64,000 nucleotides of DNA from Phallus indusiatus (taxonomy: Eukaryota; Basidiomycota; Agaricomycetes; Phallales; Phallaceae), in assembly GCA_027605045.1 (NCBI GenBank), contig JAQFWX010000039.1, positions 124,001 to 188,000 of the forward strand, written 5' to 3'. The translations under genes and the position numbers were made by a program. Below, in pieces: positions 1 through 64,000 of this stretch. Position 1 is the first letter of the stretch. Each line of letters starts with the position of its first letter. The notes under the pieces were generated by a model. It saw only the letters and a program-made list of their open reading frames with translations, was not told the DNA's origin and did not search any database.

Positions 1-429
1 AGATATTGTGGGTACGCATACCCGACGTATTCCATGTCATCTACCCCTCGGAAAAGGCTTAAAACGGTCCCCAGAGAGATCTACCAAGCTCGAATGATGA
101 ATTCAAACACACTGTGATTCCCGGTTGCACCCATCGCAAAACACCTCAGTCAAATCGCTCGAAGGCGTGCCGCAACCGTCATATTGAATCTTGGTTCAGG
201 CCACTTCACAGTGCGCGTCGACGCCAGCTTGTGCGCTTATCTAGCAGGTTCTTTCAGGACATTCAGGCCTGGCTTTGTCGCTGACAAGCTGCCGACGTGA
301 ATGCCTTTGGCAAAGTCAGTCGTGTAAGTCACATACAAATATTGCACTGGTTTGGTCTCTTCAATGTTTCACTAATCCGTAGTTTTAGCCTTTTAGGACC
401 CGAAGGTTCGTTTGAAGGTATATCTGAGA

Positions 430-1640
430 AGCGTTAGGAGATAAGAGGCAGTATCGATGTCGTAATCAGTGCAGATCGAAAAACGATTACATATGTACAT
501 GGTCATACTGGAAGCTATAGAAATAAGTAATTGACAGGTGTAAGACCAAATGAGAGGTCGTGAGCAAAGAAGTCAATGAGACGGCGCGTAATGGTAGAGT
601 ATGGACAAAAATGAGAAGAACACAAGTGGTGAAAGGGAGTAATTACGCTCAGCGTCGTTCAGATCAAAACAAAGGGCTTTTGGAAACCACCATCAATCTA
701 AACCTATAGCTAAGACCAAACCGGGTTAGGCCAAAGCTCCTTAACGAAAACTTGACGGTGGCGAGTGTGGAAGTACCGATGAGAATATAGTCAGGTGTAT
801 CCATCGACGTTCACCAAACGACGTGTAGAATGAATGATGGACGTTGAACGTCTAACGTCAAATGGCCAAGGCGTCTTAAACTTCTCCAACAATCTCCCAT
901 CCCGATGAGATCGCATTGTTCACGTCTAACGCCATCTCCCAACATAATTAACATCGCTGTGGAAGTAGCCGCGAAATATCTAGCATCCAATTCGACATCT
1001 GAAGGGAGACAAGCAGTCAATTTGGTTCTATGGTTCGTCCCTTTTTAGCACGCGAGCTTTACAACAGGCATGCGCTTGGAAACTAATAACCCATCCAATG
1101 AACGGACTTTATCGCGAAATGACAAGAGAGTTCATGCCTTTGCAACGCCCCATGAGAAAATGCAGCTCGAGATATGAAAAAGAAGGAAGGTTCCTCTGAA
1201 CTGATGATGATATCCCAAACATGGTGTCCCGACAAGTTATCAATGTCCTCGCCATCCCGCTCATCGTCCATATTGATTCAAGTTCAACCTCCGTACGTGC
1301 GCCACCTTCTGAACTAAAGTCTCGATGTAATGCGGGAATCTTCTCCTCCGCTCTGCGACGTCTCGCCTGATAACACCCGTCAAGGCTAAAAGTCCCCTAC
1401 TAATTGGTGTTTTGATAACATTCAAATGATTCTATAGTCCATGTCTCGATATAAACAAGCAAACGAACAGCAATTGCACCCACCTCGTCTCGGACGAACC
1501 TCGTGCTCTGCGGAATCCACGCTCGCAGTGCACCTGTTCCTGTACCGCCATACGGCACGCTGCAAACAGGACTAGACGTGATAACATTCCATCAAATGAC
1601 ACCGATAATCTGCGTGAATAAAGAGAATAATGGCGTGTTA
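430..1640. repeat. Degenerate spacer repeat, family A, copy 1
   Basis: No intact gene is seen. The stretch is recognisably the same sequence as 14880-16420 and 26290-27665. Shared landmarks are 'aaaaacgatTacatatgta'-like text near 475, the 'aaaccgggttaggcc' text near 720, and 'gtctcggacgaacctcg' near 1490. The copies are full of small indels and stops in every frame, so this is old duplicated spacer carrying gene relics. Boundaries are approximate. Confidence 0.7.
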
Positions 1641-4600
1641 TCGAAAGATGGTTATGAGTGATGGTTGTGCGAACAGGCTACACGGAGATTAGTCAGCGAA
1701 GGCTATACGCGCCGTTCCTTATTGTTAGGTGATTCTGAGGTACTAAAAGGCTATACTTTCTATTTTTTTACCTTTTGTCTCCCCTTCGTTTCACTTTTAT
1801 TTAAAATTCACAGTTCTTATATTTTATCTTTCCAATCATCTTTAGTTCCATTTCCCTGGAACATATATTTACAAACTGTATATAAAAAAACAAACCTTTT
1901 CGACTACAATAACAACAACTTTTAGTCCCTCATTATGATTTCCCTCTGAGCACACAACACTGGTTCCCTTTCGCTCTCTGACCACTCCTGTTGCGCGACC
2001 ATCATGAGGCATCTGGAGGGACTGAAAAAGGTTGTCTACCGGTTACGTCCACAGACTCCGCTCGTCTTTGACCGACTTTGCGGTAACGGAGACTTTGAAA
2101 TGGCTTGTTGATTCATCTCGCTTCTGTTCAATCTTTGAGGTAATCGATGTAAGCTTTGCCCCTTCGTCAGTGCCCGGATGAGTCATGGTCATCGCGTTCA
2201 ATGTAGACGGCTGCATTAACCAGGCTCTGAGTGACCTCTGAATACGATGAAAACAAGGGCCTTGTATGCTTCAGAGGTGCCGGTCTTGACAAGCATGGGC
2301 TGTGTCGCGTTATAGCGACGGACTTTCTACAACTCGCAACGCTCCGTGGGTGCATGTTTGAGAGGGGACACTGCGCGCGGTGATCGCATCATTATGAATA
2401 AGAAACTAGGTGCTCCGCTGCGCTTAGCACAGTCTGCGTTGACCCGGTGATTGAGGAAGTAGTCCCCACGGTCATTGCACAGAGTATCATAAGTTTCGTT
2501 AGCCAGGCTGAACCCGAACCGTGGTGACCGAGATCATTACAGTTGGTCGCTCAACGTCCCACCGTTAAAGGATGATGCTGCGCCAACTACTGAAATTTAG
2601 AATAAGATAGAGGCTGAGTCACTGTCCGCTTGAGTGTATTTGCTAAGTTCGCTCGAAGTCAATGGTATGCCGAAAGGAAAGGGGAAGAAATGTGTCCATT
2701 GAATGAATCTGAGCGACGACATTGAACGCAGTTTAGAGTGCTTGAGCGAGAGAAATAGGCTACTACGAATTGCTGCTGAACGATTTGTTCTTCCTGCCCC
2801 GATGACGCTCGTCCTATTCCGGCATCTGCTTATGGATATTCTACTGCTATTAGTCTGTGATAGTAGGATCTACCTTGAGGATCAATAAGGGCGTGTTCTT
2901 ACAATTCCAGTGCTAGTTAGGGTAGGATTCTTCCTTGAAAGTCTCTTTCGTTGAAGCTTTGTAGTTCTTGTAGCTTCAAAAACCAGATATTACGTATATT
3001 CTCCGTTACAGCGGCACGTCTATAAGGATGGAAAGCCCGAAGTGAGAAACCAATCACCAGAAAATGAATTGTCAAATTCACAGATTAATTTCAAGGTTAT
3101 TTGACGAGGCTTCAGCGAAACCACAAAATACCTTTTCGTCAATAGCAAGTTAGAGGTTGAGAGAAAAAAATATGGGGAAATAATGCACAAACTTCCTAGC
3201 ATGTTAAGCCAAAAAGCAACTGCCATTTTGGTAAATTAATTCCTCCAATCTGGGTCGATACGGGTTGATGTTGAGATCTAATAAAACATAGTATAGTATC
3301 AAAACCAGGTAAAAAACGAGCGTTTGGCTTACTTCTGCGTCTGTGGAAGTATCAGCCTACGGACAGTCGTGGTTTGAATTTGGGCACAGTCACGTCGATG
3401 ATGTAATCTGTTCAAGCTCAATAAGTTCAAGCTTCCGAGTCAAGTCCATTCACCAAATTCCACTCATAAGTATTTCCGGAAGAAAATTTATTGCATTATT
3501 TCCTCTACTCCTCGTGTCTGTCGTGTATCTGGTTTTTCAGCAGATGGACAAGACTTCGATAGCACTCTAGTTCGCAAGATATCAACAATTTATGTTGGTT
3601 TCGTAACAAAGCACGCTTTCTTCGTGGTTATATGAAGACCATTGGGGAGACATGACTTGCGTAATAATATGAGAGGCTATACCTTCGCAAACACTTCTAA
3701 AGTGATAATGCGAACAGCCGTTTCGTCGCGTAACTCAACTCGGGAATATAAAGATTTACCTGTGGGTCATTTTTTTCTTTTTTAAATACTTAACAAAATT
3801 TCATTACACAGAGTTAAACCCTTCATATGATCGAATTCTCGGTTGCGTGTGATGTCGTTTTACCATGGTACGAGCCTGAAGCTAAAGACCTGTTTCAACC
3901 GCCACACGAATTAAATTTCCTCAAACGGACCTCATACCAGGCTTTTCTTTTATACCAACGGCACATCCGCTCAGTCTAGTCCTTCGAAGCCAGTGCGAAA
4001 AGATGACACCCTATGGTTCTTTGGCTGGTCTGGGGAGATGGGAAATGGGACGTGAGACATTTTATAATTCTATCTCTCAGAAAACGAGTTGGGCACTGGG
4101 GCTTGTCAACTGGTGAATCAATGTTCTTTGAGTAAGCTGAACGAAACGCATGCCGGCAAATATACCTTTCAACACATTCAAGATGAGACTGCGACTTTTC
4201 ACGCGACTTCAGCACAGCGTGTTACACAGCCAAATTCAATCTCTTCTAATTATAATAGCAAACAGGCGTTAGCGGTGGGCTGATTCTTGAAAGTCTGTAA
4301 GGCAGTCCTGTCAGCGTGCAAGTTGAGATGGTAGATCACGATCTATAGAGACGCGTATGCTAATGGATTCATTCCTACAGCCTCTGTTATTCTCGACATC
4401 CTTCTTTTTCAGTCCGCTCACAAATGTCTTAGGTTCCATTCGTCTTCGAAGCAATGTCTTGGTGACTCCTAGTGGATGATTATTGGTTTGCCGAATTGCA
4501 CAGGTTCGGCGACCGGAATCTTTTTCCCCTTCAGCGCCGTTGACGGCCGTTGGCATCGACGTATAGGAACCTATAGGAACGTTCATTGATTCGGAAATTA

Positions 4601-4784
4601 AATTTGATCAACGAAGACCATTAGTAAGGCAATGAAGCAACGAGGTGGCAAGAAGCATGAAATGAGCATATAAGGCGCTTTGTCTCGTTCCCAAACGTGA
4701 GCCTGCACGAAGTAGCACTGTAAGTGATGTAAGTGATGTCTTGTGTCGTATATTTTACTACAAGCTCTGATCTTGTTAGACCTA
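1641..4784. other. Gene-poor stretch upstream of NLR copy A
   Basis: About 3.1 kb with no supportable gene. Part of it (about 1970-2690) is a degraded copy of spacer family B, annotated separately. The stretch 1750-1930 is AT-rich and pyrimidine-rich. Open frames here are under 100 codons, overlap on both strands and show no recognisable domain. Confidence 0.5.
1970..2690. repeat. Degenerate spacer repeat, family B, partial copy 1
   Basis: This matches the distal half of family B blocks at 11085-12110, 13690-14640 and 24740-25870. The clearest shared landmarks are the 'gaaccgtggtgaccgaga' text near 2518 and the 'ctgcgccaactac' text near 2580, both almost unchanged at 14540-14640. No open gene remains. 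Its edges are approximate. Confidence 0.65.
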
Positions 4785-5278
4785 ATGGATCGATTTAATC
4801 CGCGTTGGCTCTCTACCAGCGCTAGTCACCTACACGAACCCATGGCATCTCAGGGCCTGACAGTACATCAAGATGACTGCGAGCTACTATCCCTACAAAA
4901 AGATCATGAGTTGTATCATCCGCGTGATGATGTCGCCGAAAGCCATGATTATGGCCACAAGCGTCCTCGTTTGGATGGAATTGACCACACATCTGCAATT
5001 TGGCTCCCGAGTTGGGACGTTTTAGGAGAACTCGTGAGTATTTTCATCCGATATAGATTATTACACCGTAAAGACTGATATTTCCAAACTAGAATGATGT
5101 TAAAACGAGGGAAGATAACGCGATTCACAGAGAGACGAATGAACTAGTCTTGCGGCCTGTGCACTTGGGCTCGCAGCCTTCAAATAACGATCCTGTCGGT
5201 CCTTTAACTGTTTTTCATACCTTTTGTACTCAAGCGATTCACCCAGAGTTGTACCTTGGATGGTCAAAACAGCAATAG
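4785..5278 (+). CDS. Small two-exon ORF or leader exons of NLR copy A
   Basis: Unrecognised. Exon 1 (4785-5033) starts at the first ATG of its frame and ends at a strong GTGAGT donor. The intron (5034-5092, 59 nt) has a CTGAT branch-like motif and a CTAG acceptor. Exon 2 stays in frame to TAG at 5276-5278, giving 144 aa. The protein is polar with a basic patch (HKRPRLD) that could be a nuclear-localisation signal. Alternatively, exon 2 ends at 5194 and a 52-nt intron (5195-5246, donor GTCGGT, acceptor CCCAG) joins it in phase to 5247-5331. That would give NLR copy A a start codon and about 134 extra N-terminal residues. The donor is weak, so both models stay open. Confidence 0.4.
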
Positions 5279-5297
5279 TCTCTCAAACACTGCTGGC

Positions 5298-8200
5298 GCG
5301 ATTATTTCAACTGACGGTATCAAAATATCTAGTAAGTTTAGAATTTCTCATTGAAATCTCGGTTTATATCATTATGGATTCCTCTGAATAAAGATGTTTG
5401 TTTGCTTAATTCTCCACCAAAAAACAGTCCGGAGTTCAAAATAATGATCAAGTGCGGCATTAAAAACGATAAGGCTCCAAAAAGTGCAGATGGGAAAGGG
5501 AAATGTGATAACGATCGCGTAATCTGGAACGAACCTTTTGTCTTGTATGTTCAAGATTATAATCTTCTCAGATATTTGAGTTCACGTCGCCATTCAGTCC
5601 CGGCGGTATTACGGACGGGACTCTCTTGACTTTCACTGTGCGGAAGAAACAATTTCTGAAGGATATTACAATTAGCGCCTGGGAACGCCAGGCCATTGAC
5701 CTATTTGAGATGCAAAGAAATTTTGGTTAGTTATGCTACTAAAAACATCGTCATTATTCGAGTATTAATGATATTATTGCAGGTTCATGCAAATTAGGCG
5801 TTGCTGGAGAATCTCAATTAACATTCAACATTGAAAAAATGTCTGGACTTGATGTTGTGTCGGGAGTGGTAAAACAAGCATCAACAGGGCTGAAAAGCTT
5901 ACCGAATCTAGAGGCCTCAGCCCAGACTGCCAATTTTATCGGTTCTGCGGCGCAAGTCTACAATGATAATGAAAAGACTTGGATATCGTTTCTCGACACA
6001 TTTCAGGTTTTTATGAAAGTGATGGATAATGTTTTTCAGGTAGTTCTGTTACTCAGCATACTTTTATCCTTTCTGAAACTTTCTTAAGATAAATATATAT
6101 GCACAAGCAGCATGGAGTGTTCTATCGGTGATTCCAAAGGTAACATTTTTTTTTCTCCTGGGTATGACGGACTATATAAATTAATTTGGCAAGATTATTG
6201 TCGCCAAAAAAAACCGTGATGAGAAAGTCAAACAGTTGGGTGAAAAATTGAAGGATGTCTACGAATACGTTATGCACGCGGAGTGGTTTACCAAGCTTGC
6301 TGCGACCCAGTCCACGATCCAGTCCACATATCAGGCCGCGATACTTTCCACGCTGGTTCAACAAACCATTGAATGCGCATATTTTATCAGAGAGTACACT
6401 GCGGAAAGTACAGGTTGTTTCTTTCCCAAGATCGTGTAATTGTGTAGTGGTTTGACATCCAAGTTCTAGTCAAAAACATAGTTAAGGCAATTGGTGGGAG
6501 CGTGGATGCCAAGATTCAAGCTTTCAACGACAAACTCGACCACCTTAAGATGGTGATGACGGATTCGGTCAATCTTGACACGGGCATCATAACCCTTCGC
6601 GTATCTGGGGCAATCGCTGAATTAAGTACGTGAATCATCAAATTTATGTTATTATCGATTCGTGACCTTGTTCTACAAGATGAGCACATATTGCTCGGAG
6701 AAATACCCTACGATTCTGGCGCCGGTTATTTCCCAAATAAAGAATGTTTACCCGGAACTCGACAAAACCTAATCAATGAGATATACAAGTGGGCCAATAA
6801 CGACTCACTGACACAGATACTTGTTCTTACCGGACAAGCGGGAATAGGAAAGACCGCAATAGCACATACCATCGCTAAAATGTTCAAAGATCAGAATCGG
6901 CTCGGGTCCATGTTCTGTTTCAGCCAAGGCTATTCCAACCGGCGCAACCGTCTCTTTAGCACTGTATCCCGCGACCTCGCTGACGGGGACACCATGTGGC
7001 GAAAAGAATTGGTGAATGTTATTTACAACAACTCTGCTGTTCGGAAGAAAGAGGATGTCAGAACACAATTTGATGAACTTATTATCAAGCCTTCCCAACA
7101 CATAGCAACTATTGGACCCGTGGTTGTCGTTGTTGATGCGTTGGATGAAAGTGGGGACCGTGAAGAGCGTAGGGAAATCCTGGAAATTCTTCTGAATGAA
7201 TGGACCAAGCTTCCGAAGAATTATCGTATAATTATTACAACTCGCCCTGAACAGGACATTGAGGACCAATGCCAAAAATCCGATATTTCATTTGGGCGGA
7301 TGAGCAATATTAACACGTGGGAAACGCGTCGCGATATCGAAGCTTATGTCTCCAGTCGTCTTGCCTCAATATCATCAGTACTAGACAGGATAGACAAAGA
7401 TTGGCGCAGTACACTAGCCGATCATGCCCAAGGTCTTTTCCAATGGGCTCAGACTGCTTGCAGGCTCATTGACACTGCCGTCACACGTCCCCAGCTCATA
7501 CGGGAAAACTGGGAAACTTGTGTGTCAAGCTCTTCCTCATCATTATACAATTTATACCATCAGATTATTTCAAATCAACCAGAATCTCGGCATCCTAGTT
7601 TCAAAGAACAGTTTAAGGCGATCGTGGGTGCTATTGTAATTGCGCAAGAGCCCCTCTCAATTCACGCACTACAAAATATCTTTGAGAATATTGAAGATAT
7701 CATGTCAATACTCGCCCCGTTTGGATCATTCTTTTCTGGTGTTCATGACCCGTCAGGATCTACTCCGGTACGACCTCTCCACACATCGTTATTCGATTTT
7801 TTCATGGCCGAAACAATCTCCGAGAAAAACCAAGAAATGAGCAAAAAAATAAATGATTACTACATCGACACGTCAAATCAAAGCCGGATGACGCTCGGTT
7901 GTCTCAAAGTGATGAATCGGATGCTTTGCTTCAATATCTGTCACCTTGAAACATCACACTTGCCCAATAACGAGGTGCCCAATCTCAATTCACGTGTCAA
8001 GAAAGCCATTCCGTCGCATCTGTCATATTCATGTCGGTTTTGGGCCTTTCATCTCCAGTCGTCAGCTCGTAGCAAGGAACTCATTCATGAAATCCGGAGA
8101 TTGATGGATGACAATCTGTTGTATTATTTTGAGGCCCTCAGTTTGTTAAGTGTGGTTGAGCATAGCTACATAGCAATGCGAGAAATAGCAAACTGGTGTA

Positions 8201-10731
8201 AAGTGGGTGATCTTTTACCTGTTGCATATTAGACGGCTGAATTAGGTGGTAGGTTGTAGACAATGACCTAGCTGAGGATGCGATAGATGCATGGGAGTTT
8301 GCATATGATTTTAGATATACTATGTCGGAGAGCACACCGCACATCTATCTCTCGGCGCTTCCCTTCGCCCCTCGCGATACATTCATATCCAGAAAGTATC
8401 TCGAGGGGTATCCCGGGCTGTTCACGTTCGATGTTGGTCAGCCCGTCCGCTCTGCACGCAAACCCGGATTCAGGCAAAAAGATGCCTTCGTCCATGAGGA
8501 TTTCAATGCATTTGCCTTTTCTCCAAAAAGCAGTTATTACGCAGCTGCAACTTATTCTGAACTCTTTGTATGGAACTACATAACAGGGGAGAAGGAGGCT
8601 ACTCAACCAATTACAATTCGCCCGACCGCCATCGTATTTTCCGCTGATGGAGAATCAGTTTACTGTTGTTCTATGGAAGGTGATATCCTGATATGGAATA
8701 TGGTGACAAAAGAGATGATGATAGAGAAATACGGGGAGATAATCGGTGCCGAGTGTGATCATTGCACTATATCTTCGGACGGGCGCTTTATAATCTGTTG
8801 CACAGAAAAGGAAGTACTCCTATTCGATCGAAAAAGTCGTCAGATTGTTAAACGCTTCGAATTGAGACACTATTCCTTCGCAATCTCTCCCAACGGGGAA
8901 TGGGTTGCCCTGGCCCTTTTTGAAGAATTTAAAGAAAAGGTGCACATTTGGAATACTCGGAAACAAACGCAACATATCATACCCTGCAATGATCAGTGGG
9001 GCTCGTCACTCGCACTCACTGACAGCTACATTGCTTTCAAATCAGACAACAAAACAATAGACATCTGGGATCTACGGACAAACAATAGAGTCACTGAAAT
9101 TCAGCAGGGGACGAGAGTCACAAGCTTCTGTCTTTCTCTCGATGTTCGATATATCCTTTCTACCTCCGACCAAGAATACTACTCAATTTGGAGTGTGGCT
9201 ACGGGAGAATTAATTAGCCAATCTCATGAAGACAAATTGCAAAGCTGCTTAGGGTTCTCACACGATTCCGGATCAGTTGCATTGGCAACATATCGTCATA
9301 CAATTCGCGTTCGACAATGGGATGAGATCATAGAACCGAGTCCCTTGAAAGAGATTGATAAGGTGGACGAAGCTTGGTTACGGGGTGCATATCTCATTCT
9401 TCGATATAGGACGGTTTCCCGTGAACATTACCTCCGGATATCGGATATTACGACACCGAATACGATTATCTTTGAAGCCGAGATTGGTTGGAACGTCAGT
9501 GTTTCTCCTGGAGAAGAAAATGTGCACGTTGCATACAGCAGTAGTCGCGGACTTTGTCTCTGGAATGACAAAGAAGGCGAGATTGTTGTAGACGGATCAG
9601 TCCATTCAATCACCGCACTCATGTATTTGGACAACTATCTCATTTCTGGACACGAAACAATCATCACAATATGGGATAGTTGTACCCACAAATTGATTCG
9701 TGGTCCAATCGACTTACCATATAAACTGGAATCCCTTCTCCCCGTGCGAGGTACCTTCTTTGCTGTCATTCGTTGGAATGAAGTGCAAGTTTGGGATTGT
9801 GAATCGGACGACAGAGTAGGGATATTTACATTGGACTTACCCTCCATTCTGGATTCCCTGACTGCTGTTTCTGCCAACGAGAAACATCTCATATGCATGT
9901 TAAGGAAACGCGTCGATATATTCGATTTGACGGGTGTGAAAGTTAACTCATTTCCGTTAACAGGACCAGCTTGGCCCTTCAATAAGCAACGATCCTTCAA
10001 CGGAAAGTATCTGACATGGACTGGGGGCAAGAAAAGGTTAAAACTATTCGATGTTGACACCGAAACATTACGAACCGTGACCGACCCGTCGTTCAATCGA
10101 TCTATTTGCAGCTCAGCGTTCACCAATGATTCAAAGTGTATTATAACAGTGTCTAGGGACGTTGATGATTGGCGGGACCTCAGATTTGATATCTGGGACA
10201 TAGAATCCAAAAACACGATCATCAAGTCAATTTGGTATGGGGCAGAATACGGCCTAACTATGAGCAAAAGACATATAGTCTCAACTCGATTACGCAATCA
10301 ATGTTCTGTGTGGGACTTGGATGCGTATGAGACAATGTCTACTTTGTATGGCGCTCCTCCACTCACCACCGATAATTCCAACATCGAGGGGTGAGTTTAG
10401 TATCACTTACATTCGATATGATTCACTGAGAGAAGCACTCAGAGAATCGGTATCTAACAAGATGAAGACATTGGATTACGCACTCGTGGCCTGGAAAAGA
10501 GCGTCACTCTCCTCTTTCACTAAAATGAATGATTCATTCTCCCTTCTCCACGGCGACGGATGGTGTTTAGGTCCGGAGGATGAGTTGTTGTTTTGGGTTC
10601 CACCAGAGATGCGCAAGCAGTTCTGGGTTCCATGCACGACGCATATGCCAATTCAAAACATTGTAAAACTAAATTTCACAAATTTCGTACATGGTCTGGA
10701 TTGGACAAAATGTAGACTCGGAAACAACTAA
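5298..10731 (+). CDS. NLR copy A: C2-like / helical / NACHT / WD40 protein, start codon lost or replaced
   Basis: Intracellular STAND-type receptor. Exons: 5298-5331, 5394-5544, 5598-5725, 5783-6039, 6089-6139, 6194-6413, 6464-6625, 6680-8206, 8260-10390, 10443-10731. Introns are 49-62 nt and phases match paralogues B and D throughout, leaving an open frame of 1649 codons. The codon matching their ATG is GCG (5298-5300) and no in-frame ATG precedes it before a stop, so the start is missing or supplied by leader exons at 4785-5194. Order: C2-like domain (about 1-115), helical region (about 115-335), NACHT with Walker A GQAGIGKT (about 386) and Walker B VVVVVDALDES, 'RIIITTRPEQD' sensor, 'VRPLHTSLFDFF' winged-helix motif, degenerate WD40 units, then a tail with 'ELLFWVPPEMR' and 'FVHGLDWTKC'. 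Closest to copy B. It could be a pseudogene or a chimera; the long intact frame argues against old decay. Confidence 0.8.
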
Positions 10732-11084
10732 AGTCCAAACAAAACTATTGAATATAACTTGTTCTCATTGGAATTTACTTTTACACATCTGTGCCAAACA
10801 CTTCAACAACTTTAAAATTGGAGATGCATATTAATCCGGCTTCTAATTTGCGCTCAGGATATGAAAGAACACGCATATACACATACAATCTCAAAATTGA
10901 GCCAAAAAATGGGACTATGAGAGTCAAATAATATCCGTCAGAATGCCTGCCATGGCGTTCACCAGATGAACGCACATGCACCGCTTGTTTTTTTTTAAAT
11001 CGTGTATATGAATATCTCCTTGTTTCAAATGTAAGCTTTAGATATAAATAAAATAATATGTGCAATCGTCTCACCTTACAGGGA
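10732..11084. other. 3' flank of NLR copy A
   Basis: About 350 bp after the stop codon. It aligns with the 3' flanks of copies B (24383-24740) and C (34997-35260), for example the 'tcaaaattgagccaaaaa' text near 10892. The duplicated units therefore include the 3' region. No gene seen. Confidence 0.6.
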
Positions 11085-12110
11085 GTAAAACGTATAGCTA
11101 GGAGGTGGATTCGACTTACCTACCATCGCTCAGCACTCAGGAAAGAAAAGAAAGAGGTCCGGGTAGTCATGAGGGGCTATTTTTGTCTTGTTCCGGGCGG
11201 CCGTTCGGAGCATATGCAGCTTGCCTTCTTTAGATCGGACGGTAAAGGAGAAACGATAAAATCCCGAGACGATCGTGGAGAACACCAAGCGTATCGTATG
11301 GGAGAGCCGCTATCTCTTTTCCACTTTGATGCTCATCGGCCACTTCACGGTGCCACCTTATACACCAGACTGCTCTGAAAACAGCGATCTGTAGACAAAG
11401 CACCATGTATCCAGGACTGAGCGTGAAGCGCGAACCGCTAAGCAACAGGAGAGTATCGGATAGCTGTAGAAGACGCGGTGGTGCATATAATTCAATTTCA
11501 TCATTGACAAGCAAGGACCATGGACCAGGCCGCCATAGGTTGCGCCGGGGCTGGGTCTTAGAGAGAGACTTACTAGACGACCGCCACGTTGATCAGTTCA
11601 GGGTGACGTCTGACAATGCTGGCTAAAAGCTGACATATGCCAACATTAACACCGATAATGAGAACGAATGTGCTGTACACCTCAGAGGAGCCGGTCTTGA
11701 AAGACGATGGCAGCAAGTATAGTTGAGAGATCCCTCTCTCTCACTAGGGTATGGCGTGGCACACTGCGCTCGTTACTATGAACAGGGAACTGGGTACTTA
11801 CCTGGGTTTATCACGCTCTCGACAACGTGAATCTGGTAGCTAAAGATGTGATCCCTCCGGTCGTTGCAAAGACCTTTCATTGTAAGTTTCGTCAACTAGA
11901 CCGAACCGTGGTAACCGACAATGACCCCACAGTTATTGAACATTGATTTATCATCTCTCGTCACTCAATCTCTCCGTCACTGAAGGACGATATCGCGCTA
12001 GCTACACGGAGTAGTCCCGATGCGGAGGAGTTTGAGGATAGAGAAGCTGAGTCGCTTCTTGCTCAAGGAGTGTATTTGTTGAAGCCGGGGGGGTATGCTG
12101 AAGGAATGGG
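11085..12110. repeat. Degenerate spacer repeat, family B, copy 2
   Basis: Closely similar to 24740-25870 and, more loosely, to 13690-14640. Shared landmarks are 'cttgttccgggcggccgttc' near 11188, 'ccatgtatccagga' near 11403 and 'tacacggagtagtcccgatg' near 12003. The minus strand shows a GTAAGT-like donor at the left edge and short hydrophobic open stretches, suggesting a decayed minus-strand gene I cannot name. Confidence 0.7.
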
Positions 12111-12309
12111 ACCCATTTAAACAAGTGGAATCAAGACCATAATCCGCGACGGGAGCGAGACGGGAAGATGTGAAGAAAGTTACTGCAAGACAATCGCGAA
12201 TTTTAAATAAATAGGTTCAAGTAAGAAATTCCTCGTGGCCTGTAAGCATAATTTAGTAACTAAGCACGGCCCGGAATTCCCGGTACCAACTCTGCCCTAT
12301 TATCCCTGT

Positions 12310-12970
12310 AATTATGAATGCCCGAGCGGACGTTCAAACGTTCAATAGTTGTGGGATGAGCTGATGATAAGCGAAGAAGAACGCGGGGTGTTTGCGCCAT
12401 TTGCAGATGGTGAATTTTATCTTTCTTCCATGCCGAACATGTCTTCGTTTCAAAAATACTCTTTCTCTATAGATCACTTCAATGAAGAGCTTTCTGCTTT
12501 GCATGAACTAGAGGTTGAAAAACTGAAGCAGGAACGAAGAATCAAAAAACCTGTTCTTTCCGCGATAAAAAGGTATTCCGAGATCTGCAATGAGGAGTGG
12601 AACTCGCCGTTCGTGTCTATTTGCAATTATACTATTCACATTTTGTTCATGAAATATAACATACTAGGCCTCTGCTGTAGACCAGTCTCGACTGCTAGGT
12701 CGCGGACCGCGTGATCCAGGATGATCACTTCGAGATGATGCGCAAGAAGGTTGCTAAAGAGAAACCTTGCGTAAGTTGCAAAATAATCATGAAAACATCA
12801 CTTACATTGATCCATTTTCTTTTATAGTTGAAGCAAGAGCTGTTGACAGCGGTTATGACTTGGGAGAGCGAACATGAAAGGCCTTTCCTTATGCATGGAT
12901 AAAGCATGTTAGAAGCTCTCACGGAGACGGATGGTAGACGAAGCAGAGAATGAGAATCGCAAGGTATGTG
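12310..12970 (+). pseudogene. Ase1/PRC1/MAP65 fragment, copy 1
   Basis: Decayed 3' part of a microtubule-bundling Ase1/PRC1/MAP65 gene. The frame around 12346 reads LWDELMISEEERGVFAPF, followed by 'LHELEVEKLKQERRIKKP' and 'IKRYSEICNEEW', all typical of this family's C-terminal spectrin-like half. A second piece (12725-12775, intron, then 12830-12960) gives 'MMRKKVAKEKP' and 'ELLTAVMTWESEHERPFLM' before a stop (TAA at 12899-12901). The pieces are in different frames with stops between them. The same order appears in 39220-39840, so this is a duplicated, dead fragment. Confidence 0.75.
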
Positions 12971-13560
12971 GTATGTTTGCTCTTTTCAAAAGACTGTTCA
13001 TGACCGTATGGTTAGAGAGCTCGCTCTGGATTAGCACCCCCACGCAGAACTACACCCCAACCCACCGGGTCGGTGACTGGCCATCGTACGACACCCGGGT
13101 CATTGCAATTGTCCAACAGCGAACCACGACCATGTTGAGACAACACAAGCGCGTTTGGTGTACAATCCCAGTATGGAAACACTTCTACCTTTTACCAAAT
13201 TGCCAATACCAGCAACGTCGTCGTATGTAATTAAACCGGGAAAGAAGGCGAATGCTCTATCGTCAAATCTGTCGACACCTGTTTTCTAATCCAAAATATG
13301 GACATGGACCTGGGCATGGGTAGCGTATAGAATATGCGTCAACCTTCAGCTCTGTTAGCATTGATAACACGTCTCCGTTCAATAAGCGAGCGGGAGGAAG
13401 AGTGCAGGAGAGTTTCAGACCCCACCCTAGTGCTAGCAGTTCTGTTAGACAAAGCACGTCGTCAACGTCGCATTGTCATTCTTGTGGTTGCATACTGGAA
13501 AAAAATTGGGAGACTTCGGACTGAAAGAAGTTGAATGTCGAACAAGAGCGATTATCTCTC
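12971..13560. repeat. Duplicated Ase1 3' flank
   Basis: This continues the similarity with 39841-40480 beyond the recognisable Ase1 exons. Shared text includes 'accgtatggttagagagctc' near 13005 and 'ccagcaacgtcgtcgtatg' near 13210. It probably represents the C-terminal exon or 3' region of the decayed Ase1 gene. No usable open frame remains. Confidence 0.6.
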
Positions 13561-13689
13561 ATAATTAAGCTCATGCAACGCTTGTATTTGTCTGCGATTA
13601 TGATCATCTTGTTGCACTGAACATAAATACAATATCTGTGGTTTTTTATATAAGGCCAAGGTCCAAGATTGAGGACAGTATCCTTTACA

Positions 13690-14640
13690 AGCAATGGAAC
13701 TAACTAGGAGGCGAAGGCAAAGGTTCGACTTACGATAGCTTAGGGCAAGGAAGAGGACCGGGTGATTGTGGGGTACCTTGGGCTATCTTGTTCCGGCGAC
13801 AGTTCCGAACAGAGCTTGTCTTCCGAAAAAGCCTACGACTACATCGCTTTGAGTCGTTCTTCGCCAGCCCATGATTATACAAGATACACGTCAACGAATT
13901 AAATTGGATGTAGATAAGAGAGCGATAAAAGCCTGAGACGGTCAGGGAGAACACAAATGGGAGCACCGCTCTCTCCTTTCCATTCTTAGACTCGCGCCTT
14001 ATACACCGACCTAATAATAGTGATCTCACTATGTATCCAAAACTGAGAATAAGGCGCAAGCTTCTGGCAGCAGCAGTAACGAAGCTGACCACGGCAAAGT
14101 ATCGAGTGGCTGTAAAAAGCACGGTGCTGCATACGACACAACCTCATCATTGACAAACAAGGACCGTAGGCCATAAGTAGGTTGTGCGCCGGGATGGGTG
14201 TCATGACCATCATGCTTGTTCAACTTTAGACGACCGCCGCGTTGATCAGTTCAGAACAACCTCTGGCAAAGCTAGCCTAAAGGCTGACGTGTGCCAACAT
14301 TGTCATCTGCCTTATTGGCGTCGATGATGAGAACGAGTGCGCTGTGAGCTTCAAAGGTGCGGTTCTTGAAAGACAACAGTCCTGGCAGCATGCATAGATA
14401 AGAGTGTCCCCACTGGAATATGGCGTGGTACGAAGTTGCGTTTGGCACACTTTCAGCAATGTTGACCTCTGCTGAGAAAGTAAGCCCTGAAATCGTTGCA
14501 CAGATCATCGCCAGCTTCCTAAGTTTCGTCAGCTAGGCTGAACCTGAACCGTGGTGACCGAGACCATTACCGTCCTCCACTCAATTTCCCGTTACCAAAA
14601 GAATGATACTGCGCCAACTACATGGGGTGTTCCAGTCCCA
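13690..14640. repeat. Degenerate spacer repeat, family B, copy 3
   Basis: A more diverged relative of the blocks at 11085 and 24740. Shared landmarks are 'gagtcgttcttcgccagcc' near 13853, the 'catcattgacaa' text near 14145 and 'gaaccgtggtgaccgagacc' near 14540. Its position next to copy 2 of the same family means the A-B spacer carries two such units, so it was itself internally duplicated. Confidence 0.65.
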
Positions 14641-14790
14641 CTTGGAGGGTCGACGGACGCGCTGTGCTAAACAGAACTGGTAGGACGATACCGCGAAATA
14701 AACTTGTGAACCGATGCCAAAGACCGTTATTTCTATTTCCTGTGTGATGACTAGACCCGCGGCAGCATATGGCGAGAAATGATTTAAAGA
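14640..14790 (-). pseudogene. F-box gene N-terminal relic
   Basis: The minus strand reads SLASVHKFISR, then shifts frame. The DNA aligns closely with the F-box part of the gene at 41883-43433; compare 'ggtaggacgataccgcg' near 14670 with 'ggtaaggcgatactacgg' near 43275, both followed by 'accgatgccaaagac'. Frameshift and stop codons show it is dead. The rest of the F-box gene is not recognisable nearby. Confidence 0.65.
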
Positions 14791-14879
14791 GCCAGTTCCA
14801 GAATCCAGTCTAATTGCGGGCATATGCTATTGGACTGCATACATGACGGTTCACAGTGCGCATGCGAATGTCGAAAAGG

Positions 14880-16420
14880 TATATGGGTGTAAGAGCAAGC
14901 AATGAGGTCGAGTTCAAACATGTTGATGAAGTGGGTGCGGGTCGAAAAACGATCACATATGTAATGGTCGTGCTGCACGGGAAGTGGATGTAACGTGTAA
15001 GACAAGATAAGGGATCCTGAGCAAAGAGCTGACGAAATGGCACATGATAGCAGAGTACATATCGGCGGAGAACAGGGATGGATCGGGAAGAACAAAGTGG
15101 AGAAAGGGAGTAACCAAGCCTAGTTTTCAGGTCGGAGCAAAAGACCTGGGAGACTCTATCCAAACCTAGAAAGATCAAACCGGATAAGGAAGCCAGAGAA
15201 TTGGTCTGCTCAAACTTCCTTTATGGAAACTTGGCGGGCAACGACCGTAGAAGTACCGAAAGCAGAGATGGGAATCCAACTGAGCAAACGTTCGGCGTTT
15301 GCCAGGCAGTGGAATGAATGTCGTTCCGTGGGTGGTCACTTTACTACTGATGACAAAGAAAGTTGAAGCAGCCAAAGAGATGGCTAATCTGAGTGCCCGA
15401 TACTGAAATGCGGAAAGTGCATATTCGTAGGAATAATCCATGGCTTGGTCAACATCTAACACCAGATGCTAAGCTCATGGTCCGAGATCAAAAGGCATTT
15501 ACCTCTCAAGTTTTCCGCCTAACATCCGACGCACCAAGTAACCAAGCCCAGCGTTCAGATCGAGACAAGCTTTGGGAGCCGACCTCAATCCAAACCTAAG
15601 ACTAACCCGGATTAAGCCTGAGAATAGCGCATAATTGTGCCAATACACAGCCACCCAAAGCTTCTTTACGAAAGCTTAGTACGTCCGGACTTAGTTCTCT
15701 GTCCAGCAACCTCCCATCCGATGCATCAATCTTTTGTTCTCATCTCACGCCATCATGATCTCCTAACAAGACCGACATCACCATACGAGTAGCCGCAAAT
15801 ATTCGGCATCCGGTTCCTTTGAGATCTGCCCCACGAAACGGGACGAGAATCCGTCCTTTTGTAAGGCAAGTTCCGTCTACAAGAAGATGGTTGAGCGCTC
15901 TACAGCTCGAGAGAAGGTAGCCTCATATCCGTATCCAAACGACAACTCAGCACTGTCCTCGCTATCCCACCCATCGTCCGAAATCCACATCAATCTCGCC
16001 ACCTCCTCAATTGAAGCTTTGATGTGAAGTGGGACCATGTCGAATAGCCCTTTTCTTCGCCCTGTAACGTCTTGCCAGATATCTCTCATAAGAATCAAAA
16101 GTCTCATACGAGCCAACTTGACGTGGCCGATCGATGTTTTTATGAGTACATATTCAAATGATCCTATCAAAGTCCATGTCTCAATTTCAATAAGAAAACC
16201 AACAGCAATTACACCACCTTGTCTTGGACGAACCTCGGGTTCTGCGGAGCCCACTCACAGTGACGAATGCACCTAGCCCCCTGTACCGTTATACGGTACG
16301 TTGCAATCCGGATAAGACAAGAAAGAATAATATCTCAGCGAAACTGTGCGAAAGTCTTGGTTGAGCAAAGAAGTGCATGGGAAGAGAAGATAGGACGGAA
16401 AGAATGCCGCATGGGCCTGA
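14880..16420. repeat. Degenerate spacer repeat, family A, copy 2
   Basis: The longest copy of spacer family A. It aligns with 430-1640 and 26290-27665; landmarks are the 'gagcaaagag' text near 15014 and the 'gtcttggacgaacctcgggt' text near 16218. It ends against the target-site duplication of the inverted-repeat element at 16440. Confidence 0.7.
15877..16254 (-). CDS. Hypothetical 125-codon open frame in spacer family A
   Basis: Unrecognised. It is the longest open minus-strand frame in the family A blocks. The matching stretches at 1240-1560 and 27150-27560 are broken by stops and frameshifts, so this is most likely the least damaged relic of a former gene. It contains 'EPEVRPRQGGVIAVGFLIEI' near the N-terminus and an acidic stretch (DDGWDSEDSAE) near the C-terminus. 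The start Met may not be the original one, since similarity extends upstream. Confidence 0.3.
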   Translation of the reverse strand: MGSAEPEVRPRQGGVIAVGFLIEIETWTLIGSFEYVLIKTSIGHVKLARMRLLILMRDIWQDVTGRRKGLFDMVPLHIKASIEEVARLMWISDDGWDSEDSAELSFGYGYEATFSRAVERSTIFL

Positions 16421-16439
16421 GGCTTACCTAGGTTCAAAT

Positions 16440-17082
16440 AATGATTTCCTGGCCTTGGCTTGGTCTGAAGTCAGCGGCTTTGGCCTGGCTTGCTCTGTCT
16501 TTGGCCTCTGAAAATCTCGAGCCAGGCCGGAGTAACCTGGCTCTGGCTTGGCCTGGCCGGCTTTGGCTTTCACATATCAGAAATCCGCGCTGTATAGAAA
16601 TTCTAGCACGGTGACTGTAATTACTTATGTTTTGCAATACTAATATTCTCCTCCTTCTTCATTCAACTATCTGAGCCGCTATTATCAGATTGAATCGCGC
16701 GAGTCTTCTTTGCTGGCACAACCGGTGCTGGTTTGGCCCAGCCGACCAATAGGCTTTGAGGTGCCCAGCATTGTTGGGAGCGGCTAATTTTGCAGTGGGA
16801 ATACGAGTGCGGGTACTTCCTACACGAGCAGCAGGTATATCTTTGGTTTTTGGAGACATAGATGGTGATAGTTAAGTGTTCGAAAAGTTGTTTAAAATTT
16901 TTTTTTCCTATTACTATGTGAGCTTGTAGGTGAAGATCTTGCCGTCTAGGCAACAGCCGAGATGCCGTGGCCCGACGGCTTGGCCCTGGCCTGACCAACC
17001 CCAAAGCCAGGCCAGTGAGCATGGCCTGAGGCGGCTTTAGCTTGGCTTGGCCCTGGCCTGAGCCAGAGCCAGGCAAATCATT
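16440..17082. mobile_element. Non-autonomous TIR DNA transposon (643 bp)
   Basis: The left end (16440-16453) reads AATGATTTCCTGGC. The right end (17068-17082) is its inverse, AATGATTTGCCTGGC, with one extra base. The element is flanked by a perfect 10-bp direct repeat AGGTTCAAAT at 16430-16439 and 17083-17092, the expected target-site duplication. Just inside both ends are clustered CCTGGC/GGCCTGG motifs in both orientations, typical of subterminal binding repeats. The interior is too short for a transposase. A minus-strand stretch at 16659-16859 (MSPKTKDIPAARV...) may be a transposase N-terminal relic. The 10-bp duplication is longer than the usual 8 bp of hAT elements, so the superfamily is left open. 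Confidence 0.8.
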
Positions 17083-17289
17083 AGGTTCAAATGAGTTTGA
17101 GTTCTCAGACCATTCGCTACAATCAATGATAGCATTTTCAGCTAAAAGGGCCCGAAGAAGAGTATGCACTATTTGTGTATCATGCGTTGACGCTGGTGCA
17201 TGGGAACACAACGCGCCAGATAGTGGCAGATACAAATGCGTTCGTGCTGACCAACGCCGCGCTTTGCGCTGGTTCATTTAAGTAGGCTT

Positions 17290-18955
17290 GCTGGCCGTAA
17301 TGCGATTCAAGAAGAGAAAGAGACGAAAGCCACGATATTGGTGTCAATGCATAAAAAGAATCGGGTCTGTTTCTTAAGCTTGTGACATCCCTCTTATGGG
17401 GCGAAATTGAGAAAGCATATGCCATATGACTTTGGCCAAGGATACCGATCATCGACATCGTGTATCGTTCTGAAGCCCATGACAAGCTGCCGCCAGAGTC
17501 TTGACCAAATATACGTTCTGGTTTGAAATTGGGCAATAGTGCGCAGTCCCAGGTGGTATCTGCGGCTAGGAAGGGATTTGCTTGAGTGGATGAAACACTG
17601 AGCTATAGAGTTGAGACGATAGCGAGATAAAACATACGAGTCACAAGCTCGGTCTCTACCAGCCCAGTTAGAATAATGAGGCCGTATACTTGGGTGATAG
17701 ACGAATCAATTCCCAGACGAGAGCAGGACTTGCGTCGTGCCAAACGGGTCCGATGATCTTTTTCGAGTAAACTCAACGACCATCCATGAATAAGACATCG
17801 ACAAAAGATTGGTAGATGGTAGCCTGATGTTAATATCCATCGCGAACCTGAACGAATGTCCTCTGGAATACTACGTATCTCATTCATTGTCAATCCGTAG
17901 TTTGCGTATACGTATGTTCTGTTGCACAACGACAGAGAAACATCCTTAACAAACAGAACATAAACGTGTATCTATGAAACGAACAAGTAGTAAAAATTAG
18001 ACAAACCAATCATGTACCGCTAGCCTTGAATGCATTCCTAGCTCGATGCGCCCGCATCAACGAAGAAGCGCATGAGATGCTCTCTTCAAGCATATCTGGC
18101 AATGAAATCCCAATATTAATAAACTATGTGATAGTTTCGAGGGTCATCTTTGATCAAAAGTAACGAGAAATGCGTTGGCAAAGTTCAGACTTGAACTGAA
18201 GCCTGAAGGGTAACCGGATTCACAGGGACCATCGTGAGTGGGGCCACCTTCGACGCTCGGTCCTTTGGCAATGAGTTATGTCGCTCTGGTGTATTTCGCG
18301 GTATTAGTTTGGTACCTGACGCATGAGATTGTCAAAGAGTCCTCGCCCGAGTTAACTATTCTCTCGTGACGCGTGACGTATGTAGTGACTTGCCGAAATA
18401 GGTTCAATAACGGCCGGAACCTTCTCGAATCAGCACCTGCGAACCCCAATTCATTACGGAGCTAGCTAGCTGAGAACATTCGTCATGTATATCTCTTTGT
18501 GTTGATTTCGGACTTCAGATAAGTTTTGAACAATTTAGTCCTTTTATGGGGTTAGTAATAGTCTTCATGATTCCTTACGACCTGGTGAAACATTCATATC
18601 AATTTATCGCTTTAGGACTTAATTTTTTTTTCGTACCGCGTACCTTCCGTGCTCAAATTTGAGTGCGAAGGATTGTATTGAACTCCTAAGAGGGTGCGGA
18701 CTCTGAATTCGAAGATTCTAGAGGTTGGTCTCCGACCTGCGTATAGAATTTTTCTCACATTGGCTTTAACCAATGGAGAATGTAGGTGGGAAAGTGAAAA
18801 GGAAGCAAGGAAACAACGAGGCAACGAGTATGAATTGAGAATCCAAGTTCAGATCCACCTTAAGGCGCTCTCCAAGTCTGCCTCAACCCTAGTCTTGGTC
18901 AGTACTTACCCATTGGTCATCCCGCAACGTAACGAGTCTCTAACGGTACTCCATC
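17290..18955. repeat. Upstream block of NLR copy B (spacer family C)
   Basis: This 1.7-kb 5' region is related to 28010-29602 and 44030-45147, so it belongs to the duplicated unit. It includes a short conserved patch ('gtgcggactctgaat') about 260-270 bp before the start codon in B and C and, as 'gtgcggactttgaat', about 620 bp before it in D. Short minus-strand open frames (17180-17536, 17603-17929) look like relics and are not called as genes. The promoter of copy B must lie in its right end. Confidence 0.6.
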
Positions 18956-21900
18956 ATGGTCGTTTCCACGGACGGCATAAAAATATATGGTAACTATAAA
19001 GTTTCTCACTCAAATTTCGCTATATCTCACCCGTGCACGCGTGCACCCTCAAATAAAGATGTTCGCTTAATTAATCCCCCACCCTCCTCATGGAAAGACG
19101 ATTCCAAGTTCCGAATAGAGATTAAGAACGGAAACCAAGTGAGAACGAGCACCAAACGAGTATGGAAGAAAGTTGATAACGACTGTGTGATCTGGGACGA
19201 GTCTTTCGTTTTGTACGTTAAAACCCAGAACTTGTTTAGATGTCGTCTCACAGTAGTACAATGCAGTACTGGTGAACATACTGAAGACGCAGTTCTGACT
19301 TTTACCGTTATCCGGATCCGTCCAGTGATTCAAGACAAAAAAATTGGCTCGTGCAAAAGCCAGGTCACTGAGCTCCTCAAGACACAAAGTGATTTTAATT
19401 ATTGAAAACATCGTCGTTAGTCTAAACTCACATGCTTGCAGGCCCATGTAAATTAGACGTCACTGCGAAATGTCAGCTAACATTCAAGATTGAGAAATCA
19501 TCCGACGTCGCCTCGGAAGCGGTAGAACAGGCTTCAGCGGTATTGGGGAATCTACCGAATCTGAAGGACCCAGTCAGAGCTACCAACTTGATCACGTCTG
19601 CGGCGCAGGCCTACAGTGAAAATGAGAATACTTGGTCATCGTTCATAGACAGGTTTCAGGTTTTTGTAGGGGTAGCAGATGAAATTTCCGAGGTAGTTTC
19701 TTTAGCAAACATACCTTCATCCTCTTTAAAGCTTTTTTTTTTCAGATAAGCCCGTATGTGAAGGTAGCGTGGAGTGTACTGTCTGTTATTCCCAGAGTAG
19801 GAGCATATTTACTCTTCTCGTTGAGATATTGAGCTACATATATTGAATTTATTAGACAATCATTGCAAAAAAAAATCGAGATGACAAAATCAAACAGCTA
19901 TATGATAAATTGGAGGACGTTTACGACTATATTACGGATGCGAAACGGCTATATAAACTTACCAAGACTCAGTCTAAGACACTTTCCGCGGTGGTTCTGC
20001 AGACCACAGAATGCGCGTTATTTATACAAGCATATTGTACCGAAAATACAGGTTGTAGTTCTCTCAATATCTTGTAATTGTGCAGTCAAGTCTGATATTC
20101 GAGGCCTAGTCGAGAACACATTGAAAGGAGTCACCGGGAGTGCGGACAACAAGATCCAGGACTTTAACAACAACTTTGACCGGTTTATGGAAAATATGGA
20201 AAGATCGGTCAATCTTGAGACCAGCATCGTGACACTTCGTGTATCAGAGAAAATCGTTGAACAAAGTACGTGAATTATCGAACTTACGTTATTATTGACC
20301 CATGACCTTCACAAGGTGAACTCACATTGCTCGGAGAAATGCCCTACGATTCTGGCGCTGGTTATTTCCCAGATAAAGAATGTTTACCGGGAACTCGACA
20401 AACGCTGATCGAGGAAATATTTATATGGGCAAATAACGACTCATCAACGCAAATACTTGTTATTAGTGGACAAGCGGGAATAGGAAAGTCTGCGATAGCA
20501 CATACCATCGCTAAAATGTTCAAAGATCAGAATCGACTCGGGTCTATGTTCTGTTTCAGCCAAGGCTATCCCAGCCGGCGCAACCGTCTCTTTAGCACTA
20601 TATCCCGCAACCTGGCTGACGGCGACACCATGTGGCGAAAAGAATTGGTAGACGTTATCGGAAAGGACTCTGACGTCCGGAAGAAGGAGGACGCCAGAAC
20701 GCAATTTGATGAACTTATTATCAAGCCCTCGAAAAATGTGGCAACTATTGGACCTGTAGTTATCGTCGTGGATGCATTAGATGAAAGTGGAGACCGCGAA
20801 GAACGCAAGAACTTTTTGGAAATCCTCCTGAATGAATGGACCAAGCTTCCAAAGAACTATCGTATGATCGTCACTACTCGCCCGGAACAAGACATTGAGG
20901 ACCAATGTCAAAAATGCCGTATTGTTTGTAAAAGGATGGGCAATATTGATATGGAGGAAACGCGTTACGATATCGAAGCCTATGTCTCGAGTCGTCTTGC
21001 TCCAATATCATCAATACTAGACAAGATAGACGAAGATTGGCGCAGTACACTAGCCGATCATGCCCAAGGTCTTTTCCAATGGGCTCAGACTGCTTGCAGG
21101 CTCATTGACACTACCGTCACACGTCCACAGCTCATAAGGGAAAACTGGGAAACTTGTGTGTCAAGCTCTTCCTCATCACTATACCATCTATACCATCAGA
21201 TTATATTAAATCAACCAGAATCTCGGCATCCTAGTTTCAAAGAACAGTTCAAGGTGATCGTGGGCGCTATTGTAATTGCGCAAGAGCCCCTCTCAATCCA
21301 CGCGCTACAAAATATCTTTGAGGATATTGAAGATATCAGATCGATACTCGCCCCATTTGGATCATTCTTTTCTGGTGTTCATGACCCGTCAGGATCTACT
21401 CCTGTACGGCCTCTCCACACATCGTTATTCGATTTTTTCATGGCCGAAACAATCTCCGAGAAAAACGAAGAAATGAGCAAAAAAATAAATGATTACTACA
21501 TTGACACGTCAAACCAAAGCCGGATGACGCTCGGTTGTCTCAAAGTGATAAATCGGATGCTTTGCTTCAATATCTGTCATCTTGAAACATCACACTTGCC
21601 CAATAAAAAGGTGCCCAATCTCAATTCACGTGTCAAGAAAGCCATTCCGTCGCATCTGTCATATTCATGTCGGTTTTGGGCCTTTCATCTCCAGTCGTCA
21701 GCTCGCAGCAAGGAACTCATTCGTGAAATCAAGAGATTGATGGATGACAATCTGTTGTATTATTTTGAGGCGCTCAGTTTGTTAGGTGTGGCTGAGCGTG
21801 GCTGCATAGCAATGCGAGAAATAGCAAACTGGTGTAAAGTGGGTGATCCTTTACCTATTGTATATTCGACGGCTGAATCAGGTGGTAGGATGTAGACGAT

Positions 21901-24382
21901 GACCTAGCTGAGAATGCGATAGACGCATGGGAGTTTGCATATGATTTTAGATATACTATGTTGGACAGCACACCGCACATCTATCTCTCGGCACTTCCCT
22001 TTGCCACTCGCGATACATTCATATCCAGAAAGTATCTCGAGGGGTATCCCGGGCTGTTCACATTCGATGTTGGTCAGCCCGTCCGCTCTGCACGCAAACC
22101 CGGATTCAGGCGAAAAGATGCCTTTGTCCATGAGGATTTCTATGACTTTGAGGATCTCAAGGCATTTGCCTTTTCTCCGAAAGGCGGTTATTACGCAGCT
22201 GGAACTTATTCTGAACTCTTTGTATGGAACTACATAACAGGGGAGAAGGAGGCTACTCAACCAATTACAATTCGCCCGACCGGCATCGTATTTTCCCTTG
22301 ATGGAGAATCAGTTTACTGTTGTTCTATGGAAGGTGATATCCTGATATGGAATATGGTGACAAAGGAGATGGTGATAGAGAAATATGGGGAGATAATCGG
22401 TGCCGAGTGTGATCATTGCACTATATCTTCGGACGGGCGCTTTATAATCTGTTGCACGAGAAAGGAAGTACTCCTACTCGATCGAAAAAGTCGTCGAATT
22501 GTCAAACGTTTCCAAAAGGATTACTCTTCCTCCACAATTTCTCCCAACGGGGAATGGGTTGCCCTTAGGGGAATATGGAAAAAAGAGGTGCACATTTGGA
22601 ATACTCGGAAACAAACGCAATATGTCATACCCTGCAGTGCTGAGCGGGGCTCGTCACTCGCACTCACTGACAACTACACTGCTTTCAAATCAAACGACAA
22701 AACAATAAACATCTGGGATCTATGGACAAACACTAGAGTCACTGCAATTCAGCAGGGGACGAGTGTCACGAGCTTCTGTCTTTCTCCCGATGGTCGATAT
22801 ATCCTTTCTACCTCCGACCAGGAGTACTACTCAATTTGGAGTGTGGCTACGGGAGAATTAATCAGTCGATCCTATGAAGACAGATTCAAAAGTTGCTTAG
22901 GGTTCTCACACGATTCCAAATCAGTTGCGTTGGCAACATACCGTCGTACAATTCACATCCGAAAATGGGATGAGACCATAGAACCAAGTCCCTTGAAAGA
23001 AATTCACTGCGTGGACGAAGCTTGGCTACGGGGTGCATATCTCATTCTTCAATATACGACGGTTTCCCGTGAACATCGCCTCCGGATCTCGGATATTATG
23101 ACAACAAACACGATTATCTTTGAAGCCGAACTTATAGAAGACGGGTGCGTCGGTGTTTCACCTGACGAAGAAAACGTACGTGTGGCATATAACAACAGCC
23201 GCGGACTCTGTCTCTGGAATGATAAAGAAGGCGAGATTGTTGCAGACGGATCAGTCCATTCAATCACCGCACTCATGTATTTGGACAACTATCTCATTTC
23301 TGGACACGAAACAATCATCACGATATGGGATAGTTGTACCCACAAACTGGTTCACGGTCCAATAGACTTACCGTATGAACTGGAATCCCTGCTCCCCGTG
23401 CGAGGTACCTTCTTTGCTGTCAATTTTTGGGGTAAATTGGAAGTTTGGGATTGTGAATCGGGGGACAGAGTAGGGATATTTACATCCAGTTGGGATTCCC
23501 TGACTGCTGTTTCTGCCAACGAGAAACATCTCATATGCATGTTAACGAAACGTGTCGATATATTCGATTTAACGGGTGTCAAAGTCAACTCATTTCCATT
23601 ACCAGCTTGGTCATTAAATAAGCAACGGTCCTACAACGGAAAGTATCTGACATGGACTGCAGCTGACGACAACAAAAAGTTAAAACTCTTCGATGTTGAC
23701 ACCGAAACATTACGAACCGTGACAGACCCGTCATTCAATCGATCTGTTTGCAATTCAGCGTTTACCAATGATTCAAAGTGCATTATAACAGTGTCCAGGG
23801 ACGTTGATAATCGGAGGGATTTCAGATTTGATATCTGGGACATAGAATCCAAAAACACGATCATCAGGACAATTTGGTGTAGGGAAATATACGGCCTAGT
23901 AACTATGAGTAAAAGACATATAGTCTTCACTCAATTTGACATCCAATGTCATGTGTGTGACTTGGATACGTATGAGACAATGTCTACTTTGTACGGCGCT
24001 CCTCCACTCACCACCGATAATTCTAACATTGAGGGGTGAGTTTAGTATCACTTACATTCGATGTGATTCACTGAGAGAAGCACTCAGAGAGTCGGTATCC
24101 AACAAGACGAAGACATTGGATTACGCACTCGTGGCCTGGAAAAGAGCGTCACTCTCCCCTTTCACTAAAATGGATGATCCATCCTCCCTCCTCGCGCGTG
24201 ACGACGACGGATGGTGTTTAGGTCCGCAGGGTGAGTTGTTGTTTTGGGTTCCACCAAAGATGCGCAAGCAGTTCTGGGTTCCATGCACGACGCATATGCC
24301 AATTCAAAACATTGTAAAACTAAATTTCACAAATTTCGTACATGGTCTGGATTGGACAAAATGTAGACTCGGAAACAACTAA
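18956..24382 (+). CDS. NLR copy B: C2-like / helical / NACHT / WD40 protein, intact
   Basis: Predicted 1643-aa intracellular receptor. Exons: 18956-18989, 19059-19212, 19267-19388, 19442-19692, 19746-19796, 19856-20051, 20104-20265, 20316-21842, 21896-24035, 24088-24382; phases close exactly. Residues 1-115 are C2-like ('WDESFVF', 'VLTFTVIR', 'IGSCKSQVTELL', 'CQLTFKIE'). About 120-323 are helical ('ISPYVKVAWSVLSVIP', 'TTECALFIQAY'), a layout usual before NACHT in mushroom NLRs. NACHT: Walker A GQAGIGKS at 375-382, Walker B VVIVVDALDES near 472, 'MIVTTRPEQD', then 'EPLSIHALQNIF' and 'VRPLHTSLFDFF'. The linker 'STPHIYLSALPFA' leads into about 14 degenerate WD40 units and the tail 'ELLFWVPPKMR...FVHGLDWTKC'. 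Introns 1 (69 nt) and 2 (54 nt) are multiples of three without stops, so their retention would keep the frame open. Function is inferred from family. Confidence 0.88.
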
Positions 24383-24739
24383 AGTCCAAACGGAACTATT
24401 GAATATAACTTGTTCACATTGGAATTTACTTTTACACATCTGTGCCGAACACTTCAACAACTTTGAAATTGGAGAAGCATATTATTCCGGCTTCTAATTT
24501 GTGCTCAGTATATGAAAGCGCATACATATACAATCCAATCTCAGAATTGAGTCAAAAAATTGGGACATTGAGAGTCGCATAATATCCGTCAAAATGCCTG
24601 GCGTTCACCGGATGAAAGCACATCATGATGCACCGCTTGTTTTTTTTATTGTGTATATGAATATCTCCTTGTTTCAATTTAGACATAAATACAATAATAT
24701 GTGCAATTGTCTTCTATATAAATGCTGTGTACCTTATAG
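24383..24739. other. 3' flank of NLR copy B
   Basis: This region resembles the 3' flanks of copies A and C, including the 'aatttacttttacacatctg' text about 45 bp after the stop, shared almost unchanged with A. No gene seen. Confidence 0.55.
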
Positions 24740-25870
24740 GGAGTGGAACGTATAGCTAGGAGGTGAATGCGGAAAATTTCGACTTACCTATCATTGCTTA
24801 GCGCTCAGAAAAGAGAAGAAAGAAGGGCCGAGTAGTCATGAGGGTTAGCTATGTTTGTCTTGTTCCGGGCGGCCGTTCAGAGCATATGCAACTTGCCTTC
24901 TCCAAAACCCTGGGTTTAATTGTTTTAAGTCGTTCTTCACCAGCCGGTGATTGCACAAGACACACAGACCACGAATTAGAGAGAGCAAGGGCGTGGGTTT
25001 CGATGGACGGTAAAGGAGAAACGATAAAATCCCGAGACGGTCTCGGAGAACACAAAGCGTATCGTATGGGAGAGCCGCTATCTCTTTTCCACTTTGATGT
25101 TTATCGACCACTTCACAGTGTCACCTTATACACCAGACTGCTCTAAAAACAGCGATCTGTAGACAAAGCACCATGTATCCAGGTCTGAGTGTAAAGCGCG
25201 AACCGCTAAGCAACAGTAACAGTGTAAGCCGGCAACGAGAGAGTATCGGATGGCTGTAGAAGACGCGGTGGTGCATATGATACAACACCATCATTGACAA
25301 GTAAGGACCGTGTGCCATAGGTTGCGCCGGGATCGGTCTTAGAGCTTAGACGACTGCCACGTTGATCAGCTCAGAGTGACGTCTGACATGGCTGATTAAA
25401 GGCTGATATCTGTTGAGACTGACACCGATAACGAGAACGAACGTGTTGTGACGTCGAAGGAGCCGATCTTGAAAGACGATAGCCAGCTAGTATAGTTGAG
25501 GGAGCCTCCCATTAGCCGGACCGCGCTTGTTATTATGAACAGGAAACTGGGCATTCACCTCAGTGTGTCAAGCTCTCGAAGACGCGAATCTGGTGGCTGA
25601 GGATGTGGATACCTCCGGTTGTCGCAAAGACCTTTCATTGTAAGTTCGTCAACTAGACCGAACCGTGGTATCCGACCACAGCTATTGAACATTAATTGAT
25701 TATCTCTCGTCACTCAATCTCCCCGTCGCTGAAGGATGATATCGCGTTAGCTACACGGAGTAGTCCCGATGCGGAGGAGTTTGAGCGGAGATAGAGAGGC
25801 TGTGTCGCTTCATGCTCAATGAGTGTGTTTGTTGAAGCCGGGGGTATGCTGAAAGGAATGGGAAGAGAAT
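24740..25870. repeat. Degenerate spacer repeat, family B, copy 4
   Basis: The best-preserved match to 11085-12110, following NLR copy B just as that block follows NLR copy A. This supports duplication of receptor plus downstream spacer as one unit. Compared with 11085-12110 it holds an extra segment at about 24900-25010, shared instead with 13690-14640. Confidence 0.7.
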
Positions 25871-26289
25871 GTGCTGATCGACCCGGGATTGCTACAGTGA
25901 AGCGTAATGAACGAAGAATCTGGATGGATTGCTGCTGGTCGACTTGTGCGTCCCAGGGAAAGAACTAGTAATCCGCATGTAACGCCCGGTGATTGGACCC
26001 ATGGCAGCTTATAAGTAACAAGAAGTGTCTATTTAGTTCTAATCTGATATGCGTGAACGGTGCTTAGTTCGCCGTATTCAGTAGTGCGAGACAGAAAATG
26101 TGTGCGAGTATAAGAGCCAGCAAGCCTAAGCCAATACGACTCGGTTCGGCACGAATATTAATGTCTTCACCGAAATCGGCCATGCAAGCCATATACATGT
26201 TCCACAACGTGATTTCATTTGTTCGATGTCATCTCAATGTCCTAACCCATAGTTTCAGGACCGGAAGATTCCCTTAATTCATCCTTGAC
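25871..26289. other. Spacer without recognisable features
   Basis: About 420 bp between family B and family A blocks. I see no gene, repeat or RNA signature that I can support. Confidence 0.4.
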
Positions 26290-27665
26290 CTCAGTTTGAG
26301 TCAGGAGATATAGGCAGTGTGTCAATGAGGTGAGTGCTAATAGAAAAACGATTCACATATGTACACGGTCGTGCTAAACAAGAAATAAATGACACGTGCA
26401 AGTCAAAAATGAGGAATCCTGAGCAAATAATCAACGAAACGGCGCATGATCGCAGAGTGTGTATCGGCGGAGGACGGGCGTGGATGGAATGGGAAGGACA
26501 AAGCAGAGGAAGAGGGTAATCAAGCTCAAGCCCAGCGTCAGCTAAGATCAAAACAAGGTTTGTAAAGCCAAACCTCAATCCAAGCCTAAGACTAAGCCGG
26601 ATTAGGCCAGAGAATAGCATAAAATTGTGCCAATACACCCAAAGCTCGAACTAGACTCGGCGGTGACGAATGGGAAGCAAGAATGAGAATGCAACCGAGA
26701 AAAGTGAACAGTCAATATTTCAATGTTCACCGAGCGACGATTGATTGATATGCACCCGAATGTCATATAAAAAGACCCGCGCGCCATATGTTCATTCGTG
26801 GTCCGACTCGTTCATCGAGGAAGAAGTGATGGTCATTGTATCAGTGGGAACGGCCGAAAAAGCTTGAACAGAACAACCAACATCAGGTCTGAGTTCAAAG
26901 GGCATCTACGTTTTACGCTCTGTCCAACAACCTCCATCCGATGCGTCAATTTGTGTTCCTATCTCACGTCATCCAACAAGATTGACATCACTACATATAT
27001 GAATATCCAGCATCTACTTCCGTCTTAAGGGAGAAAAGCGGTTAGCACAAAACGCACTTACGGCGGGCAATACGCTCGGGGCTTATCGATTAATCCCATG
27101 GATGAACTCTACCACGAAACAGGTAGGTCTATGTCTTTGTAAAGTTATGTTTCTATAGGAAGACGATTGAGCTGCGGCTCGGGCGGTGGGGGGAGGGGGG
27201 TACTTCATATCTCAAATAACGATTCGACATTGTCCTTGCAACCTCACGGATCGTCCGAAATAATTCAAAATCCATCTCCGTCGTGCCACTCTTTCGATTA
27301 AAAGCCTCGATGTAGAGTGAAACTATGTCGACCGATCTTTTTCCTTCTCTCTGCGACGTCTTGCCCGATGTGACTAAAGGTCTCAATTTAACCTGACTGA
27401 CCGCTGTCCTCATAGGTTTTCAAATAATCCTATCAAGCTCACGTCTCGATATCAATAAAAAAACAAGCGATTACGTGATTGCATTCACCTTGTCTTGCAC
27501 GAATTTTTGATCTCTTGAATCCACGCTCGCAGTGCACCCAGCTCTGTATCATCATACGGAAAGTTGCAATGAGGGTAAGAAGAACATTATTTTGAACGAA
27601 AGTATATAAAAACATTCGTTGAGCAGGAAGAAAAGAAGTGCATGGGACGAGGAAGAGAGGCGAGG
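26290..27665. repeat. Degenerate spacer repeat, family A, copy 3
   Basis: This matches 430-1640 and 14880-16420. Landmarks are 'aaaaacgattcacatatgta' near 26344, 'gactaagccggattaggcc' near 26590 and 'cttgtcttgcacgaa' near 27488. It continues about 75 bp past the end of copy 1 and stops near the point where copy 2 was hit by the inverted-repeat element. No intact gene. Confidence 0.7.
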
Positions 27666-28009
27666 GGTAAAACGGAAAGAGTTTGCATGCTGATGCATGT
27701 CTTGGTGTGTGTGGTCATAATGCTCATCAAATACATGTATACATATCTGCAATCCATCGGGTAGCATCAAAACTCTGAAGAAAGAGAATGCCATGTCTTT
27801 TTTGGAGAGGCTTTGCACGAAACACATCCGGAGAGGTTGAGGGTTATCTCCCCAAAGACAGTCTACAGAACGCGCTCGTTCTTGACCAAATCGGAGGCGA
27901 TGAAGCTCTTGAAGTGACCTATATATTCGTCTCGCGCTCCGATCATCGAGGTCCTTGAACAGTTTGAACTTCGACTCCTTCATCGAAAGCTGACGTTACA
28001 TTGGTTCAT
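27666..28009. other. Spacer with short minus-strand open frame
   Basis: A minus-strand frame (27552-27983, 143 codons) is open here. It has no recognisable domain and overlaps the repeat boundary, so it is not called a gene. No other signal. Confidence 0.35.
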
Positions 28010-29602
28010 TTCATTGAATTGGGGCAGGCTCGCTAACCGCAACGCGCGTATTCAGGATGAGGGCCGAACAATTAATGTTGATGTTGACGTGACGAGAAGA
28101 ACCAGGTTCGTTTCTTGAACATATGACGTCCCGCTATAGCGGCGGAAGTGAGAATATACGACCATCCGCGCCGGAGATTATTCTGAAGGCCATGATAAGT
28201 CATCGATTGAATTCATCTTCTGGTTGAAATCTGAGTGATAGTATAAGGCAACAGCACTTCCGAGGAGACATGCGTGGCTAAGAAGAGATCTGCTTAAGTA
28301 CACTGGGTCACAGAGCGGCCGAAACGATCATTAGTGAGATGAAACGTACGTTCAACAGATTGAATATCGTCACTATCCCGGTAGAACAGCGAAACCATAT
28401 ACTTTCTTTGAGTTTCGTTGAACCGAGTGCAATGTGGGATTCCTGTCGTACCAAGGCCTTCCGAATGTCCTATCCGAAAGAGCTGCTGCCATTAATAAAC
28501 AGGATATCAACCGTAATATGGGATTGCGGCGCGTACCGTCGGCATAATTGTTCATCTGAATGCAGACTTTGAGAGTAATCTGCGTATAAGTATGTTCTGC
28601 TTTACAGCAACGGGGATGTGTCTTCAATAAACTAAGTAAACCAAAGATAAATAATCATCTTTGAACAAATAGATAGGAAGAACAAACCCGTGATATATTG
28701 CCTGCTTGGATACGATAGTACAAGACCAATAATAAGATGCGATTGTCATCGCGACCGAAATCAGCAGAGAAGCAATGCAAAGGGCTCTTCTAACGTATTC
28801 GGCGATGTAGTCTTGATTATTGTTGCAACTTCAGGAGAATGTATGCCGAATCTGAATATCTTTCCCGATTGAAACTACTCAAGACATGTAAGGTCAGATA
28901 TGTTGTACTGAGGCTGGAACTCACGGTTCACAAAGGCCACTGGGACGAGGCCAGCTTTCAGCGCAAGGTGCTTGATGCTGAGTCTTGATAATCGTAGTTC
29001 CTATGCACTTTCAAGACGTAATACAGGGAACAGCTGTTTGACGCAACACCTAGTACCGCAAAGCTAGTTTAAAGAGTTTTCGTCCCGCTTTCAGGAGTCA
29101 GAAAGGTTTACGTGACGTGACTCTTGTGACTGGCCAGATTACATAGGTTTGATTCCCCGGAACCTTTTTTTTAATCCAGCACATGACATCAAAGAGCCTC
29201 AATTTATTACGGAGAGCCAGGGAGAGCCTAGAAAACATTCGTGGCACGTCACCGTGCTTTGTGTCCTGATTCTAGGTAAGGTTGGATTTTTTCTTTTTCT
29301 ATCATTCGTCCATTTATGTGTTAATGGTTTAGGGTTTGAGTTATGTTGGTGCGGACTCTGAATCAGGTGATTCTTGACGTTCCTGATCTCTATGTATAGA
29401 AACACGTCTTGACTTGAACCAATGAAGGAAGTCGCATGGCAAAATATTTAAGCTTCATGTTATCACAACCGCGTATAATATATCCAAGTCACGGTGTCTT
29501 GAACGCAGCTCTCGCCTCCACGGATCTTGATCGCAGTGCGCAGTACTCAATAGTGGACCCAGATAATTTGCTCATTGTTACAACTATTCAACGAGATTGG
29601 TT
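28010..29602. repeat. Upstream block of NLR copy C (spacer family C)
   Basis: Related to 17290-18955 and 44030-45147. Landmarks are the 'gacgtcccgctatagcggcg' text near 28125 (compare 'gacatcccgcctacggcgg' near 44068) and 'gtgcggactctgaat' near 29349. It contains the 5' region of copy C. An AT-rich 'aaaatatttaag' near 29442 could be a TATA-like element but is weak. Confidence 0.6.
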
Positions 29603-32600
29603 ATGCCTGATTTGACGGAAGGTATTAAAATATACGGTAAGTCCAAAGTTTCTCATTCAAATTTCGCTTTAATCTCATGTGTGATCACTGATCCCCCGAA
29701 TAAAGATGTCTGCTTGATTAATCCTCCGCCCTCTCCGTGGCCAAGCGACCCCAAGTTCAAAATAGAGATTAAGAAAGGAAACAAAACGAGAACGAGCACC
29801 GAACGTGCATTTAGGAAAGCTGATAACGACCGTGTGATCTGGGACTCCGAGTCCTTCATATTGTATGTCAAAACCCACGATCCGAGCCTGTCTCGATGCC
29901 ATCTCACATTATAATATGTATAGTACCGGTGAAACACCTCAAAATATGCTCTTGACGTTCACCGTTATCCGGATCCATCGATTCAGACAAAACGATAGAA
30001 TTGGCTCGTGCGAAGGTCAGGTCACTAAGCTCCTTAAGGCACAAGGTGATTACAATGATTAAAAACATCGTCGTTTAGTCTAAACTTACATGATTGCATT
30101 TACAGGTCCATGTAAATTAGACGCCGATGGGAAATGTCAATTAACGTTCAAGATTGAGAAATTATCCGACGTTGCTTCGGAGGCAGTAAAACAAACATCA
30201 GCGGTATTGGGGAATCTACCGAATCTGAAAGACCCAGTCAAGGTGGCCAACTTGGTTACCTCTACGGCGCAGGCCCACAGTGATAATGAGGATACCTGGT
30301 CATCATTCATAGACAAATTTCAGGTTTTTGTTGGCGTAGTAGATGAAATTTCCGAGGTAGTTTCTTTAGCAAACATACCTTCATCCTTTATAAAGGTCTT
30401 TTTTTTTTCAGATAAGCCCGTATGTGAAGGTAGCGTGGAGTGTACTGTCTGTTATTCCCAAGGTAGAAGCATATTATTTTTCTCGTTGACATACCGAGCT
30501 ACATATATTAACCTTGCTAGACAATTATCGCGAAAAAAAATCGTGACGACAAAATCAAACAGTTATGTAATAAACTGGAGGATGTTTACGACTATATTAC
30601 GGATGCGAAACGGCTATCTGAGCTTACCGGGACCCAATCTAAAACACTCTCCGCGGTGGTCCAGCAAACCATTGAATGCGCGTACTTTATACGAGCATAC
30701 TGTACCGGAGATACAGGTTGTAGTTCTCTTAATATCTTGTCATTGTGCAGTCAAGTCTGATTTCGGAGACCTAGTCAAGAACACATTGAAAGGAATCACC
30801 GGGAGTGCAGATGACAAGATTCAGGAATTCAACAACAACTTCGATCGATTTATGGAAAATATGGAAAAATCGGTCAACCTTCAAACCAGCATCGTGACAC
30901 TTCGTGTATCAGAGAAAATCATTGAACAAAGTACGTGAATTATCGAACTTACGTTATTATTGACCCATGACCTTACTTCACAAGGTGAACTCACATTGCT
31001 CGGAGAAATGCCCTACGATTCTGGCGCCGGGTATTTCCCAAATAAAGAATGTTTACCGGAAACTCGACAAAAGCTGATCGAGGATATATTTGAATGGGCC
31101 AATAACGACTCATCGACACAAATACTTGTTCTCAGTGGACAAGCGGGAATAGGAAAGTCCGCGATAGCACATACCATCGCTAAAATGCTCAAAGAACAAA
31201 ATCGACTTGGGTCCATGTTCTGTTTCAGCCAAGGCTACGCCGACCGGCGCAATCGTCTCTTTAGTACTATATCCCGCGACCTGGCTGACGGCGACATCAT
31301 GTGGCGAAAAGAATTGGTGAATGTTATTAACAACAACTCTACTGTTCGGAAGAAAGAGGATGCCAGAACACAATTTGATGAACTTATTATCAAGCCTTCC
31401 CAACACATGGCAACTATTGGACCCGTGGTTGTCGTTGTTGATGCGTTGGATGAAAGTGGGGAGCGTGAAGATCGTAGGGAAATCCTGGAAATTCTTCTGA
31501 ATGAATGGACCAAGCTTCCGAAGAACTATCGTATAATTATTACAACCCGCCCTGAACAGGACATTGAGGACCAATGCCAAAAATCCGATATTTCACGTGG
31601 GCGGATGGACGATATTGACATGGAGGAAACGCGTCACGATATCGAAGCTTATGTCTCGAGTCGTCTTGCCTCAATATCATCAATTTTAGACAAGATAGAC
31701 GAATATTGGTGCATTACACTAGCCAAGCACGCCCAAGGTCTTTTCCAATGGGCTCAGACAGCTTGTAGGCTTATTGATACCACCGTCACACGTCCACAGC
31801 TCATAAGGGAAAACTGGGAAACTTGCGTTTCAAGCTCTTCCTCATCACTATACCATCTATACCATCAGATTATTTCAAATCAACCAGAATCCCGGCATCC
31901 TATTTTCAAAGGACAGTTCAAGGCAGTCGTAGGCGCTATTGTAACTGCGCAAGAACCTCTCTCAATCCACGCGCTACAAAATATCTTTGGGGATATTGAA
32001 GATATCAGGTCGATACTCACCCCGTTTGGATCATTCTTTTCTGGCGTTCATGACCCGTCGGGATCTACTCCGGTACGACCTCTCCACACGTCATTATTCG
32101 ATTTTTTCATGACCGAAACAATCTCCGAGAAAAACCAAGAGATTGACAAAAAAATAAACGAGTACTACATAGACACATCAAATCAAAGCCAGATGGCGCT
32201 CGGTTGTCTCAAGGCGATGAATCGGATGCTTCGCTTCAATATTTGTCACCTCGAGACATCACACCTGTACAATTGGAAGGTACCCAATTTCTATTCTCGT
32301 GTCAAGGAAGCCATTCCGTTGCATCTATCGTATTCATGTCGTTTTTGGGCCTTCCATCTTCAATCGGCAGCTCATAGCGAGGAACTCACTCGTGAAATCC
32401 GGATATTGATGGATGACAACCTGTTGTATTATTTTGAGGCGCTCAGCTTGTTAAATATGGCTGAGTGTGGTCACGTAACGATGCGAGAAATAGCAAACTG
32501 GTGTAGAATGGGTGATCCTTTACCTGTTGCATATTCAATGGCTGAATCAGGCGGTAGGATGCAGATGGTCATCTGATTAAGGATGCGATGGACGCATGGG

Positions 32601-34996
32601 AGTTTGCATATGATTTTGAATACGTTATGTCAAAGAGCACACCACATCTGTATCTTTCGGCGCTTCCTTTTGCTCCTTGCAATTCATTCGTATCCAGACA
32701 GTATCTCAAAAGGTATCCTGGGCTGTTCACGTTCGATGCTGGTCGACCCGTACGCTCTTCACGCAAAACCAGACTCATGCGAAGAGATGCCTTTAGAAAA
32801 GACTTTGCCAGGTATCTCAAGGCGTTTGCTTTTTCTCAGAAAGGCAGTTATTACGCAGCCGCAACTTCGTCTGAATCCTTTGTATGGAACTACATAACAG
32901 GGGAGGAGGAGGTCAATCATACAAATTACACGACTGACGTCGTATTTTCCCCTGACGGAGAATCAGTTTATTGTTGTTGTTTGGAAGGTGATATTCTGAT
33001 ATGGAATATGATGACAAGGGAAAAGATGACAGAGAGATATGAAGATATAGTCGGCGATGAGTGTCATTATTGCACCATATCTTTGGACGGACGATTTATA
33101 ATCTGGTGCACGAAAAAGGAAGTACTCCTATTCGATCGAACAAGTCGTCAGATTGTTAAACGCTTCGAAAAGTTATTCGATTGCTCCTCATTTTCTCCCA
33201 ATGGAGAATGGATTACCCTTTATGGAGGATATCAAAACGTGTACATATGGAATACTCGGACACAAACGCAACATGTCATGCCCTGCCATTTTCGATGGGA
33301 CCCGCCACTCACCCTCACTGATAACCACATTGCCTTTCAAAAAGACGACACCACAATAGAGATCAGAGATCTACGAACGAACGCTAGAGTCATTGAAATT
33401 CAGCAGGGAAGGAGCGTCACAAGCATCTGTCTTTCTCCCGATGACAAATATATTATTTCTACCTCCATCGGCATGTACTCAATTTGGAGCGTGGCTACGG
33501 GAGAATTAATTAGCCGATCCTATGAAGACAAATTGCAAAGCTGCTTAGGGTTCTCACATGACTCCAAATTAATTGCGTTGGCAACTTTCCGTGACACAGT
33601 TCACGTTCGAGAATGGGATGAGTTCATAGAACCGAGTCCCCTGAAGGAAATTTATTCGGTGGACAAAGCTTGGCTACGGGGTGCATATCTCATTCTTCAA
33701 TATACGTCATTTTCCCGTGAACGTCGCCTCCAGATCTCGGATATTACGACAACGAACACGATTATATTTGAAACAAAACTTGAAGACACAGGACCCATTA
33801 GTGTCTCTCCTGACGAGGAAAGCGTGCGTGTGGCATATAACAACAGCCGCGGACTCTGTCTCTGGAATGACAAACAAGGCGAAATCGTTGTAGAAGGATC
33901 AGTCCATTCAATCACCGCATCCGTGTGTTTGGACAATTATCTTATTTTTGGACACGAAAAAACCATTATGATATGGGATAGCTGTGCCCGCAAATTGATT
34001 CATGACCCAATCGACTTACCATGTGAACTGGAAGCCCTTCTCCCTGTGCGAGGTAGCCGCTTTGCATTCATTTATGACGACAAAGCGGAAGTTTGGGATT
34101 GCGAATCAGGCAGCAAAGTAGGGGAAACATTCACATTCGAATCAAGGTCCCGTTATTCTCCGACTGATGTTTCTGTCAACGGGAAACATGTCATATGCAT
34201 GTCAGATAATGGTGTCCATATATTCGATCTAACGGGAGCAAGAGTAAGCTCGATTCCATTCTCAGATCATCCTTTGTGGCAACGATCTCTCAATGGAAAG
34301 TATCTGATATGGATTGACGGCGAAGGGTTAAAACTCTTCGATGTTGACACCGAAACATTATTAACCGGCCCGTCGTTCAATCAACCTGTTCACCGTTTAT
34401 GGTTCACCAATGATTCAAAGTGTATTATAACGGGGACTCGCGAGTCATACGATAGGTGGAACCTCAGCTGTATAGATATTTGGGACATTCAATCTAAAAA
34501 CACGATCATCAAGACAATTCGGTGCGGGCCTCAGGTAGTAGAACCCCCAATTATGAACAAAAGACATCTAGTTTCAATTAGATGGGGCCACCAATGTCAT
34601 GTCTGGGATTTGGACACTTATGAGACAATATCTACTTTGTACGACGTTCCTCCACCCGCCGCCAGTAATTCCAACATTGAGTTCAGTGTCACTTATAATC
34701 AACACGATTCACTAGAGACATTCAGAACGCCGGCATCCAACAAAACGGAGCCATTGGATTACGCACTTGTGACCTGGAAAAAAGCATCACTCTCCTCTCT
34801 CACTCCAATACGTGACTACGACGGACGGTGTTTAGGTTCGCAGGGAGAGCTTTTGTTTTGGGTTCTACCAGATATGCAGGAGCGGTTCTGGTTTCCGTGC
34901 ATGACGCATGTACCAAATCCAAACATTATAAAACTAAATTTCACGAATTTTGTGCATGGCATGGATTGGACAAAATGTAAACTCGGAAATAACTAA
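29603..34996 (+). CDS. NLR copy C: C2-like / helical / NACHT / WD40 protein, last intron exonised
   Basis: Predicted 1643 aa. Exons: 29603-29636, 29706-29862, 29924-30045, 30106-30356, 30412-30462, 30521-30716, 30769-30930, 30985-32511, 32565-34996. The ATG gives the same 34-nt first exon as B and D. Domains: C2-like to about 115, helical to about 325, NACHT with Walker A GQAGIGKS at 376-383 and VVVVVDALDES, linker 'STPHLYLSALPFAP', WD40 units, then tail 'ELLFWVLPDMQ...FVHGMDWTKC'. The 53-nt NACHT/WD40 intron (32512-32564) is conserved in all four genes. In A, B and D a further intron splits the tail; here its GTGAGT donor is deleted and the former intron is open and in frame (near 34681-34724), so WD40 region and tail form one exon. 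This copy is more diverged from A and B than they are from each other. Confidence 0.88.
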
Positions 34997-35290
34997 AATC
35001 CAAACAGAGTATTTGAATATAATTATTTATTTACATACTTTTGCACACCTGTGAATGCTTTCGACAACTTTATATTTAGAGAAGCATATTCTTCCGGTTT
35101 CTGATTTGCGCTCAGGATATGAAAACACATACATATACAGTATATGCGCCATACAATCTCAAAATTGAGCCCAAAAACCGGGACATTGATAATCGAATAA
35201 TATCCGTCAAAATGCCCGGCGTTCACGGACGAGCGTACACCAGCGTTCAGCGCATGATACGACTATGGTTGCACACAAGCAACACCAGAA
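34997..35290. other. 3' flank of NLR copy C
   Basis: Similar to the 3' flanks of A and B ('tctcaaaattgagcccaaaa' near 35156) until about 35230, where it runs into an Ase1-like fragment. No gene seen. Confidence 0.55.
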
Positions 35291-35680
35291 TTTTCAGACG
35301 GTTTCGGAGGGGAGTATATTACCGAAAGATATTCAGAGCAAAAAAGGAGAAGCGAAGAATCAAAGAACCTGACCTTTGTGCAATGAAAAGTTATTTCGAT
35401 TTTGCAATGAGAAATTGGCACTCGCGAGTCGCGATTCGTATATGGGATCATAATATTACATACTAGACTTTTGCCGTGGACCGTGCTAGCCAGAATTGTT
35501 ACTTCAAGAGAAGATGGACAAAAGGTCGCTAGCGAGAAACCGCGCGTAAGTTCAAATCAACGATGAAGGTATCACTTACACTGACGCATATTTGCTTGAT
35601 TGTCGGAGAAAGAGCTGCTGACAGCGGTTATTACTAGGGCAAAGTTCTCATCCACCCTAAATGAGAGCCATATTGTCCAC
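35291..35680 (+). pseudogene. Ase1/PRC1/MAP65 fragment, copy 2
   Basis: The shortest Ase1-derived piece. One frame reads 'KKEKRRIKEPDLCAMKSYFD', matching 'LKQERRIKKPVLSAIKRYSE' at 12.5 kb, and a later stretch reads 'KELLTAVIT'. Stops and frameshifts separate them. It lies about 300 bp after the stop of NLR copy C, as the other fragment lies after copy A. Confidence 0.65.
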
Positions 35681-36019
35681 AGCCCCACAGATTTCAAGGA
35701 TATCTTCCATCTCAATTTCATCCTGGAATTCTGCAGCAAGCGGAACAGCGTCGCTCGGCTTCATAGCTGTTACATCTACAAGTCAAAAGTGAGGAAGTTG
35801 TATCATCAATTCAACTTCTAGGGAATATAGGAATGTATGCTCGAACAAATTGGGGGGATTGAAGATGTTAACTGTCTTGACTCTCGGTGTGCAAGATTAA
35901 GAACGTCAGAGATTTTGTCATTAAAACGCTATTACGGTGTACCCTTGCTGATGATTTTTGTTTAAGCATTTAGTATTTACAGATGAATAGCTCGCATAAT
36001 TACTGTGAATGGAAATTTA
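35681..36019. other. Spacer between Ase1 fragment and F-box gene
   Basis: About 340 bp including the 3' end region of the minus-strand F-box gene. Nothing recognisable. Confidence 0.4.
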
Positions 36020-37581
36020 CTAAATATAGTCCAGTGAGAAGAAAATAAAACGCACTGTAGCAAAAAATTTCAGGTCCGTGGTATATGGCACACAAGTTAC
36101 ATCAAGTGAACGAAGCCAACCAACTTCGGGACACCAGGTCCAGCGATAACAGCTGAGTATACGCAGTTCTTCTAAGGTTGGATGAGAACGGTATCTAGGA
36201 TCATCCACGCGTCCAACAGGGCAGCTAGCCGGGGGACAATCATAATCGCCGTAATTCTGGCCCTCGCCGGATACGATGCATTGTTTCAGATGGCCAAAAT
36301 TAGGAAGAGCAGATAATACCATGTTGGATAATTCCTGCAGCAAAGAAGTGAATAGAAGATAAATACTCGAAAAGAAATAAAACTAACCTCACGAGTCCAT
36401 GGAGAATCTTCCATGACCACAATTTCAACGATGGATGCGTTGGGGAAGACCCGAGCCAAATGGAGAAGATCTTCTGCTTCATTTATTAAACCGTTGTAGA
36501 GCACGTGTTTTATGCCTCGTGAGACCACAGTATAGCTATCTTGGAAATTTATTCCATCAAAGACGAGTATATGGAGTTTGTCAAGCATTCTTGTAGAGGC
36601 TATGCTGTTGGCAATACATGGTGGTGACATTAAAGTTTTAAGATGAGGTACCATAGTGTCGGGAAGGACGAAGGGTACTTTGGTGTGAATGTGGTCGGCT
36701 ATCCATAGTTCGCATAGATTGGGAGTAAGATCAAGAAAGCTACGAATATGCATAAGAATGCTATGGCCGCCCCGAGCCTTCGAAGAACCATGTATCGAAA
36801 GTTTGCGCAGTTTGGGAAGAGCTATTGGCAGGCTATCATTGGCAAGTATACGAGGAAGAAAGTCGAGAGGAATGGAAAAGACGGTGAATTGGTTGATGAG
36901 GGAAATGAAAAGTTTAATATCCTCAGAGGGACACTGTTGAAAACTTGGGTAATATTGAAAAATGTGCAGAGAAGGGGCGGTGACTTGAAACTTTATTGGA
37001 TCAATCTTGTACAACCAGGGCTCGAGAATATGTAGAGATTGGAGATTGGGTATGCGCAAAATGTGAAAGAAGAACTCGGGCACGAATGAACAATCCCAGC
37101 ATCCAAGATGATAGAGTCGAGGTAAACTCGAAAGGAGAGCGATGGTTTCTTGGTACGCGACGTGATGTAGCTGGGAAATCTGACTAGCGCGAGCTGAATC
37201 AGATTCGGGAGCACCTATGTCCGAGTCAATTAAGTCACTATCCTCCTCGGAATCTTGATCGTCACGAGGGCGGATACTCAAAGTAATTAGAGACAGTCGG
37301 CAGATAGCATTGAATATAATGGGAAGTGATTTGAGTGCTCGAACGCGTCGAATGAATTTTTTCAAGTAATGGGGTTCATTGTCGTGACCATACAGTTTTA
37401 ATTCGTGGAATAGAGCGGGAAAAGCGATACCGCGAATGAACTTGTTAGTCGACGCCAAAGATATCATGTCACGTCTGGCCCGGAAGTCATCTAGACCATA
37501 ACGAAGGATGTGCAGCCAAATATCACCCGGAAGACTAAGAGGTGAATCGCTGTGCTCCTGTGGCTTTGACATTGTTGACAT
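36020..37581 (-). CDS. F-box protein, LRR-like (502 aa)
   Basis: Likely substrate receptor of an SCF ubiquitin ligase, inferred from the F-box. Two exons on the minus strand: 37581-36388 and 36334-36020, with a 53-nt intron (GTTAGT...TGCAG) in phase 0. The F-box (about residues 14-60) reads 'SLPGDIWLHILRYG' then 'SLASTNKFIRGIAFPALF'. The middle has leucine-rich-like stretches ('IPNLQSLHI', 'LPKLRKLSI', 'TPNLCELWI') without strict repeats. The C-terminus shares 'RSHPTLEELRI...YRWTW' with the gene at 41883-43433, which also has an intron at the same place, so the two are paralogues. The start is the first Met of the frame; another lies three codons later. It runs against the NLRs and is probably unrelated to them in regulation. 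Confidence 0.85.
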
Positions 37582-37824
37582 ACTGGGGGGTATGAAAAAA
37601 AAAAGTTGCTAGCGCCTAGTACTACGTGACACGGTGTTACGCGCATCAAGAGCAGATATCGATCTTCATCGCATGTATTTACAAGCAGTAGCGATTCTGT
37701 TTGCGTTGTACAGTACACATTGTTGACACATTGCCGTTGTATTAGTTGTGTGGAACTGTGAATACGCTTAAGCCCGATTACGTGACGTCACTATCCAGTG
37801 TCACAGCGCTGCCCCGCATCACCA

Positions 37825-40560
37825 ATGGTGGCTACCATGAAATCTCTTGTAACTTCGCTTCAAGAATATCTAACACCACGAACCTCGTTCATTCCTGCTC
37901 TACATATTCAGCTCAATCTTCTTCCAAGTTCCCTGACGGACGAGTTGAGCTTTACAGCGCATTGAATCTTGATTGATTGTGTAGATAAAAAGCTCGAAGA
38001 AAGGCGTTATAGAAGTCGATGAATGGATGAGTAAATTCGAACGAATGGAGGGCGTGTGTATCAAATTTACCAAAGCTCTTGGATCGCACACAAAGACTCT
38101 TGCCAGCACTGTCGGCGAGTTGAGAAAACAACAGGTACGTCAATTTCATATTCTTGATAACGGTTACTTCACTGTTCAATTGTATCCTAGGCGTTTCCTA
38201 AGCATTGGGATTATCTGAACGTATGCCAGGAGAAGTTTTAGCTGCTCTATCAGACGAATTACGAACAAGGCGTGGGCCTGATAACCAAAATCACCTTTGC
38301 TTACGTCGTGGGCGACGATTTCTTTCCTCAAGACACAATAAGCATGATACCCGCATCAAGCACAGAAGAAGATCCTCTATCGCTGAAAGCTCCAGAATGT
38401 CTCAGCAAGCTAGAGAAAGAGACCGTTCGGGCCAATACTGAAATCGTAAGCCTCACTCTTTTCTCTGATTATCAGGTTTTAACGATAATGTCAGACGAAA
38501 CGTTGAAGTTACCTATCTCAAACATTCCTGGACATTGGTGTGCTTAACGAGGAACTCGGTCTTTCATATTCCTGCGGAAACGGAGATTGTCGCCTTCCCC
38601 AGATTCGTCTAGGGAACGTCAACACCCTCATCTGCCTCAGACCCATTCATTTCGTCCATTCGCTCTTCATTCGGACCCTCATCTTCCTCAAGCAAACTCC
38701 CAGAGGAGGACATATGTTACATATTTGGACGGTTCGTGTCAAGTCTCGACTTGAAGAAGTTGTGGACGAACCACTGGATTTGGACGGTCTATGAAACAAG
38801 CAGTTTGGTGTTGAAACGTAAAACCAGCTGTCAAATTAATAAAATGGGCAGAAGGATTAAAGGACGAATGTAAATTGTTCGTGCTTTCTTCTGCGGAGAC
38901 AACGGGATTGATTTTATGTGATTAATGGCTGATAGAACTGAAAAACGACGCGAATCCCACATACGGACGCTTTGCGCCAAATTAGAACACCCATGGAATG
39001 TACGGGGCATACCGTGAAGTATGCGAGAGCATCTGCTGATGCTCATCGCGATTCAACTGAGGCCAATGTTCGAGTTGTAAGAGAGTTACTTCTTTTATAT
39101 GAAGAAAGAAACATTTTACTGACTAGATGGATTTTGTTCTATCAAGATGAATACGAAAGAATGACCGAGCTAAAGCGTGTGAAGATTATCACTGTGATTA
39201 CGAATGCCCGAGGCGGAACATTCAACAGCAAGTTGTGAGATAAGCTGATGGAAAGCAAACAAGAACGCGGGTGTTTGCGCCAGATGGTAGCTTTTCTCTT
39301 CCTTCCATGTGGAACATGTCTTCATTCAACACTTCTTTAGAGATCATTCAGTGAGCTTTCTGCTTTGCATGAACTACAGGTTGAAAAACTGAAGGAGGAA
39401 TGAAGAATCAAAGAGCCTGTTTTTTTTTCCTCGGTGAAAAAGTATTCCGAGATTTGCAATGAGGAAAAGGAACTCGCCGTTCGTATCTATTTGCAGTATG
39501 CTATTCACATTTTGCTCATTGAATACAACATACCAGGCTTCTGCTGTAGATCAATCTCGACTGCTAGGTCGCGGACCGCGTGATCAGGATGATTACTTCG
39601 AGAAGATGCGCAAGAAGGTTGCTAAAGAGAAACCTTGCCAAAGTGGCAAAATAATCATGAAGACATCACTTACATTGATCCATTTTCTTTTATAGTTGGA
39701 GCAAGAGCTGCTGACAGCGGTTATGACGTGGGAGAGCGAACATGAAAGGCCTTTCCTTATGCATGGAGAAAACATGTTAGAATCTCTAACAGAGGCGATA
39801 GTAGACGAAGCAGAGAAGGAGAATCGTAAGGTATGTAATATGTATGCTCTTTTCAAAAGACTATTCATGACCGTATGGTTAGAGAGCTCACCCTGGATTA
39901 GTACCCCCATGGGCATGCGGGACTACACCCAATCCACCGGTCGGTGACTGGCCAGCGTACGACACCCACATTTGTTGGTCATCAACCAACAGCGAACCAT
40001 GGCCACGTTTTAAATAACACGAGCGTGTTTGAGGTACACAAACCCAGGGTGACAACACTTCTACCAAATTAAATCACCGGCACCAGCAACGTCGTCGTAT
40101 GTGCTTGAACCGGAAAAGAAAGCGAATGCTCTGTTGTCAATTCCGTCAGAGACCTGTGTCTGAATCAGGATGTGTATATGGATCTGGGCTTGGGTAGCGT
40201 GCTGTATGTTCGTCACTCGTTATTACCAGTATGCCTCGTTTCTATCGAACGCGTCGGTTGTCTGCTTTGTCAGTGATGATGGCACGTCTCTGTTCAATAA
40301 GCGGAAGCTCTATCGGACCTCGGTCTAGTGCTGGCAGCTCTGTCAGAGAAAGAACATTGCCAGCTTCGTCTTCGTCATCATCGTTCTTGTCATCGCATGC
40401 CAGAGAGAATTCTGGGACGCAGGTGACGAAGGAGGTGAAAGAAGAAGTTGGGTCGTTACTGTTACCACCCATCAAAGTTTTCTGTCCAACATCTTTCCAA
40501 CATCTTTTCTCACAAGCTGAACTAGAGCGAGTCCCATCCCGGTCCAAAAACCAAACTATC
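37825..40560 (+). pseudogene. Decayed full-length Ase1/PRC1/MAP65 gene
   Basis: Ancestral role: antiparallel microtubule bundling at the spindle midzone. Recognisable pieces lie in family order. N-terminal: 37825-37950 ('LQEYLTPRTSFIPALHIQLN', 'LTDEL'), then 'IDCVDKKLEERR', a frameshift, 'EVDEWMSKFERMEG' and 'TKTLASTVGELRKQQ'. A 55-nt intron (38136-38190) follows, then 'AFPKHWDYLNVCQEKF', a stop (TAG 38239-38241), 'DDFFPQDTISMIPAS' and 'LSKLEKETVR'. Then come 'TFLDIGVLNEELGLSYS' (38521-38571), 'EKRRESHIRTLCAKLE', 'AHRDSTEANVRV', 'DEYERMTELKRV', and the C-terminal 'SRLLGRGPRDQDDYFEKM' with 'LLTAVMTWESEHERPFLM' (to about 39840). At least one stop and several frameshifts break it. The tail to 40560 is Ser-rich and uncertain. 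Confidence 0.8.
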
Positions 40561-41882
40561 CGTGGGTAGTCTTATTTTTCTGTTTGCAGAAAGTCTTTTC
40601 TTAGCGGATGTAATGTATAGATCATTGATCTCTATGCTACATGGTCGGCTTCCTACTTCAAAACTTTTCCCAAGACAAACGTTTCGACTAACATACATAT
40701 ATTCTTGGCTTTTGATTCTACTCAGACGTGGACCTTGACCTCGTAATGGCTCTAACTTTGAAGAAGCTCTCGGATCAATACTCCGATGTCAATTTCGTAC
40801 GATACCACGTTGATAACGTTTGGAGAGAATGCACTGGAACGGCTCTGTGGGTGCGTGACTCGTGTAGATATGCGATTTACTTTGGGTCGATTATACTCAT
40901 TCAGTCTTTTTGTTTGTGTTTCGATCAGGCCTACTTTATCTTTTTGAAGGGGTATAAAAGGCGCGGACGCTAGGTAAAGTTGCCCGTTTCTGCCCCATCA
41001 GTGATACTGAATCTGTTCCCAGTTCTCCACAGGCCGAGCCCTGGAGTCAACGCCAAGACCGATGCAACTAACGAAGGTGCAACTACGTTCTTAGGTGGGC
41101 TCATCTTAGGATTCTGCATCGTTGTCACCACAAAGTCTTCAGCTTTTATAACCGATTTAGGTTGTTGAGACTTGTTGACGGTGACAGCTTGACGTGGTAT
41201 TTGCTTTCTTCGTATCAGTGCTGTTTTCGCGCCAATGTACGTATGTAATGGGGTGTGTAGATACATTGCTTGTGCCTAGAATCTCTCGCATCTTCCGCTG
41301 AGCTTTCTTCACTCGGAGTTCGGTGTAAGGTTCATGGCCATTAGAACAGAAACCGTCGCTTGACGAGACATTCATGAAGCAATTTCATCAATTAGGTACT
41401 ATAGTATGTGCTATCCGAAGTTGAAGCACGTTCATCACCTCAGATCTAAAGAAGCTCTTAGGGTCTGAACGAATAGAGTAGGGTAATAAAAAGATTCTTA
41501 CTTGCGTTTTAGCTCTGAACTCCTCAAAACCAGACATGAGGACGCCGTCGCTTGGACCAGGGACTTTGGTAAAGTGGTACACATTTTAACCTCGGTCGCT
41601 AGTCATATTGCATAGGCGCCAATAGCCTGATTTCGGAGTAGAGCCTCTCGGTAACCGCGAGGGGACTGGGAAAGGATCTGGCGATTGGAAGGTGTGAAAT
41701 ACTGGATACAATCTAACGCTACAAACTCCAATAGTTTCAAGAGAGTTGTTTAGCTATTCAAATAACATGATTTATTACATAACCGCCTATAATGTTTCAG
41801 TATCACTGGAAATGCCACATTCGGAATGATTTCATAACAGTTGAAAGAAAAAGAGGAGACGCACCTCGAAAAAGCGTCGTGG
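40561..41882. other. Unassigned stretch between Ase1 relic and second F-box gene
   Basis: About 1.3 kb. A plus-strand piece at 40726-40850 follows a CTCAG acceptor-like site and reads 'DVDLDLVMALTLKKLS...VRYHVDNVW', possibly an exon of an unknown gene. Minus-strand pieces at 41388-41582 and 40970-41375 are open but short. None shows a recognisable domain, and I cannot join them into a supported gene. Confidence 0.35.
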
Positions 41883-43433
41883 TCATAGTTCAACGGGATC
41901 ATCCGTCGATCGAACAGAGTGCCAACCCTTTCCAGGTCTCCAGAACCAACGATGGAAGCTGAAAATTTGTATGTCCTCTATCGTTGGGTGACTCCGCCAT
42001 TCGGGGTCAAAGGCGACTCCAATGGGACAATAAGCCGTTGGATAATCAAAATCTTCATAATCATTTTCAAAGGCAAATACCCTGCAGCTTTTCAAATGCT
42101 TAAAGGCAGGCAGAGCGGACACTATTTCCTCGGATAATTCCTAGAAATACATAAGACATCATTACAGAGAACTAAAACTCTGCAAGAGAGAAACGAAAAA
42201 AATGCAAACCAGGTAATCATCGGTGTATTCTTCTGTCTTTATTAATACGAGAGTGGCGGCATTAGGAAACGCATGTGCCAAATGAAAAAGATCTTCTTCC
42301 GGGTTATTCAGTGCACCGTTATAGATTATGTGCTTGATGTTTGGAGAGACAACCGTGTACTCCTGTTGTAGACTTCTCGAGCCCGAAGTGAAAATATGGA
42401 TTTTCTCCAAAGCAAGCCCGGGGACAATATGACTGGCAATATGTGACGATGCCCTCAATATTTCGAGTTTAGGTACCTTGGTGACGAAACAAGTAAGAGG
42501 CGCATAGAGGCGAGGGCTGCCACCCACGCGTAATTCACGCAGATTGGGTGTCAGATTGAAGAAATGGTGAATACGTTCGAGGCCGTCACGATAGGGCTTC
42601 TCTGCAAAACTGAATTGGAAGGTTACCGAAAGTTTTTGCAGGTGAGGGAGAGTTGTTAGTGACCCCTCATCGAAAAGGTGGCAAAATATGTCGGAGGGCA
42701 GAGACAAAATGGTGAGTTGACCAATTATGGGGATAAGAAGTTCTACGATGTCGGGTACGTGTAATTCATACGTACACTCGCATTTGATATCAAGCTGAAA
42801 AACGCGCAACGAAGAGGTAGTAACCGTGGCTCCCAGTGTTACAGTAGAAGGAATCAACCTGTAGCACTCGATATTGAGAGTCTGGAGGTCGGACAAGCGG
42901 AGTATGCGGGATAGGATCTCTAGGGTAAATGAACTATCGTATATGTGGAGATGAAGAAGCCGTGGCAAGTTAGAGACAAAGGAAACAAGCTCCCGGCATG
43001 CATTGCTCCTCAAAACGAGAAACTCGCTGTAATTGCCACTGTAATCGGCAGAGTCATCTGTTAAGTGGTCATTTGGAGGGCCATTTGGCATATCACCGCC
43101 ACAAAGACACATCCACCAATCAACTAGAATCAATCGACGAACGGCGTTGAGTAGATGAGGTAGGCCGCTAATATTTTGAATGCATCCAATGATTCGCCTG
43201 AGACAATCGCAGGCCTCGGATGCAATGGCTAAACTCCACCCGGAACTCGACAGCCGTAATGTGCCAAACAAAACTGGTAAGGCGATACTACGGAAAGACT
43301 TATTTACCGATGCCAAAGACTGTAAGGTATATCTATCATCGATATCGTCCGCGAATTGGAAGATATGCAGCCAGACTTCGGCAGGAAGGTTAGGAAGGCG
43401 TTTTGGACTAATTTCTCCCCGTCGTTGTGGCAT
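41883..43433 (-). CDS. F-box protein, LRR-like, paralogue (493 aa)
   Basis: Likely SCF ubiquitin-ligase substrate receptor. Minus-strand exons 43433-42210 and 42140-41883 are joined by a 69-nt intron (GTTTGC...TCTAG) in phase 0. The ATG at 43433 is the first in frame. The F-box (about 12-60) reads 'NLPAEVWLHIFQFADD' and 'SLASVNKSFRSIALPVLF'. Leucine-rich-like stretches follow ('LSDLQTLNIE', 'LPHLQKLSV', 'TPNLRELRV'), with the 'YTVVSPNIKHIIYNG' block shared with the gene at 36020 ('YTVVSRGIKHVLYNG'). Exon 2 carries 'RSHPTIEDIQIFSFHRWFW'. It is the closer relative of the F-box relic at 14640-14790. Same strand as its paralogue, with the dead Ase1 gene between them. Confidence 0.85.
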
Positions 43434-44029
43434 CAAAGAAACTTGAGCGCGTCATGTCACAATCGCGTCGCGTTACGTGTGTTAGACGCCTGGTATAGCA
43501 AGTTGAACGCAAGAATTTCTCCCAGTTATCTCAGCTAATACTGATTTACCATCTGTCCGTTTATGATCAAATCGTGCTCAACTCGAACACTCGTGTCTGT
43601 GGTGCTATCTGCCGTGTCGCATCACTGCTTTTGCATGTGCAGTCTCATTTTATAGTTGTGAACTGATATGCTCAGCTTTCTCTGCGGTCGTCTTTAAACA
43701 AACGCGTCAACGCATGATATACGGTCCGTCAACATGTGCGTGCGTCTTCAAGCTTCAAGGCCCCGGTCTCACCTATATAGATGTACCCATCGGTAATTTA
43801 CTAGATCCTTGGTAAAATTGAGGAGAATGTCGTGTCTTCCATCAGATAGAATTCATTTGAAGCTATCTTCACACCTAACCAACTTTGATTCCGCAGTTAC
43901 GACATCTATCCACTTCAATCAGGCTCAGCTTTTGAGTAGGTCGAAAGTACATGTTATAGCGACTCAGATAAATAGGATTGTTGATCGGAAAGCGTGTATT
44001 TAGGATGCCTACAAGATATAAGCGTCGAT
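43434..44029. other. Spacer upstream of second F-box gene
   Basis: About 600 bp holding the 5' region of the minus-strand F-box gene. No further gene is recognised; the short plus-strand frame at 43809-44003 has no support. Confidence 0.4.
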
Positions 44030-45147
44030 GCTAAAAGAGGGACCAGAGCCGTTCACTGAACCTACGACATCCCGCCTACGGCGGAAGCAGAAGCATAAGA
44101 CCGTCTTAGCCCCAAGAATATAGGCCATTCTCATGCTCATGAATAGTCACTGCCAGGAAAAATGTCGATCGGGTTTACGTTTTATGGTGTAGAAACCATC
44201 TGAGCAAGGAAGGAATTGGCTTTGATGAAAAGAAGACGTTGAAACCAAATAGAAGCTATTACAGACTCCGTTAGGATACCGAGTCGTTTTGTTGATAGAC
44301 TGGTCTCAGAACAAGCGGGATTGGATAGCACCAGACGGGTCTTACGGAGAGAAAACACATGTCGCCATGTTATATGCTAATTTCTGGCTTCAGCTCAGTT
44401 AGGTTTCATTATGTGTAGCCAGTGGTCTTCAGGCCTCCGGTTTCAATTTCTCAGTTCTAGCACGATTGGCACGATCACATGATAGTATCGGAAGTTGGAG
44501 CTGTAGAGCTCCGAGCTCACGGTGTGTGCGGACTTTGAATCCGGAGGTTCTAGGCGGCGCCGCGGTGTTGGCATTGACTCGGGTAGTAAGTTCTGTATTC
44601 AACGGCCAACAGAGATGTGAAAATCACCGCGAAAATGCAAGAGACAACGAGGCAGCGAGTGAGAGCTGAGAATCAGGTCTGGCATAAGGCGCTCTTGAGA
44701 GCAACTTTTCACAAGTCTTGATCGTGCTCCTCAGTATACTCCGTGCTCGCCCCGTAACTTGCCCCTTATCAATGATATTTTGTCATGGCTTGTGTGTGTG
44801 TGTGTTATTCCAATAAGTCCCTGAGGGCATAGCCCTATGTATCGGGACTTTTACTCTGTCTAACTACAACATGATTTATAATCGACAACGCTTTTGCATT
44901 ATATATAGCATAATTCCATAGAGCCCATAGATTTTTAAAGCGCTGGTACTTCTTTGTCTGCCTGTTTCCCAGCCAATCAAACCGCTCCCTCTTGACTTCT
45001 ATTCCGGACCAAACTGTTGGGTCCTTAGTCTATGTGATCGCCAATCACCGTCCTCGACTTATACGAGCTCCTTAACGCCTCAGTGCGTTCCACGTTTTGC
45101 ACTTGCCGAGCGGCTCTCCATGAAGTAATTTTGTAGGCCGGATTGTC
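44030..45147. repeat. Upstream block of NLR copy D (spacer family C)
   Basis: Related to 17290-18955 and 28010-29602 through the 'gacatcccgcctacggcgga' text near 44068 and 'gtgcggactttgaatccg' near 44526. It holds the 5' region of copy D. A short TG dinucleotide run lies near 44792-44803. No gene. Confidence 0.6.
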
Positions 45148-48100
45148 ATGGCTTTTTCGACGGAAGGCATAAAGATATCTGGTAACTTTTAGAATTAGTT
45201 TTGATTTATCTCATCCCTGATCGCTTGGATAAAGATGTTCGTTTGATCAATAGTACTCCACCGTCATGGAAAGATGATAAGCTCGAAATTGAAATAAAGT
45301 ATGGCAAGAAAACGACAGCCAATGCACAAAGCGCAATTGGGAAAAGTGATCAGCACGAGAATCGCATGATCTGGGACACGCCCTTCATTTTGTATGTTAG
45401 AAATTATGATCTTCAATTTCTAGCTTACATCCAAGATTTAGTGCGGGTGATATTACTGACGACACTCTTCTGATATTTATCGTCCGAAGAAAGCGAGTTT
45501 TCAAGACAATTATATTCGGCCCGTGCGAACGTCGGGCCATTGACCTACTCGAACAACAAGGTGATCCTGTTTGCTGAAACGCTGTCGTTAGTCTTGTACT
45601 TATATAATTTCAGGTTTATGCAAGTTGGACGGCGTCGGAGAATGTCAATTAACCTTCAACATCGAAAAAGTATCTGAACATGAGGTCGTTTTGGGATTGA
45701 TAGAAAAAGCATCAGCCGGATTAGGCAGTTTACCAGTTCTGGAAGCCCCAGGCGAGGTTGCTAATGTTGTCAATTCTGTGGCACAAGCCTACAATGATGA
45801 TGAGAAGACCTGGGTATCATTTCTTGACACATTCCAGGCGTTTATGCAAGTTATGAATGGTGTTTCCGAGGTAGTCTAGTCAGCAAGCATGCCTTCATTC
45901 CGAGCCTTCCTAAAGCCTCTTCTAGATAAACATATATGTGCAGGTAGCGTGGAGTGTTCTATCCATTATTCCGAAGGTAAAAGCACACTACTTTTCCCTC
46001 TCTTAAACATATATAAATTGATCTTGCAAGACAATTATTGCGAAGAAAAATCGCGATGACAAAATCAAACAGTTATGCGAAAAACTAAAGGACATTTACG
46101 AGTACATTACGGACGCGGAACGGCTTTGCGATCTCAATGCGACTCAATCTACAGCTAGATCTACCACCCGCTGGTCTAAAATGCTTTACACGCTGGTTCA
46201 GCAAACCGTTGAATGCGCATATTTTCTCAGTGCGTACGGTACGGAAAGTACAGGTTGTGTCTTTCTCGAGATCATGTGATTCTGAAATTGAGTCTGATTT
46301 TGAAGCTCCAGCTAAAAACATAGTCAAGGCAATTGGTGGGAGCGTGGATGTCAAGATTCAAGCCTTCAATGACAAACTCGACCACCTTACCAAGGTGATG
46401 ACGGATTCGGTCGATCTTGAAACTGGCATTGTAACACTTCGTGTGTCCGAGAAAATCAGCGAATCAAGTACGTCAATCATTAAGCTCATGAGTTCTTGTC
46501 GATAATACGATTCCTTCATAAGATGAGTTAGCATTGCTGGGAGAAATGCCCTACGACTCTGATGCTGGATTTCTCCCTAAGAAGCAATGTTTACCAGGGA
46601 CACGTCAGACGTTGATCAATGAAATATTAAAATGGATCAACGACGATAGCTTGCCACATATTCTGGTCTTAAGTGGACAAGCGGGAATAGGAAAATCCGC
46701 AGTGGCACATACCATCGCTGGAACATTTCAAAAACAGACCCGACTCGGATCCATGTTTTGTTTCAACAGAAGTTTCCCGGACCGGCGCAATTGTCTTTTC
46801 AGCACCATATCCCGTGACCTCGCCGACAGCGACACCTTCTGGCGAAAAGAACTAGTGAAGGTTATCGACAAGTCTGCGGTTCGGAAGAAGAAGGATGCCG
46901 AAACGCAGTTTGACGAGCTCATCCTTAAACCTTCGAAAAACGTGGCAACTATTGGATCTGTTGTGGCCGTCGTGGACGCATTGGATGAAAGTGGGGAGCG
47001 CAACGAACGCAGAGAGATTCTAAAATTACTCTTGGACAGATGGAGTGAGCTTCCCAAGAACTACCGTATCATTGTTACTACACGTCCAGAACAAGACATT
47101 GAGCTTCAATGCCAGAATTGCAGTGTTCAATGTATACGGATGGGTGATATTCAAGATGCAGAGGAAACATATTCCGATATCCAAGCTTATGTCTCGGTTT
47201 GTCTCGCCCCAATATCCTCGATCTTGGACACGATAAGCTGGAATTGGCCTAGTGTACTAGCAGAACGCGCCGAGGGTCTTTTCCAGTGGGCTCAGACTGT
47301 CTGCCAATTCATCGATCCCACCGTGAGGCGTCCACGGATAGTAAAGAAGAAGAAGTGGAAAGCTTGTATCTCAAACTCTTCTTCGTCCTTATATGGACTA
47401 TATCGTCAAATCATCTCAAACCAGTCGGAAGCCGAGGACATTGAATTTGTCGAAGACTTCAAAACGATTGTAGGCGTGATTATAACTGCGCGGGAACCCT
47501 TGTCAATAGATGCGCTACAAAACATCTTTGATGATATTGAAGATATCGAGTCAATACTCACCCCCTTCGGTTCTTTTTTTATTGGCGTTCATGACCTGTC
47601 GACCCCTGTGCGGCCTGTCCATACCTCTTTATTCGATTTTTTCAGCTCTCAAAAGATCATTGGAGAAGATAATGAGTACTACATCGACACATCAAACCAA
47701 AGCCGGATGGCACTCGGGTGTCTCAAGGTGATGGATCAGATGCTCTGTTTCAATATTTGTCAACTGGAGACATCTCACAAACGCAATGAAGATATGCCCG
47801 ATTTTCGGTCACGCGTCAAGAAAGCCATTCCATTGCATCTTTCGTATTCTTGTCGGTTCTGGACTGCTCATCTTCAATCGTCAACTCACAGCGAGGAACT
47901 CATCTGCGAAGTCCGGAAATTGATGGATGACAATCTGTTACATTATTTTGAGGCACTCAGTTTGATAAATGCAATTGTGAGTGGTTGCACGGCAATGCAA
48001 GAAATAGTGTATTGGTGTCAAGTCAGTGATCCTTTTCCTGTTGCATATTTAATGGCTGAATCAAGCGGTAGGATGGAGATAATGACCTGGCTGAGGATGC

Positions 48101-50675
48101 GATGGATGCGGCGAAGTTTGGATATGATTTTGGAGACATGATGGTAGAGAGCACGCCACATCTATATCTTTCCGCACTTCCATTTGCCCCTCATGATTCA
48201 TTTGTATCCAGAAGGTATCTCGAGAGGTATCCTGGATTGTTCACGTTCGATGTTGGTCAACCTGTCGGCTCAGCTTCGCGCAAAATTGGATTCACGCAAG
48301 CAGATGCCTTTGATATACAGATTGCCTTTTCTCCAAAAGGCAGATATGTGGCAACTAACCGGCGTTACAGTGAAATCATTGTATGGGACTACGTAACAGG
48401 AGCGAAGGTGTTTGTTTGTTTTGTAGATCACTTGGCGGAGCGGTCTGTACAGCGAAGGGTTTTCGACATCCTACTTTCCCAGCAAAGTGTTTGCAACATC
48501 GTATTTTCCCCTGATGGCGAATTAATTTATTGTTGTTATGTGAACGGCGATATCCTGATATGGAGTATGGGAACCAAAGAAAAAAGGACAGAGAATTACA
48601 AGGAGACAATTGGTGCTGAGTGTCTTTATTGTGCCATATCTTCGGACGGGTGCTTTATAGCCTGGCTGACGGCAAACTCGGAAATACTCCTATTTGATCG
48701 AGAAAGTCGTCAGATTGTCAAACACTTCAAATACTATCGTTATCGTGATTTCTTCGCGTTTTCTCCCAACGGAGACTGGTTTGCATTTTATAGTGGCACT
48801 GAAAAGGTGTACATTTGGGATACTAGAAACCAAATGCAACATGTCATCCCCTACTATACTCTGTGGAAAGTGATACGGCTCACTAACAGCTACGTTGCTT
48901 TTCAAAAAGACGACACCTCAATAGAAATAAGGGATGTACGAACAAACATTAAAGTTACTGAAATCCAACATGAATCATCTATCACAAGCTTCTGCCTTTC
49001 CCCTGACGATCGATATATCCTTGTTGGCTCGGCCAGAATGTACTTGATTCGGAGCGTGTCTACTGGCGAATTGATCACTCGAACCTATGATGACGAATAC
49101 GTTCGGTGTCTAGGGTTTTCACATGATTCCAAATCAATCGCGTCGCTCCGTTGGGACTACACTGATGACCGACCCGGGTCAAGCACACTCCACGTTCAAC
49201 AATGGGATGAATCCATAGAACCGAATCATCCGCATGGTAATGAAATCAAGAGAGTGTCCGAAATTTGGCTGCGGGGTCCGTATCTGATTATTCGGTATGT
49301 AACGGTATTTCTCGATAAATATCATCTGCAAATCTCGGAAATTGCGACAACGAACACGATTATATTTGACGTCGAACTTGGGAACTACTACGGACCCGTC
49401 GATGTTCCTCCTGATGAGGAAAACGTGCGCCTGGCATACGGCACCAGCCGCGGACTCTGTCTCTGGAACGACAAAGAAGGCGAGATCATTGTAGACGAAT
49501 CGGTCCGTTCAATCACCACGCCCGTGTGTTTGGACAGCTATCTTATTGCTGGAGACGAAAAAACCATTAATATTTGGGATATTTGTACCCGAAAATTGAT
49601 TTGTGGTCCAATCGACTTACCATATGAACTAAAATTCCTTTTCCCCGTGCGAGGTACTTGTTTCGCTGTCGTTTATGATGACGATAAAGCGGAAGTTCGG
49701 GACTGCGAATCTGATGGCAAGACGGTAGGAGACATGTTTACATTCGAAACGAAGACTCGCAATTCCCCGATTGCTGTTTCCGCCAACGGGCAACATGTCA
49801 TATGCACGTCAGGAGACAGTCTCAATATATTGGACTCCACAGGTGCAAGACTGAGCTCGATTCCATTCTCATACTGTCATCCTAAACGGCGGCTATCCCT
49901 CAATGGGAAATATATTGCATGGACGGATAACCACGGAATAAAACTCTTTGACGTGGACACCAAAACATTCCTCACTGGCCCATTGTTGAATCAACCGGTC
50001 CAAAAGTTGTGGTTCGCCAACGATTCAACCCGAATCATAATGGTACATAATGCACATTCGACCGATGGATGTTCAGACAATGAAGATTGGAATGCTTCCG
50101 GTGCTAGTACAGGGATGATTCGGCCCGGGTTGATAGACATCTGGGACATACAATCCACAAACACGATAATCAGGACAATTCGGTATCCGCTAAACTCGTA
50201 TGGGATAAATACCCTAGCTCTGAGTGATAGACATCTGGCGGAACTTGTTGATGTCCCTTGGAGATGTTCTGTCCGGGACTTAAGTACATATGAGGCGATG
50301 TCTACTCTGTACGACTCTCTTCCACTTCCCGCCAATGGTTCCGAGATTGAAAGGTGAGTTCAAGTTATCAAATTATCATCCCCTATGTTTCATTCAAGAG
50401 AGACTCCCAGAACGCTGGTGTCCGACAAGATGGAGATATTGAATTACGCATTAACGGCCTGGAAGAAAGCTTCACTTCCTGCTTTCCCTAAAATGAAAGA
50501 CGGATGGGTTTTGGGTCTTCAGGGTGAGCTTTTGTTTTGGGTTCCAGAGAGAAAAAGAAGGGGATTTTGGTATCCATGCACGATGCATATACCGCTTCAA
50601 GACATTACAAGACTTGATTTCAACGATTTCGTACATGGTCCTTGTTGGACGAAATGTAGATCCAAGTACGACTAG
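45148..50675 (+). CDS. NLR copy D: C2-like / helical / NACHT / WD40 protein, most diverged
   Basis: Predicted 1681 aa. Exons: 45148-45181, 45235-45391, 45442-45560, 45614-45870, 45926-45976, 46031-46253, 46306-46467, 46523-48025, 48079-50353, 50411-50675; phases close. C2-like region to about 115; helical region to about 334 ('VAWSVLSIIPK', 'QQTVECAYFLSAY'); NACHT with Walker A GQAGIGKS at 386-393, Walker B VVAVVDALDES, 'RIIVTTRPEQD', 'EPLSIDALQNIF' and 'VRPVHTSLFDFF'; linker 'STPHLYLSALPFAPHDSF'; WD40 region; tail 'ELLFWVPERKR...FVHGPCWTKC'. Compared with A-C, the NACHT exon is 24 nt shorter, and the WD40 region has an extra stretch of about 20 residues between the first two units (near 48410-48480) plus extra acidic loops (near 50050-50120). 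The acceptor at 45441 was chosen because it gives the same junction residue and alignment as in A-C. Confidence 0.86.
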
Positions 50676-52435
50676 GATCGAGATAAAATTCGACAAATGT
50701 AGTCTGTGGAAAGAAACGAATATGATTTGTATAACATTGGGAAGTCGAACATCCATCATTCACCGATTCAGTGCGCGTTACATGTACAAGCCTCTCTGAC
50801 TTCTTTCTCCGCTGCCTTTCTTTCATCTGCAAGGAATCTTGGCAGGACATATGTACACCGGACAATTCTGAGCGGTGAACGGTGACCTATGTTCTCGTAC
50901 TTTTGTGTACCCGACTTTACATAATTGATTGTTGTCTGTATCCACAATAGATTCATAATAGACCGCTCTTCTAGAGACTTGTGCATTCGATAGTTTAATG
51001 ATTGTTCTCCAAGCCCAGAGGTAAAAGCAACCAAGGAAAAGAAATTAATTGGATGAAACGGGAATTCAACCACGTTCGCCCAACCTGTTTACCAAAAAAA
51101 ATGTGTAGGATTAAGGTATTGACAAAAGAGAATGGATTGTATTATGCGCCTACTAAAAAAAAGGTCTGGTGCCAGACTTTCATAAAGTGGATAACAACGA
51201 GAAGACTGAAAGAGTGCTTACATAGTACAAGTTTTGACATAAAGTACAAATACCGAACATATTTCTGTTATTAGTGTTGAAGATCTGTCATATGTGTATA
51301 TGTCCGGTCGTCATTATCATAAGGATCGCTTGAAATTGAATCTATACAAGCAGCTAGTAATGAGCGTCAAGATCCAAAAAGCTTAATACGGGGTGGCGTC
51401 TACACTTGGGTGGTTTTGGTACCTTTAAAAGGACAGAAAGGCATAAAGCGGGGATGTCAAAGTGCTGGCATCAGACCATAAACCTATGGGGAAAGACCAA
51501 AACTGTAATGATATATCAGCGCTGAAAGATAATTATTAATGTTGAAAAACTATATGCATACGCGGATTCGTTTTTTTTTTCAACAGTTAAGATAGGTCCG
51601 GAAAATGGGAATACACTATAACTTTAAGCGATGAATCGCGGGACGTATCGATACGTATTGTATCAACGATTATCGGAAACAAGGAGTGTATCAAGTACCA
51701 GTAAAAAGGGTCACCCACAATAGCGCACGGAAGCTTCCCGCATCATTTGTCCATTTACGCTCGAGGGATTGCAATAATGATGTTAGTTACATTAGAAAAG
51801 GAGGGTACCATGGGTAAGTTGGGTTACTGGAAATGATTTAGCGAACTAAGATGGAGTGATCGCCTTGCGGACACCTGTTGCTCGCGGTCACGGGAAACCT
51901 TGTCTCATGTTGGGAAGCATGTAGAGCTACGTCCCAATCCTGAACGAATATGCGAATCCTGGAACTGGACAATCGGTCTACCAAAAATGTGAACGCGAGA
52001 TGTGTAGGAGATGGAAATTTTTTCGTCCGGAGGGTTGCGACCACATGCCTGAGTTTGCTCGCAAACTAAAGCGGCGGTCTTAGCCATTGGTTCATCGATG
52101 ACATGCAGTACTGGATGAGAAAAAAAGCTGCAGAGTCAAAAAGAAAGCGGTTAGGGCAGTGGTCAGACAGTCAGAGCGTCTCATCAATCATATTCAAAGA
52201 TACAAGGAGACCAGTTCCACCGTGACTCCGCCCTTCGTGATGTATGTACAATTAAACCACAGGTTTTTTGAGTGTTCTCTTAACGAATACCCAAACAGCT
52301 AGACAACTGGGGAGTGTCGGAATGACAAAGCTAATCGCTGACAAAGCGGACTGAGGGCTTCTATGGGCGCCAAATTTGGAGCTGAAGGCCACGTGATAAA
52401 CGATCGATGACGCAGGCCATCTTCCTATTGCATCC
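50676..52435. other. Intergenic region after the NLR cluster
   Basis: 1.76 kb without a supported gene. A 90-codon plus-strand frame (51002-51274) is Lys-rich and has no recognisable domain or splice support. The right end (52250-52435) is the 5' region of the Apd1/AIM32-like gene. The spacer families of the cluster are not seen here, so the duplicated domain ends near 50.7 kb. Confidence 0.5.
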
Positions 52436-53644
52436 ATGCAATCGCAATATTCACGCTGTAAATTCAGATCAAATTCATCTTCCTTTCTCAACAACATCAA
52501 TGTCTTATCGTTATCATCATTATTAAGATCATCATTGTCATCATCACCACCTCGCCGTCCCCAGATCCACATACCACCGGCGTTTTATACCACCTATTCG
52601 TCTGACTCGCGTGAGTCCCATCTGCCGCAACGGCCACCTCGAACACAACCCCTCGCCGGAACGGTTCCATACCATATATCCTATCTTTTCTTACATATCC
52701 ACCAAGCCCCTGAAGACTGGCCCAAGACCTTTACATTCCCACTGTACCTCCTCCTCAAGGAGAATCTCGTGGCAAAGCACAATGCATTAGTCAATATTTG
52801 CTGGACGCCAACCAGTCCAACTAGTTCAAGTTCGAGTCCGAGCCCGAGCCTGAGTCTAGATTCGCCACAATCCTTACGGCCAACTGATCCACCAATTGAT
52901 CACGAACTTGTTGTACACAGTGGAACCCTTTGGATGAAGAACGGGTCGACACAGTCCAGAGCCAACCTTCTCGAATCTCACCAAGACATCTGTAGGCGTG
53001 TAGATTTATCTACCATAGCACCGGAAGCCATTCTGTCGATTTTCAACGGCGACAATGACGAGCGTAATTATAACATAATGCATCTCGGGCCAGGGGTCGA
53101 TCTTGAATTAACCGATCATCATGGCACCCGGTCTGCATTCTATCCCGTTGAGTCACGCACTCGTCATAAAGGTCCTTATTTCTATATTTGCTGCCATGCC
53201 CGTCGAGATTGCAGATGCGGTATCCGAGGGGGCGATTTGGCAGATGCCTTAGAAAGCGAACTCACGAAACGGAACATGCTATTAGATGACCTAGGTCGGC
53301 CCCGATTAGCTCGTGTTGGACATGTTGGAGGACACAGGTATGCAGTCGTTGGCAGTCATGTCTAATGTTTTTTTTTACCTAAATGACTCCCAAGGAATGC
53401 CCCTAATTTAATAGTATTCCCTTATGGTGACTGGTACGGAAATCTCCACGCGAACGATTTGCCCGGCCTTGTAAATCATTATGTCCAATCACTTGAAGTA
53501 ATTGGGACGTCCCCGCCTGAACCATCTTTGTCAATATCCGACTTGCCTAACAAGTTCCAATGGAGAGGACGTATGGGAATGACAAAAGAAGCACAACGAG
53601 CCATCTGGGAAAGTTGGGCGCAACACAATAACTCTAATGCTTAA
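52436..53644 (+). CDS. Apd1/AIM32-like thioredoxin-like ferredoxin (Suc-Fer family), 383 aa
   Basis: Likely [2Fe-2S] protein of the Apd1/AIM32 (sucrase/ferredoxin-like) family. Two exons, 52436-53337 and 53395-53644, with a 57-nt intron (GTATGC...CCAAG) inside the codon after the HVGGH motif. Seen: 'HSGTLWMKNGSTQS' in the middle, 'YFYICCHARRDCRCGIRGG' (about 258-276), then 'ARVGHVGGHR' and 'LIVFPYGDWYGNL'. In yeast Apd1 the cluster is held by two cysteines and the two histidines of an HxxxH motif; CCHARRDCRC and HVGGH fit this. The first about 50 residues are rich in Ser and Arg and lack acidic residues, fitting a mitochondrial presequence as for AIM32. A Ser/Pro-rich insert (about 123-145) is not part of the family core. 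Confidence 0.88.
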
Positions 53645-55205
53645 ACCAGTTTGTCAAGCCAAGGTCTGGCCTGGCTTCGGTGCGAATCCTGTTCAATACA
53701 GATACAAGACGTCATACATACATCCATTATCCGGCCAGGGTCCAAGCCAGTCCCCCAAGCACATTATCTCAAGAGCTCTCTCTGCATGGACATACATACA
53801 TAGAATCTTTTCTCTAATTCTGGAAATAAACATCTTTTACGGGCTCGATTCGGACTCCACGATCTGGAGGGGACTTGGGGACAATACAAACCGTATATTG
53901 CGAATCTATTGTATCTGTGATGGTGATGGCGGAACAAATTAGAGCCGAAATCTCATCCAAATCGACATTTCGGTGCTTTTACCTAGTTTTACCTTCTGTT
54001 ATCCATGATGGACATTTATAATCCGTATCGGGCCCATGTCTCACAAGGTTTCCCAGCAAAGACCGATCTGTAGGAAGTGTGTATGTAATTATTTCTGTTT
54101 GACCAGTCTTCGGCGTGTAGTATGTATCTAGTGGAGCGTGATTATGAGTACATACGCATATGCATCACGTAAAATATGTGATGAGGAAGCCCCGGAATAC
54201 ATTCCAGTGTTTGGATTTTCCTCGGGAATGAGACAATGATGACAAAACTTCCAGCCTCATAGGTTCCTGAACAACCTGATGGCATAAACGATAATACAAT
54301 TATGGCGAGGAAAAGTACAATTATAGAGGAACACAAGCACAGAGCACAGGACGCAGGATTCAGGTTATGCAGACACAGACACAGGCTACAGGCCATTATA
54401 GACGATCGTTACAATAAGCATGGCATGGCGATGAAATCTCCTTGAAGCGGCCTGTGAGCCCTGAAAATTACGATCCGGACCCCCTCAAGTCCGAACAATC
54501 TGTTAAGTCGCCCGCTAATCCAAATATAAACAAAAGGTTCCTTTTTAAACTCTCTGCAAGCCGGGGTGCGGAAGAGTGCGGGTGCTGTCTTTCGTTGATG
54601 GGCCTTGGGTGTTTCAGAGTAATACGCACCATCCAAAGAAAAATCACGTTTTATTATCTTATCAACTGATCATAATACATTATTTCCACTTGGTAATTTA
54701 CCTTTGTCAGTGTACTGTGTTGCCAGTGACCATATTTCCATCCGCAGTTTTTCCCCCTCCGCTCTTTTGTCTGCCTCCGAGGGTTTAACGTAAACAACAT
54801 GACGGGCATCCACCCCGAAAATCAATCGCAAAATGAATCTCGGCTAAAGCCTGCCGCTTAAGAAGCACAGGAAATCGGTCTGATGCCTGGAGGTTAGAGG
54901 GACTGTTGGATAAGTAAAAAAAGAAAGGGAGAGAGAGGGAGGAAGAGAGTATATATCTCAAACTTTCGAAGATCTTGAGCTTGGCGATTTTGCGTTTGAA
55001 ACTACATGAAATGGTTTCAAAAATCATATGCCTCACAATACTGATTAACTTTGATTATTTTAAGTGTATTTATTCCGTCTCAATTAGCTCCTCAAATGGC
55101 CGGGCACTTTTGAAGTATAAAAGGAAACGGACGGCGTGAGATGACCCCTAAGGGTCGGGTAGAGAACCTGAAAATCGTGTTTTCCAAACAAAAAAAGATT
55201 TTTAA
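53645..55205. other. Intergenic region
   Basis: 1.56 kb between the Apd1/AIM32-like gene and the first zinc-finger gene. Open frames at 53637-53942, 54409-54636 and 54442-54669 are short and unsupported. Nothing else recognised. Confidence 0.5.
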
Positions 55206-55213
55206 TATATAAA
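55206..55213 (+). promoter_or_regulatory. TATA box of the plus-strand C2H2 gene
   Basis: TATATAAA lies 178 bp before the ATG at 55391, followed by a long pyrimidine-rich tract (about 55300-55380), the usual layout of well-expressed fungal promoters. The paralogue has a TATATATA at a similar distance. Confidence 0.55.
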
Positions 55214-55390
55214 GCCAACGAAAGACCATGGGGATTGACTCGCATTTAGTTGTGGTTACATACCTTCCCCTCCATCCGTACCGCCGTGAAACCAACGAAA
55301 CAACACTCTTGTTCTCTCCCTCTCTCCTCTTTCTTTCTCTCCCTTTTTTGTTTTGATCTTTCGTGTTTTCTCTTTCTATCCATATTCGTA

Positions 55391-56281
55391 ATGTCTGCCG
55401 CTCCGTATTGTTATTCGATGTCTGGTCTTCAAACGAATGCTCATTCATACGGTGGCAACGCTCAAGTTCTGCCATCATTACGCAGTGTTCTAGGTGGTAG
55501 GCTACCCTTTTCTTCCCTCTCAATGTCCACTCACTCATTTACACTCTATTTTGTAGACCAGTTAGACCTCCCAGTTCGTGTCCACAGTCACAGCAGACAC
55601 GCCTATGACAATTACTACGCCCACTCTTCAGTGCGTTTGGTTTTCATCTCTTTCCCCCCTTTTTTGACATTTCTGTATTTGTCAGGGCTATGACTCCCGC
55701 CGCAATAGTGGTAATTACTCAAGCGGATATGCCAGTTCCTCAGGCTCATCCTACCAGTCTTACGACGATCGATCCTCGGAGAACAAAACACCAAGCCCTT
55801 TATTATCCAAAGAACGCCTGTCTACAAGAAAATACGCGTGCAATTGGCCAGGTTGTGATAAGCGTTTTGAACGTCAGGTAAGATGAAACGAACGAACCTT
55901 CTCAACATTTCCCGTGTTTAATCTCTTTTTCCCCTTTATTTAGAATGCTTTGGATGCAAGTTTTGATTTCTTTTCGATCATAATATTTTGACCTAATCTT
56001 CTTAATTAGACTCATATGAACATCCATACCGACTCAAAGCGTAAGTAAAATGTCCTTATTGTCTCTTTAACAATTCTCTAAAGATTACCACTTTAGCATT
56101 TGTCTGTCCCGTTAGCGACTGCGGAAAGGCCTTCAATGTTCGCTCCAACATGCGTCGTCATCTCTTAACGCACAAGGAGTATCAGCCGGGTACTGATACG
56201 ATGGACGAAGATGGATCGCCAAAAAGTGGATATGCCTATCCACAAGGATCATCAAGAGGGCGTTCCCATGGTTCGCGTTAA
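55391..56281 (+). CDS. C2H2 zinc-finger protein with 12-nt micro-exon (199 aa)
   Basis: Probable DNA-binding regulator. Exons: 55391-55496, 55557-55630, 55686-55877, 55944-55955 (12 nt), 56010-56040, 56097-56281. The N-terminal half is Ser/Tyr-rich with the box 'LPSLRSVLG' and 'DQLDLPV' shared with the paralogue at 58889-59833. Finger 1 starts 'YACNWPGCDKRFERQ' and needs the micro-exon (Asn-Ala-Leu-Asp) before 'THMNIH' to reach C-X4-C-X12-H-X3-H. Finger 2 is '[18 protein letters not shown]' then 'HLLTH', also C-X4-C-X12-H-X3-H. The micro-exon's downstream intron uses a GC donor (GCAAGT). Exon 1 was ended at 55496, not 55493, because that gives 'VLGDQL' as in the paralogue. The C-terminus is Gly/Ser/Arg-rich. 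Confidence 0.87.
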
Positions 56282-58888
56282 ACCCGATTTATGATGATAC
56301 TCTCCTCGCTTTTTGCAAAAGACACCGCCCTCTCTTTCCTCTGATTCTATATTTTATGTTTTATATCAAATTGAAGCTGTAGCTATTATCATACGACTCT
56401 GTTTTCTTTTTCCCAATATTTCACTTCGTTCCTTACGTTTTTTTTTCTTTCCGTTTTTGCCTTCGGTTTTGTTTCCTTGTGTATCGTAACCACATACTCT
56501 TGCATCCATCCTCCTCAAAGTGTATTTTTTTATTTTTGGAAATTTCATATTTATTATTTATTTAACCCATGTAGCTTAAAAATAAATAAATATAAAAAAA
56601 TCAATTATATTGTAACTCGTCTCGTGTCGCAACGACCCTGCCTTGATACCCCTCAGTACTGTCCGCCGACAACCAAACCTTATTTAATAAATGCGCGCTT
56701 TAACGGACAACAAACGAAGGAACAAAGAAGTTGAAAAGGGAAGTCTCCGTCAACAGTTGGTTTTGTTTATTTGAAATACATGTATGATGTATATCATATA
56801 CATAGTTTGTTCGTTCCTCAAAGGCGCGAGCTGCCTATTGAATTGTGATGTAGAGTTGTCTGTCTAGTTTTACTGTTGACATTAACTTGCTTTATCAAAT
56901 ATTACAAGACTAGATCCGGAGAATCTCCATCTATGTACGCACATACACACGCATACACACATACATATATATCTGTGACTGGCAGAATCTCACTAGACTC
57001 ACTGCTAAACACTACGCACCCCTTGAATCAGATGCAACGGTCATACAAGGAAGGAAGGAGTGGCGTCACTGACGGTTGTTCGCCTGTCGGATCCCCGTCC
57101 CTACATTGTAACTACATTCAAGTATGTACATCTATCAATGCCAGCCAGTCACAATTTCACAATGACATACATACATATTATCTTGACTCTCAAAAAAGCT
57201 CTTCAGGGACATCGATATATGTATATTCTCCGTGATGGTGGTACCAGGCGCTACAATTACGGGGAATTCATGTGAGGCTGTTTCCACAATACCAGTGGGA
57301 GCGGGAGAGCCAACCAGTCGCTGCCGTCATGCTCCCATCCATTTTTCCAGTGAGGATAATAAATAAGTGATTAATTCCATTAATATATAAGTACACCTAA
57401 GTATGTGTTTGACAGAGAAGTCGAAATCAGATGCAAACTAATTGAAATGCTGTCATAAGCGTAAAGAATTCTCGAAAACTTGAAAGTAAAGTCCACGGAT
57501 CCAGATCCCCAGTGTCATTTGACAGACAGACAAGAATTTGAGAAGAATGTCAAGTTTTCAATTGGATTTGCAATTGAGGATCTATTTGATATTTTGATCT
57601 ATATAATGTATTGATATTGATTTCTGAAATCCTTGGCTTGGCTGGTTCAATCGAATTTTCATGATTGCACGATTGGCTTTTCATCGTCATCGACGTGATT
57701 TGCCCGTTCAATGGAAGTTCAAGTTCTGCAACCTGCCAGCCTTTGTGTGAGAAATTACAAGTAATATCCATTATCATTAAATCCAATAATTAAGATCTCA
57801 CCTGTATATAGTATTGGACATCCCGCGTCACAGACCCCTATGGACATTATTATTGATAATGAAGGGGCGCAGATCTGTAAATTCTGCGGATGGTATTCGG
57901 AAGCAATTCGTGTTGGCTCTCGGCGCTGTGTGTGGCGGAATTGTTATATGCACACTATGAGACTGCCATGCTAATAAATTATCACGTTGAGAAACATCCA
58001 TTGCAATACTTTACAAACTAAAAGGATAATGAACGGCGTACGAACGGACATCACTACATACATATTACTAATTGAAGATGACATGTTATTATTCCGATTT
58101 GATTAATACAGTACCGGTGATGAAGAGGAAGATGAAGATGTAATATATTGGGTACATACCAAGAGTATTAATCAGCTTTTTTCTTTACACCCCTCCCCAC
58201 TGTCGGTTGGGCAGCTGCACCCAATCAACGATCACGGCGTTGAGCAACCCGCCTTTCCCCAGCTCCAAAAACTTTTGAGGCACCCCTGAACAGGTTTTTG
58301 GAGGATGTGGACTTCCGGTCTGGTGATACGTTATGTTATATATACACAAATCATTTTGGTATTACATATGCGTTTATTCGCGGAGCATGAAGGGTAATCA
58401 TACCCTGCACGCCGTCGATGCGTGATGTTTAATGCGATAACGCGGTTGTAACATGAGAGCTCTCCATCACTCATGTGGCCTTATAAGCGGTCGTAATCTT
58501 GGTTTACAGATATAAATCATTACATAAGTTTCGCCTCCAGAGCACGTATATTGCCAGACATGTGTTTGTAAATAATATATCCGCTAGTATTCAACTGCAG
58601 TCAATTGCCAGCTGAAGTGGCTCGCTATGGCCATAGAAGCATACTGCCCGCGGAGAACAAAATCATCGCTCCAACGTACGCCAAAAAAAAAGCAAATAAA
58701 AAAAAAGGATATCATTAAAATGGTACAGGGATTAGACAGACCCAAAAATGCGAAATAGTATATGGATGGTATGGAGGAATGAAAACACGTTTCTAAATAT
58801 GCAATAAATGCAGATTGTAGTACAAAGGGTATAATTATTTCATTCGCTGTCAAGTCTAGGAATTCATTAATCCTGTCCTATATTATAA
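56282..58888. other. Convergent intergenic region between zinc-finger paralogues
   Basis: 2.6 kb between two convergent 3' ends. It is AT-rich, with a 'cacatacacacgcatacaca' microsatellite-like run near 56939. Short open frames (57060-57275, 57550-57786, 58584-58853) have no support. No RNA gene recognised. Confidence 0.5.
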
Positions 58889-59833
58889 TTATCTCGAAGA
58901 GTAATAACCCGATGAGGTCGGTTTCGAATAGGGTATATCACCATAGACGTCTACGCTTGGGTCGATGTAGTCTTTGTGTGTCAGAAGATGACGTCGCATA
59001 TTGGAGCGTACATTGAAAACTTTTCCACAAACTGGACACTGGAAAGCTAATGATAGAAAATTCGATCAGTTCATTCATTAGATTTATTATTAGTAGTCAC
59101 TCACGTTTCGAATCTGTATGAATATTCATATGGGTCTTTGCTCAAAGAGTCAGTCTGATGGACATTGACCAGAATTGGCAATAAAAACTCACATCAAGCG
59201 CATTCTAGAAAGAAGAATGAAAAAGTAATCAGTTTTGTGATAGATGAGAAGAAGACTCCATAATAATAACTTGCCTGTCTCTCAAACCGTTTCCCACACC
59301 CATCCCAAGTACAAACGTACTTTTTGACATCTTCTTTGTTCATTTGGCCGTGGTGATGTGTCGGGTCGACGTCACAGTGATGATATCCATATGAACTACG
59401 GTACCCTCCCGTGCTTGAGGACGACATTGGGTGCGAAGCATAGTACCCTCCCTATAACAAGACACATGTCAACGTCAGTCAACAAGGGAGAGAAGTATTG
59501 AAAGAAGACGTGAAAAGAGAGGTCATAAACACCAAAATGCGACTTACAGATGCAGACCCTGAATCCCTGCGAGATGTATGAGATTCATACGGCCCTGCCG
59601 ATGAATATCGTGATTCGTGAACGGGAAGCGCAAGTTGATCTACGTTCATAATGGTGAATGAGTAAAGAGAATAATGAAATGAAAAGACCGTGTTCAAGAG
59701 TTTATGAACCGGTACGAGACGAGGACTCACCGCCCAAGACAGTGCGTAAAGGGGGGAGTTGAGCATCATCAGATGGAATATTTCGTGACGAGCTTGACGA
59801 CGAAGAATAATAATGGTGGTGAGAAGACGACAT
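58889..59833 (-). CDS. C2H2 zinc-finger protein, paralogue with 12-nt micro-exon (190 aa)
   Basis: Probable DNA-binding regulator, paralogue of 55391-56281. Minus-strand exons: 59833-59731, 59639-59548, 59451-59275, 59204-59193 (12 nt), 59135-59105, 59046-58889. The N-terminus is Ser-rich ('[16 protein letters not shown]') followed by 'LPPLRTVLG' and 'DQLALPV'. Finger 1 is '[15 protein letters not shown]' plus micro-exon NALD plus 'THMNIH' (C-X4-C-X12-H-X3-H). Finger 2 is '[18 protein letters not shown]' with 'HLLTH' (C-X2-C-X12-H-X3-H). The intron before the micro-exon has a GC donor (CAG|GCAAGT) and the one after it a normal GTGAGT, the reverse of the paralogue. Introns 1 and 2 (91 and 96 nt) are longer than usual here. 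Confidence 0.86.
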
Positions 59834-60000
59834 TGATTGGGAAGGGAGAAGAGAAATTATGGAGATTCTCGGTTAGCGGTTGAGGCGTAGTAGGAGTCTC
59901 GGTAACGGGTTAACACGGTACAAAGAGTCGTTTTTCGCAGTTCAGCTGGTGAATGCCCGTGTGTTGCAAGTTTGACACCTTTGAGGATTGATGATCATCT

Positions 60001-60008
60001 TATATATA
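60001..60008 (-). promoter_or_regulatory. TATA box of the minus-strand C2H2 gene
   Basis: TATATATA lies 168 bp before the ATG at 59833, at nearly the same distance as in the paralogous gene, which supports both calls. Confidence 0.5.
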
Positions 60009-61423
60009 CCCCCGATAGACTTTGCGGGAATCTATATGGATTGAAAAAAAGAGGCTGTATGATGTATCTAGATTCGACATCAGGGTTCCAGATGAGAGAT
60101 AGTTTTCGGAAGTGAAGTCATTTCTAAGCTTACAGGATTTGCACAGCAGGGGGCAATGAGAACGCTACTGAATCAGAACCATCATCATGATAATTTCGAT
60201 TTTTTTAGAATTATGAACCATAATTTTCCGCTGGATTAGAAAAAAGAAAATTATATGTCAGACCGGGAGATGTCAAAGGGGATGCACGAGCAGTTAAAAT
60301 GACAACACTTTCACTTAAAAGGAAAGCGCACAGCCCTAACCTAAAAAACCATGTATCAATGTTGGATTAAATAACAATGGCGTGGTAGGTCTGACCGATT
60401 GCAGTGAGTTGCTCGGTGAGTGGCTATGTAATGTTATGGGGTCGACGGTTATGATGATTACGTAACAATCTTATATTTGATGCCATGTCTTAACGTGACA
60501 TAAACCCAGCTCACGCCAAAAGATCAGTATTGGAAAATCCAAAAACATATGTGAATCTGCATAGACGTTTGATCAATCATCTGTTCGGCTCGTCGACGAA
60601 AAAGCGAACAGACAGACAGCGATGTTGACTTGCCTTTTTGACAAGAGTCTTTGGAAACTTTTTTATATTTAACCCCGTTTGGAAACGAAATCTCACAACA
60701 TAGTAACCACCATAGGTTTCCGGAGGAAGTGTTTCTTTTACAAATACACTCGGCCGAGAGGAAATCGCCGGAAATTTCGAAAGAAGTGCGTTGTTGTCGT
60801 TTCTGTTTTACAGCCCCCGCCCAAAAATAGCTCAAAGGTTCAGATCGTCATGCGTAAACACAAGCACCAAGATACACAGCCTCCCCAAGCTTCCGATATA
60901 TTGTCGTCATACCGAATCCTCTTCAAAGGTAACATCAAACCAATTGGCGAATTCACAGCAATAAGTCGCGTACCAAAAATGCTTGATCTGCATCGTTTAA
61001 TTAGTCTCTGCTTTACTGTTATATGAGAACGAGGAAGTCACTGGCAAGCACAGAATTTTCAACGTGCGCAAGGTACGAGAAACAAAGATGAAGATATAAT
61101 ATTACTCTTGACTTATGGGGAATAATTCAGGTCCTTGTTAGAATAATTTGACTCACACTGGGACTATATCATTTATAATTAGGAAAAGGCGGAAAAGGGT
61201 GTCAAAGATGTATTAGTGGTAGCGAGATGGCCATACTTGTGACGGGCGGGGGCGTGTCACGGGCACTACTAAGCGCATAACCAGTAATTGACGCGATTTC
61301 GGTGACAGCGACTTGAACTCTTTCCGCCACATCCCCCATTCATATCATAGCTAAAATCTTCCCGCAGATTCCGGGATTCTCGTATTTCTTCTTTGGTAGG
61401 TTTATCCGGGTGCATTGGTAGCT
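60009..61423. other. Intergenic region before the BEM46-like gene
   Basis: 1.4 kb. A plus-strand frame (60679-61026) and a minus-strand frame (60524-60835) overlap each other and show no domain, so neither is called. The right end must hold the promoter of the hydrolase gene. Confidence 0.45.
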
Positions 61424-63241
61424 ATGTCGGTTTACTTGCCATCGTACCATACATTCTTGAAGGTGCGTGGAAGTTTGGGCAATCCTTTGGGCGTTTCGAC
61501 ATGGATCCTGGTTCTGACGTTTTGTTTCATCCTATAGGGGACGGCAGTTTCCGTTGTTGGTTTGGCTACCTTATGTGTGTGATTCTTTTTCTCGTTCTAT
61601 TTCATATGTTCAGACAATTGATTTCGTTTTGTTCTCTTAGTTGCGGGTTTACTATATTTCGGTCAAAATTACATCATTTATCTGCCTTCGTTTCCTGCAG
61701 GGGCTCGTACTGGCAAGAACTTCTTCTTCGCTCATATTATTTATCCGCTCTTGAATTTAATAATTCTTTTTTTTGGTTTTTCCTCCTTTGTCCATTTACA
61801 GTCGTGGATAATCCCGCAAAATACGGCCTGTCTTACGAAGAAATCACACTACATACAATCGACCACATCAAAATCAAATGCTATTTATTGATGACAGACG
61901 TAGACGCAGACGGGAAATCCGGCACCTCTAGTGACGACTTTTTCAAAGAGACCGCAGTACGCCTTGCATTCCTGTTCTCCAAAAATCTCTTGGGCTAACT
62001 TTCTTTTTTTCTATTTTTTCCTATCTTTTCTTGGGGGTGTTCATCGGTTTGGCAAAACGTAAAGCGTATTGCGCGTCCTACGGTAATCATGTTCCATGGT
62101 AATGCCGGAAACATAGGCCATAGAATCCCTATCGCCAGCGCCTTCCTTAAAAGATTGCGGTGCAACGTGTTGATGGTATCGTACAGAGGGTGAGGGTTCC
62201 TCTACTAAAATAAGCCGATCTTTAGACACCACTTTAACACTTGGTTCTTGATTTTTTGATGATAGATATGGTCTTAGTGAAGGTAGTCCATCGGAAAAAG
62301 GTACTATGGGCACAATTTTTTTTAAATATTGCCAAATGGTCTAACTTTTTGTTTCATCGGGTAAATTAGGATTCCGTATCGATGCTCAGGTAAACCATAC
62401 ACTCAATTTTTAATTTGTGGATTCCAACTTGTCCACCGACCAATCAACGTTTATTCTGACCGAGAATTGATCGTACCAATCAGACAGCATTGGACTATGT
62501 GACTTCACATCCTATTTTAGGATGCCCCACCAAAGACGGTGATGGACCCACTCCGAAAATCATTATTTACGGTCAATCTATAGGAGGAGCTGTGGCTTTG
62601 GATCTTGCCGCGCGTAATCCTCAGATCGTGACCGCCCTGATCCTCGAAAACACTTTTCTTTCGATGGTGAGTAGTAGGTTAATATCATCAACCTTCCACC
62701 TATTCACCGTATCTCATCTATCTATCATCAACTTTGTGTGTCTGTGTGCGCGTGTGTATATATCAGCACCACATGATACCAGCCGCGATCCCATTTCTGG
62801 CTCCCTTCTCTTTCCTATGCCACCAGCGTTGGGATAACATTACAGCGATACAGAAGCTACCGTCGAATATGGCTTTATTGATGTTAAGGTGCGTGTTCAA
62901 TCAACGGATGAAAAGTTCTAGAATTTTTTGATTTATCATTTGAGTTGCAGCGGTTTACAAGATGAAATCGTGCCCTCGTCTCACATGAAAGGATTATGGG
63001 AGATTGCGCAGAAGACTGGGCACAGACTGGCGACGTGGATAGACTTCCCGAATGGGATGCACAGTGAGTCTCTTTTTGTTCCATCAAACAAAGAACTTCC
63101 GAAATATCATCTTCTAACTAACGATCTTTTGTTGTTGTGGCTGCCCTTTTTTAAACCTCTTTTGATAAAGATGATACGGTTGTGCAACCGGGTTATTGGG
63201 ATGCTATACAGACTTTTTACGATAAGATTGTGGAGATGTAA
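61424..63241 (+). CDS. BEM46/ABHD13-like alpha/beta hydrolase (323 aa)
   Basis: Membrane-anchored serine hydrolase of the BEM46/ABHD13 family; substrate not known from sequence. Eleven exons: 61424-61462, 61538-61574, 61641-61712, 61802-61956, 62065-62189, 62266-62300, 62370-62389, 62484-62666, 62767-62888, 62951-63063, 63171-63241; phases close. The N-terminus has a hydrophobic anchor ('[10 protein letters not shown]', '[13 protein letters not shown]') and the family motif 'PAGART'. The oxyanion-side motif is '[12 protein letters not shown]', then '[17 protein letters not shown]'. The nucleophile elbow is '[10 protein letters not shown]' (Ser). '[10 protein letters not shown]' carries the likely catalytic Asp and 'GMHND' the His. 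The length fits the family. Intron 3 needs a GC donor (GCAAGA) to keep the 'ART' motif; a GT four bases earlier in 'CTCGTACT' is also in phase and would replace Arg-Thr-Val by Leu. Confidence 0.88.
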
Positions 63242-64000
63242 AAATGCCGAATTATGTATTGGAATATTAGGAGGAAGGAGCAGTCGACTTGACGATATGG
63301 GCCGTAGACTACCATCATTTGAAAAAAGCTTCGCTGGCACATGTCACAATATGCTTTAGTCTGCTTTGTGGGAAATCGCTGCTGCCGCCTGCGCCCACGC
63401 TCGCCCATATCATAGCACCTATACCTCCTATCCTCCTATGTATGCATGAATGACTTGGTTACTTGGTATTGTTATTTTAAGAAAAGTAAAAAACTGTTTA
63501 TATTTAGTTCTCTTTCCCAGTCTAATAATCTAATAACGTTGTATTTCATCCGGCATTGCTCAAATACTTTTGGCTATGTAACGCACATGGTGCCGTTCAT
63601 GTCAAACTACCGGTTCACATGTAACGCTCCTCCTTGCCATATGGTTTTGGTACCATTCCATCCATCATCTCAGCCTCAGGCATGCATGCCTGAAAATATA
63701 AAGTGTTCCTCGAACCACTGGCCGAAACACTGGCCGAAACATTTGTTCGGAATACCACTTCAGCCTTCAGGCACACTAGTGAAGGCAGACCGGCGGATTC
63801 ATAAACGAATAAGATCGAAAGGATTCATATTTCTCCTACGTATGCGAAAGACATCGGAACAAAGATAAAAGGTAACAGCAGTCCAGCATTTGTCCTGTTT
63901 CAAAGCTTTAGTACAATAGAATATAATACAAAAACATAACAATCTGGCAATGAACCTATATCATTCAGGAGTAACGTAGAAATCGTTTCATCCATGGGCC
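63242..64000. other. 3' flank to window end
   Basis: About 760 bp after the BEM46-like stop. A 140-codon plus-strand frame (63446-63868) lacks any recognisable domain. No gene is called; one could begin beyond the window. Confidence 0.45.

What the first reader, a model, noticed from the sequence alone, without database searches (positions are those of the whole stretch)
5298..50675. Four-member tandem cluster of C2-like / NACHT / double-WD40 NLRs
Seen: four same-strand genes with identical exon order, intron phases and domain order, each about 1640-1680 codons, and spacers duplicated with them. Known: fungal NACHT-WD40 proteins such as HET-E act in non-self recognition and are generally arranged as effector, NACHT, repeats. 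Inference: the C2-like module is the output domain and may act at membranes. A tandem array of this exact type would be a local birth-and-death receptor repertoire.
Basis: partly seen in the sequence, partly recalled or inferred. Interest (0 to 1): 0.8.

Follow-up and report, generated by a model that had tools for sequence, protein, structure and literature searches.

The report
Tandem fungal NLR receptor gene array
A mushroom-type fungus carries a long row of near-copies of an intracellular immune-type receptor gene; the receptor type is already known, but comparing what look like two versions of the region in the same genome shows the row gaining, losing and splicing together receptors.

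Summary
The four genes are real: same-strand paralogues, each C2-like / helical / NACHT / two WD40 propellers, with matching intron positions.

The architecture is in print (C2 listed for basidiomycete NLR N-termini, 2014; "C2 Goodbye-like" double domains, 2022), so this is a new member of a known kind.

New here is evidence for how the array changes. What looks like the second haplotype holds one gene where the window holds copies 1 and 2; the 13.6-kb difference equals one repeat unit. Copy 2 is a chimera: copy-3-like C2/helical half, mostly copy-1-like WD40 half. Copy 4's alleles differ mainly in the first propeller; copy 3's do not. Birth and death is supported. That C2 itself is the output domain is not shown; I favour C2 as membrane anchor and the helical bundle as executioner.

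The parts
5298..10731 (+). Copy 1: C2-like / helical / NACHT / double WD40 NLR, 10 exons; exon 1 (to 5331) has no ATG (GCG at 5298), true start unresolved
18956..24382 (+). Copy 2: 10 exons (18956-18989, 19059-19212, 19267-19388, 19442-19692, 19746-19796, 19856-20051, 20104-20265, 20316-21842, 21896-24035, 24088-24382), 1643 aa, open from ATG to stop; chimera of copy-3-like N half and mostly copy-1-like C half
29603..34996 (+). Copy 3: NLR with ATG at 29603; last intron possibly lost (frame open 32558-34996)
45148..50675 (+). Copy 4: most divergent copy; ATG at 45148 lies inside the right target-site duplication of a SINE-like insertion
19213..19266 (+).
   Evidence: absent from the four homologues printed
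18956..19480 (+). C2-like domain of copy 2 (about residues 1-122; end approximate), spread over exons 1-4
   Evidence: Pfam PF00168 24.4 bits, residues 36-103; model of relative P0002
20316..21842 (+). NACHT and post-NACHT exon of copy 2 (Walker A at 20468, Walker B at 20756); same exon in copies 1, 3 and 4 at 6680-8206, 30985-32511, 46523-48025
21896..24035 (+). Double WD40 propeller exon of copy 2
   Evidence: Pfam; AlphaFold2 mean pLDDT 77.7; Apaf-1 among the best PDB matches
44780..45154 (.). SINE-like insertion with 12-bp target-site duplication (44780-44791 and 45143-45154), absent from C162; leaves a 15-codon upstream ORF from the displaced ATG at 44785
   Evidence: the name SINE-like is my inference
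48143..49342 (+). First propeller of copy 4: identity to the C162 allele is 90-95% per 300-base window, 95-100% in the rest of the gene
3383..24400 (+). Stretch that holds copies 1 and 2 here and a single gene (C162:602950-595520) on the other contig

Best explanation
These are fungal STAND receptors of the C2 / helical / NACHT / WD40 kind. Most likely the double propeller binds a cue and holds the protein off, the NACHT ATPase then opens and oligomerises, and the N-terminal pair acts at a membrane: the C2-like domain docks on acidic lipids, probably without calcium, and the helical bundle behind it carries out cell death or defence. The genes lie in a large tandem array that changes by unequal crossing-over, by exchange inside genes that sets a C2/helical module of one lineage on the receptor module of another, and by local divergence of the first propeller. 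Shown: domain make-up, tandem array, chimera. Shown if C162 is rightly assembled and is the other haplotype: copy-number difference and propeller-centred allelic divergence in copy 4. Inferred: cue sensing, oligomerisation, lipid binding, cell death.
For: Domains: Pfam, models, Apaf-1 and Dark as the first six Foldseek matches to relative P0002, Apaf-1 at ranks 2, 3, 9 and 10 for the propeller exon. Array: at least 14 NACHT places on C139 and 36 on C162. Haplotypes: C162 follows C139 in order, mostly at 94-98.5% and lower (87-92%) across several of the genes, with one gene for copies 1+2; left flank 93-99% like copy 1's in the eight windows 602750-601000, right flank 96-100% like copy 2's in the eleven windows 595500-593000; size difference 13,587 bases against a repeat spacing of about 13,640. 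Chimera: dS copy1-copy2 1.49 in C2, 1.10 helical, 0.64 NACHT, 0.12-0.24 over post-NACHT and propellers; 895 informative sites, copy-1-like share 0.23 left and 0.80 right of 21035, 0 of 2000 shuffles; trees place copy 2 with copy 3 for C2+helical and with copy 1 for WD40. Selection: in the six window-copy pairs dN/dS is 0.19-0.36 for C2 and 0.42-0.68 for propeller 1. Copy 4 alleles: 33/241 synonymous changes in propeller 1 against 19.5/843 elsewhere, Fisher 1.2e-10.
Against: No Pfam C2 hit in copy 4 at E<=1; copies 1 and 3 not scanned. No Goodbye, HeLo or MLKL family called in the helical region, only sub-threshold DUF7708, and much of that region of P0002 is modelled with pLDDT 35-60. The Apaf-1 and Dark matches to P0002 have low whole-chain TM-scores (0.17-0.29). 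Copy 3's two alleles differ at C2 by 5 nonsynonymous and 0 synonymous changes, against the purifying picture, and they show no propeller peak (2/238 against 20/821, p=0.19). Propeller 1 dN/dS is 0.41-0.94 in the 12 pairs computed, never over 1; values over 1 appear only on few changes (C-tail in 2 pairs, NACHT of the copy 4 alleles). A stretch of copy 2 at 20615-20972 fits neither copy 1 nor copy 3, so the chimera is not a single switch. Copy 1's start is unresolved and copy 4 may be impaired, so not all four need work. No expression data.
Confidence: 0.6

Rival explanations
1. The C2-like domain itself is the output, and the helices are only a linker.
For: C2 has dN/dS 0.19-0.36 in all six window-copy pairs and recurs in relatives: Pfam C2 above cut-off in 4 of 7 scanned. 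C2 is described as lipid binding and membrane targeting in NLRs (PMC4986451, passages).
Against: The helical part is the more conserved: of 120 listed homologues, 108 matched the helical query and 5 the C2 query at E<=10. The published view is a C2 plus Goodbye-like pair.
Confidence: 0.22
2. The one-for-two gene difference between contigs is an assembly collapse of copies 1 and 2 on C162.
For: A collapse would also give a left flank like copy 1 and a right flank like copy 2.
Against: In its propellers the C162 gene is 75-96% like copies 1 and 2 and identical to neither. Other tandem genes on both contigs are kept apart. The chimera inside copy 2 of the window does not depend on C162.
Confidence: 0.13
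3. The array is mostly decaying duplicates with little present function.
For: Copy 1 lacks an ATG, copy 4 has an insertion at its ATG, the C162 counterpart of copies 1+2 has a frameshift near 596250.
Against: Long open frames in all four copies, conserved Walker motifs, NACHT dN/dS 0.15-0.48 in the six window-copy pairs.
Confidence: 0.12
4. Copy 4's propeller peak is a conversion tract from another paralogue rather than old allelic divergence.
For: Exchange between paralogues is clear elsewhere in the array.
Against: Over the near-full stretch the best non-allelic match is 70-71% against 88% for the allele; short pieces reach 82%. Only 40 of 122 candidates were scored, and the donor could be in another individual.
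Confidence: 0.35

Closest known systems
Basidiomycete NLRs with N-terminal C2 (survey of 2014, PMC4986451; passages seen)
   Same: C2 PF00168 in front of a NOD; [quoted passage not shown]
   Different: That survey annotated about 15% of basidiomycete N-termini; I saw no haplotype comparison of a tandem array in the passages shown
Agaricomycete C2 Goodbye-like double-domain NLR N-termini (2022, PMC9815663; passages seen)
   Same: C2 followed by a helical module in front of the NOD
   Different: Pfam Goodbye was not called on the helical module here
Podospora HET-E / HNWD family (PMC2873952, seen only as search listing and abstract start; otherwise recalled)
   Same: NACHT plus WD40, multigene family, rapid change
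   Different: No HET domain hit; WD repeats are not near-identical tandem copies; diversity seen here lies in gene exchange and, in copy 4, propeller 1
Sordariales NLR clusters (PMC12258605; passages seen)
   Same: NLRs clustered within 40 kb of each other
   Different: There 272 clusters had two to five NLRs and 16 consisted of paralogous copies; here at least 14 NACHT places in one run
Apaf-1 / Dark
   Same: STAND ATPase with two WD40 propellers; first Foldseek matches, with low whole-chain TM-scores for P0002
   Different: CARD in front and NB-ARC type (recalled); here C2/helical, with NACHT above and NB-ARC (17.9 bits) below its Pfam cut-off
Clathrus columnatus Clacol_006867 (P0004)
   Same: Best named full-length relative, 35% identity over 100% of the query, C2-region match at E 2.7e-19
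   Different: Far below the 59-79% between copies, which suggests that the array expanded later; Pfam C2 not called on it

Membership tests
Fungal NLR (STAND) of NACHT-WD40 type | NACHT domain with Walker A and B | tested here: met
   Pfam NACHT over cut-off in copies 1, 2 and 3 (copy 4 not scanned); motifs in 4 of 4 copies
Fungal NLR (STAND) of NACHT-WD40 type | C-terminal WD40 repeats | tested here: met
   Pfam WD40 above cut-off in the 3 of 3 copies scanned; double propeller model of copy 2
Fungal NLR (STAND) of NACHT-WD40 type | N-terminal effector-type domain | tested here: met
   C2 in 1 of 2 copies scanned; effector activity itself not testable
C2 Goodbye-like NLR | C2 domain (PF00168) | tested here: met
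   copy 2 24.4 bits over 22; copy 4 no hit; 4 of 7 relatives above cut-off, 1 just below, 2 none
C2 Goodbye-like NLR | Goodbye-like helical domain after C2 | tested here: inconclusive
   helices in the model at 138-342 of P0002, partly of low confidence; no Pfam Goodbye or NACHT_N hit at E<=1 in 2 copies and 7 relatives
HET-E / HNWD | HET domain at the N-terminus | tested here: not met
   no HET hit in the N-termini of copies 2 and 4 at E<=1
HET-E / HNWD | near-identical tandem WD repeats | tested here: not met
   only one short two-unit array in a WD40 exon, 48450-48510
Vegetative incompatibility (het) gene | cell death on fusion of unlike strains | not testable with these tools
   needs strains and crosses
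Apaf-1-like apoptosome protein | CARD domain and NB-ARC type ATPase | tested here: not met
   no CARD hit in the N-termini of copies 2 and 4 at E<=1; NB-ARC below cut-off, NACHT above
NLR cluster (Sordariales definition) | neighbouring NLRs under 40 kb apart | tested here: met
   largest step between the 14 places on C139 is 29 kb
NLR cluster (Sordariales definition) | fewer than eight other genes in between | not tested
   genes in between were not counted

The most novel reading that the evidence does not exclude
The array is a basidiomycete allorecognition or immunity locus in which the two nuclei of one individual carry different receptor sets: propeller 1 holds old, balanced specificities, and C2/helical output modules are swapped between receptor bodies by recombination.
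Probability: 0.2. Interest if true: 0.75.

Novelty: new member of a known kind. Interest (0 to 1): 0.42.

Why it matters
Passages of two surveys say that most basidiomycete NLR N-termini are unannotated. This locus offers what look like two haplotypes of one array side by side, so receptor turnover can be dated, the joining of output and sensor modules can be tested, and propeller 1 can be tested as the specificity part.

Tried and rejected

Tried without result: a PDB profile search with the C2 regions gave nothing significant (best E 0.39, At3g55470; then 0.74-0.82, two of those three being PLC zeta). Foldseek and VIA-align on the full-length model of P0002 were filled by WD40 and STAND matches, so the C2 and helical folds were not tested alone against the PDB. 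An upstream 83-codon ORF before copy 1 (4785-5033, relatives before five other cluster genes, pN/pS 0.34-0.90) was considered as a first exon; a splice to the C2 exon could not be made consistent, so it stays open. Conversion from another paralogue for the copy 4 peak: no closer donor among the candidates scored.

Limits: genome-wide counts are lower bounds (91 of 198 and 82 of 229 candidates scored); at least one more array gene without a listed NACHT place lies near C139:115-119 kb. Only NACHT was counted; the C2 region was modelled in 11 genes and Pfam-scanned in 2. That both haplotypes are in the assembly rests on collinearity and on two Rpb1-family genes each present on two contigs (a third was not). 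Direction of the copy-number change (loss on C162 or gain on C139) is unresolved. The C162 frameshift could be a sequencing error. The region for the copy 4 test was chosen after seeing the identity profile. Of five array pairs compared along their length, copy 4 shows the local peak, copy 3 and the C139:64-70 kb pair do not, and the C139:103-112 and 86-94 kb pairs are divergent over most of the gene and may not be strict alleles. Of 11 gene models, 10 were used for dN/dS and trees; h162_602k was dropped for its frameshift. One search scanned 7 of the 9 N-termini printed. One search listed 120 of 344 homologues. Literature statements rest on search listings and on passages of three papers.
Full report
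Where it is. The window is C139:124001-188000 of an unnamed 67.2-Mb, 206-contig genome. The best named full-length relative is from Clathrus columnatus (35% over the whole query), and the organism names among the 120 listed homologues (of 344) are, to my knowledge, all basidiomycetes, so the host is very probably an agaricomycete fungus.

The observation. Four same-strand genes are there, at 5298-10731, 18956-24382, 29603-34996 and 45148-50675. Repeat search gives four-copy families with spacings of about 13.6, 10.7 and 15.5 kb. I built copy 2 by hand and aligned the others to it with a splice-aware aligner. The first template, without an intron in the second exon, forced a frameshift in copies 1, 3 and 4 at the same place; a phase-2 intron of 50-61 nt with donor GTATGT or GTACGT removes it in all three. 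The four homologues printed run through this place without the extra residues. With that correction the genes have 10 exons and 1624-1648 modelled residues, without stops. In copy 4 two further in-frame stretches were skipped as if introns; at least the first looks like an insertion, being absent from C162. Copy 3 may have lost its last intron, because its frame is open across it.

The proteins. Pfam finds C2 in copy 2 (24.4 bits, cut-off 22) but not in copy 4; copies 1 and 3 were not scanned. NACHT passes its cut-off in copies 1, 2 and 3 and WD40 in copies 2, 3 and 4, those being the ones scanned. Among seven relatives scanned, four pass for C2, one is just below and two show none. AlphaFold2 of P0002 (51% identical over 68% of copy 2, 1157 residues, mean pLDDT 79.2) gives nine strands and one helix over residues 6-134, compatible with a C2-like sandwich, then helices to 342 of partly low confidence, then the ATPase and the start of the first propeller. 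The copy 2 WD40 exon models as two propellers (mean pLDDT 77.7), and Apaf-1 is among the closest solved structures (TM up to 0.54 by query); for P0002 the first six matches are Apaf-1 and Dark, with whole-chain TM-scores of only 0.17-0.29. In the C2 loop where calcium-binding C2 domains carry aspartates (recalled), the sequences I aligned have mostly arginine, lysine or other residues; calcium-free binding of acidic lipid is my inference.

The array. NACHT searches of the whole genome score 91 of 198 and 82 of 229 candidates; together they give 132 distinct places, 14 on C139 between 41 and 256 kb and 36 on C162. On C139 nine lie on the plus strand, then five on minus. These are lower bounds, and many are likely the same gene on two haplotypes. 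In Sordariales, published clusters have two to five members and 16 of 272 consist of paralogous copies (PMC12258605, passages), so this run is large for a fungus by that yardstick.

Two haplotypes. C162:560-700 kb, reversed, follows C139 in order, mostly at 94-98.5% and at 87-92% across several of the NLR genes; two Rpb1-family genes each occur on two contigs, a third does not. C162 has one gene where the window has copies 1 and 2: its left flank is 93-99% like that of copy 1, its right flank 96-100% like that of copy 2. The length difference is 13,587 bases against a repeat spacing of about 13,640. This is what unequal crossing-over between copies 1 and 2 leaves, or what a tandem duplication on C139 would leave. 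The C162 gene has a frameshift near 596250. A 33-kb stretch next to it, present on C162 and not at this place on C139, carries two inverted sets of retroelement-like ORFs.

Exchange inside genes. Between copies 1 and 2, dS falls from 1.49 (C2) and 1.10 (helical) through 0.64 (NACHT) to 0.12 (post-NACHT), 0.13 (propeller 1), 0.24 (propeller 2) and 0.03 (tail). Of 895 informative sites, copy 2 is copy-1-like at 23% left and 80% right of about 21035; none of 2000 shuffles reaches this. It is not one clean switch: at about 20615-20972 copy 2 fits neither copy 1 nor copy 3 (76-83%), while those two are 90-98% alike. Trees agree with the main picture: copy 2 sits with copy 3 for C2+helical (support 1.00) and with copy 1 for WD40 (0.92). 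So the array joins an N-terminal module of one lineage to a receptor module of another.

Selection. For the six pairs of window copies, dN/dS is 0.19-0.36 in C2, 0.15-0.48 in NACHT and 0.42-0.68 in propeller 1. In the 12 pairs computed, propeller 1 ranges from 0.41 to 0.94 and never passes 1; values over 1 occur on few changes in the C-tail of two pairs and in NACHT of the copy 4 alleles. Against purifying selection on C2, the copy 3 alleles differ there by 5 nonsynonymous and no synonymous changes. Copy 4's alleles are 95-100% identical except over the first propeller (90-95% per 300-base window; 88% for the whole 48150-49340 stretch as scored), with 33 of 241 synonymous sites changed there against 19.5 of 843 elsewhere. 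Raised synonymous change points to old alleles or imported sequence, not to selection on residues alone. Copy 3 and the pair at C139:64-70 kb show no such peak; the pairs at C139:103-112 and 86-94 kb are divergent over most of the gene and may not be strict alleles.

Insertion at copy 4. A 351-bp element with a 12-bp target-site duplication lies at 44780-45154 and is absent from C162. The duplication contains the start codon; the old ATG at 44785 now opens a 15-codon ORF ahead of the real one at 45148. Three other near-identical copies exist in the genome. The name SINE-like is my inference from the duplication, the simple-repeat end and the copies. It may lower copy 4 expression; not tested.

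How it works. I take these as receptors that sense with the propellers, switch through NACHT, and act at a membrane with C2 and the helical bundle. Published work names C2 as a lipid-binding N-terminus of basidiomycete NLRs (PMC4986451, passages) and reports a C2 Goodbye-like pair in agaricomycetes, with Goodbye-like sharing the MLKL/HeLo four-helix core (PMC9815663, passages); the same paper says that a cell-death activity of Goodbye-like domains is not yet established. Pfam did not call Goodbye here, so that link is inconclusive. Whether the cue is a fusing strain, a bacterium, a virus or damage cannot be told from sequence.

Verdict.

Noticed in passing
36286-37608 (-) and 42162-43451 (-): Two ORFs between copies 3 and 4: the second has an F-box (PF00646 24.6 bits, cut-off 20.5), the first only a sub-threshold F-box-like match (E 0.038); DNA relatives elsewhere on C139 and C162.
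   Followed up: partly
52400-53365 (+): Sucrase/ferredoxin-like domain (PF06999, 51.4 bits) just downstream of copy 4.
   Followed up: no
4785-5033 (+): 83-codon ORF upstream of copy 1 with relatives before five other cluster genes on C139 and C162, holding a short basic stretch; status as a first exon unresolved.
   Followed up: partly
C162:635821-602950 (loci L013-L016): 33-kb stretch not at this place on C139, with retroelement-like polyprotein ORFs in two inverted sets.
   Followed up: partly
44792-45142: SINE-like element with near-identical copies on C1, C111 and C143 and others at 74-81% identity.
   Followed up: partly
48408-48482: In-frame extra stretch with a 30-bp two-unit repeat in the first propeller of copy 4, not in the C162 allele.
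   Followed up: partly
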